34,182 nucleotides of DNA, from positions 1 through 34,182 of IMG/VR virus record IMGVR_UViG_3300033148_004142, one strand, 5' to 3'. Position numbers and translations under genes: made by a program. Of the stretch, positions 1 to 34,182 are shown one piece after another; within the stretch, counting starts at the first letter, position 1; each line of letters opens with the position of its first letter. Below the pieces are notes generated by a model. It did not search any database. It had not been told where the DNA came from and saw only the letters and a list, made by a program, of their open reading frames with translations. The DNA is from a virus.

Positions 1-372
1 TGACCAATACAGCTTCCCATCGTTCCCAGGGCCAATATCGCTGTCCGGTGTCCTGCTCATCCACATCAAGCCTGACTTGTTGTCTTTCGTGCAGGCGTTC
101 TCCATAGCTATTGTAGTGCCACTGATAGTAAGGATGGTTGTGCCTGCATATTGGCCGGTGGTTAGTACCGTGTAGTCCCGTGTGACCCCGCTTTCTAAAG
201 CACCGTCGTCAATATCGGTTGTGCCAGAAGCATAGCTGATGGTCTGGCCGGTGACAAGGGGTTGGGCAGGAAAATCATAGTAATACTTAGTTACTTGTGG
301 CCTTGCCTCTACTTGAGAATTCAATATAACCACAAAGATTAAGCATAGTAACAGACTAAATATTCGTTTCAT
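1..372 (-). CDS. Secreted Lcl/DUF1566-type domain protein, 5' part
   Basis: The frame opens at an ATG at 372 and stays open for 124 codons to the window edge, so the C-terminus is missing. An AGGAGGG ribosome binding site lies just upstream. The first 20 or so residues are a hydrophobic signal peptide (MKRIFSLLLCLIFVVI...). Residues 92-104 read NACTKDNKSGLMW, followed by Asp/Gly/Asn-rich sequence and a Trp; this is the typical opening of the Lcl C-terminal (DUF1566) domain, whose hallmark is a D..TGLMW segment. The gene is the last visible gene of the late block and follows the other secreted protein by 9 nt. Inferred role: an exported or virion-surface adhesion-type protein. Its base composition is visibly more GC-rich than its neighbours, so it may have been acquired separately. 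The domain call is from memory of the family and is not certain. Confidence 0.6.
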   Translation of the reverse strand, partial: MKRIFSLLLCLIFVVILNSQVEARPQVTKYYYDFPAQPLVTGQTISYASGTTDIDDGALESGVTRDYTVLTTGQYAGTTILTISGTTIAMENACTKDNKSGLMWMSRTPDSDIGPGNDGKLYWS

Positions 373-381
373 TTTTCCCTC

Positions 382-720
382 CTATCTTTCCACTATAACT
401 TCGACTGTGCAACCAGAACTAACACACTTGAAGCAAAAGATTGTAGAACCCGAACCTACCTTTAAATCCATAGAGAATGATGACTCTCCTGGAACTGTAA
501 AATAGTTATCCCCAGGAGACCGAGTAGCTGCAATCAACCAGTCTTGCTCACCTCTTGTCTTAGCAACAAAGGAAGAAATCTTATCCCCCTCTACTTGAAC
601 ATGAGTCCAAGTAGATGTATTACCCGCTTTTACAATAGGAGTTTCAATAGTATCCTGAGCAAAAACCAGACTACCAAAGAATAAACTTACTGCACAAATA
701 AAAACTAGTATTCCTTTCAT
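382..720 (-). CDS. Small secreted protein of unknown function
   Basis: A 112-aa protein with a clear signal peptide: Lys near the start, then a hydrophobic run of about 16 residues and a likely cleavage after VFAQ/D near residue 22. The mature part is short, Ser/Thr/Gly-rich and probably beta-stranded, ending with a CFKC...GC cysteine group that could form disulphides outside the cytoplasm. I do not recognise the family. It starts 30 nt downstream of a 23-bp palindrome (751-773) with a good GGAGGAG ribosome binding site, so it probably opens a separate transcription unit with the DUF1566-type gene. Both genes of this unit carry signal peptides, which suggests a shared job at the cell surface or periplasm. 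Confidence 0.75.
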   Translation of the reverse strand: MKGILVFICAVSLFFGSLVFAQDTIETPIVKAGNTSTWTHVQVEGDKISSFVAKTRGEQDWLIAATRSPGDNYFTVPGESSFSMDLKVGSGSTIFCFKCVSSGCTVEVIVER

Positions 721-750
721 TTTCTCCTCCAGGTTAAATTATTTTTAGGG

Positions 751-773
751 AAAGATTCAAATTTTGAACCTTT
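751..773 (-). repeat. 23-bp module-boundary palindrome, copy 1
   Basis: Palindromic element with AAAGATTCAA and TTGAACCTTT arms around a 3-base centre, and one arm mismatch. It lies between the 1011-aa gene and the small secreted protein. It is one of six copies (10921, 17991, 22682, 24599, 33253), all in non-coding gaps at operon module boundaries. Read in the sense of transcription (minus strand), the downstream half is GAATCTTT. Confidence 0.85.
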
Positions 774-776
774 ATC

Positions 777-3700
777 TCATTCACCACCATGATACTTAAT
801 AATACTTTTTGCCAAGCCAGGGAAACCTTCCTTCCCAAATCCTCTGACCATTTGACCAATCTGAAGTCCACCAGGAGCATAGATAAGACTACTACGGATA
901 GTAGCCTTCATCTGCTTCTTTGCCGATTCCATATCTGAAACTCTAAGTGGAATACCACCTGCAACTACAAGAGTCTTAACTGCATCATGAAAGGGCTTCC
1001 AAGAAGCAGGAAGATCAAAGTCAAGAGGAAGAGGGCCAGTCCAAACTGTTCTTCTTGCTGTCCCAGGCCCCCACAAGGGGCCAGCTATAAGATGATAAGC
1101 TACTGCACTTGAAAGAGTCCAAGCAAGCATCTTATTTGCTGAGGCACTTATATCTCCAGATCGAAACATCCACTTACCAAGAGCACTTCCATAGTTCATC
1201 CACCAAGTCTGGAATACCATAGCAGTCCTTGTAACTCCACCACCTACCTGAGCAAACAATGGACTATCCGCAGCTCCATAAAGATACTGAGTATCTGCGA
1301 TCACATCTTTAACCCAAAGAGACTTAGCCTCTTCCCAGGACTGCCTTGTCCCAATTCGAAGTTGCTCCTCAATCTCAGCTTGGACCCAACGCTCCCTACT
1401 ACTTAAGTTAAGTTTCTTCTTAAACCTTTCAATCCCTCTTGTCCCAGTCTCAAGCTTACCTCCTTCTCCAATTCGGATATACTTATTAAAGAAGTATTCC
1501 CACTTGTCAAGAGCCGCTCCGCCAGTGACATACCTATTATGCCTATCTGATCCCTTGAACATCCACATAGCATAATCTCTCATCTTCTGCATTTGAGGGA
1601 GACTAAATTCCTTTTCTCCAATCCTAAGAATCTTCCCATATTGACTAACTGCAGGACGAAAAAGCAAGTCCGGGGAATACTCCGTAATAGCTCCAATATC
1701 TCGAATATACTTCCTCGTCTCAGGTTGAAAGGCTCTCCGATAACCTCTTGCAAGCCAATAGAAGTCCTTAATCCCTCCCATATCTGCAGGAACCATTAGA
1801 AATGGTTGGATGTAGTTCCTCATAGCTGAGAAAGGTTTGAATCCAATGCCTCCCATATAGATAAGATCATTGACTGTCCAAGCAAGCCTCATAACTCTAC
1901 TGTCATCCCAATGAGTACCAAGAAGCCTATTGACCATCCGAGCAACCTTAGCATCTACCTCACTTGCTTGACCAAGCATTCTCTTAACGTAGTGGTTACT
2001 ATAACTCCGAAGCTTAGGAGGCAAAGTCTTTATAGCCTCATTCCACTCTGGAAGATGAGGATTAACAAAGACCTCTTTACTTTGACTTGTTGCTCGTCTC
2101 TCTACTACCCTTCCAAGATCTGAGACTGCTTCTTCTGCGGTTTCCTTTGTTCTGGTTTTAACGAATCCGGCTGTTGCTTTACTCGGTGGTAGTTTTGTCA
2201 TTCTTCCAGGTCTGTCAAAAAGCCTTTGTCCATAGTTCTCCAGGTAGTGAGGAAATCCTACCTTAGCTCCTTTACCTCTAAAGGTAAGAGCTTTAAGAAG
2301 TGTCTTTTCGGCTCCAATAGCTTCTTTAGCTTCAAAGTCCAAGAACCAATGAGGATGGTCTTTAGCAAGAGTACGAAACCTACCAAGGATATTCTCAATT
2401 ACTCTTACCTTATTCTCAAAACCTAAGTTATTTCCTTCAGCAAGAACTTCAGTAATATAAGAGTCCATCTTCCCAGAAAACCTACTGGTCAACCTCTCAA
2501 GTCCATTGACTCCTTCTGGTGTAAGTCCTCTCAAGTGAAAGAGTTGAGGAATCTTTTCCTTCATAAAATTGGCGTACATATAGTCTGTCCAAACTGCATA
2601 GGACTTAGCAATTCCTTGGATTATAGGAGAAGTCTGTGAGAACCTTGCTTGAATAGCTACTTGTGGAGCACCACTTCCTTGAGCATCATCCATCCATCTT
2701 ACAAGTTTCCCAGCCTCATCCCACTCAGCTTGACTGTAGCCTGCTCGAAACTCCCCTCGCTTAGTAATCTTCCCAAGTCCTCTATTTACCTGGATAAGAT
2801 GGAATTGCTTGACAGCCATATAAGAAGCTGAATTAGCGTTCCCAAAGGCTTTCTTAATAGGCTTATAAATTCTACTCATAGTATGATACATACCTTCCCA
2901 AGGCCCAAAGACTTTCCTTATTGGAAGAATATAAGCTCTATTAGTTATGTCTAACTTCCTTAGTACTTTACCCTCATTAAGAAGTGTATCCAAAAGGACT
3001 TTGCTGAAATCCCTTGCTCCGATGGTATCCCAAGTGAGTCTCTCTACTTCCTTCGCCCCGAAGAGTCTCCCCACCTGGACTTTAAACAGATCATCTACTT
3101 TATAAACTCTATCACTTCCAATGAGAGTTTTAAAATACTTCTTAAACTGCCTCTTAAAGAATTCAAGTTTCTGTACTTCTCTTGAGGTTGTCCATCGCTC
3201 CATAAGTTTCTGAGCGGGTCTCCTCAAATCTCCCATTTTGTTAAAGATTTTCTCTGCATTATGAATAGGAGAATATATCCAACTTCCAGACCTTCCTACA
3301 GGAGCCCAAACATGACTCTTTCCTCTTAGGACTGCCTCTACTTCATCTCCACTAAGCCCATAAGTCTTTGCAAGCCCAGTCCTTGGAGTAACATATTCAA
3401 AGGTTTCAAGCTTCCTCATAAGACCATCAAGTACAGACTTAGGCTCAAGATTAATAGACCTCATTCCAAAAGAAGGAAGTCTACGACCAGCAACAGCCAG
3501 AGGCTTAAGCAACGGCTTGGCGGTAACCTTCAAGCCTTTGCCAATCCAACCAAACGGCAGAAAAACAGCAGCATCAAGACCAAGATGGACAACCTTCTGG
3601 CCCAAAGAACCAGCAGCAAATTCCTTCCTTCCTGAAGGAAAGAGGAAAGTTGCGAAGGGAACAATGTCAGCTGCAGTACGCAGAGCAGCAAAAGTCCCAG

Positions 3701-3812
3701 GACTCCAAGCAGCAAACTCCTGCTCAAATCCCTCAAAGGTAGGACCGATCTCAGGAATAGGAATAACTTCCCTTAGTACTTTGGGTGTAGTTCTAATAGG
3801 TTCAACTATCAT
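777..3812 (-). CDS. Very large virion protein, candidate internal/ejection protein
   Basis: A 1011-aa protein, the largest in the window. It has no signal peptide at its start. Residues about 80-110 hold a hydrophobic stretch; the rest is rich in basic and aromatic residues and looks mainly helical. Near the C-terminus there are Trp- and Gly-rich hydrophobic segments (for example TWWMNYGSALGKWMF) that could insert into membrane. I see no lysozyme or peptidase motif. Its start overlaps the stop of the 511-aa gene by ATGA, so the two are translationally coupled. Position after nozzle and fibre genes near the end of the late block, together with size, fits the internal virion proteins that podoviruses eject with their DNA. 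That role is inference; a tail or polyvalent protein is also possible. Confidence 0.6.
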   Translation of the reverse strand: MIVEPIRTTPKVLREVIPIPEIGPTFEGFEQEFAAWSPGTFAALRTAADIVPFATFLFPSGRKEFAAGSLGQKVVHLGLDAAVFLPFGWIGKGLKVTAKPLLKPLAVAGRRLPSFGMRSINLEPKSVLDGLMRKLETFEYVTPRTGLAKTYGLSGDEVEAVLRGKSHVWAPVGRSGSWIYSPIHNAEKIFNKMGDLRRPAQKLMERWTTSREVQKLEFFKRQFKKYFKTLIGSDRVYKVDDLFKVQVGRLFGAKEVERLTWDTIGARDFSKVLLDTLLNEGKVLRKLDITNRAYILPIRKVFGPWEGMYHTMSRIYKPIKKAFGNANSASYMAVKQFHLIQVNRGLGKITKRGEFRAGYSQAEWDEAGKLVRWMDDAQGSGAPQVAIQARFSQTSPIIQGIAKSYAVWTDYMYANFMKEKIPQLFHLRGLTPEGVNGLERLTSRFSGKMDSYITEVLAEGNNLGFENKVRVIENILGRFRTLAKDHPHWFLDFEAKEAIGAEKTLLKALTFRGKGAKVGFPHYLENYGQRLFDRPGRMTKLPPSKATAGFVKTRTKETAEEAVSDLGRVVERRATSQSKEVFVNPHLPEWNEAIKTLPPKLRSYSNHYVKRMLGQASEVDAKVARMVNRLLGTHWDDSRVMRLAWTVNDLIYMGGIGFKPFSAMRNYIQPFLMVPADMGGIKDFYWLARGYRRAFQPETRKYIRDIGAITEYSPDLLFRPAVSQYGKILRIGEKEFSLPQMQKMRDYAMWMFKGSDRHNRYVTGGAALDKWEYFFNKYIRIGEGGKLETGTRGIERFKKKLNLSSRERWVQAEIEEQLRIGTRQSWEEAKSLWVKDVIADTQYLYGAADSPLFAQVGGGVTRTAMVFQTWWMNYGSALGKWMFRSGDISASANKMLAWTLSSAVAYHLIAGPLWGPGTARRTVWTGPLPLDFDLPASWKPFHDAVKTLVVAGGIPLRVSDMESAKKQMKATIRSSLIYAPGGLQIGQMVRGFGKEGFPGLAKSIIKYHGGE

Positions 3813-5344
3813 TTTTTAATCCCCTTTACTCCACCTTCTTCCAAAGCGTCTATTTCTTCAGGAGTTAATATGCTTCTGATTCTTTCTAAAACTGCTTCCT
3901 TCTTGAGTGCTGCAGTAAAATCAGATTCCCCAGCAGCAATTAACAGTTCACCTATCTTATCCATAGCACTTTTGAAAAGTCCTCCTACTATCGCAGAGTC
4001 CTTAACAATTTGCTTACTTGCTACCTTAAGACGTCCTTTAGCAAACTCCCATTCAGTAGGCTGCTTGAACGTTATATCAGGAACCTGATCTCCGTCTCCG
4101 GCTCCGGTGGCTGTCTTAATAGGTGTTCCTTGATTATCCCTTACGATTTTTGTAGCAGAATCTTGGTGGAACTTTCCAACGGCTCCGTTGGCATCAACAA
4201 GGCTTATAACTCTATCTGCAGCCGCCAAGACGATAGCTCCATCCTTTATCTTAATCTCTTTTCCTGGCCACAGTGAGGAGACTACAGTTTCAGGAGTAGG
4301 ATTAAAAAATACTTTGAAATTAGAATTAGGATAACGATTTTGAAGAAGATCATTAAGTTCATTTACTGTTTTTGCAGCATTAGCTACAGCTATATCTGCT
4401 TTAGAAATGCCCTTCTTTTTTTCTTCTTTCGTGGGTTCTCTACCTCCATATCTTATAGGAAGATCCTTCAACTTCTCCACAATAATTCTCACTGAAGCAT
4501 TCTTAATATCATCAGTATCTGTATCCAATTCATAGTGAGCAAAAGCATCCCTCAAGTCTCCTGGAACATCTTTGATTGCGGCATCTGGTCTACCTAAATA
4601 TTCTTTGTTAATTCTATCTTCTCCAGTCACAAGGTCTTTCCCAGGTTGAATTAGAACACTAATTCCTCCTTCTATCATAGTCTTTGAAGGCCCAGTAGGT
4701 CTAAAGTTCTCATTCATCATTCTTGGAACAGTCCAACCTAACTGCTCTGCCTCCTTAACATCTCCAAGAATAAGACTTTGTTCTCCGATCATTATTCCTT
4801 GAGTCTGTGGGTCTTTGTAGGCTATCTTATCTCCTACTTGAATAAATGTAGGAACCTTAGCCATCTTTTCTCCTACTCCTTCTCCATGCATTACCATAGC
4901 TCTTCTTACTATTCGCTCTTCTTCTCCAAAACGAAAAGCAGCAATTTGACGATAGTTCTCTGGAATCTCTGGAAGTGGGTTCCCTTCAGCGTCCTTAGGA
5001 AATTCTGTCTTTGGATACATCTCATCAAACCATCTTCCCTTCTGAGCCATCTCATTGATAGGAGAATGAGCAAGAATCATCTTAGCAGCAGTTAACTCCG
5101 TAGGACTCATTAGACTTGCTAAGGAACCCATCTGCTCAGCTATAACTTTCTTTGAAGCAGGAGAAGCAGTCTTATAAAGATCATTGAATTTATTAAGGGC
5201 AAACTTCATCTGGTCTGCTCCAAATCTCCTCTCCCTATCTTTCATAGCCTGAATAGTATTCATACTTCGTAGAACATCTTCTGACCCAGAGTCAATCCCT
5301 AAGCTTTTACCTGTAGACATAAGTTGTCGAAAGTAATTTATCAT
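3809..5344 (-). CDS. Large late protein of unknown function, candidate internal virion protein
   Basis: A 511-aa protein without signal peptide. The N-terminal third is helical, with Met/Gln/Lys-rich stretches such as MNTIQAMKDRERRFGADQMK. The middle part (about residues 170-240) looks beta-stranded with Gly turns. The C-terminal end is acidic-helical and closes with LTPEEIDALEEGGVKG. No family is recognised. It is coupled by an ATGA overlap to the 1011-aa gene, so the two are probably made in fixed ratio and work together. An upstream 11-nt gap separates it from a 62-aa gene. In podoviruses, proteins of this size and position usually form the internal core or ejectosome; this is inferred from context only. 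Confidence 0.6.
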   Translation of the reverse strand: MINYFRQLMSTGKSLGIDSGSEDVLRSMNTIQAMKDRERRFGADQMKFALNKFNDLYKTASPASKKVIAEQMGSLASLMSPTELTAAKMILAHSPINEMAQKGRWFDEMYPKTEFPKDAEGNPLPEIPENYRQIAAFRFGEEERIVRRAMVMHGEGVGEKMAKVPTFIQVGDKIAYKDPQTQGIMIGEQSLILGDVKEAEQLGWTVPRMMNENFRPTGPSKTMIEGGISVLIQPGKDLVTGEDRINKEYLGRPDAAIKDVPGDLRDAFAHYELDTDTDDIKNASVRIIVEKLKDLPIRYGGREPTKEEKKKGISKADIAVANAAKTVNELNDLLQNRYPNSNFKVFFNPTPETVVSSLWPGKEIKIKDGAIVLAAADRVISLVDANGAVGKFHQDSATKIVRDNQGTPIKTATGAGDGDQVPDITFKQPTEWEFAKGRLKVASKQIVKDSAIVGGLFKSAMDKIGELLIAAGESDFTAALKKEAVLERIRSILTPEEIDALEEGGVKGIKK

Positions 5345-5355
5345 ATTCTACTCCC

Positions 5356-5544
5356 TTATTTATCCAGCCACTTTATAACAGCCTCAGCTACTGCTTTGTC
5401 GAAACACTTTAGTATTGGGATCATAGCAGAGACTGGCCTAGGAAAAACTATTAGATCACTCTCAAGTTTAACTACTGCTAACTCTTCAAAGCAATTTCTT
5501 ATTTCATCTATAAGTACTTTAAGTTCAATCTTTTCGATTATCAT
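5356..5544 (-). CDS. Small protein of unknown function
   Basis: A 62-aa ORF with an AAGGAG ribosome binding site that overlaps the stop codon of the preceding 206-aa gene, so translation is probably coupled. The sequence is mixed alpha/beta with Leu/Ile/Val and two Cys (residues about 18 and 47). No domain recognised. It lies in the tail/ejection part of the late operon. The spacing on both sides is tight (10 and 11 nt), which supports it as a real gene. Confidence 0.65.
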   Translation of the reverse strand: MIIEKIELKVLIDEIRNCFEELAVVKLESDLIVFPRPVSAMIPILKCFDKAVAEAVIKWLDK

Positions 5545-5554
5545 CTTTTACTCC

Positions 5555-6175
5555 TTAGTACCAATCTCCCCAGTCACTTTTGCTTCCGCCACTTCCATAT
5601 TCTCCATGTTCCCAGCCTTCCCAATCATAGCCTCTACCATGGCCCCCTTCAGGAGTATAACTTGAGAAAGAATCTCCAAAATCTCTTCTCCAATCAGGTT
5701 CTCCGCCCCAGAAATCACCACCTCCTCTAGGAGTCTCTTGACCTTCTCCCCTAAACATTCCTCCAAAGAGCTCCTTCTTCCAAGCGTCTTGCTCTCCCAT
5801 TAAATCCTTGTAGAATTCAAAGACCTCCCTTTGCTTCGATGTTTCTTGAGCATACTTACTCTTCTCCCAATCAAGAGCAGCCTGAGCACTTCTGCTCTGA
5901 GCCCTAATCTGTCTCCTTCCAAGATTAACATCTCTCCACTTGAGCCATTTCTCGTGCTCCAATCTGGCTTCCCACTGCTCCTTTCCAGCAGCAAGTGTTG
6001 CTTCAAATTGCTCCTGAGCTTGATCAAGGCCAGCGTAGAATTGATCCATAGCACTAAGGTACTTTGCACTCTTAAGTGCTTCTCCCCTTAGTATATTCTC
6101 ATAGGCTCCTGGCCACCGATAAGATGTTTCCGGAGGCAGAAACATACCTACATCTCCAAGACCTGTTCTTGCCAT
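5555..6175 (-). CDS. Late protein with helical core and Gly-rich acidic tail
   Basis: A 206-aa protein. Residues about 25-135 are charged and helical, with regular Gln/Glu/Lys/Ala patterns that suggest coiled coil. Residues about 140-206 are strongly enriched in Gly, Trp, Asp, Tyr and Ser and are probably disordered. No family recognised. The AATAAGGAGG ribosome binding site lies inside the end of the upstream 53-aa gene, so they are coupled. A helical stalk with a low-complexity aromatic tail suits a structural or chaperone-like virion component, but that is inference. Confidence 0.65.
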   Translation of the reverse strand: MARTGLGDVGMFLPPETSYRWPGAYENILRGEALKSAKYLSAMDQFYAGLDQAQEQFEATLAAGKEQWEARLEHEKWLKWRDVNLGRRQIRAQSRSAQAALDWEKSKYAQETSKQREVFEFYKDLMGEQDAWKKELFGGMFRGEGQETPRGGGDFWGGEPDWRRDFGDSFSSYTPEGGHGRGYDWEGWEHGEYGSGGSKSDWGDWY

Positions 6176-6177
6176 AA

Positions 6178-6339
6178 CTAATCCTCCTTATTGCATTTTC
6201 CACAGCCTAAATTGCTATTAGTATTCCTCTTAATTCTCAATCGTCTGACCGGCTTAGTTCTCTTAGGTGCAGAAAGTGTTCGTCTATGCTGCCTCTTGCA
6301 GGGTCTATCATTTAGTACTTCAATTCTACCTGTCGCCAT
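6178..6339 (-). CDS. 53-aa highly basic small protein
   Basis: The frame from the ATG at 6339 to TAG at 6178 encodes 53 residues, start MATGRIEVLNDRPCKRQHRR. GGAGAATTAAA precedes the start. About a third of the residues are Arg/Lys, three Cys are present (two in CGKC near the end), and the last codons carry the strong ribosome binding site of the next gene. The charge suggests nucleic-acid binding or packing in the virion, but no family is recognised. The gap it fills (6176-6357) would otherwise be unusually long for this operon. Confidence 0.6.
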   Translation of the reverse strand: MATGRIEVLNDRPCKRQHRRTLSAPKRTKPVRRLRIKRNTNSNLGCGKCNKED

Positions 6340-6357
6340 TTTAATTCTCCTTATATT

Positions 6358-7614
6358 TTAAGGGGCACATTGCCACTCATAAAGTGCATCAGAACTATAG
6401 TTTAAGTTAATATAAGCGTTTGCCATCCCTGGGGGACAATCATTGTGATTATAACCACGAACCTCATTTCCATTGCAGCGCTTAGTATCGTAACCTAATT
6501 CACTGCAATTAACTTCTACACATTCATTCACACAAGGGGGAGTTCCTCCTGAGATGGTATATCCACAACCTCCACCTCCGGAAGCATCCGAAGTGTATTG
6601 AGTTTCTTGTTTATACTTCCCTACGATTTTATACCAGCGATAAGGGCCTCCAGCATAGCCATCTGATTCCCCTGGATAGCTACAAGAAGCATTAATATAT
6701 ACCCATTGTCCAATCTCACACCTTATATAATCTGTCCCAGTATTCCCACAAGCATCTGTAACTGTAACTGTTCCTGTCCCACAAGCAGTAGCATCAGCAT
6801 AAATTAATATTGTTGTAGCAGCAGTGGCAGTTTGTCCAGTTGTTGGGCCATCTACAGCATCAAAGTGAAATCCAGTTCCAGTTATAGTCCACTTATATGG
6901 AGGATATTCAGGTTCTCCACCTAATGCTCCTCCAACATAAACCGCAGCAGCAGCCTCTCGAGCTATTTCATCACAATCACTTCCATATCCAAGTTGTATA
7001 CTATCTACATCACAAAGAACCACAAGATCAACTTCAGTACATTCAAGTGGACACTCTATAGACCATTCCCAATGGCAAACCTCGCCCCACTCAGTCTTGT
7101 GTGTAATAAAGAAATGGCAATGACCAATAGATTTGTCTGTCTTATCAGGAATAGCTCCATCTGGATTTATCTTGAACTTTATTCCTGGGCCACCGTCTAT
7201 TGTACCTTGTCCTACTCCAAATGTAGCAGAGTCGAAGTAGTTTATTATATAATCAAAGCAAGGTACTCCATCACACTTTGAACTTGCTACTGTCCAAGTA
7301 CCCTTATCGGGATAGCCTAATGGTAGCGGTGGAGACCAGTGATCCTTCTTCCACATAACTACTGCATAATCACACTCGCCATATTCTATAGCAAGAAGAG
7401 TTCCACAATCAGGATACTTTATTGGCTTCGGAATTGGGTCTTCTGGCCCTGGAGGTTTGTAGTGCATTTCTCGGTAGCCTTCACCAGAACGATACGGCTT
7501 TTCAAAAACCGACTCCTTCTCCAGACTTTCCTTCATATACCTAATTGGAGCTTGGAAAACCTCTCTAAGACTCTTTCCAAGATCCATGTAAAGTCTTCTT
7601 TTGCTATAAGCCAA
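6358..7614 (-). CDS. Cys-rich Ig-like surface/fibre-type virion protein
   Basis: A 418-aa protein overlapping the end of the nozzle gene by 11 nt. Residues 1-60 are basic then Pro-rich (PPGPEDPIPKP). The remainder has about 20 Cys, many paired (for example CHWEWSIECPLEC at 180-192). Residues about 235-300 (PYKWTITGTGFHFD... TVTVTDACGNTG) look like an Ig-like or PKD-like beta-sandwich repeat. The C-terminal 100 residues are Gly/Cys/Tyr-rich. No signal peptide. Such proteins next to tail nozzle genes usually form receptor-contacting fibres or decorations. A cytoplasmically made phage protein with so many Cys is unusual; disulphides could form only after release. Function is inferred. Confidence 0.6.
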   Translation of the reverse strand: MAYSKRRLYMDLGKSLREVFQAPIRYMKESLEKESVFEKPYRSGEGYREMHYKPPGPEDPIPKPIKYPDCGTLLAIEYGECDYAVVMWKKDHWSPPLPLGYPDKGTWTVASSKCDGVPCFDYIINYFDSATFGVGQGTIDGGPGIKFKINPDGAIPDKTDKSIGHCHFFITHKTEWGEVCHWEWSIECPLECTEVDLVVLCDVDSIQLGYGSDCDEIAREAAAAVYVGGALGGEPEYPPYKWTITGTGFHFDAVDGPTTGQTATAATTILIYADATACGTGTVTVTDACGNTGTDYIRCEIGQWVYINASCSYPGESDGYAGGPYRWYKIVGKYKQETQYTSDASGGGGCGYTISGGTPPCVNECVEVNCSELGYDTKRCNGNEVRGYNHNDCPPGMANAYINLNYSSDALYEWQCAP

Positions 7615-10072
7615 TTTCTCCTATTGCCTCCAACTCATAGAGGAATGACCAAATCTCAAGCTCAAGATCAGCAGTATCTCCAATAAATTCAAGTTGAAAA
7701 GCTGTACAACCTACTTGGCTTGTGTTCAATCCAGGTGTTGTCATAGTATAACCGGAGTTTACGAGACTCATAGCAGAAGGTATAGCAATTTCTACTCCAG
7801 TTTCAATAAGATTCTTATAAAAGTTGGTAGTAATACTCCCTGAACCTCTTGCCTTGAGTTCTGCCCAGAGTCTTCGAAAGTTAAACTCAAAGATAGTAGC
7901 CTGCTCTGGGTCAACACAGATAGCCCTTGTTCTTATAGAATGAGTAATTTTAGCGTCAACTTCTGTACTTCCACTAGGAGCACTTTTATCAGTCGTATCA
8001 TCCTCAAGGCGAAGAACTCTACCTACATTATTCCCTGCATAAGTATAATATCTCCCTCCAGTCCCACGAAGGTGTGTACCACAGATAAGATAATCAGTTG
8101 CTCCACCTACTGTTCTTTCCCAAGGAGGATACCACTCATTGGATACATAGTTATAAACAAGTTCTATAAGTCCAGTAAGAAGATGGTATTCATTATTAAG
8201 GGGATCAATAAACGCTTGACAAGCACCAAGCTTATTTGCTGCCATTGCAGTAGTATACTCAGTATTAAAATACTGATCTACTGGCCCTGAGACTTTTCTT
8301 GGTTTCCTTCCATCAATGACATAGACTCCATCAGTATCCATAAAGAGACAGACGCTTAATGCTTCATTTCTGTGCATTCCAGGAAAGCCAACCTCTGAAA
8401 CCATAGGAGTCTTAGCAGCGCAAGTCCCAATAGTATCAGCTATCTTCAGAGTTCCAAAGTTTTTTGGATTCTCTCCCTCAAGCAACCACACAGAGTTTGC
8501 TTTGAATACAAGAAGCTCATTGTAGAATCTTACTACAGAAACAATCTCTTCCATATTTCCAAAGGCATCAGTGTAACCACTATCCTTTCCACAAAGGCAG
8601 TCTGGTCTTCCAGCAGCACTATATCGAAGTCTGTTTGGATACTCCGGATCTGGCCAGAAGAAAGCCCTACTCTTAAACTCAATGACTCCTTTATACTTAG
8701 GAATCTGCTCAGGATAAAGAGCCGTAGTTACAGCAAAAAGCCTAATATCCTCAGCAGTATTACCAAGTGCTACATCCCAGGAAACTCTGTACCAAAATCC
8801 AGCAATCGAATCAAAGTCCATTGTCCTTTTCTTAACTGCTAATCCTGCAGCATTCCACCAGACTGTCCCAGTCTGAGCAAAACTTGAATCACCTGCTTCA
8901 TCTAAGGTTTCGTCGATTATCCCAGTACTTATTGTTACCCAAGAATCTCCATCCCAATAGTCAATATTATCTATCTTTGCAGCATCTGTATTCTCATAAT
9001 TTGGTACTACAGCAAAGCCAATTCCACACAAAGGAGTCACAGACTTAACATAGATAAAGTCAGTTGTTGTCGCAGCTTCAAGTTGAAGATATTGAGAAGT
9101 AGACTCATTAGTAAGTGTCCCAAGATAGTCTACATACTCCGTAGCACTTTGATCGTAGAACCTAACTCCTGTAGGCCACTCATAGACTCCATTCCACTTG
9201 TTAGTAACTGGAGCAGGATCAAACTTAACTTTGCAACTAACTACATCAACTGAACCAGACAAAGCACCAGTAAAATCTATTTTATACCAATAGCCCATCA
9301 TGCCATTAATGACTCTCATGGTATCACTGGCACTTCTTGTCCAGGTAAACGCTCCACTCTTAGCATGAGTCTTAGTACTAGTTGCTGTATCTAATGTTCC
9401 ATCAGTAGCACTTCGATCAGCCCAGGCTCCAGCTTGCCAACTATAAACAACTGCAGTTTCAGCAGCATCATTTACAGTATCCCCAAGGACAAGAGTAATG
9501 GCCTCAGCAATCTGAGGGCTACAGACATAGTACTCATCGTTTGCTGCTCCAAGTACTAAAGCTTCTGTTTCAGTTCTATCATCAGTAACTTCTCTGGTAT
9601 AGTCACTATTTACGTCTTCGCTATCATCATGAACCACAAAACCACTACAGAAAGGATCATCTCCTCCCCAGATAATCGGAGCACTTCCTCCATCAGCATA
9701 GAAGAACAACTCCTCTATCATATCAGAAAACCCAGGAACTGTGCTCGAGGGATCAGAGGAAATTGCAGACCCAAAGGTAGTGCCACTTGCTGGAGGATCA
9801 TTGGTAGCATCATAAAGACCTCCATTACATTGAGCAAGAAAGTGATAGTCCTCATTCCTTGGATGAGTATATTGGTGAAGGGAGAGAATTGAAGCTGCAG
9901 CAATTTGTGTAGTATTATGATGAGTACAACCCTTCCTTGCCTTCCAACCTCCAAAGGGACTCACTTTCCTCACATTCCTTCCATCAGAGATTCCTCCAAC
10001 AGGAAGAAGTGTAGGTGGAGTAATAAAGTCATACTTACCATTAAGAGGTTCTTTGAATATCTTAATTGCCAT
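7604..10072 (-). CDS. Tail nozzle-like protein (T7 gp12 type)
   Basis: An 822-aa, predominantly beta-stranded protein. The N-terminus has the typical nozzle opening: ISDGRNVRKVSPFGGWKARKG at about residues 28-48, followed by repeated W/Y-G-D-containing strands that suggest a beta-propeller (for example WGGDDPF, YWYKIDF and YKGVIEFKSRAFFW). Its start overlaps the stop of the adaptor gene by 1 nt, the gene order adaptor then nozzle found in podoviruses. In T7 and relatives this protein forms the hexameric nozzle below the portal-adaptor stack, through which DNA leaves. Identification rests on order, size and overall sequence character, not on a specific catalytic motif. Confidence 0.7.
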   Translation of the reverse strand: MAIKIFKEPLNGKYDFITPPTLLPVGGISDGRNVRKVSPFGGWKARKGCTHHNTTQIAAASILSLHQYTHPRNEDYHFLAQCNGGLYDATNDPPASGTTFGSAISSDPSSTVPGFSDMIEELFFYADGGSAPIIWGGDDPFCSGFVVHDDSEDVNSDYTREVTDDRTETEALVLGAANDEYYVCSPQIAEAITLVLGDTVNDAAETAVVYSWQAGAWADRSATDGTLDTATSTKTHAKSGAFTWTRSASDTMRVINGMMGYWYKIDFTGALSGSVDVVSCKVKFDPAPVTNKWNGVYEWPTGVRFYDQSATEYVDYLGTLTNESTSQYLQLEAATTTDFIYVKSVTPLCGIGFAVVPNYENTDAAKIDNIDYWDGDSWVTISTGIIDETLDEAGDSSFAQTGTVWWNAAGLAVKKRTMDFDSIAGFWYRVSWDVALGNTAEDIRLFAVTTALYPEQIPKYKGVIEFKSRAFFWPDPEYPNRLRYSAAGRPDCLCGKDSGYTDAFGNMEEIVSVVRFYNELLVFKANSVWLLEGENPKNFGTLKIADTIGTCAAKTPMVSEVGFPGMHRNEALSVCLFMDTDGVYVIDGRKPRKVSGPVDQYFNTEYTTAMAANKLGACQAFIDPLNNEYHLLTGLIELVYNYVSNEWYPPWERTVGGATDYLICGTHLRGTGGRYYTYAGNNVGRVLRLEDDTTDKSAPSGSTEVDAKITHSIRTRAICVDPEQATIFEFNFRRLWAELKARGSGSITTNFYKNLIETGVEIAIPSAMSLVNSGYTMTTPGLNTSQVGCTAFQLEFIGDTADLELEIWSFLYELEAIGEIGL

Positions 10073-10908
10073 TAGTAAGGATCTCCTATCATTGTTCCAT
10101 CACTCTCAGGAATCCGACTTGCAAGCCAGGCATCTACCTCAGCTCTTGCATCCTTCACTCTATCTACATAGAACTTGATTACATTCTTATCTATTGAAGC
10201 AGAAGGCTTCATCATAGCCAATACAGTAGCATCAAGGACAATTAGCATATGAGTTTCTTCAGGCAATCTTGAAATTGTCCCGAATACTGAATCAGTACTA
10301 ACTGTTCCTGTAATAGTTGCAAGTCTTGTAGAGGCTACATAATCAGTGATAGTGTCAATAGTCCCAGCAAGAGTACCATCGGTTATCTCAACATCAACAT
10401 TATTATAGTAATCATCAACCCTTTTAGTGTTTAAATTATCTGGAAAGTACAACTTTGTAGCTGCACTTCCAGTAGTTGCAGTCCCTGTTTGAAGGTCAGG
10501 AACTCTGATTTGATACCAAAGGGTACAAGCAGTAGAATAAGAATCCTTGTTAATTTCGAGAGTACTCAGAAGAGGATATGCCTCAAGTGATCCAACATCA
10601 AGACTTGTTCCTACTGGTCTCGAGATTCTCCGATAGGCTACCTTCTGGAGCCAATGGACTGGAGATCCAGAGTCTGTCTCTTCCATATAGATAGGTTTAC
10701 TGCAATCAGCTGGAAGAGTGACAACACTATCTGAAGGAGTAACAGGGGCACTCTTTATCAGCCACTGCCCAGGACTCGTAGCAACAAGAAGAGCTATCTC
10801 CCTTTGCGCCATATTGAGTCTTCTTACGAGGTTTATATCACTCCAATGAGACTCAACAGCTTCGTTAATATTATCCCGAAGAAGTTCTAACATTTCTACA
10901 GCATTCAT
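10072..10908 (-). CDS. Head-tail connector adaptor protein (T7 gp11 / SU10 adaptor type)
   Basis: A 278-aa protein. The N-terminal helices (MNAVEMLELLRDNINEA ... RRLNMAQREIALLVA, residues 1-45) match the opening of phage adaptor proteins that dock under the portal. These are followed by a beta region and a C-terminal helical segment. It directly precedes the nozzle gene. In podoviruses a ring of 12 adaptors seals the head and carries the nozzle. The start is 12 nt downstream of a 23-bp palindrome (10921-10943) with GAGGGA as ribosome binding site, so this gene may begin a tail transcription module. Confidence 0.72.
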   Translation of the reverse strand: MNAVEMLELLRDNINEAVESHWSDINLVRRLNMAQREIALLVATSPGQWLIKSAPVTPSDSVVTLPADCSKPIYMEETDSGSPVHWLQKVAYRRISRPVGTSLDVGSLEAYPLLSTLEINKDSYSTACTLWYQIRVPDLQTGTATTGSAATKLYFPDNLNTKRVDDYYNNVDVEITDGTLAGTIDTITDYVASTRLATITGTVSTDSVFGTISRLPEETHMLIVLDATVLAMMKPSASIDKNVIKFYVDRVKDARAEVDAWLASRIPESDGTMIGDPY

Positions 10909-10920
10909 AAATTTCCCTCG

Positions 10921-10943
10921 AAAGATTCAAAAATTGAATCTTC
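10921..10943 (-). repeat. 23-bp module-boundary palindrome, copy 2
   Basis: Arms AAAGATTCAA and TTGAATCTTC separated by AAA: nine of ten arm positions pair. It lies in the 38-bp gap between the 108-aa gene and the adaptor gene. In the sense strand the downstream half reads GAATCTTT, as in the other copies. Confidence 0.88.
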
Positions 10944-10946
10944 TAC

Positions 10947-11273
10947 TCAATACGATATTTTAAAGTCTTCTGAAGCACCAAAGGAACCCTCTTGAGGAGG
11001 AGTTCCTCCAGGAGTAACTCCTGACTCTTCAGCAGCAAAGTCCATCCCCTCCAGTTCTCTCACTGGATTCTGAGGAATAGGTAAAGCCTGGAATTGCTCC
11101 TTCAATTCTATCCACATCTGACGGAGATCTTGTAACTCCTGAGTCTTCCGGAAAGTCTCAGCTTCAAGCATCTCACTGATCTCCCTTAATTTAGTATAAG
11201 AAATCTGGAACTTCTTCTGTTCATCACTCAACCTGTAACTCTCTACAGCTTCTCCTCTTACATCTTTTGGCAT
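10947..11273 (-). CDS. Small coiled-coil late protein
   Basis: A 108-aa protein. Residues about 15-65 form a charged amphipathic helix (LSDEQKKFQISYTKLREI...) with Gln/Glu/Lys; the C-terminal 40 residues are Gly/Pro-rich and acidic. The start is 1 nt beyond the stop of the 154-aa gene. No family recognised. Position between capsid and adaptor genes fits a head-completion or assembly factor, but there is no motif to prove it. Confidence 0.65.
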   Translation of the reverse strand: MPKDVRGEAVESYRLSDEQKKFQISYTKLREISEMLEAETFRKTQELQDLRQMWIELKEQFQALPIPQNPVRELEGMDFAAEESGVTPGGTPPQEGSFGASEDFKISY

Positions 11274-11274
11274 T

Positions 11275-11739
11275 TTAGTCTCCTATAATAGCTCTTCGCA
11301 TCTTATATTTTAGAGGAACCTGGATCTTTGTAATTCCTCTGGCGTAGTCATAGAACTCAAAGGCCATAGACTTAAGATCTTCCTTGAATTGCTTCTCCTT
11401 AGCCCTCTGAATATTATCATCCATCTGATCAAAGTAAGCACAAAGTTCCTTAAGTGTATACCTCGTTGGATCACCAGCTTGGAGTTTCAATAAAATATCT
11501 GCTCCGAGCTCCCTGAAAGTCCTTCCCTGAGTTTGTACAGTCAACATATGGAAGGCCTTGTTGTCTATCCTTTTTACCTTCTTCTTTGCTTGACCAGGGA
11601 AACGCCAAATCTCCCATTTGTTACTTCCCCAGTCCCACACAGTATCAAGCTCTGGGTCAAGTACCCACAGTTGCTTCTTGAACCCTACATCAGCAACCAT
11701 AACTCCATCACAAGTTGTTCGATAATCCTTAGATTTCAT
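11275..11739 (-). CDS. Head-region protein of unknown function
   Basis: A 154-aa protein. The N-terminal part is Trp-rich and beta-like (QLWVLDPELDTVWDWGSNKWEIWRF at about 24-48, of which the Trp spacing is the notable part); the C-terminal half is helical and basic. The AAAGGAAAGGAA ribosome binding site precedes the ATG at 11739. No family recognised. It lies between the zinc-knuckle gene and the small coiled-coil gene, in the capsid-to-adaptor interval, where head-tail joining or capsid accessory proteins are common. Confidence 0.65.
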   Translation of the reverse strand: MKSKDYRTTCDGVMVADVGFKKQLWVLDPELDTVWDWGSNKWEIWRFPGQAKKKVKRIDNKAFHMLTVQTQGRTFRELGADILLKLQAGDPTRYTLKELCAYFDQMDDNIQRAKEKQFKEDLKSMAFEFYDYARGITKIQVPLKYKMRRAIIGD

Positions 11740-11751
11740 TTCCTTTCCTTT

Positions 11752-11795
11752 CTGGAGGAGGAGAGGAGGAGGTAGAATACCCCTCCACCCTCCAG
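11752..11795 (-). other. GC-rich intergenic hairpin between late genes
   Basis: On the minus-strand transcript, arms CTGGAGG (11789-11795) and CCTCCAG (11752-11758) pair, with inner GGAGG/CCTCC (782-786 and 768-772). No U-tract follows, so it is not an intrinsic terminator. It may stabilise or partly slow the late mRNA between the zinc-knuckle and 154-aa genes. Confidence 0.45.
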
Positions 11796-11815
11796 GCCAG
11801 CACCGCCAAGTAATG

Positions 11816-12067
11816 CTAGCTTTTGTTTACCTTCTCGAAGATGTCATTACACTTATCTATGACATCGTTGACTTTGTCCTGGAGATCAGCAACAGTAGTA
11901 AGTAGCATAGACCAAACCAATCCCTGAAGAGCCCTTCTTGGACCAGCCGGCATATGTTTAAACTCCGGATCAGTAAGATCTACCTTACCATTTCCGTTAC
12001 AATACGTACAAGTTACATCACCTTCCAAGACACCAGTTCCAGCACAAGGTTCACAAGTGAGTTCCAT
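11816..12067 (-). CDS. Small protein with DnaJ-type zinc knuckles
   Basis: An 83-aa protein. Residues 5-12 (CEPCAGTG) and 20-27 (CTYCNGNG) are two CxxCxGxG motifs, the zinc-binding repeat of DnaJ/Hsp40. There is no J domain. Residues about 48-83 form an amphipathic helix (TTVADLQDKVNDVIDKCNDI) suited to coiled-coil pairing. A four-Cys zinc site with a helical tail located two genes after the major capsid gene suggests a folding or assembly helper for capsid proteins, or a structural zinc module. The start is 16 nt after the beta-helix gene, with AGGAGGTG as ribosome binding site. Confidence 0.75.
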   Translation of the reverse strand: MELTCEPCAGTGVLEGDVTCTYCNGNGKVDLTDPEFKHMPAGPRRALQGLVWSMLLTTVADLQDKVNDVIDKCNDIFEKVNKS

Positions 12068-12083
12068 ATTACACCTCCTTATT

Positions 12084-12977
12084 TTATGTAGCTATCAAAG
12101 TATGATTATGATAATTCGCACCCTCACACTGAGCATCAAGAGAACTCCTAATACAGTGGTCAGCATCGGAATATCCTACAAAATGATTGCCGTCTATCAT
12201 TAAGTCTCCTACTGCTACATCAGCATTATTGTAGATACCATAACAAGCTCCGCCTTCTGCATTAAAAAACTTGTTATCTAGAATGAAGCTGTTTCTAACT
12301 CCAGTTGTCATGGCTACACAATAAATACCATATTTCCCATCACCACCAATTTGAGTAAACAGATTATTTCTAACCACAGACCTCATTCCTTGGCCCAGGG
12401 TAATCTGTTTATCTCCTCCCTTCCAAAATGTGTTTTCAGTGATATAAGTAGTATCCGTTGCATGAGAGGTGTCAATACCGCAGACAATTGCTTGTCCATC
12501 TCCTGGGGCTAATGCATAAAGGTTATTATTATGAATCCAGGTATTATACTGAGTGGCACTACTCGCTAATCTTATCGCAGCATAAGTATTACTGCCATAA
12601 AAAGTGAGCCTGAATCCAGCGATTTCAAGGTTGTGCGCTCCGTTTGCAGAAATTATATCCTTTGCCGCTGTTTGCCGAATCTCGGTTCGAGATAAAGCAC
12701 CCCAAGGCCCAGGATCGGCCGCCAAAAGCTTCTGGTTCTCTGCAGTAAAAGCAATGGTGTCAGTCTCTATATACTGTCCAGGCCAAACAACAATATCCTC
12801 ATTCGCCTGAAGATCTGCAAGGGCATCAAGAATAGTATGATAGAGCTGACCATATGGGATATTGTCATATAAGTAATCAGCGTTTACTGCATCCACTTTA
12901 CAAACATGAAGTTGCTTACGTGGATATCCAGTAATCAATCCTCTAACTGTTGGATCTAAATTCTTTAACTTAATCAT
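12084..12977 (-). CDS. Right-handed parallel beta-helix protein beside the capsid gene
   Basis: A 297-aa protein. From about residue 85 to 280 it shows the repeating coils of pectate-lyase-like beta-helices: short strands with N/D turns such as NTWIHNNNLYAL, TYITENTFWKGG, SVVRNNLFTQIG, NSFILDNKFFNA and DLMIDGNHFVGY. The N-terminal 80 residues form a separate cap with a Trp/Pro-Gly strand pair (IVVWPGQYIE). No catalytic triad of a pectate lyase is obvious. The gene directly follows the major capsid gene and is separated from it by a hairpin. The fold is common in tailspikes, but this position fits a capsid fibre or decoration protein better. That role is inference. Confidence 0.7.
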   Translation of the reverse strand: MIKLKNLDPTVRGLITGYPRKQLHVCKVDAVNADYLYDNIPYGQLYHTILDALADLQANEDIVVWPGQYIETDTIAFTAENQKLLAADPGPWGALSRTEIRQTAAKDIISANGAHNLEIAGFRLTFYGSNTYAAIRLASSATQYNTWIHNNNLYALAPGDGQAIVCGIDTSHATDTTYITENTFWKGGDKQITLGQGMRSVVRNNLFTQIGGDGKYGIYCVAMTTGVRNSFILDNKFFNAEGGACYGIYNNADVAVGDLMIDGNHFVGYSDADHCIRSSLDAQCEGANYHNHTLIAT

Positions 12978-13000
12978 TTTAACTCTCCTTATAGTTTACC

Positions 13001-13031
13001 CCCATAGGTTTGAGGTTATCTCCCCTATGGG
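13001..13031 (-). other. mRNA hairpin downstream of the capsid gene
   Basis: CCCATAGG (13001-13008) and CCTATGGG (13024-13031) form an 8-bp stem with a 15-nt loop, 22 nt after the capsid stop. No T-run follows on the minus strand. Such hairpins after major capsid genes often protect the abundant mRNA or attenuate read-through. Confidence 0.55.
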
Positions 13032-13053
13032 ATACTGGATAAAAGGTTAATTA

Positions 13054-14433
13054 TTAGCCTCCGTAGCCCTCATTGATTCCCTTCGTATAAGCAATATCCG
13101 TCAGGACACCTTGAGTACTTCGATTTGTAACGCCCAGCTCGCAATACCTAAACAGCACTGCTTCATACACATCATAGCCAGAAATCCGGCTCAGGATTGC
13201 TCCATCCTTCTGCATCCAATCATAGTCACTCATCCGATACATCTGGAGATCTTTAGTTGTAAGGAAATAAATCTCTCCGTCAATAGCGTCATTGTCTACA
13301 GTAAGTGGTACTCCATTATAATCCAGAGCAGACCAACCTCCGTCAAGCTGCATTGTATTGACAGCTCTCCGATCAGCCTGGCACAGCTCCAGATACTCTC
13401 GCCTGATGGCTCGAGTGGTTAGAATAAGATTTGGCCCATAGTCCTTACCAGCTGTCTCCTCCACCATATCAAACATAGTTTGCATAAGCGTGAGGGTCAG
13501 AGCTCTCTGCCCTGCATACCGGCCAGAACTATGAGAATCCACAATGGCTTTGAACCAAGGATAGTTAGAAACATCCAGAGTCTGCAGTGGATCATTAGTA
13601 GCACCACCTGCATCAGTCCCATCCGTTAGGGCAATCTCATCAAGATCAGTGTCAGTAACGATCCCTCTGATCCCCATTGGCTCAAGTCTGTGTGCTCCAG
13701 CAGCTGCATAGGTACCAAGGGAAGCAGGCCTCACGTAGAAGGTACCTGCTGCCTCAGTAACATCAGCTGTAGTAACAGTTATAGTATCATAAGCAGCACC
13801 CCTTGTAATAGCTGACACTGCCCCATTAATCGTACCGACAGTAAACGTAGCAGAACCTCCGAATGTAGCACCAAGAACAGTAACAAGATCGTTTCTCTTC
13901 TCTACATACTTTGAACCAAAGGTACTACCCCAGCCATCACCACCAGCACTATTACCTCGATACTTCTTCTGCAAGGTTATCGTAGTACTATCACCACTTC
14001 TCCATCGAGCTAAGGTGCCGTAGCCACAACCCCACATCATCCTGTTAACCTCTTTTTTGAGGTCATCCACAATTCCTCGGATTTCTGTATCCAGGGCTTT
14101 GGCGTAAGCTCCTTTACTATCCCTAGTAGCCGCCAGTGTAGGGCCAGTCAACTCAACACGGCCGTAGAGATACTTCATTGGAACTGTGCATGTTTTAAAG
14201 CGTTGATAATTGGAAGTAGGCAAGGCTCCACCATCAGCTCTTGCACCAGTTCCTGTACTTCTCCCATAGTGATTCTCAATCGTAGCATCCTTACCAGAAA
14301 TATCCTTTTCATTAGTATCAATAAAAGCCGAGAGGATATTTGCCTGATTCAAATACTCCTGAATCCCTTCGAGGTAGTACGTCTTCAAGACCTCATCATA
14401 ATGGCTCAGATTAGCATAATCACCAGTTGCCAT
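13054..14433 (-). CDS. Major capsid protein, HK97-fold type
   Basis: A 459-aa protein right after the scaffold gene (2-nt gap). The N-terminal arm (YEVLKTYYLEGIQEYLN-like helix at about 12-30), the segment ATIENHYGRSTGTGARADGG (about 50-70), the long spine-type helix around residues 105-130 (AYAKALDTEIRGIVDDLKKE) and beta-rich Ala/Gly/Thr middle match HK97-type coats. The region of about residues 195-260 (TVGTINGAVSAITRG...) looks like an inserted beta domain. No protease gene is visible, and no N-terminal delta domain, so a separate scaffold probably does the work, as in P22- or T7-like phages. Confidence 0.85.
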   Translation of the reverse strand: MATGDYANLSHYDEVLKTYYLEGIQEYLNQANILSAFIDTNEKDISGKDATIENHYGRSTGTGARADGGALPTSNYQRFKTCTVPMKYLYGRVELTGPTLAATRDSKGAYAKALDTEIRGIVDDLKKEVNRMMWGCGYGTLARWRSGDSTTITLQKKYRGNSAGGDGWGSTFGSKYVEKRNDLVTVLGATFGGSATFTVGTINGAVSAITRGAAYDTITVTTADVTEAAGTFYVRPASLGTYAAAGAHRLEPMGIRGIVTDTDLDEIALTDGTDAGGATNDPLQTLDVSNYPWFKAIVDSHSSGRYAGQRALTLTLMQTMFDMVEETAGKDYGPNLILTTRAIRREYLELCQADRRAVNTMQLDGGWSALDYNGVPLTVDNDAIDGEIYFLTTKDLQMYRMSDYDWMQKDGAILSRISGYDVYEAVLFRYCELGVTNRSTQGVLTDIAYTKGINEGYGG

Positions 14434-14435
14434 AG

Positions 14436-15257
14436 TTATTCTCCCTTATCCACTTGCTTAAAGTAGTCCTGTGTAGCTTGAAGTGGAGTAACAAAACCTT
14501 CTCCTGTTTTCATAAAAGAGAACTTCTTCCCTTTATGAGAAGCTATACCTCCACCTTTGCCATCAGCCTCATTAAGCTTATTCTCATCAAACTTCTCTAT
14601 GTCCACACCAAATTCTTTGGCATGAGCCTTTCGAAGCTCAGCGATTTTATCCGCCTTTGTATTAGCCACAGTCTCAGCGTGTTGCCACAGAGTCTTAGTC
14701 TTATCCCTCATAGCAATACTGAACACCTTGGAAACGTCCTCATCGTCTAAGGCAGGGAACTTAGCCTTTAGTCCATCCTCAAACTTGCTCCTAATCATTC
14801 CAGTCTGAACTTCAATAATATCATCCATTCGTTTATTCTGAGCATCAATCTTTTCAGAGACGCTACTTAGAGCCTTAGCCACAATATCATCAACCTTGGT
14901 CTTATCTGGTGGAGTAATATCATCTTTCTTCTTCTGAAACATAAGATCATCAGGCGGAGGTTCTCCTCCCTTTTTCACAAGAACATTACCCTCTGCGTCA
15001 ATAATCCCACCTTTCATGAGATCATTAACTAATCCGAAGGCCCCTTCAGCATTCACAAGAAGCCCTTCGGTATCTAAATTATACTTATCACAAAAATCCT
15101 TAACCTGCGCTAACTGCTGTGACCCAGCGGTCATTGAACTCACTTGAGAGACCAGGTTCTCTACATCAGTTGTAGAATACTCCTTGTCTCCTACCTTAAT
15201 TTTTTCTGCGGCACCATCCTTCCCAGGATCGCCCCCAGAGCCGTTCTCGTCAGTCAT
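14436..15257 (-). CDS. Capsid scaffolding protein
   Basis: A 273-aa, acidic, mainly helical protein with a disordered Gly/Asp-rich start (MTDENGSGGDPGKDG) and the common scaffold opening VGDKEYSTTDVENLVSQ at about 22-38. A long charged coiled coil covers about residues 110-225. The C-terminal 40 residues are basic, as in scaffolds that bind the coat through a basic helix. It lies directly upstream of the major capsid gene. Function: internal core that guides procapsid assembly and leaves before packaging. Confidence 0.8.
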   Translation of the reverse strand: MTDENGSGGDPGKDGAAEKIKVGDKEYSTTDVENLVSQVSSMTAGSQQLAQVKDFCDKYNLDTEGLLVNAEGAFGLVNDLMKGGIIDAEGNVLVKKGGEPPPDDLMFQKKKDDITPPDKTKVDDIVAKALSSVSEKIDAQNKRMDDIIEVQTGMIRSKFEDGLKAKFPALDDEDVSKVFSIAMRDKTKTLWQHAETVANTKADKIAELRKAHAKEFGVDIEKFDENKLNEADGKGGGIASHKGKKFSFMKTGEGFVTPLQATQDYFKQVDKGE

Positions 15258-15258
15258 C

Positions 15259-15657
15259 TTATTCCTCCTTTTCTAAAGTTATTTTCATTGCTTCCAAACC
15301 ACCTTGAGCTCTGTAGAAATCTACAAACCTCGGTAGCATAACCACAAATCTAGCCTTTGGGAACCAAGACATAGCCTTCTGAACCATTATTGGAGCCTTG
15401 TCCTTTGTATCCCTCGGGGTTTCTGACACAACCTCTTGGAACTTCTCCCACAGATCTTCTGCAAGAATAAGACAATCAACAAAGCCGTCCCAAAGCCGCG
15501 CAAGAGATTTTGCGTGTTCCTTCTCTTGACCAAGGAACTCAATAAAAGCTGAATGGAAATCTGAGAAGCCATCAATTGCGACTCCTTCTTCTTTTGCTTT
15601 CTTCAGTTCCTCCGTCAATGCCCTCGCCTGTTCTTGAATCTCTGCTTTACTTACCAC
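15259..15657 (-). CDS. Small helical protein between portal and scaffold
   Basis: A 132-aa, mostly helical and acidic protein that overlaps the portal end by 11 nt and ends 1 nt before the scaffold gene. N-terminal helix about 3-28 (KAEIQEQARALTEELKKAKE); the rest has aromatic clusters (LARLWDGFVDCL, SWFPKARFVVMLPRFVDFY). No domain recognised. Its place suggests an assembly cofactor, but nothing in the sequence tells which. Confidence 0.65.
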   Translation of the reverse strand: MVSKAEIQEQARALTEELKKAKEEGVAIDGFSDFHSAFIEFLGQEKEHAKSLARLWDGFVDCLILAEDLWEKFQEVVSETPRDTKDKAPIMVQKAMSWFPKARFVVMLPRFVDFYRAQGGLEAMKITLEKEE

Positions 15658-17584
15658 CTTTACTACCTCCTTTCGCCTCTAATCGGGCCATTCTCTCCTC
15701 CTGAGCTTTCATCTGCTCACTAAGGATTTGTTGATGTTGCTGTATATGAGTTTGAAAACTCACTTCAAGAACAAGAAATTTCTTCATATCATCCACCTTC
15801 AGTTTCTGATACTCAGGTTGCTTCCTCGCAAGATTATGTTCCTCAATATGAACAGCATGATTATCGTACAAGTTAACTATATGAGTTATCTCTGGTTGAC
15901 TTGTCAAAGCGTAATTCTCAATCTTAGCATTCTGCCTATCCAAATGAGATTCCTTGAAGATGTCTTGGATGTCATCAGGTACTTCTTCAAGCATTCGAAG
16001 CACCCTTTCTCGAGTTCTCTCATCTTCTGGACTTCCATAGAGGCCTTCCTTGTAGTTCTCCTTAATCCGAAACTGTCTTGCTATTTTAGAATCAGGAAGA
16101 CTGCTCTCCTTAAGCACATGAACATCAGTATTATTCTTTAAATCAGCTCCCTTAAAATTAAACACCTCATATTCAGCAGACCTTCCAGATACACTGATTG
16201 TTCTTGCTGTAGTGTATCCCTTTTGTATCCTTCGAAGTACCCTTCCCATACAGGCTTCAAGACCCTCCTCAAAGATTGCATGAGTAGGTACATTCCCAAA
16301 ATCATCTTGCTCAAGAAGCAAGGCTACCATCTCCCCACTTCGAATATCAGATTTATTAGTTCCTTGAGTCACTTCATGCTGATGATAAAGTTCCATAAGA
16401 CTTGATGCTACAATCATGAGAGTTTGCTGATAGGTAGCAGGAAGCCCCTTGATAGTCATCATCTCAGGCTTATGCCCCATCACAGGATTATAAAGAATCC
16501 TTTGACCATGAGAATCATCGGGAAGTGTTTCTACCTTAGCATTCCTTGGAATAAGCCATTTCCCTCTTGCCATAACTCTATTGAACTCGGCAATATCACC
16601 TAATGTTCTGTTCCAGATCTTCTGCAACCAGATAGCAGCTTCTGTAGTTGCCATTCCATGAAAGACTCCAGGAATTTCAATGTCTTTGAAATGCTCCATA
16701 TGGTAGTAATTAAAAGGATAGTCACTCTGCTCAAGAACAATTCCATTAGCTCCAATTATGAAAAGTCCCTTCGGAAATTCAGTATTCGGTTGAATATAAA
16801 GCTGTATCTCTATAGCTCCTTCAAGTTTATGAATAGCAGTAACAGCACCTGACAAAGTACCAAATAAAGCGGCTGTATCAACAAAAGGAATAGGCCTTGT
16901 CTCTGGGGAAACCTCCCCACCTCTCTTATATCTCGAGAAGTACTCAAGAGGACGAAACTTAGCTTTCCACATCCAGGGGAAAGAATGAAGGTCACAGTCA
17001 TTAAGACCACTTGCAGGAACTCCAATCTCAAACGGAGACCAAACTCCACACTCTACATCTCCCAGATATTCTACTTCTCCCTTATCATTAATCGTCTCTG
17101 GGCCAGCCTTTGGGTTCCATCTATCATCCAGAAAGCCATTACCACAAGAATAAATCCAACCTCCAAGCTCCCGAATTTTCTTCCTCATTTGGCCTTGTCT
17201 CCAGAAACTCTTTAGAACCTTATCTCCTACCTTTGCAGCCTTAATATCTTCTTGATCAGTAGAAGAAGGAACTACACTCATCCGAGGATTATTCCTAATA
17301 AGCCTTGAAATCTGTTTCTGGTATCTTGGAAGTATCTTGTTATCTACTACCCTAAGCCTTCCTTTCCTCTGAGCAATATGTTGGAGAAGTTGAGCAGCTT
17401 GGTTATAAAAAGTGTATTGCTTACCCCCAAGAAAACTCAGATTGATAAGCCACTTCTGCTCATAGGGCTTCCGTAACTCCATCCCTATTTCAAACTTCTC
17501 TTTTATTAAAAACCAGAGTTTATCCTTCCCAACTCCTTTAGCAGTCTTCTTCAGCATAGATTTAACTGTTCGTTTTGTAGCCAT
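15647..17584 (-). CDS. Portal protein
   Basis: A 645-aa protein of the size and layout of P22-like/podoviral portals. A basic N-terminus is followed by a helical clip region (WLINLSFLGGKQYTFYN and DNKILPRYQKQISRLIRNNPRM at about 46-110), a Trp/Gly-rich wing (GGWIYSCGNGFLDDRWNP), and GVFHGMATTEAAIWLQKIWNRTLGDIAEF, which is the long stem-helix signature with the portal motif of neighbouring Asn residues. The C-terminal 80 residues are His/Gln-rich coiled coil. It forms the 12-mer through which DNA passes at one capsid vertex; order terminase-portal-scaffold-capsid supports the call. Confidence 0.85.
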   Translation of the reverse strand: MATKRTVKSMLKKTAKGVGKDKLWFLIKEKFEIGMELRKPYEQKWLINLSFLGGKQYTFYNQAAQLLQHIAQRKGRLRVVDNKILPRYQKQISRLIRNNPRMSVVPSSTDQEDIKAAKVGDKVLKSFWRQGQMRKKIRELGGWIYSCGNGFLDDRWNPKAGPETINDKGEVEYLGDVECGVWSPFEIGVPASGLNDCDLHSFPWMWKAKFRPLEYFSRYKRGGEVSPETRPIPFVDTAALFGTLSGAVTAIHKLEGAIEIQLYIQPNTEFPKGLFIIGANGIVLEQSDYPFNYYHMEHFKDIEIPGVFHGMATTEAAIWLQKIWNRTLGDIAEFNRVMARGKWLIPRNAKVETLPDDSHGQRILYNPVMGHKPEMMTIKGLPATYQQTLMIVASSLMELYHQHEVTQGTNKSDIRSGEMVALLLEQDDFGNVPTHAIFEEGLEACMGRVLRRIQKGYTTARTISVSGRSAEYEVFNFKGADLKNNTDVHVLKESSLPDSKIARQFRIKENYKEGLYGSPEDERTRERVLRMLEEVPDDIQDIFKESHLDRQNAKIENYALTSQPEITHIVNLYDNHAVHIEEHNLARKQPEYQKLKVDDMKKFLVLEVSFQTHIQQHQQILSEQMKAQEERMARLEAKGGSKGGK

Positions 17585-17595
17585 CCTAATCCCAC

Positions 17596-17634
17596 CTAAA
17601 GACCTCCAAAGAATTTTGATACAGTATCTGTCAT
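17596..17634 (-). CDS. Possible 12-codon mini-ORF upstream of portal
   Basis: ATG at 17634 with GGAGATTGGGG upstream, encoding MTDTVSKFFGGL then TAG, ends 11 nt before the portal start. It may be a leader peptide coupling translation to portal, or a remnant of a longer small gene in the 97-nt gap. It is too short to prove. Confidence 0.2.
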   Translation of the reverse strand: MTDTVSKFFGGL

Positions 17635-17681
17635 CCCCAATCTCCTACTCCTGAGCCAGGCGCCTGAAGCCCACTACTCTT

Positions 17682-17975
17682 TCACTCCTTACCCCTTTCC
17701 ATAAGTCTCTCATAGTCAGCCCAAAGATCTTGTCTTCTTTCTATACCCCTTTTATAGTTTTCCATAATAGGAAGATTCATTCCATAAGGACTTTGATACT
17801 CAGGTTGAGGAACAGTAGGCCTTCTCTCTGGTTCAATAGCACCATAACTACCTACATCTTGACCTTCTTCTGAGCCTTTCCAAAGCTTCATATAGTCTCC
17901 CCACATTTTCCCCCAGAAGTCTTTAGGAATCTCCCAAAAGAACTCTGAAGCCCAGTCACTAAATCCCTCAGCCAT
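17682..17975 (-). CDS. Small Trp-rich late protein
   Basis: A 97-aa protein. The N-terminal 35 residues are strongly aromatic (WASEFFWEIPKDFWGKMWGDYMKLW, with seven or so Trp/Phe), like a membrane-interface or packing helix; the middle is Pro/Gln-rich and the end charged and helical. GGAGAATAAAG precedes the start. The gene begins 15 nt after the 23-bp palindrome at 17991 and may open the portal-head module. No family recognised. Confidence 0.65.
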   Translation of the reverse strand: MAEGFSDWASEFFWEIPKDFWGKMWGDYMKLWKGSEEGQDVGSYGAIEPERRPTVPQPEYQSPYGMNLPIMENYKRGIERRQDLWADYERLMERGKE

Positions 17976-17990
17976 CTTTATTCTCCAGTA

Positions 17991-18013
17991 AAAGGTTCGA
18001 TGTTTGAATCTTT
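17991..18013 (-). repeat. 23-bp module-boundary palindrome, copy 3
   Basis: Arms AAAGGTTCGA and TTTGAATCTTT with a centre of TGT, the most diverged copy (TTCGA instead of TTCAA). It overlaps the stop codon of the 93-aa gene by two bases and sits before the 97-aa gene. Confidence 0.8.
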
Positions 18014-18293
18014 ACTCATCTGATTCAACAACCTCTCCGGCTATATCCTCATCTTCTCCAAGTACATAAGGAGCAGTAACTTCTCCTCCTCCAGGAAGTG
18101 TATAGGTCTTCAACTCCGGTATATCCCTCGCCATAAGTCTGTCCATGAGATCTTTGTTCTGCAGCTCAAGTCTCTTAATATGCTCCCTAAGAACTACCAA
18201 AGCAGCAGTCTCCTTCTTAGCGGCAAGAAGCCTATGCTGGAGAAGTCCCTCAATTTTCTCAAGTAATTCAAATACCTTCTTGGCTTTAAACAT
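18012..18293 (-). CDS. Small coiled-coil protein with acidic tail
   Basis: A 93-aa protein. Residues about 5-55 form a long amphipathic helix with Leu spacing (VFELLEKIEGLLQHRLLAAKK, LVVLREHIKRLELQNKDL), probable coiled coil. The last 15 residues are very acidic. AGGAGG lies 7 nt before the ATG. No family is recognised; it is located between terminase and portal. The acidic tail mimics scaffold or DNA-mimic segments, which is only an analogy. Confidence 0.65.
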   Translation of the reverse strand: MFKAKKVFELLEKIEGLLQHRLLAAKKETAALVVLREHIKRLELQNKDLMDRLMARDIPELKTYTLPGGGEVTAPYVLGEDEDIAGEVVESDE

Positions 18294-18368
18294 AATAACC
18301 TCCTAAAAAAAGACCAAAAAACCAAAGACATAACAAAAAAAACCAACAGCCAACGAACTGCAGAGGCA

Positions 18369-18527
18369 CTACTTTTTTGGCTTCTTCCTCGTTGGCTTCC
18401 AACCGTGAGCGATTCCTCTTAGTAAATTAGCTTGCTTCTGAGCCTTTGCTTTGGTAGTACTCTTAGCAGAAACCTTTCCACCATGAGATACTCGATATCC
18501 ATCTATCTTCTTTACTTTAACTGGCAT
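18369..18527 (-). CDS. Short basic late protein
   Basis: A 52-aa protein beginning MPVKVKKIDGYRVSHGGKVS. I place the start at the ATG at 18527, which overlaps the stop of the 92-aa gene as TAATG and has AAAAGGGGAG upstream; an upstream TTG start would add 11 residues inside that gene and is less likely. The pattern VDGYRVSHGGKVSAKxTTK...ANLLRGxxHGWKP is one I have seen in short hypothetical proteins of many phages. It is highly basic (Lys/Arg-rich C-terminus), so nucleic acid binding is possible. A 74-bp gap rich in T on the sense strand follows it before the 93-aa gene in the map. Confidence 0.7.
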   Translation of the reverse strand: MPVKVKKIDGYRVSHGGKVSAKSTTKAKAQKQANLLRGIAHGWKPTRKKPKK

Positions 18528-18805
18528 TACCACTTCTCCCCTTTTAAAGTGTCTTTGCAACGAGAACTTACTAACTCCGTAAGAGCAAGAATCTCGGAAG
18601 GGCCTATGTTAGTTGTATACCATCCAAAGCCATAACTGTCTTCCTTATCATCCAGAAGAATAAGCACAGCTTTATTAGGACTCTTGACAGGACTCACTTC
18701 CTCACTAAGCTCCTTAAGGGCTGTTTGAAGCATCCCTTTAATATCCCAAGCTCTTGTGTCGTTTAACTTCTTTGCTATATAAGCAACTTTACCAGTCTTC
18801 TCCAT
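18527..18805 (-). CDS. Small protein of unknown function after TerL
   Basis: A 92-aa protein whose start overlaps the end of the terminase gene by 17 nt. It has a helical N-terminal half and a strand pair AVLILLDDKEDSYGFGWYTTNIG at about 46-68. This ligand-domain-like alpha/beta layout is not assigned to a family. The tight overlaps on both sides support a real gene translated with TerL. Confidence 0.65.
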   Translation of the reverse strand: MEKTGKVAYIAKKLNDTRAWDIKGMLQTALKELSEEVSPVKSPNKAVLILLDDKEDSYGFGWYTTNIGPSEILALTELVSSRCKDTLKGEKW

Positions 18806-20621
18806 AGAATTCTACCTCCTCTCTGTCCTCAAGAGCTTTCTTTTGAAGTGCAGTAGCAAGACATCTTCCCTCAATAGAAATATCCTCATCAACAACATGA
18901 TCTTCTCTGTTAAATTCCCTTATAGCCATAGGATCATAGCTGGGTCTTGCCTCCTTAACTTCTTCGTAGTCAAGAGGTGCAATCTCATCTATCTGAAGTG
19001 TGATACCAAAGCTAATAACTCCATCATCATGAGCCCCGGACTTTGCTTGAGCTTTCCCTGTCTTACTCCTCACGAAGGTCATAAGCTCTCCAACGATCCT
19101 CTGACTATTAATCTTCCCAGTCCTACCAATAAGATATTGCTTGATCCCAGAGATAAGTTCATTTCTTGAGTTTGTGTCTGTTCTCCAGCCCTTCTTATAT
19201 GAGACTCCTCCCTTCACAACATCATATCTTGGAGCCATGAATAAATTCACTACTCCAAGAAGCATACAAAGATCAAAGGTCGAGAGGCCTGGGCCGTTAG
19301 TCTCAATCCCACACCAAGGAGAATCTGCTGAATCAGGCTCTGGGGAGTAGACATCTTGGACTATCTTAATAATCCTTGAGGCAAGTACCTCATCGAACTG
19401 ACTCCAGTAGATTGCATCTACATTCTTAGTGATTCTATTTAGTACTGTACCAAAGAGATAGTCTCCTCCTTCTTTTCCTTCAACAATATCCCATCCAGTA
19501 GCATATCGATGCTTAGGATTAAACTTTTCATAGATTATAAGGTAACCTTCCTCCGAGAACGGAGCTTCGTCAAGAAGTTCTATCTCAAGTTCCTCTAATT
19601 TGAGCTTCCCCCAGAGGATAGGCTCCTCTTTCAATTTATGGTAGAAGCGAAGCGAAATCCCTGCTTTTCCCTCAAAAACAGGATTCCCAGATCCAATATA
19701 ATCAATATCTAATTCTTGTAATACTTCTGAGGGACTTCGTCTTTTACACTCTTTGTTATACCAAGGAGAGACTAACTTCTCATCTGGCTCCCAATCTTCC
19801 CTCATCTGAGCTTTATCCTCCTCATTGGGAGGTGGCCAAACACAGGAAATTCCTAATGACTTCTCTGGATGAAGTTTCCAGTGAAGGGTAAGGCGTTTAG
19901 TTCTTCCATCTGTAACAAGTCCATAATACTGCCCTGCTGCCCCAAAAGGAGTAGATACCGCAATCCTACAGGGCGTGGCATCTCCTGCAGCTGTCCAGGC
20001 AGATTCATCAGTAGATTCCCATTTGGCAAACTCGTCGAATAAAACAGCTGCGTATCGTCCACCAGTCGAAAAGTTGGCATTGTTAGACTCACCTCCAATT
20101 ACTGCACCAGTCTCAGGATTCCACAACCTCATGAAGTTGTCATGTTTCCCTCGAATAAAGCCCTTTGGTCTGAGCCACCAAGGGAGTCGGTAGAGAGCGT
20201 AACGAGCTTTATGGAATAAAGTTCTTGGGTCTCCTGTTTTGTCAACATAGTCCTCAATTCTGCTTCCGAGGAGGAAGTCCGCTCCTCCTACTGGATCAAG
20301 CCAATGGTAGAGAAACACCAGTATAACACTCCATGTGACTCCCATATCTCTGCTCTTTTCGATAACGAGGTCTTTTCCGACATTTATACTCTCTTGTATG
20401 TCAAGGATCTCACCTTCTTGGAAGTCCCAAAGGGAAAATGGAATCTCGTGGAGAGGTCGCTTCCTTGGATCATAGGTATAGAAGAATCCACTAAAAGCAA
20501 AGACAATATCTCGGAAGAACATTTCCTTGAGCATCTCTCTGAATTCCATATCCTCTGTCGCTCGTCGGAGTACCTTGTTCCTCCAGCGTAAGTTCTCGAT
20601 CCGATCCTTAGGAATTTCCAT
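18789..20621 (-). CDS. Terminase large subunit (packaging ATPase-nuclease)
   Basis: A 610-aa protein with both TerL domains. The ATPase has a non-canonical Walker A KSRDMGVTW at residues 89-97 and Walker B VLFDEF at about 193-198 with the catalytic Glu; the STPFGAAGQYYG coupling segment follows at 223-234. The C-terminal RNase H-like nuclease has candidate metal ligands Asp378 (GWDIVEG), Glu440 (GIETNG) and Asp532/533 (GAHDDGV). It packages DNA through the portal and cuts concatemers. A ribosome binding site is weak (AAGGA about 20 nt upstream), so expression may depend on read-through from the preceding gene. Length is normal for podoviral and myoviral terminases. Confidence 0.92.
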   Translation of the reverse strand: MEIPKDRIENLRWRNKVLRRATEDMEFREMLKEMFFRDIVFAFSGFFYTYDPRKRPLHEIPFSLWDFQEGEILDIQESINVGKDLVIEKSRDMGVTWSVILVFLYHWLDPVGGADFLLGSRIEDYVDKTGDPRTLFHKARYALYRLPWWLRPKGFIRGKHDNFMRLWNPETGAVIGGESNNANFSTGGRYAAVLFDEFAKWESTDESAWTAAGDATPCRIAVSTPFGAAGQYYGLVTDGRTKRLTLHWKLHPEKSLGISCVWPPPNEEDKAQMREDWEPDEKLVSPWYNKECKRRSPSEVLQELDIDYIGSGNPVFEGKAGISLRFYHKLKEEPILWGKLKLEELEIELLDEAPFSEEGYLIIYEKFNPKHRYATGWDIVEGKEGGDYLFGTVLNRITKNVDAIYWSQFDEVLASRIIKIVQDVYSPEPDSADSPWCGIETNGPGLSTFDLCMLLGVVNLFMAPRYDVVKGGVSYKKGWRTDTNSRNELISGIKQYLIGRTGKINSQRIVGELMTFVRSKTGKAQAKSGAHDDGVISFGITLQIDEIAPLDYEEVKEARPSYDPMAIREFNREDHVVDEDISIEGRCLATALQKKALEDREEVEFYGEDW

Positions 20622-20653
20622 TTCACTTTACTACTTTAAGTCCTTTTTTCTCT

Positions 20654-22036
20654 CTACCTTCCAAGTTTCCTCTTAGCCCAGGTAATAACCTTTAGACTGT
20701 GTTTAGAAATATCTCCCAATATAAACTTGGCCACTGCATCAAATTCCTTTGGGTGTACAGACGTAGCTTCACCCCCTGGGCCATATACTAGGTCAACACC
20801 AATCTTATTATAAGGATTATCGTACCGTATATCAGTAAATTTAATATCATGCTCCTTGAAGTATTTAATTCTTCCTACTATTTTTTCGGGGGTGATAGGA
20901 ACCTTTCCTGTAGATAATCCTGTTACTTTAATTCCTTCTTCCCCCCACCTCTCGGCTATACCTGCAAGCTCATCCAGCTCCATTTCTCTAAGTTTATCTC
21001 CATACTTCTTCCCAACCTTTTTTCGTCTGAGAACTTCTAGATCATCTAATCCAAGAATATCCTTAATCTTTTCTTCTGATTTTCTAATATGAGGCCCATA
21101 AGGCATAGTTTGTTTTGGAAGTTTACTTCCATAAGATTCAAGAGCCTTCGCTCCCCTTATTGCCACAGGGATCTCTCTTTCTCCTCCTTGAGCAAAGCCT
21201 TCATATTTTCCTGTAGGTATTCCTCTACCCTCAAGCATTCCCATAGGGAACTTAGTTCCTTTTTCCATAAATTTACCGGTCTCTCTATCAGCTCCTAAAA
21301 CTTCCCTTAAGTCTTTAATTTGCTTTGGAGTATACACAGGGCCAACTGCTACTTTTCCAAGCTTTCTTTGTTTGAGTTCAAGTAGGGTACGCTTAGCAGT
21401 ATCTATAGGCAAGTTAGACTGTACGATCTTCCACTTGTCTTCTTGTGGAAAGAATGCTTTAATCTTACCCATCATCTTGGACTCATATTTTTGAAGCTCA
21501 TTACTCCAAAATCTATCTTTATATGGCATTAACTCAAATTTAGAGACTTCATTAAGTTTCCATCTTGGAGCATACTCAATCTTTGGTTTAGGGAGTTTAC
21601 TTCGGTAGGCCTCAAGAGCCTCTCGAAGGAATTGACTTTTAAAGCCTTCCTTCATTCTCATGCGAGGATCCTTCATCCCTCTTGCTTTGCGTAGACTTGC
21701 TCGATAAGCAGAAGCGAGTTGTTTTGCATAGAGTTCTGTAGCTTCTTTCCCAAAGGCTATAGCTTCTTCGGTACTTTTAAAAGAGGGAATAGGATATTTT
21801 GTCCTCCGTATCATTCCTCCAAAGCCAGCAAGAGCAATATTCCTAAGACGCTCCATTTGCTCTTCCTTAGGAAGAAAAGCAAAGCCCTCAAGACTCATCC
21901 CCTTATGTGTGCTTCTTAAGAAGCCAGCAAGCCCTTTGCCTCCCCATTTAAGGAAGTCAGTAAGAAGGGTTGGAGGTTGAGACTTAATGAACTCTCCTCT
22001 TATTGTGCTGTACCAATCAGAGTTATCTGTAGGCAT
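20654..22036 (-). CDS. 460-aa basic protein inserted between TerS and TerL
   Basis: A 460-aa, strongly basic protein (many Lys/Arg, also Gly and Pro) that separates the terminase subunits. Its ATG overlaps the TerS stop as TAATG, so it is translationally coupled. The N-terminal 150 residues are helical (EEAIAFGKEATELYAKQLASA); the centre has conserved-looking loops such as GPVYTPKQIKDLREVLGADRETGKF; the C-terminus has FTDIRYDNPYNKIGVDLVYG, a beta hairpin. I recognise no domain. The position suggests a packaging or capsid-associated protein, or a moron. It has no signal peptide. Confidence 0.65.
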   Translation of the reverse strand: MPTDNSDWYSTIRGEFIKSQPPTLLTDFLKWGGKGLAGFLRSTHKGMSLEGFAFLPKEEQMERLRNIALAGFGGMIRRTKYPIPSFKSTEEAIAFGKEATELYAKQLASAYRASLRKARGMKDPRMRMKEGFKSQFLREALEAYRSKLPKPKIEYAPRWKLNEVSKFELMPYKDRFWSNELQKYESKMMGKIKAFFPQEDKWKIVQSNLPIDTAKRTLLELKQRKLGKVAVGPVYTPKQIKDLREVLGADRETGKFMEKGTKFPMGMLEGRGIPTGKYEGFAQGGEREIPVAIRGAKALESYGSKLPKQTMPYGPHIRKSEEKIKDILGLDDLEVLRRKKVGKKYGDKLREMELDELAGIAERWGEEGIKVTGLSTGKVPITPEKIVGRIKYFKEHDIKFTDIRYDNPYNKIGVDLVYGPGGEATSVHPKEFDAVAKFILGDISKHSLKVITWAKRKLGR

Positions 22037-22521
22037 TAGCCTTCTACCTCTACTTCAAGCAGTTCAGTTATCCCACTTCGTAGCTCTTCATCTGACATAT
22101 CTTTGACTTCCTTATGAGCATGGAAGTGGACATGTTTTTGAGGCACTGCCTTCTTCCCATATCCTGTCCTGTCAAGTATCTCAAGAGCAGTGTTCACTCT
22201 GCCCTTAATATCGTGCTCCTTATTCGTGAGGTGCTCATCCACTGTCTCCAGAGCTATTCCTTGACGGATTTCTAATTCCGTTCTCATGTCTACTGCTTCA
22301 TACTCTGCCTGAGCTTCCATTCGATTAAGCTCTGCAAGGAAGAGTGGAGAGTTAGTTATTACTGATATTTGTGTAGGGGTTATCCCAAAGAGCACAGCCA
22401 GCTCTCCTGGTCTCTTTCCTCCAGCTACCATCATCCTTGCCATACTTCTGTGCCAGGGTCTGAGTTGTGCTATAGTAGGAGTAGTAGTTTGCTCTCGGTC
22501 TTGAATTGCAAGTCTGCCCAT
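22036..22521 (-). CDS. Terminase small subunit
   Basis: A 161-aa protein starting at the ATG at 22521 (AAAGGA nearby); a TTG one codon earlier is less likely. Residues about 22-60 hold a helix-turn-helix (MARMMVAGGKRPGELAVLFG then ITPTQISVITNS), as in TerS proteins that recognise the pac or cos site. Residues about 62-120 form the helical oligomerisation core. The C-terminal part carries a His-rich strand (KHVHFHAH) and acidic end. It is first in the late block and upstream of TerL, the expected order. Confidence 0.8.
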   Translation of the reverse strand: MGRLAIQDREQTTTPTIAQLRPWHRSMARMMVAGGKRPGELAVLFGITPTQISVITNSPLFLAELNRMEAQAEYEAVDMRTELEIRQGIALETVDEHLTNKEHDIKGRVNTALEILDRTGYGKKAVPQKHVHFHAHKEVKDMSDEELRSGITELLEVEVEG

Positions 22522-22551
22522 CAAGAGTGTCCTTTCTCTTTAGAGTTATCC

Positions 22552-22578
22552 ATTATTCCCATAATATCTCAATGTCAA
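22552..22578 (-). promoter_or_regulatory. Candidate sigma70-type late promoter
   Basis: On the minus strand TTGACA (22573-22578) is followed after 15 bases by AATAAT (22552-22557). A TerS start at 22521 would have a leader of about 25 nt. The short spacer lowers confidence, and a late operon may need an activator. Confidence 0.4.
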
Positions 22579-22681
22579 GAGAATAGCAAGAGACCATCAT
22601 TTGGTTGTAATGGTAAAAGAGACCTAACTCAAAACTATTTCATGAGGTAGGTTTACCCTGGGGTTAGGGTTTATTACAGAC

Positions 22682-22704
22682 AAAGGTTCAATATTTGAAT
22701 CTTT
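22682..22704 (-). repeat. 23-bp module-boundary palindrome, copy 4
   Basis: Arms AAAGGTTCAA and TTTGAATCTTT around a central AT-rich triplet. It lies about 105 bp upstream of the candidate late promoter and 160 bp before TerS, the farthest of the left-arm copies from a start codon. Confidence 0.88.
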
Positions 22705-22863
22705 CCTCGGAATTTATTCCCTCGTAGGGAGTCTCAAATTTCAGATGGGTAGTCTCTGGGCCTTTACCGCACCCCCAAAACTCTTAAATCCCCCCAGAGG
22801 CTTTTCCACCACCAGAAATGAATGACGCCTCATTCAATATAAAGTATGACACCTTTGTAAGTT

Positions 22864-22878
22864 ATTGAAATCATTGGA
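22864..22878 (+). repeat. ATTGAAATCATTGGA direct repeat, copy 1
   Basis: Exact 15-bp match to the consensus; the context AGTTATTG is shared with copy 4. All five copies point the same way and lie in non-coding DNA. Confidence 0.8.
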
Positions 22879-22889
22879 GAATCAGCATA

Positions 22890-22994
22890 TTAGTTAGTCT
22901 TAACTAACATTGTTACTCCTACCTATCAAACTTATCTAACAATAACATTGTTACCACTGAGTAACAGTATTAGCCAGTGATGATAGTGTTACTC
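22890..22994. promoter_or_regulatory. Cluster of TAACA/TGTTA palindromes
   Basis: TTAGTTA-GTCT-TAACTAA (22890-22907) is followed by TAACATTGTTA at 22905-22915 and again at 22943-22953, both perfect palindromes. GAGTAACA (22959-22966) and TGTTACTC (22987-22994) form a wider pair, and TGTTACTC also occurs at 22911-22918. The density suggests binding sites for a dimeric regulator close to the rightward promoter. Confidence 0.55.
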
Positions 22995-23019
22995 ATACCA
23001 AACAATGTTTGAGTATACC

Positions 23020-23047
23020 TTGACAAGTGTGCTTTGTGTGTCATAAT
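23020..23047 (+). promoter_or_regulatory. Rightward early promoter (sigma70 type)
   Basis: TTGACA at 23020-23025, a 16-bp spacer and CATAAT at 23042-23047 (five of six matches). The likely transcription start near 23054 places three GTACAA-N4-TTGTAC palindromes 20-130 bp downstream, where a bound protein could block elongation. It reads towards the first early gene. Confidence 0.65.
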
Positions 23048-23075
23048 TGATACATGATCAGGCAAAATACACACA

Positions 23076-23091
23076 GTACAAGATATTGTAC
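23076..23091. promoter_or_regulatory. GTACAA-N4-TTGTAC operator 1
   Basis: Perfect 16-bp palindrome with 6-bp arms and GATA centre. It is one of three with identical arms within 122 bp, the hallmark of a dimeric repressor array. Confidence 0.75.
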
Positions 23092-23105
23092 TTCGATACA
23101 ATTTA

Positions 23106-23121
23106 GTACAATTATTTGTAC
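23106..23121. promoter_or_regulatory. GTACAA-N4-TTGTAC operator 2
   Basis: Same arms as operator 1, centre TTAT. Its start is 30 bp from operator 1, close to three helical turns, so both face the same side of DNA. Confidence 0.75.
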
Positions 23122-23131
23122 CTTCCAAGTC

Positions 23132-23146
23132 ATTGAAATCATTGAA
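23132..23146 (+). repeat. ATTGAAATCATTGGA direct repeat, copy 2
   Basis: Fourteen of fifteen bases match (ATTGAAATCATTGAA). It lies between operators 2 and 3. Confidence 0.7.
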
Positions 23147-23181
23147 CAAATCCCTTGAGATACATACTTATACATACATGG

Positions 23182-23197
23182 GTACAAGAGTTTGTAC
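23182..23197. promoter_or_regulatory. GTACAA-N4-TTGTAC operator 3
   Basis: Same arms, centre GAGT. It lies 76 bp from operator 2, also close to a whole number of turns (about seven). Confidence 0.75.
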
Positions 23198-23237
23198 TTT
23201 ATCAAACGACTGTTCGGGTAACGATTTGGCCTAACAT

Positions 23238-23252
23238 ATTGAAATCATTAAA
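23238..23252 (+). repeat. ATTGAAATCATTGGA direct repeat, copy 3
   Basis: Thirteen of fifteen bases match (ending TTAAA instead of TTGGA); the most diverged copy. Confidence 0.6.
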
Positions 23253-23274
23253 GATTTACGATTTGGTCAGATTT

Positions 23275-23303
23275 GGCATGCGGCTTGCATATTAATGTGA
23301 TAA
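23275..23303 (+). promoter_or_regulatory. Possible second rightward promoter
   Basis: TTGGCA beginning near 23275 is followed after about 17 bases by TGTGAT, a weak -10. If used, transcripts would begin just before the boxB-boxA element. The -10 overlaps the TGTGAT-AAC-ATCACA palindrome, so a bound regulator would block it. Low confidence. Confidence 0.3.
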
Positions 23304-23319
23304 CATCACAAGGCGTGAT
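23296..23319. promoter_or_regulatory. GTGAT/ATCAC palindrome array
   Basis: TGTGAT-AAC-ATCACA (23296-23310) is a perfect palindrome, and the same ATCAC can instead pair with GTGAT at 23315-23319 across a 5-nt loop. This gives either an operator or two exclusive hairpins in the leader RNA. Confidence 0.5.
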
Positions 23320-23322
23320 GCA

Positions 23323-23358
23323 CTTCCGAAAGGAAGGTAATTTTGTTCTTTGACAATT
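23323..23358 (+). promoter_or_regulatory. rrn-like boxB-boxA antitermination leader
   Basis: CTTCC-GAAA-GGAAG (23323-23336) is a small stem with a GNRA loop, followed 7 bases later by TGTTCTTTGACAATT (23344-23358). That matches 13 of 15 positions of the E. coli rRNA boxA region TGCTCTTTAACAATT, both differences being transitions. Hairpin first, boxA second is the order of bacterial rRNA leaders; lambda nut sites have the reverse. BoxA RNA binds NusB/S10 and makes RNA polymerase resistant to Rho. The element precedes the first early gene. Confidence 0.65.
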
Positions 23359-23366
23359 GAATATCG

Positions 23367-23398
23367 ATTTAGGCATTTCACAGGTGACTTCTGTCGTT
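23367..23398 (+). repeat. 32-nt inverted repeat, upstream arm
   Basis: Complementary to 23910-23941: 28 of 32 positions are Watson-Crick, three more are G-U in the plus-strand RNA and one is A-C. The arm starts 8 nt after boxA and ends 27 nt before the start codon of the first early gene, which the two arms enclose. Confidence 0.85.
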
Positions 23399-23425
23399 AA
23401 TCCAATATGAAGGGAGATTAACAAT

Positions 23426-23896
23426 ATGGAAGGAAAACCTGATGTAATTGAGCTAATAGCTCACCCAGTGGTACTTTTCCCTGATTTTAAGGGCAAGAGG
23501 ATCGAAACCGACAAGCGGTTCGGGGATAAGGTTAACAAGGCAACACTAAGTTGTCCAGTTCCCGAAACCGATGAAGATGCCAAGAGGATGTATGGTATTG
23601 ACTTGGCCGGATTATTTAACCTGGGTGTCAAGACTCACGTGTATGGCGAGAGCTGGTTCGCTGCCCATATCAAGGAGAGTGTCAAAAATGGTATAGACCT
23701 CAACAGTGATGGCTTTATCAAAGGCCTCCAGGCTGGTTTTGAAAGTGCAGTACATCGAACTCCCAGAGTCGCGGGAGCAGGTAGTGGCGCAAAGGCCGAA
23801 GCCATGAAGTATAGGGCACTCAAACAGTCCCTGGGTGTTGAAAGTGATGAAGAGCTGGCGGAAATTATAGCCATGATGAAAAAGAAAAAGAAGTAA
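23426..23896 (+). CDS. First early protein, unknown function, enclosed by a long inverted repeat
   Basis: A 156-aa protein with a strong AAGGGAGATTAACA ribosome binding site. N-terminal half is beta-rich with GKRIETDKRFGDKVNKATLS (about 24-43); the middle is Gly/Phe-rich (GLFNLGVKTHVYGESWFAAH, residues about 65-84); the end is helical and closes with KKKKK after AIIAMM-type acidic-hydrophobic helix. A Gly/Ala linker (RVAGAGSGAKAEA) precedes it. No family recognised. Its codon use is richer in G+C than neighbours, fitting high expression or separate origin. Being first behind an antitermination leader and inside a long RNA stem, it is probably made early and in large amounts, for example a nucleic-acid-binding or host-takeover protein (inference). 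Confidence 0.8.
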   Translation: MEGKPDVIELIAHPVVLFPDFKGKRIETDKRFGDKVNKATLSCPVPETDEDAKRMYGIDLAGLFNLGVKTHVYGESWFAAHIKESVKNGIDLNSDGFIKGLQAGFESAVHRTPRVAGAGSGAKAEAMKYRALKQSLGVESDEELAEIIAMMKKKKK

Positions 23897-23909
23897 AACC
23901 ATCAACCTA

Positions 23910-23941
23910 AACGGCAGGAGTCACCTGCGAAGTGCCTAAAT
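23910..23941 (+). repeat. 32-nt inverted repeat, downstream arm
   Basis: Partner of 23367-23398. It begins 14 nt after the stop of the 156-aa gene and ends 27 nt before the start of the 46-aa ORF. No direct target duplication flanks the two arms. Confidence 0.85.
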
Positions 23942-23968
23942 ACTACATAATGAAAGGAGGTGATAGTT

Positions 23969-24109
23969 ATGACTTTTTGGCTTTGGTTTCATGATCTTAT
24001 TCCAGAGGATTTAGATAAGATGATAAAACTAAATGATGAAACTTTGTTTATAGCAAACTGTGCGCCATGTGTTTATAGTGAAACTGTCTGGGTATGGTAT
24101 GAATTATAA
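23969..24109 (+). CDS. 46-aa small early protein
   Basis: ATG at 23969 preceded by AAAGGAGGTGATAGTT, one of the strongest ribosome binding sites in the window. The product (MTFWLWFHDLIPEDLDKM...) is acidic, Trp-rich (four Trp) with an APC-type CAPC pair near residue 31. No family recognised. It lies directly after the inverted-repeat stem and ends 17 nt before an intrinsic terminator, so it and the 156-aa gene form a two-gene early unit. Its small size, acidity and aromatic content resemble phage inhibitors of host enzymes, but this is only suggestive. Confidence 0.65.
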   Translation: MTFWLWFHDLIPEDLDKMIKLNDETLFIANCAPCVYSETVWVWYEL

Positions 24110-24126
24110 GGAGCTAATCCACCAAG

Positions 24127-24150
24127 GGGAGCAGAAATGCTCCCTTTTTT
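24127..24150 (+). terminator. Intrinsic terminator of the first early unit
   Basis: GGGAGCA-GAAA-TGCTCCC (24127-24144) forms a perfect 7-bp stem with a GAAA loop, followed by six T. It separates the first early unit from the main early operon. Confidence 0.9.
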
Positions 24151-24218
24151 CTTTACCCAAAAATCTTACCTCAGCCTCCCAGGAGCTTGGCAGCCGTAAA
24201 CTACTGGATTGCTAAGTT

Positions 24219-24233
24219 ATTGAAATCATTGGA
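24219..24233 (+). repeat. ATTGAAATCATTGGA direct repeat, copy 4
   Basis: Exact match in the context AAGTTATTG... followed by CAATT. Copy 5 follows 41 bp later, close to four helical turns. Confidence 0.8.
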
Positions 24234-24259
24234 CAATTCCAATACCCTGCCTCTAACTC

Positions 24260-24274
24260 ATTGAAATCATTGGA
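24260..24274 (+). repeat. ATTGAAATCATTGGA direct repeat, copy 5
   Basis: Exact match; followed by CATTTT. The pair of copies 4 and 5 leads into the large palindrome. Confidence 0.8.
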
Positions 24275-24302
24275 CATTTTAGCCGACAAAATTACGTCAA
24301 CT

Positions 24303-24526
24303 CTCCGACTCTACTGTAGGGTAGACACCAACCCATACCCCGCCCAAAATTGAAGGTTGACTATGAATTTTGTTTTGTAGTAGTAATTCTGTAGTAGTAG
24401 TTTTAGTTTTTTATTTTTTTTAAAGAAACAAACAACTACTACTATTAAACTCTACTATTAAACTTTACTCGAAACAATTAAAATTTCGGGGGACGGGTAG
24501 GTCGCTACCCTATGGTAGAGTCGGAG
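24303..24526. other. Large nested imperfect palindrome with AT-rich centre
   Basis: Outer arms 24303-24324 and 24505-24526 are complementary over 22 positions; the only two non-Watson-Crick positions are T-G and G-T, so RNA could pair all of them. A less exact pairing extends inward across C-rich and G-rich blocks. The inner arms TAGTAGTAGTT (24392-24402) and AACTACTACTA (24434-24444) close a 31-nt centre rich in T and A. Each outer arm can also fold locally (GGGTAG-GTCG-CTACCC at 24495-24510). It can be a cruciform in DNA or a long structured RNA. Confidence 0.7.
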
Positions 24527-24532
24527 CGTAGA

Positions 24533-24568
24533 GGAGTGAACCCCGGAGTGAACTCTGGAGTAAACTCC
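24533..24568. repeat. Three tandem 12-bp repeats
   Basis: GGAGTGAACCCC, GGAGTGAACTCT and GGAGTAAACTCC follow each other without spacing. Each unit is near-palindromic (GGAGT-N2-ACTCC in the third). Iteron-like and next to the large palindrome. Confidence 0.7.
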
Positions 24569-24573
24569 ATCAC

Positions 24574-24587
24574 CTCGGTAAACCGAG
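24574..24587. repeat. CTCGGT-AA-ACCGAG hairpin
   Basis: Perfect 6-bp inverted repeat with a 2-base centre, 6 bp after the 12-bp repeats. No T-run follows, so it is not a terminator on the plus strand. Confidence 0.6.
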
Positions 24588-24598
24588 ATCACCACAGG

Positions 24599-24621
24599 AA
24601 ACATTCAAAATTTGAACCTTT
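24599..24621 (+). repeat. 23-bp module-boundary palindrome, copy 5
   Basis: Sense (plus) strand begins AAACATTCAA and ends TTTGAACCTTT. The left arm has C and A where the other copies have G and A/G, so two arm positions do not pair; the downstream half GAACCTTT is intact. It lies 47 bp before the -35 of the main early promoter. Confidence 0.82.
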
Positions 24622-24668
24622 AGGAGTGATATAATATCCCACCCAGCGAGTTTGATTTCAAGGTCGTA

Positions 24669-24697
24669 TTGACAAAACATCCTTCATATGGTATGGT
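24669..24697 (+). promoter_or_regulatory. Main early operon promoter (sigma70 type)
   Basis: TTGACA at 24669-24674, a 17-bp spacer and TATGGT at 24692-24697 (four of six matches). The transcript would start near 24704, about 53 nt before the 39-aa ORF, and drive the long plus-strand operon. Confidence 0.65.
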
Positions 24698-24756
24698 ATT
24701 TACGTGAACATCGAGGAAACCAGAGATAAACCATTAACCAAAGGGAGGTACAAATC

Positions 24757-24876
24757 ATGTATGGGATGATAACTTTAACAGAATTAGGAATAATGGAAGC
24801 AGTGAAAAGAGCCATGAAACTCACTGCAGCATTTGTTGTAGGATTTGGGTCAGTATTTTCACTGTTCTACTTCTAA
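24757..24876 (+). CDS. 39-aa small membrane protein
   Basis: ATG at 24757 after AAAGGGAGGTACAAATC. Residues about 20-39 are hydrophobic and aromatic (KLTAAFVVGFGSVFSLFYF), a single membrane segment with a basic residue pair before it; the start at the internal ATG (MITLTEL) is an alternative. It is the first gene of the main early operon. It could be a superinfection-exclusion or host-membrane factor, but nothing shows which. Confidence 0.65.
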   Translation: MYGMITLTELGIMEAVKRAMKLTAAFVVGFGSVFSLFYF

Positions 24877-24890
24877 GGAGAACTCCATAA

Positions 24891-25043
24891 ATGTCCCTAA
24901 TACCCTTATCCTCATGTCATAACTGTCGTCCAGACCTCTGGAGAACGCTAAAGCGCCCAGCCAAGGGAGCCTATTACTGTAAAAATTGCGGTAAGTGGGT
25001 TAAGGCAATACTAAGGAAAAGAAGGGAAAAACCTAATGCCTAA
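24891..25043 (+). CDS. 50-aa zinc-ribbon protein
   Basis: The frame from ATG at 24891, 14 nt after the previous stop and with AAGGAG upstream, encodes 50 residues. CHNC at about 9-12 and CKNC at about 30-33 form a four-Cys zinc ribbon; the tail is basic (LRKRREKPNA). Small zinc ribbons of this kind usually bind nucleic acid or an enzyme complex. No family recognised. Confidence 0.7.
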   Translation: MSLIPLSSCHNCRPDLWRTLKRPAKGAYYCKNCGKWVKAILRKRREKPNA

Positions 25044-25070
25044 CTTGGGAAAGGAGGGGGAAGAGTTAAG

Positions 25071-25304
25071 ATGAAAGACTTCAGACAACGAACAATCATA
25101 GAGACTTCAACTGATAGAAGGATCTTAGTGAGTAAAACTCGAAAATCTAATGGTTACGGAGAGATTTTCATCTACGCTAAGGGAAGACTACTTAAATTCC
25201 GCAGTACAGATGATAGCCATGAGACAGAGGTAAACACTTTGCTTCAACTACTCATCAAAATAGTAAATCATCCTTGTCTCTTGGAGGAAGAAGAGGAAGA
25301 CTAA
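25071..25304 (+). CDS. 77-aa early protein with acidic tail
   Basis: Strong GGAAAGGAGGGGGAAGAG ribosome binding site. N-terminal half basic and beta-like (TSTDRRILVSKTRKSNGYGE), C-terminal helix ends with seven consecutive-type acidic residues (LLEEEEED). No family recognised. Overlaps the next start by one base (TAATG). Confidence 0.65.
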   Translation: MKDFRQRTIIETSTDRRILVSKTRKSNGYGEIFIYAKGRLLKFRSTDDSHETEVNTLLQLLIKIVNHPCLLEEEEED

Positions 25305-25528
25305 TGCTCAAGACTTGGACAGGTACTCCACCAAAGAAATGTGACATCTGTCATACTCCAATAATAGAGGAGTTCATAGATGGAAAGATAGCCTTGACTA
25401 CAATGTGGGCTTTCTTCTGTCCAAAGTGTCATGAGGCTAAGGGAAGTGGTCTTGGACTTGGCCTTGGACAAAGATACAAGCTAACTGCTTGGGAAGGAGA
25501 AGAGATATGGCTGAAAGTAGAGGGATAG
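25304..25528 (+). CDS. 74-aa zinc-ribbon protein
   Basis: Start chosen at the ATG at 25304, which overlaps the previous stop as TAATG and has GGAGGAAGAAGAGG upstream; a TTG 30 nt earlier is less likely. CDIC (about 13-16) and CPKC (about 40-43) form a zinc ribbon. A Gly/Leu-rich loop (GSGLGLGLGQ) follows. Unknown role. Confidence 0.7.
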   Translation: MLKTWTGTPPKKCDICHTPIIEEFIDGKIALTTMWAFFCPKCHEAKGSGLGLGLGQRYKLTAWEGEEIWLKVEG

Positions 25529-25887
25529 ACAATGGTTCACTTATGGAAGAAAAGGCAAAGACGTGGAGACAAGCAAAGAAGATCATTAAGGGGCTGACCC
25601 AGGAAGAGGCAGAAGCAAGAATAGAGCATATCAAATACGCACTCCACCAAAGAGCAAGTAACCTTAAACAACTCGAACTTCTCGTTGCAGGAGAGAGGGA
25701 GGGGGTAGCCTACCTTCAGGAAGAATTCACAAAACTCCAGAAAGTACTCACACCAATAACCAAAGTAAAACTTAAGACAAAGAAGAAAGCATCTAACTCC
25801 CTGTGGGCAGAGGCCCAGGAGCTTTGGGGTACCTTTACTCCGAAAGAGAAAGCAGAGATTCTCAAAGAGAAGGAGGCAAGAAAATGA
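25507..25887 (+). CDS. Coiled-coil early protein
   Basis: A 126-aa protein from the ATG at 25507 (AAGGAG 7 nt upstream; a TTG at 25489 or ATG at 25543 are alternatives). Residues about 20-80 are a charged amphipathic helix (QEEAEARIEHIKYALHQRA) and probable coiled coil; a Lys-rich linker and a second helix (WAEAQELWGTFTPKEKAEIL) follow. No family recognised. Overlaps the next gene as ATGA. Confidence 0.65.
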   Translation: MAESRGIDNGSLMEEKAKTWRQAKKIIKGLTQEEAEARIEHIKYALHQRASNLKQLELLVAGEREGVAYLQEEFTKLQKVLTPITKVKLKTKKKASNSLWAEAQELWGTFTPKEKAEILKEKEARK

Positions 25888-26099
25888 ATTTAACACAGGC
25901 AGAAGAGAAACTCAGTGAACTCCAAAAAGAACTTCTCAAGCACCTTTGTCCACTTACTAAAGACCTTTGCAGAAAAGATTGTATGTCTTATTACGAGGGA
26001 GATACTCGCGCAGACTCTTACGAACAAGATGAGTGGAGAGTTATATCTCCTCGATGTGAAAGTCCAATAGTAACTGGAGTAATTGTTGTAGAAACTTAG
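25884..26099 (+). CDS. 71-aa Cys-containing early protein
   Basis: ATG at 25884 in an ATGA overlap with the previous gene. N-terminal amphipathic helix (LTQAEEKLSELQKELLKHL) leads to CPLTKDLCRKDC at about 22-33 and a later Cys (PRCESP), a possible four-Cys metal site. A longer frame starting upstream inside the previous gene is unlikely because the ATG overlap is the pattern of this operon. Function unknown. Confidence 0.65.
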   Translation: MNLTQAEEKLSELQKELLKHLCPLTKDLCRKDCMSYYEGDTRADSYEQDEWRVISPRCESPIVTGVIVVET

Positions 26100-26109
26100 A
26101 GGTAGCCCA

Positions 26110-26259
26110 ATGAACAAACTCCAAAGAAAACTCAAGCGTCTGGAGGAGCTCTTTGAGAAGACTCCAGAGAAGGCAACCCTACGAAGAGCAAGAATCCTTA
26201 GACAAGCTGAGAAGGTAACAACTAAGCTGGAAGAACTGAAGAGGGGGGTGAAGGTATGA
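26110..26259 (+). CDS. 49-aa basic coiled-coil peptide
   Basis: ATG at 26110 after GAGGTAG. Very basic helix with Leu/Lys/Arg spacing (MNKLQRKLKRLEELFEKTPE... EKVTTKLEELKRGVKV). It overlaps the next gene by ATGA. Likely a coiled-coil partner or nucleic acid contact; no family recognised. Confidence 0.6.
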   Translation: MNKLQRKLKRLEELFEKTPEKATLRRARILRQAEKVTTKLEELKRGVKV

Positions 26260-26615
26260 GTATAATAGAATATTCTTACGAGGACGGAATTAAGATAAGG
26301 GTAGGAGATACTATAGTATTTACAATAACCAAGTTTGACTTTACTTCAGAAGAACCTCCGAGCTCCACTTATCCAGGAGCTCCCTCAGATATAGAGGTTC
26401 TTGAAGTCTGGGGAGAGAATGAGGGAAGGAAACCCTTCCTAATCACACCTGAAGCAGCCGGAGTTTTTGTTAATCTCTATGGAGGAGAGCTTCAGAGGGA
26501 GATTCTCCTCCGAAGGAAAGCTATAAATGAGTCTTGGAATCTTGAGAGAAAACTTGAGGAAAGGGAAAGCAAGAGGCTTCGAGACAATGACTGGGGGATA
26601 AGGATAGATAGATAA
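26256..26615 (+). CDS. 119-aa early protein of unknown function
   Basis: The first 80 residues are beta-rich (EDGIKIRVGDTIVFTITKFDF) with Pro/Ser loops, the last 30 a charged helix (LERKLEERESKRLRD). No family recognised. ATGA-coupled to the small peptide before it; GGAGGAG for the next gene follows. Confidence 0.65.
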   Translation: MSIIEYSYEDGIKIRVGDTIVFTITKFDFTSEEPPSSTYPGAPSDIEVLEVWGENEGRKPFLITPEAAGVFVNLYGGELQREILLRRKAINESWNLERKLEERESKRLRDNDWGIRIDR

Positions 26616-26627
26616 GGAGGAGAGACA

Positions 26628-26834
26628 ATGTTAGCAATAGGAAATGATGAATTAGAAAAAGCACCTCCTTTAGGAGATTTCATTCTGTGTACTGTATGTG
26701 GTAAGAGACACAGAATTGAATTTGGAGATGAAGTTCTAAAGGATGGCACTAAGAAACAATCAAAACTATTAGCATTTTATAAATGTGGAGGTAAGTCGTA
26801 TCTTGCTGGTATCAATGGAAAAGACATTAGATGA
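26628..26834 (+). CDS. 68-aa Cys/His early protein
   Basis: CTVCGKRHRIEFG at about 21-33 and a single Cys near 53 (YKCGGKSY) could form a zinc site, three Cys and a His. AAGGAGGAGAGACA precedes the ATG. Unknown function. Confidence 0.65.
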   Translation: MLAIGNDELEKAPPLGDFILCTVCGKRHRIEFGDEVLKDGTKKQSKLLAFYKCGGKSYLAGINGKDIR

Positions 26835-26856
26835 AGAAAAAAAGGAGGATGAGACT

Positions 26857-27078
26857 ATGCCAAGAATAACAAAAGCAGATCTAATGAATGAGTTAGCTCA
26901 CTCTAACAAAGAAGTATATAGACTCCAACGAGAAGTCAGCCTTCTGGAAAAAGAAGTAAAATTCCTACGGAGTCCTCATGTACGACTTGATAGTATGACA
27001 GTAGCCTTAGAGCGGATTTGCGATGCTACGGCTCATGTTCTTACAGATCTAAAAACCTTAGAGTTGAGAAGGAGGTAA
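26857..27078 (+). CDS. 73-aa coiled-coil early protein
   Basis: The start is the ATG at 26857, with AAAGGAGGATGAGACT upstream; the longer frame to a GTG at 26785 overlaps the previous gene and lacks a binding site. Residues about 8-40 are a charged helix (ELAHSNKEVYRLQREVSLLE) of coiled-coil type. No family recognised. Confidence 0.65.
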   Translation: MPRITKADLMNELAHSNKEVYRLQREVSLLEKEVKFLRSPHVRLDSMTVALERICDATAHVLTDLKTLELRRR

Positions 27079-27082
27079 AATT

Positions 27083-27553
27083 ATGAAAGCATTAGAAGAA
27101 AGACTTAATGCCAGAAAAGTCGAGTATGAAGCACTTATTAAAGCTGAGTATGCGGTCGAGTCTGTTCTCGAGAAAATTCTTCCTCTATTCCCAGAGAATA
27201 CTAACTTTAGTGGTAATGTTTATTCTGAGTTCGCTTATCTCTACATCACAATTGACTCAGTTGAGGAGTTTGAAGAGAACATCATCTCAGAATTGTCCGA
27301 AGTCCTGAAGGTAACCTGGGAGAGAAGTGTTGATGAAACTGATATTGTCCACAGGGCTGACATCCTTGCAGATGAGAACTATTGTATCTATATCACTGTA
27401 TCCTCAAAGCCTACTGACTCTTGTAGAATCATTGCAGTTCCCACAGGAAAAGTCAAAAGGGTCTCAAAGGTTGTCTGGGCAGATGAAGCTGAAGTAGAGT
27501 ATATGGTAGACTGTGGTGATCCAGTAGAGGAGAAGAAGAAGGGAGAACTATGA
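27083..27553 (+). CDS. 156-aa early protein of unknown function
   Basis: AAGGAGGTAAAATT precedes the start. N-terminal helix (KALEERLNARKVEYEALIKAE), then a beta-rich domain (NVYSEFAYLYITIDSVEEFE; YCIYITVSSKPTDSCRIIAV), then an acidic-basic tail. Alternating alpha/beta resembles a small ferredoxin-like fold, but no motif assigns it. Overlaps the next gene as ATGA. Confidence 0.65.
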   Translation: MKALEERLNARKVEYEALIKAEYAVESVLEKILPLFPENTNFSGNVYSEFAYLYITIDSVEEFEENIISELSEVLKVTWERSVDETDIVHRADILADENYCIYITVSSKPTDSCRIIAVPTGKVKRVSKVVWADEAEVEYMVDCGDPVEEKKKGEL

Positions 27554-27801
27554 AAGAAGAAGAGGGAATAATGGTACTCCTTAAGGTAATAGATAATATG
27601 CTTGAGGACAGCAAAGCCTTAGAGAAGCAAATTGCTGTACATATAGACAGCCCTTCAGCATTAACTCCTTGGAGGTTCAAAGAACGCTTCTTGACTCATG
27701 TATCCAAGAGATTAATGGTAGGTATAGTAGAAACTATATCAGAGGCTTGGGATGATGCCTGGACAGAGCATATAAACGAAAGGGAGAGTCGTAATGACTG
27801 A
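27550..27801 (+). CDS. 83-aa helical early protein
   Basis: ATGA overlap with the gene before. Helical throughout (ILKVIDNMLEDSKALEKQ-type N-terminus; VETISEAWDDAWTEHINER near the end), acidic. No family recognised. Overlaps the next start by 8 nt. Confidence 0.6.
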   Translation: MKEEEGIMVLLKVIDNMLEDSKALEKQIAVHIDSPSALTPWRFKERFLTHVSKRLMVGIVETISEAWDDAWTEHINERESRND

Positions 27802-28045
27802 AAATACAAAAGGCTACCTTATTGGTAAGAAGGATAAGTATAAATATAGCGTAGTCGGAAGGTACTTCAAAGAAGGAGAAGAAAATCACCTCTTAAAAGA
27901 CACAAAGTTCTTTCAAAAACAACTCAAGGGGACTGGTGACCTGAGTCTTTTCCATCCCCTCAAGGTAGTACTTGGCTCAGCCGGATTTGGTCATATCAGG
28001 CCACTCACATCAGATGAGAAGAAAGCTCTGGGGAAGGAGAAGTAA
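27794..28045 (+). CDS. 83-aa basic early protein
   Basis: Start at 27794 with AAAGGGAGAG upstream, overlapping the previous stop. Lys-rich with Gly-Phe-Gly (AGFGHIRPLTSDEKK) near the end. No family recognised. Confidence 0.6.
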   Translation: MTENTKGYLIGKKDKYKYSVVGRYFKEGEENHLLKDTKFFQKQLKGTGDLSLFHPLKVVLGSAGFGHIRPLTSDEKKALGKEK

Positions 28046-28047
28046 GA

Positions 28048-28248
28048 ATGGAACTAAGAATATTTCCTATAACAAAGAAGACTCATCCAAAGCCCTTCAA
28101 AAGGACAAAGCTGTTTACCTACAGAGTATCAAAGGATGCTTATAAACATAGCGGAGTAGGAATACTACTCCATTTTATTGGTATCTCCTTCGGTATCCAG
28201 TATCCTTCTGGGAAAATCTTTGATGAAGAAGAGAGAGAATGGACTTAA
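28048..28248 (+). CDS. 66-aa early protein of unknown function
   Basis: GGAAGGAGAAG precedes the ATG, 2 nt after the previous stop. Basic N-terminal half (TKKTHPKPFKRTKLFTYRV), hydrophobic middle (GILLHFIGISFGIQY), acidic end. The hydrophobic stretch is too short and mixed for a sure membrane segment. No family recognised. Confidence 0.6.
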   Translation: MELRIFPITKKTHPKPFKRTKLFTYRVSKDAYKHSGVGILLHFIGISFGIQYPSGKIFDEEEREWT

Positions 28249-28427
28249 TAAAAGCCTTTAAGCCAATCTTAGTAATATCCATAGAGAATCTTCCTCCAGG
28301 ATATAGTAAGGGAGCAAAGATTGAAAAGAATGTTATAGCAAAGTGTATGGAGGCCCTTGGGGAAGAGTATGTACTTCTCTTTGATCAGGAACACAGTAAT
28401 ATCTATATCTCTGGAAAGATAAAATGA
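28239..28427 (+). CDS. 62-aa early protein of unknown function
   Basis: Overlaps the previous gene by 10 nt with GAAGAAGAGAG before the ATG, and the next by ATGA. Mixed alpha/beta (ILVISIENLPPGYSKGAKI). No family recognised. Confidence 0.6.
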   Translation: MDLIKAFKPILVISIENLPPGYSKGAKIEKNVIAKCMEALGEEYVLLFDQEHSNIYISGKIK

Positions 28428-28831
28428 CCTACACCAAGAAATTCAATGCAGCAAAGTTCACTCATCTTACAGAAACTTTCAAGAACCTCCTTGATCTCTC
28501 CCCAGGCGAAAAGCTCACTCTGGGAGGGATGGAGATAGGAACTCTCTTTCGCACCAGATGGCTCGTCTACGACTGGCTCCACCATATGGGACTTAGGAAA
28601 CAATTCAAAGTCTCTCAAAGAGAGGGAGAACTTGTAATAATAAGAAAAGGAGGGCTTTCTCCTATTCTGAAGAGAGAGACTCCTTCCCTTGCAGAACTTG
28701 AACCACTTCTCAAAGATATGCTCCAAGTAGATGATGCAGTAGCTTGGCTTCGAGAAGCACGAAGAGAGAAAAAAATCACTGCCGAGGAGATGGGCATACT
28801 CCTTGATCGCTACAACGAAATCATGATATGA
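28424..28831 (+). CDS. 135-aa early protein, possible winged-helix-like
   Basis: ATGA-coupled to the previous gene. Residues about 30-75 (LTLGGMEIGTLFRTRWLVYD, WLHHMGLRKQFKVSQ, GELVIIRKG) have the helix-helix-hairpin spacing of a small wing domain that I have seen in phage hypothetical proteins. The C-terminal 50 residues are helical (LEPLLKDMLQVDDAVAWLRE). It may contact nucleic acid; no named family is assigned. Confidence 0.6.
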   Translation: MTYTKKFNAAKFTHLTETFKNLLDLSPGEKLTLGGMEIGTLFRTRWLVYDWLHHMGLRKQFKVSQREGELVIIRKGGLSPILKRETPSLAELEPLLKDMLQVDDAVAWLREARREKKITAEEMGILLDRYNEIMI

Positions 28832-28842
28832 GGGAGGTAATT

Positions 28843-29115
28843 ATGAATAAGAAAGTAGAATTCAAATGGTCTCGTTGGATGCTTAGGCTTAATAAAGATC
28901 GAAGACTTGTCTTAGGGAGAGATGCTGCTATTGTTGGCACAGAAATTTGGGGTTATGTTGAGCTAGATCTTCTTAGAATGATTAAAAATCATTTAGTAGG
29001 TCTCCTTCCTATTTGGAAGGTGTGGCAAACAGAAAAGTTTTGTACAGAAAGAGATATGTTGGAATACTATGACTTCACCAAAACCGATTCCTTGGACAAC
29101 ACTACACACAAGTGA
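28843..29115 (+). CDS. 90-aa early protein of unknown function
   Basis: The start at 28843 has GAGGGAGGTAATT just upstream. The ATG at 28828 overlaps the previous stop as ATGA and would add five residues; it is the alternative. Trp-rich and basic (KWSRWMLRLNKDRRLVLGRD). No family recognised. The next gene starts inside its last 47 nt. Confidence 0.6.
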   Translation: MNKKVEFKWSRWMLRLNKDRRLVLGRDAAIVGTEIWGYVELDLLRMIKNHLVGLLPIWKVWQTEKFCTERDMLEYYDFTKTDSLDNTTHK

Positions 29116-29302
29116 TAGAGAGGAACATAGATATTATACTTGTGAACATTACAATGATTGCTTAGATAAAGCAGCTAAAGGTCGTTGGGAGAGTTTTACT
29201 TGCCTTTACTGCTCTTGCAACAAACTAATGAAGGAGGAAGAATGGAAGAAGCAAGAACGGATGAAGAAGTTACGGATATCAAAGAGGCCCTTAAGCTTAT
29301 AG
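29069..29302 (+). CDS. 77-aa Cys/His zinc-site protein
   Basis: Residues about 22-50 carry YYTCEHYNDCLDKAAK... WESFTCLYCSC: Cys-X-His-Tyr-X2-Cys-Leu then Trp-X2-Phe-X-Cys-X2-Cys. I have seen this motif in short proteins of Desulfobacterota genomes. The ribosome binding site is weak, so translation may depend on overlap with the gene before. The motif argues that the frame is real although it overlaps genes on both sides (47 and 61 nt). Confidence 0.6.
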   Translation: MTSPKPIPWTTLHTSDREEHRYYTCEHYNDCLDKAAKGRWESFTCLYCSCNKLMKEEEWKKQERMKKLRISKRPLSL

Positions 29303-29559
29303 AGGTAATAGTTCTTGGACCTGGGCCAGAAGTATGGGCAGAAGCACTCATGAAATCAGAAAGAGCTGTTCCTCTTGGGCTGCCAGAATCAGTCTATAAC
29401 TTCCATCAGAAACAAACAGCTCCTCTTTTAAATCTTGTCTTTCAGAAAGTCTTCTTATACGGACTTCGGGCATTAGTTGAGGAAGTAGGCCCAAAAGAAC
29501 TAATTAAGAGACAGGAACAACTTAAGAAATTTTCCAAGGGAGGCCAAGATGCTGGATAA
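29242..29559 (+). CDS. 105-aa early protein of unknown function
   Basis: Start at 29242 with AAGGAGGAAGA upstream. A longer frame to 29185 lacks a binding site. Helical, acidic N-terminus (MEEARTDEEVTDIKEALKLIE), then Leu/Val-rich helices (LNLVFQKVFLYGLRALVEEV). No family recognised. Overlaps the nuclease start by 11 nt. Confidence 0.65.
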   Translation: MEEARTDEEVTDIKEALKLIEVIVLGPGPEVWAEALMKSERAVPLGLPESVYNFHQKQTAPLLNLVFQKVFLYGLRALVEEVGPKELIKRQEQLKKFSKGGQDAG

Positions 29560-30484
29560 GGAACTTAGAGAACTTGGCCCTCCGAAGATCTACGATAATA
29601 CTATACTCAGTAACATGACTAAGTGTCCTCGTAACCTCTATTGGTTTCTTCGAGGCCTGGATTACAAGATCTCACCCACTTACTTCACCTGGGGCAGAGC
29701 CCTTGGTGTAGGCCTCAATACCTGGCATGTTACTCAGGGGAAGGAAGAGCCGAAGATGCGGTTGGCCAAAGCTATTGTAGATGCTCAGGAAGAATGGGAA
29801 AAGGATAACCCAGTAGAAATTGGTGATAACACCTGGGATAACCTTGAGAATTGCCTCAAACTCTACGTTGAAGTCTATGGAGTAGAGGAGCCTTGGACTA
29901 TGCTATACGACACAGGAGAGCTTGGCTTTGCTCTTCCAATTCCAGGAACCTCAATCTCCTACGGAGGAGCTCTTGATGCGCCAATAGTGTGGAATCCCTA
30001 TGGAATCCTTGTAAGGGAGGATAAATCTACTGGGGGCTACATAACTGATGCCTACCTCGATCAATGGAATCATGCTTCCCAAGTTACTGGATACCTCTGG
30101 GGGCTTCACCAAGTCACAGGTGAGGAACCCTTCGGAGCCTACATGAATATAGTAAGTAAGAGGCCTCGGAAGGAGTCACAAGATAGATTCTACAGGCTTC
30201 TCGTCAAGCGGAGTGAGTGGGAGCTTGCCCAATTTATGAGAGATACAGTACTTCTTATTGATGATATTAGGAGAGAGTATGACCGTTGGCTATGGCCGAA
30301 GCTCGGAGAAAGAGATCCTATTAACTGTGCTGGGGGCATGGGAAGGAGTGCTTGCCTCTACCGGAGACTTTGCAAGACTGAAATGGAACCTTGGGAGCTG
30401 GAAGAAACCTATGACTTTGACCAAGAGTTCCTATGGAGAGAGAAGAAATGGGAGCCCTGGAAGAGAAAGGGGGAGAATGAATGA
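29549..30484 (+). CDS. PD-(D/E)XK nuclease, Cas4/RecB-like with Fe-S cysteines
   Basis: A 311-aa protein with nuclease motifs in order: Asp143 in GALDAPIV, Glu157-Asp-Lys159 in VREDKSTGG, and QVTGY (Gln178-Tyr182), the QxxxY motif of RecB/AddB/Cas4. Cys26 (TKCPRNLYW) and Cys260, Cys269, Cys275 form the four-Cys set that holds a 4Fe-4S cluster in Cas4 and AddB; His60 lies in the N-terminal region. It probably degrades DNA ends, acting with the Sak4-like ATPase and ssDNA-binding protein encoded downstream in phage recombination and replication. No helicase domain is fused. Confidence 0.85.
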   Translation: MLDKELRELGPPKIYDNTILSNMTKCPRNLYWFLRGLDYKISPTYFTWGRALGVGLNTWHVTQGKEEPKMRLAKAIVDAQEEWEKDNPVEIGDNTWDNLENCLKLYVEVYGVEEPWTMLYDTGELGFALPIPGTSISYGGALDAPIVWNPYGILVREDKSTGGYITDAYLDQWNHASQVTGYLWGLHQVTGEEPFGAYMNIVSKRPRKESQDRFYRLLVKRSEWELAQFMRDTVLLIDDIRREYDRWLWPKLGERDPINCAGGMGRSACLYRRLCKTEMEPWELEETYDFDQEFLWREKKWEPWKRKGENE

Positions 30485-30678
30485 AGTACACTTTATTTTT
30501 ATATTATCAAAGTAGTCCCAACATGAAAGTAGAACAGGGACTATTAGAAACCAAAGGGGTCTATTCAATGTATTACACTCGTATATCCTACTCTACAGAG
30601 GAAGAGTATATTACAAGTATCAAAGACCTAATTAAATCCTTAGAACAAAGATTAAAGGAGGTAACAAGCAATGGATGA
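30481..30678 (+). CDS. 65-aa early protein of unknown function
   Basis: ATGA-coupled to the nuclease. N-terminal strand with Tyr (YTLFLYYQSSPNMKVEQG), C-terminal helix (SIKDLIKSLEQRLKEV). Contains the AAAGGAGG site for the next gene. No family recognised. Confidence 0.6.
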   Translation: MKYTLFLYYQSSPNMKVEQGLLETKGVYSMYYTRISYSTEEEYITSIKDLIKSLEQRLKEVTSNG

Positions 30679-31006
30679 GACTGAAAAGTTAGTATGGAGC
30701 CAAAAGAACCGCAAACAAAAGATAGAAAGTTTAAATATCGAATTAAGTAAGGTGAGAACGAGAGTTTTTTCTTTAGAAGAACAGTCTTCTTGTCCTCATA
30801 GAATAGGAACTTGGAAACGAGAGATATGGACTCCAGCTAACAAAGAATTCGATTATAATAAGGTATGTAGTAAATGCAATAAGGTCTTAGCTCATGGTGA
30901 CATACACTATAAACTACAGGATGAACTTAAAGATGCAGAACAAAAAGTACAAGAACTTAAAATAGAAATTGAAAGTAGAAGGAAGGAGAAAATGACTAAT
31001 GTCTGA
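30671..31006 (+). CDS. 111-aa coiled-coil protein with a zinc site
   Basis: AAAGGAGGTAACAAGC precedes the ATG. Two coiled-coil helices (residues about 12-40 and 85-108) flank a Cys/His group: SCPHR at about 40-44 and VCSKCNKVLAHGDIH at about 66-80, a probable zinc hairpin. This helix-zinc-helix layout recalls Rad50-type zinc hooks or small SbcC-like fragments, but without an ATPase. That similarity is only in shape. Confidence 0.65.
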   Translation: MDETEKLVWSQKNRKQKIESLNIELSKVRTRVFSLEEQSSCPHRIGTWKREIWTPANKEFDYNKVCSKCNKVLAHGDIHYKLQDELKDAEQKVQELKIEIESRRKEKMTNV

Positions 31007-31190
31007 TAACTTATTTCTAAATAGTAAGATTATAAAAGTAGCTATTGACTCTGGAGAGTTTATAATCTCCACAGAAAATACCAAGATTTGGTTTGCTCTT
31101 ACTAATCCTATTGACTTCAAAAATCAAGTCCTCTGGGCTTATGAGAAGTACTTGAGGGAAAGGAAGGAGAAGGCTAATGACAGAAAATGA
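30999..31190 (+). CDS. 63-aa early protein of unknown function
   Basis: Overlaps neighbours by 8 and 14 nt; AAGGAG lies about 13 nt upstream. Small alpha/beta protein (IIKVAIDSGEFIISTENTKI). No family recognised. Confidence 0.6.
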   Translation: MSDNLFLNSKIIKVAIDSGEFIISTENTKIWFALTNPIDFKNQVLWAYEKYLRERKEKANDRK

Positions 31191-31368
31191 TAAAAGAATT
31201 AGGGTCTTGGAAATGATAGCGACAGACATGAAAGACGATGCAGAAAACTTTGATGGTCAGCCTTTTGATGGAAAGACCGTCGCTGAATACTTTGGAAGTC
31301 AGGGGGCAGCTATATCAGCATTGGCTGGTATTATGAAGTCAATCTTAGAACAAATAAAAACGAAGTAG
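31177..31368 (+). CDS. 63-aa early protein of unknown function
   Basis: GGAAGGAGAAGGCTA precedes the ATG. Helical ends with a DGKTVAEYFGSQGAAISALA loop. No family recognised. Confidence 0.6.
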   Translation: MTENDKRIRVLEMIATDMKDDAENFDGQPFDGKTVAEYFGSQGAAISALAGIMKSILEQIKTK

Positions 31369-31379
31369 GAGGTAGACCT

Positions 31380-31583
31380 ATGAAACTCGAGGAAACTAAG
31401 CTTTGTATAAAATGTGGAGAGATATTCGATGTTCCTACCCCAGGACACTGTCCTTGCTGTAATGAGGACTCCTGGGTCTGGGTTATGGCATTTATGAGTA
31501 GTGATGTAAAGGAGGAACTCTTTAAGACCGGAGTTCTTTATAATATATCAACTACAGCAAACATAGGGAAGGCAGGTGATTAA
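31380..31583 (+). CDS. 67-aa zinc-ribbon protein
   Basis: CIKCGEIFDVP (about 9-19) and CPCCNEDSW (about 24-32) form a compact four-Cys zinc ribbon. GTAGGAGGTAGACCT precedes the ATG. It overlaps the ATPase start as TAATG, so they are coupled and may be partners. Confidence 0.7.
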   Translation: MKLEETKLCIKCGEIFDVPTPGHCPCCNEDSWVWVMAFMSSDVKEELFKTGVLYNISTTANIGKAGD

Positions 31584-32398
31584 TGCTTAAATCAACAGTA
31601 GCCAAGAAAGCCGGAGTCCTTGAAAGGGTTATCCCAGCTCGAGATATGGAGATAGGGGAGAACTATCTAATTAAAGGATTCCTTGCTGGGCCAAGTGGAA
31701 GTGGAAAGACCCAATCCTCAATAACTCTCCCAAAGACTAAAGAGAAGCCTCTCCTTCTTGTTGACTATGATGGAAGAGCTGAGACTGTAGCAGGAGAGGA
31801 GGCAGTTGTAGTTCTCAAGCTCTTTGACCCAAATCCAGATAGTCCTAAAGCTTGGGATGAGGGGGAGAGCCTCCGTAAGGAACTCTGGACACTTGCCAGA
31901 GGAGAAGATTTCCCTTACTCCGGAGTTATTGAGGACTCCCTTAGTATGATGGCAAGAATAGCAATGAATAGTGCAGTCTTGCTTGACCCGAAGAGAGGTC
32001 TTGGCGGAGCTCCGGCAAAGCAACATTGGATGCCTCAGATATACTACCTCGTAAAGCACATCAACTCTATGAGAATGCTCCCATGTCACTACGTTCTTAC
32101 TGGACACATGGAACTCCTTGCTGATGAGGAGAGTGGAGCTATAAAAATCCTCCCCAAAGTGACGAGAAGTCTTCGAACAGAGCTTCCAGCTTGGTTCAAC
32201 GAGACTTACTATACCCATAGGGAAAGAGGGAAGGATAAGATTCAGTATTACTGGACTACAGCCGGAACTGGGAAGTATGAATTCTTTAAGAGTACCCTCA
32301 ACAACAAGGGGAAATATTGGACTGATCCAGTAGAGATTAACTTTGACAAATCTCCTGTGGGGTTTGAGGGACTACTAAAGAGGAGGTTTGGGAAGTGA
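31583..32398 (+). CDS. Sak4/AAA_24-type RecA-like recombination ATPase
   Basis: A 271-aa protein. Walker A is GPSGSGKT at 36-43, followed by LLVDYDGRAE (58-67) and a Walker B-type SGVIEDSLS (113-121). PCHYVLTGHMEL (about 168-179) fits the core strand and sensor of RecA/AAA_24 proteins. Sak4-like proteins of this size promote single-strand annealing with an SSB. The gene lies two genes before a MazG gene and three before the probable SSB, and after the Cas4-like nuclease, a layout typical of phage recombination modules. Confidence 0.8.
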   Translation: MLKSTVAKKAGVLERVIPARDMEIGENYLIKGFLAGPSGSGKTQSSITLPKTKEKPLLLVDYDGRAETVAGEEAVVVLKLFDPNPDSPKAWDEGESLRKELWTLARGEDFPYSGVIEDSLSMMARIAMNSAVLLDPKRGLGGAPAKQHWMPQIYYLVKHINSMRMLPCHYVLTGHMELLADEESGAIKILPKVTRSLRTELPAWFNETYYTHRERGKDKIQYYWTTAGTGKYEFFKSTLNNKGKYWTDPVEINFDKSPVGFEGLLKRRFGK

Positions 32399-32757
32399 CC
32401 ATTGACTGGCAAGCTCTTGCAGAGCGGAGAAGCTACCCAAATATTAAGAGTCTCCTTATTGACCGATACTACAAGAAGGATGAGAATAGTATCCAGATCG
32501 GTGAGTATATTGGAGCTACTGATGCCTCAGTAAGAAATATTATGAGGGCTCTTAATCTCCCAAGGAGGCAGAAGGGACATTCAGTAGGAGCAGGAGTTCT
32601 TGCAAGGCTCATAGGGATAAGAGAGGGAGATAGAAGTCTCCTTGATGCAGAACAACTTGCTAAGAGAGTAGGAGCTCATCCTACTACAGTGAGGAGACTT
32701 ATGGCAGAGAATAATTTAACTTATAAAAGGAGGAAGGAGAATGGAGAAAATAGATAA
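32395..32757 (+). CDS. Protein with two helix-turn-helix motifs
   Basis: A 120-aa protein starting with GTG in a GTGA overlap with the ATPase stop. HTH 1 at about 31-54 (SIQIGEYIGATDASVRNIMR) and HTH 2 at about 83-107 (LDAEQLAKRVGAHPTTVRRL) resemble tandem sigma-region-4 or resolvase-type HTHs. The C-terminus is basic. It may be a DNA-binding regulator or an adaptor of the recombination module. Two HTHs in one chain could bind a palindromic site as found repeatedly in this genome, but there is no evidence for the pairing. Confidence 0.7.
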   Translation: MTIDWQALAERRSYPNIKSLLIDRYYKKDENSIQIGEYIGATDASVRNIMRALNLPRRQKGHSVGAGVLARLIGIREGDRSLLDAEQLAKRVGAHPTTVRRLMAENNLTYKRRKENGENR

Positions 32758-33157
32758 TAAGGTAGAATACAAAGATTGGAATGACACTAAAATAATGAAG
32801 CATACTTGTCACTTGGACTTTGTTGACTTTAGCCAAGCCAACATTAAAAGATGTGAGGATGTTTTTCACCCCTTAGATTCCTGGTCTTTGAGTGATTGGG
32901 CTACTGCTGCTGTAGGAGAGCTTGGTGAAGCATGTAACTTAATTAAGAAATTAAATCGAGGTGAAAATATACCACTTGATTTAATAGCGGAAGAGTTGGC
33001 TGACTGTGTTACTTACATTGATTTGCTTGCAACTCGAATGGAGAAAGAACTTATGTACGAACTTATTAAGAAGTTCAATAAGGTTTCCAACAAAAAAGGG
33101 AGTGATGAGTATCTTAGAGGTAATGTACCACAAAGACAATTCTTTAATATTACTTGA
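32741..33157 (+). CDS. MazG-like nucleotide pyrophosphohydrolase
   Basis: A 138-aa protein. AAVGELGEACNLIKK (about 56-70) and EELADCVTYIDLLATRM (84-100) are the two helices with the Glu/Asp metal ligands (Glu60, Glu63, Glu85, Asp88) of all-alpha NTP pyrophosphohydrolases. Such enzymes hydrolyse NTPs or (p)ppGpp to monophosphates and are common in phages. AAAGGAGGAAGGAG precedes the ATG. The N-terminal 45 residues have extra Cys/His (MKHTCHLDF). Confidence 0.8.
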   Translation: MEKIDNKVEYKDWNDTKIMKHTCHLDFVDFSQANIKRCEDVFHPLDSWSLSDWATAAVGELGEACNLIKKLNRGENIPLDLIAEELADCVTYIDLLATRMEKELMYELIKKFNKVSNKKGSDEYLRGNVPQRQFFNIT

Positions 33158-33245
33158 TACTATTTGTAATCGTAATAGTGAGTCTTTATTAATAGTTTAT
33201 ATTGATCAGCCATTTCCAAAGGAAGGAGGTGAGAAAGAACCATAA
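33123..33245 (+). CDS. Possible 40-aa ORF
   Basis: ATG at 33123 with AGAGGTA upstream, overlapping the MazG-like gene by 35 nt and ending just before a 23-bp palindrome. Sequence has a hydrophobic middle (SLLIVYIDQPF). It fills an 88-nt gap. Evidence is weak. Confidence 0.3.
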   Translation: MYHKDNSLILLDTICNRNSESLLIVYIDQPFPKEGGEKEP

Positions 33246-33252
33246 TCCAAGG

Positions 33253-33275
33253 AAACATTCAATTTTTGAATCTTT
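33253..33275 (+). repeat. 23-bp module-boundary palindrome, copy 6
   Basis: Sense strand starts AAACATTCAA and ends TTGAATCTTT around TTT; only one arm position fails to pair. It lies 32 nt before the probable SSB start and marks a boundary inside the early arm. Confidence 0.85.
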
Positions 33276-33307
33276 AACTCAAAACACTTCAACATAAGGA
33301 GGTTTAG

Positions 33308-33832
33308 ATGGGTACTTTTAAAGTAGGAAAGTCGATTGATGATATTGAGGAAGCTGTGCTTATGCCAGTAGACTGGTATGAGTTTGAGATTAGTGATGAT
33401 CCAGTACTTAAGCCAAATAATGCCCTTAAGAAGATGGTTTCCGAGGATGCAACCGATGAGGAAATCGGCCAAGCTATTGAAGAGAATGAAAAGGCTGGCT
33501 TTAATTTGACGGTCTCTTTACGTTCTGAATCCCCGGAAGTCCAATTCGATGGAAGGAAACTTACAGCTTGGCTACCTTATCCCTCTGCCGCAGATGAAGA
33601 ACGCTACGATGGAAGGGGTATGAAAATCTTTGACTCTAAATTCGAGAGGCTTGTGGACTTTGTCACAAAGTTCGGAGGCTCAGTGGACGAAGGTGAGAAG
33701 GGTGAGACTGAGATAACTCTTGTCAAAGGGATGAAAGGTTGTTGCTACGTTACTCAAGGGAAGATTCCTGATAGGGAAGAGCTCGGTAACTCTGTTGACA
33801 TCTTCGCAGGGTTTAAGGAGTATGGAGAGTAA
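33308..33832 (+). CDS. Probable ssDNA-binding protein (DUF669-like)
   Basis: A 174-aa acidic protein. YEFEISDDPVLKPN (about 20-33) followed by a Gly-containing beta segment LTVSLRSESPEVQFDGRKLT, then AWLPYPSAADEERYDGRGMK and a C-terminal strand GCCYVTQGKI, matches the layout of phage DUF669-type OB-fold SSBs, which end with an acidic tail as here (FAGFKEYGE). ATAAGGAGGTTTAG precedes the ATG. It sits close to the Sak4-like ATPase. It would coat ssDNA in replication and recombination. Confidence 0.65.
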   Translation: MGTFKVGKSIDDIEEAVLMPVDWYEFEISDDPVLKPNNALKKMVSEDATDEEIGQAIEENEKAGFNLTVSLRSESPEVQFDGRKLTAWLPYPSAADEERYDGRGMKIFDSKFERLVDFVTKFGGSVDEGEKGETEITLVKGMKGCCYVTQGKIPDREELGNSVDIFAGFKEYGE

Positions 33833-33840
33833 GGAGGAGG

Positions 33841-33999
33841 TGTGTTGGTAGGTACGAGGGCAGGCCACCCTCAATAGTGTGAAGGGGGAGTCCCGCAAGG
33901 ACACGACCTGCCAGCACAAAGGCGGTGAGGGGTTGGTGAGTAGACAACGGGGAGTTACTCTTTAAGAGCCTACGCATGCGCTTACCAGCCCCAAGCCGC
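33841..33999 (+). ncRNA. Putative structured RNA after the SSB gene
   Basis: TGTGTTGGTAGG (33841-33852) pairs with CCTGCCAGCACA (33907-33918), 12 bp with two G-U. Inside are GAGGG/CCCTC with a 7-nt loop (33856-33872) and GTCC-CGCAA-GGAC (33890-33902). A second domain pairs 33922-33940 with 33981-33999 over 19 positions: 17 pair (three G-U), with one tandem mismatch. GC content is far above the surroundings and no long ORF covers it. It lies between the SSB stop and the next gene's AAGGAGAGG site, so it can be a 5' leader or a small RNA. It matches no RNA family I recognise. Confidence 0.6.
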
Positions 34000-34039
34000 T
34001 AACATCAGGACATGAGATGGGAAAGGAGAGGTATAAAAG

Positions 34040-34182
34040 ATGAGAGAATTAATTGAAACTGTTGTGTATGATAATTTTGTATCAGGTCTTTATGAGATAC
34101 ATTCAGGGATAAAAGGTACACCGTTAGAGGCATATCTAATGCCAATGGATGATTTAAACTACAAAGAAAAAGATGCGTGGTT
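34040..34182 (+). CDS. Early protein, 5' part, unknown
   Basis: AAAGGAGAGGTATAAAAG precedes the ATG at 34040. Forty-seven codons run open to the right edge: MRELIETVVYDNFVSGLYEI ... LEAYLMPMDDLNYKEK. No family recognised from this fragment. It follows the putative structured RNA by 40 nt, which may control it. Confidence 0.6.
   Translation, partial: MRELIETVVYDNFVSGLYEIHSGIKGTPLEAYLMPMDDLNYKEKDAW

Follow-up and report, generated by a model that had tools for sequence, protein, structure and literature searches.

Dispersed non-coding palindromes in phages with a ParB-methyltransferase fusion: candidate parS-like sites

Our findings that six 23-bp palindromes lie in the gene gaps of a viral DNA stretch of 34,182 nucleotides (the window; IMG/VR record IMGVR_UViG_3300033148_004142) and that 14 of 14 related fusion-carrying records each have a dispersed palindrome family of their own (6-20 copies) reveal a genome-wide, symmetric and mainly non-coding DNA element. 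The family sequence changes between phages while the layout and some gene junctions persist. Judged from sequence and predicted fold, the palindromes may be parS-like binding and loading sites of a protein encoded by the phage itself, a ParB-methyltransferase fusion, and we put the probability of this at roughly 0.55. What is new here are candidate site families in phages that carry such fusions.

All six copies listed in a preliminary description of the window were recovered (Table 1), and the shared TTCAA-N3-TTGAA it reported is exact in five of them, site 3 having TTCGA in one arm. While a 21-bp pattern (up to two mismatches) matches exactly these six copies in the window, where 100 shuffles average 0.03 matches, the short core alone (up to one mismatch) is weaker evidence (6 versus a mean of 2.85, with 6 reached by 2 of 100 shuffles). 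Blind tests for palindrome families gave 6 members in the non-coding DNA of the window (maximum 3 in 20 shuffles) and, in a looser form on the whole window, 6 versus a maximum of 5 in shuffles. G001, a near-identical record of 45.8 kb that counts among the 14, has the six palindromes (site 1 with its centre at 3276) and a seventh copy, centred at 42310 inside the DNA polymerase gene (40013-42499), so the statement that no copy lies wholly inside a gene holds for the window and not for G001. Scanning IMG/VR with the window motif returned 11 stretches, five from G001 and a single match from each of six other records; the search of relatives that had been advised found copies in G001 and, in the other related fusion-carrying records, palindrome families of their own.

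Table 1. Palindromes and genes of the window discussed in the text
Feature	Position	Strand	Remarks
Site 1 (palindrome)	751..773	.	between gene 777-3812 and gene 382-720 (the latter described earlier as a secreted protein)
Site 2	10921..10943	.	38-nt gap between a 108-aa gene and a tail-adaptor-like gene
Site 3	17991..18013	.	36-nt gap of the 93-aa and 97-aa genes; shares bases with the stop codon of gene 18012-18293
Site 4	22682..22704	.	upstream of the small terminase gene 22036-22524
Site 5	24599..24621	.	47 nt before promoter-like TTGACA-N17-TATGGT, 24669-24697 (10/12 matches)
Site 6	33253..33275	.	32 nt before gene 33308-33832
Early gene, presumed PDDEXK/RecB-like nuclease	29549..30484	+	family in 14/14 compared genomes
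Sak4-like ATPase	31583..32398	+	phrog_124; family in 14/14 compared genomes
120-aa double-HTH protein	32395..32757	+	weak HTH matches
Early gene, described earlier as SSB	33308..33832	+	no PHROG or Pfam match

The consensus cores have the TTCA/TGAA half-site palindrome seen in parS in 9 of the 14 records (TTCA-N5-TGAA, with TTCA at -6 to -3) and C/G at positions ±4 (C at -4) in all 14. In G016 and G020 the half-site is TGTTTCA, equal to that of the chromosomal parS site, a 16-mer present in 15 papers. At the junction of site 2, four records (G008, G019, G024, G025) carry a site of another sequence and ten others are without a called site; the gene family that follows site 6 has a site on its 5' side in 6 of the 12 records carrying the gene. 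P values for single junctions carry no correction for how many were compared.

Our site table holds 185 sites from 20 records. It leaves out the window (near-identical to G001) as well as G013 and G017, whose sites are those of G007, and contains no entry for G023 or for the Vibrio, Microcystis and Manatee phages. Rather than being equally frequent inside genes, the outcome that had been named as contrary, sites avoid coding DNA (37 of 185 inside genes versus 156 expected), albeit with counts that favour gaps because seeds for G006, G012, G014 and partly G008 and G018 came from a non-coding-only search followed by a whole-genome scan, and with gene models that are simple ORF calls, so that a misplaced start codon may account for some of the 37 and part of the gap types may be misassigned. 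The module boundaries of the preliminary description survive only insofar as most sites sit in gene gaps. Junctions are occupied in 136 of 874 co-directional, 10 of 39 convergent and 5 of 38 divergent cases; co-directional gaps thus provide 136 of the 151 occupied junctions, and we saw no depletion in convergent gaps and no enrichment in divergent ones. Spacing is more even than that of random junctions (P < 0.05 in 6 of 12 records) or uniform positions (P < 0.05 in 7 of 12), the pooled P of 2e-8 treating records as independent.

The fusion gene of G001 (37567-39258) lies about 1.9-3.6 kb beyond the right end of the window. Its product combines a ParB_N nucleotide-binding domain (PF02195, 39.8 bits, cut-off 26.3), a ParB-type HTH and a beta-class DNA methyltransferase (PF01555, 34.2 bits, cut-off 26.7), with the GxxR and ENxxR residues (G61, R64, E95, N96, R99) invariant in 18 aligned fusions. 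A model of residues 1-200 (pLDDT 91.6) matches ParB, Noc and KorB (Foldseek E 2e-9 to 2e-5), most of its length aligning with them at Z 8.1-10.5 and rmsd 6.5-17.6, and by this model the fusion has a central ParB-type HTH domain. Alone, the HTH aligns with parS, NBS and OB complexes at Z 4.7-5.5, sigma factors being little below (4.4), and PF17762 is not among the Pfam matches of the fusion; nor is a ParB C-terminal dimerisation domain, and residues 225-471 align with methyltransferases (M.BceJIV, Z 24.3, rmsd 3.5, 213 aligned; CcrM, Z 23.4, rmsd 3.0, 216 aligned). DPPW is invariant in 14 rows of the methyltransferase part, which by catalytic and SAM motifs and by fold is a predicted beta-class DNA methyltransferase. 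Proteins of 68 and 96 aa are encoded beside the fusion. Among GTDB genomes a Tissierellia MAG gave the sole match (33%, residues 9-133), and further viral scans gave none beyond the query's own record. The new HTH regulator suggested for the rest of the genome comes close to the proposed ParB-type HTH past the window end. The 120-aa double-HTH protein was considered as reader of the sites as well; among the compared records, its homologues occur only in the window and G001, which makes it a poor candidate.

Do sites and fusion go together? A non-coding palindrome family exceeds all 20 shuffles in 16 of 19 fusion records versus 1 of 8 without ParB_N (Fisher p = 0.0009), and does so in every one of the 14 records whose fusion is G001's own or 38-50% identical to it. 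With distant records only, the numbers are 2 of 5 versus 1 of 8 (p = 0.31), so presence and absence are confounded with relatedness. Controls were hand-picked (seven named records plus G003 and G015 from terminase relatives, the latter two possibly fragments); six of the named ones come from the best 60 of 948 DNA-polymerase matches, the seventh being MW202482. MW202554 was counted as a fusion carrier on its Pfam ParB_N and methyltransferase, and G019-G026 and the named carriers were retrieved via the fusion itself. The sole control above its shuffles, vir526 (4 versus 3), owes this to palindromes of a G-run and a C-run, possibly terminators. Fusion carriers with no family above shuffles are the Microcystis phage, MW202489 and MW202554, for which candidate families emerged only via patterns picked after looking. 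G006, G023 and G026 exceed shuffles by one copy only; in G023 one of the four counted members is foreign to its family and the odd-centre test failed. Seven of 11 fragment records exceeded their shuffles, and the fusion is cut in the fragment G013, which is nearly identical to G007. In the looser, noisy whole-genome test, G006, G023 and the Vibrio phage are not above shuffles, and G012, G014, G015, the Microcystis phage and MW202489 are so via families other than the sites.

Consistent with the association, G003, which has homologous capsid (63%) and large terminase (52%) genes, is without ParB_N and without a palindrome family; its adaptor junction gap is 0 nt versus 13-38 nt in sited records. 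Speaking against the association, the 75-nt gap at its capsid 3' junction is no shorter than those of sited records. Co-variation, by contrast, does not single out the HTH or ParB part. G004 and G005, whose sites differ, are 44% identical in the HTH core and 77% in the methyltransferase part, while G022 and G024 present the opposite case (HTH cores 26% identical, site cores alike, GTTCAA). Mantel r against motif distance is 0.57 for the HTH, 0.62 for the methyltransferase part, 0.62 for capsid, 0.60 for DUF3987, 0.58 for DNA polymerase and 0.56 for the nuclease, as against 0.28 (9 genomes) and 0.13 (11 genomes) for the 68-aa and 96-aa neighbours.

As to how parS-like sites might work, the HTH of the fusion would probably read the palindrome. 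Somewhat short of even odds, the palindrome might then load a nucleotide-dependent clamp which slides off, as in ParB, Noc and KorB. More doubtfully, sliding might take the methyltransferase across the genome from evenly spaced entries and mark phage DNA, for example as protection against restriction. Taken as a whole, a self-loading, nucleotide-gated sliding methyltransferase that modifies only DNA with the right phage-private sites and marks the whole genome is a scenario we hold to be rather unlikely, if attractive: site divergence would let each enzyme know its own genome and tell self from host or rival phage. KorB-like silencing by the same fusion is the main alternative to the marking step. 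If the palindromes are fusion sites, short oligonucleotides suffice to test directly what such fusions do. A clamp known from chromosome segregation would then have taken on a new task, the marking or silencing of a viral genome through many entry points, and the divergence of ParB-type proteins and their sites among these phages would offer natural material for decoding ParB specificity.

In the silencing alternative the reader is the same and the job differs: the fusion would bind its sites and shut transcription units locally or distantly, methylation being secondary and the 68-aa and 96-aa neighbours perhaps partners. The ParB part does match KorB structures (Z 8.7 and 8.1), occupied junctions are largely co-directional, site 5 stands close before a promoter-like sequence, and KorB, a clamp of the ParB family, can silence a promoter whether its operator is 4 bp or more than 1 kb away, according to PMC11790492. 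Against it, divergent gaps are unenriched, convergent ones undepleted, spacing is even and many sites lie within operons (in co-directional gaps, the centre is at most 50 nt ahead of a start codon for 81 of 113 sites), so we consider a global silencer unlikely. Even spacing and the lack of enrichment in divergent gaps, the places expected for main promoters, likewise make the operators of a phage regulator that the preliminary description had in mind less likely.

Quite improbable to our minds are operators or stoperators of a separate phage repressor that blocks initiation and elongation from intergenic sites, as in L5-like mycobacteriophages. Dispersed intergenic sites and repressors diverging among relatives do resemble the 13-mer system of PMC9283540, yet L5-type sites lack symmetry and follow the direction of transcription while ours are palindromic and occupy convergent gaps, too. 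An intact GAAYCTTT half along transcription, reported for the window, is indeed present in six of six copies, and over 161 oriented sites (20 records) the lean goes the same way (upstream half worse in 57, downstream in 40, equal in 64; 138 versus 107 mismatches) but does not clearly generalise, there being no significant direction (sign test p = 0.10). Moreover, PF00589 integrases, the one class sought, were found in 0 of 16 records in a search that was positive in 14 of 14 control genomes, and the double-HTH protein of the window has no homologue in compared relatives except G001.

Similarly improbable is that another phage DNA machine uses the sites, be it for origins, packaging, recombination or genome folding, through a protein of the shared module. 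The PDDEXK nuclease (a Desulfofustis phage has a gene annotated 'nuclease' in the matching place), Sak4, DNA polymerase and DUF3987 are equally universal in the compared genomes (14 of 14; small terminase, 12 of 14), these proteins follow motif distance roughly as closely as ParB does, and folding would suit even spacing. Packaging and origins, however, normally need one or few sites rather than 6-20, and we know of no palindrome-reading domain in the nuclease, Sak4, DNA polymerase, DUF3987 or small terminase.

Directional promoters of a phage RNA polymerase, the other option raised at the outset, would fit sites close before genes (four window copies end 12, 15, 30 and 32 nt before a start codon, as described) and the intact GAAYCTTT, but are very improbable since the site is symmetric, convergent gaps are occupied, in co-directional gaps the centre of 37 out of 113 sites is no more than 30 nt from the start codon, so that a promoter could hardly fit in downstream, and the single-subunit polymerase we looked for by PF00940 gave 0 of 13 (11 related IMG/VR records of 42-51 kb, possibly fragments, and two named fusion phages; T7 positive). 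Least probable of all are RNA hairpins acting as terminators, processing sites or translation control: palindromes in gaps expected to be transcribed would suit them, but mismatched arm pairs on the mRNA-like strand are G.U in 91 and A.C in 98 cases, with no sign of selection for RNA pairing, and 0 of 35 terminator-like matches of the window fall on a site. The earlier statement that arm mismatches are uncompensated in RNA holds, and a phage-wide DNA rather than RNA site read by a phage protein fits our evidence.

Returning to parS-like sites of the fusion, the likeness to ParB/parS and Noc/NBS lies in ParB_N with its GxxR and ENxxR residues, the ParB-type HTH fold and the palindromic site; unlike them, the fusion adds a C-terminal methyltransferase and has 6-20 sites over a phage genome, with sequences that differ between phages. 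The half-site spacing of TGTTTCACGTGAAACA, which we take to be TCA-N2-TGA, was not found; the sites have TCA-N5-TGA, and for this reason we do not file them as parS. KorB of plasmid RK2 is likewise a ParB-family protein of a mobile element and has several dispersed palindromic operators (OB), yet to our knowledge no methyltransferase domain; siting at promoters of the KorB/OB type, taking gap type as proxy, was not found in the junction counts above, nor does the even spacing of the phage sites match it. L5-type stoperators share with our sites their dispersed intergenic position in phage genomes and differ in being asymmetric 13-mers oriented with transcription, bound, according to PMC9283540, by the monomeric immunity repressor of temperate phages. 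As for the fusions themselves, the main text of PMC12704722, in the parts drawn on, names no DNA sites or palindromes for them and offers anti-defence or phage-host interaction as guesses at their role; its ParB-CTPase::N6_N4 methyltransferase fusions, commoner in phages than in bacteria by the same account, have the same domain pair as the fusion of G001.

All six 23-bp palindromes of the preliminary description were confirmed at their positions in the window, and the observation both holds and extends beyond what was noted. A 21-bp pattern (≤2 mismatches) matches exactly these six copies and nothing else, with 0.03 expected, the 13-bp core alone being much weaker evidence. The window record (34,182 bp) may be a fragment; among its late genes are matches to families of portal, capsid and terminase proteins, and its early arm encodes a Sak4-like ATPase. 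Searching the fuller genome, the near-identical 45,849-bp IMG/VR record G001 (99% identity to the window in both capsid and large terminase), recovered all six sites plus a seventh within the family-A DNA polymerase gene. About 1.9 kb past the window's end point, G001 encodes a 563-aa protein with ParB_N and N6_N4 methyltransferase domains (hereafter the fusion). Separately, the G001 polymerase carries, N-terminally, a domain of the uracil-DNA-glycosylase (UDG) superfamily (PF03167, 63.9 bits). Caulobacter phage Kuura has a UDG-domain protein at a distance of two small genes from its polymerase. The window also holds three palindromes of another type, perhaps operators or origin repeats, clustered within ~125 bp between its divergent arms, in the same region as a five-copy direct repeat, and a 46-nt inverted repeat.

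A blind palindrome-family search, run without a preset motif on relatives in TerL and capsid, uncovered families of other sequence than the window's, and further families came from G019, G022 and G024, relatives retrieved via the fusion. Common to the families are an odd centre and C and G at four bases either side (14/14 cores); TTCA occurs in 9/14 cores, and a less strict outer element ~14 bases out from the centre brings the whole site to ~33 bp. A word like that of G005 has seven matches in record G010 (four in one of five shuffles), whose neighbouring gene suggests that its fusion gene lies off the contig. Sites are paired, 23-25 bp apart, in a Vibrio phage (L096), and MW202489, a phage with a distant fusion, has a larger palindrome, CCGSCGG-N-TTTAC-N6-GTAAA-N-CCGSCGG.

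Positions, L-numbers being sequence labels, and words of sites and associated features
Feature	Record	Position	Detail
Seventh site	G001	42310 (centre)	
Polymerase with UDG-superfamily domain	G001	40013-42499 (L045:13-2499)	
68-aa protein, function not assigned	G001	37081-37287 (within L044:17081-17570)	directly 5' of fusion gene; homologues in 12 records
96-aa protein, function not assigned	G001	37280-37570 (within L044:17081-17570)	directly 5' of fusion gene; homologues in 11 records
Three other palindromes	window	23075-23198	AGTACAAGATATTGTACT, AGTACAATTATTTGTACC, GGTACAAGAGTTTGTACT
25-nt direct repeat x5	window	22858-24278	common ATTGAAATCATT
Inverted repeat arms	window	24297-24342, 24487-24532	
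Family word, blind search	G002		ATCGGTTCAT-N3-ATGAACCGAT
Family word, blind search	G004		GTTTCGTTWAACGAAAC
Family word, blind search	G005		GATCCATTWAATGGATC
Family word, blind search	G007		GGCGTCAAWWWTTGACGCC
Family word	G019		TTGATTCA-N5-TGAATCAA; 15 sites
Family word	G022		GTTCAAWWWTTGAAC; 11 sites
Family word	G024		ATGTTCAA...TTGAACAT; 20 sites
Family word	Desulfofustis phage OP947158		TATGTCCCAA-N-TTGGGACATA; 9 sites
Less symmetric word	G023		TAAATNGTTACAWTGTGN3ATTTA; 11 copies, every one in gaps
Larger palindrome	MW202489 (L098)	467, 7755, 10263, 18875, 31471, 36638, 38786	
GCAAAATTTTGC-like word	MW202554	9849, 17591, 29559, 36106, 44135	
ParB_N + N6_N4 methyltransferase protein	MW202554	L121:573-1853	escaped clade HMM
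G-run/C-run palindromes, no ParB_N	vir526 (L122)	6820, 12918, 13417, 40523	
Junction 3' of capsid gene			sites in 8/15 records; 2.5 expected
Junction 3' of TerL			sites in 9/16 records; 2.8 expected
Junction 5' of 93-aa gene			sites in 7/12 records; 1.8 expected
Junction 5' of SSB-like gene			sites in 6/12 records; 1.9 expected

When non-coding palindrome families were tested automatically against 20 shuffles per record, 16 of the 19 fusion-bearing records exceeded all shuffles versus one of eight hand-picked controls without ParB_N (Fisher p = 0.0009), a comparison that relatedness confounds: distant records alone give 2/5 versus 1/8 (p = 0.31). The margin was a single copy in G006, G023 and G026, all with the fusion, and in the one passing control. 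The three fusion records that failed are distant ones with candidate families whose patterns were picked post hoc: the Microcystis phage (5 matches versus ≤1 in shuffles), MW202489 (10, of which 7 within 5 mismatches, versus ≤3) and MW202554 (5 versus 0). Visual inspection showed the strongest dispersed repeats in the eight controls to be ribosome-binding sites, terminator-like sequences and G+C-rich or coding-like repeats, with no palindrome family except in vir526, whose four palindromes may be terminators. The best single control is G003, which lacks both ParB_N and a palindrome family despite homologous late genes, although G003 is possibly a fragment with wholly different early genes.

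The sites avoid coding DNA, 37 of 185 lying well inside a called gene versus 155.6 expected (20 records), and orthologous junctions are reoccupied by sites of differing sequence. Four junctions stand out (see table); the remainder are not significant, for instance that 5' of the adaptor gene (5/14, p = 0.06). Between the 108-aa and adaptor genes, the window, G001, G008, G019, G024 and G025 carry five different words, one common to the window and G001; G002, G003, G006, G007, G009, G012, G021 and G022 lack a site, with gaps measuring -4 to 15 nt, and G004 and G005 have no called site in gaps of 40-41 nt. At the capsid junction gap length fails to separate sited from unsited records. Occupied gaps number 10/39 convergent, 136/874 co-directional and 5/38 divergent, so that convergent gaps are not depleted relative to co-directional ones and their enrichment is unproven (p = 0.11). 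In all 12 records with lengths of 42-51 kb, inter-site distances vary less than the random-junction mean (individual p < 0.05 in six; pooled p = 2e-8). The sites form a phage-private, genome-wide DNA set in a phage clade in which no tyrosine integrase was detected.

As for RNA hairpins, mismatched arm pairs on the mRNA-like strand comprise 91 G.U, 98 A.C and 202 others; since G.U does not exceed A.C, RNA pairing is not selected, which bears out the earlier view that arm mismatches are uncompensated in RNA. That view also held the upstream half to be the more variable: mismatch totals (138 upstream, 107 downstream) and site counts (worse half upstream in 57, downstream in 40, neither in 64) lean the same way, not significantly (p = 0.10).

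The most likely candidate for a reader of the sites is, to our minds, the ParB-methyltransferase fusion (probability roughly 0.55 to 0.6); whatever goes beyond this choice, we infer. A model of its N-terminal 200 residues (pLDDT 91.6) matched ParB, Noc and KorB along the greater part of its length, the modelled HTH alone matched their DNA-bound domains only weakly (Z 4.7-5.5), and the C-terminal part aligns with beta-class adenine methyltransferases, CcrM among them. The 68-aa and 96-aa proteins encoded directly 5' of it are possible partners, by analogy with KorA for KorB. Identities between the G004 and G005 proteins (44% in the HTH core, 77% in the methyltransferase) suit a switch of specificity; the G022/G024 pair, with similar site cores despite 26% HTH core identity, does not. 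Mantel tests of co-variation do not favour the HTH over other proteins. The link between sites and ParB thus comes from association, the form of the sites and what is known of the domains, not from co-variation.

Among the papers listed in searches of the open-access literature, we found no report of such sites. KorB is described as a ParB-family clamp and long-range silencer (PMC11790492). The nearest phage analogue of dispersed sites is the stoperators, which, as described in PMC9283540, are asymmetric and oriented, unlike the sites here.
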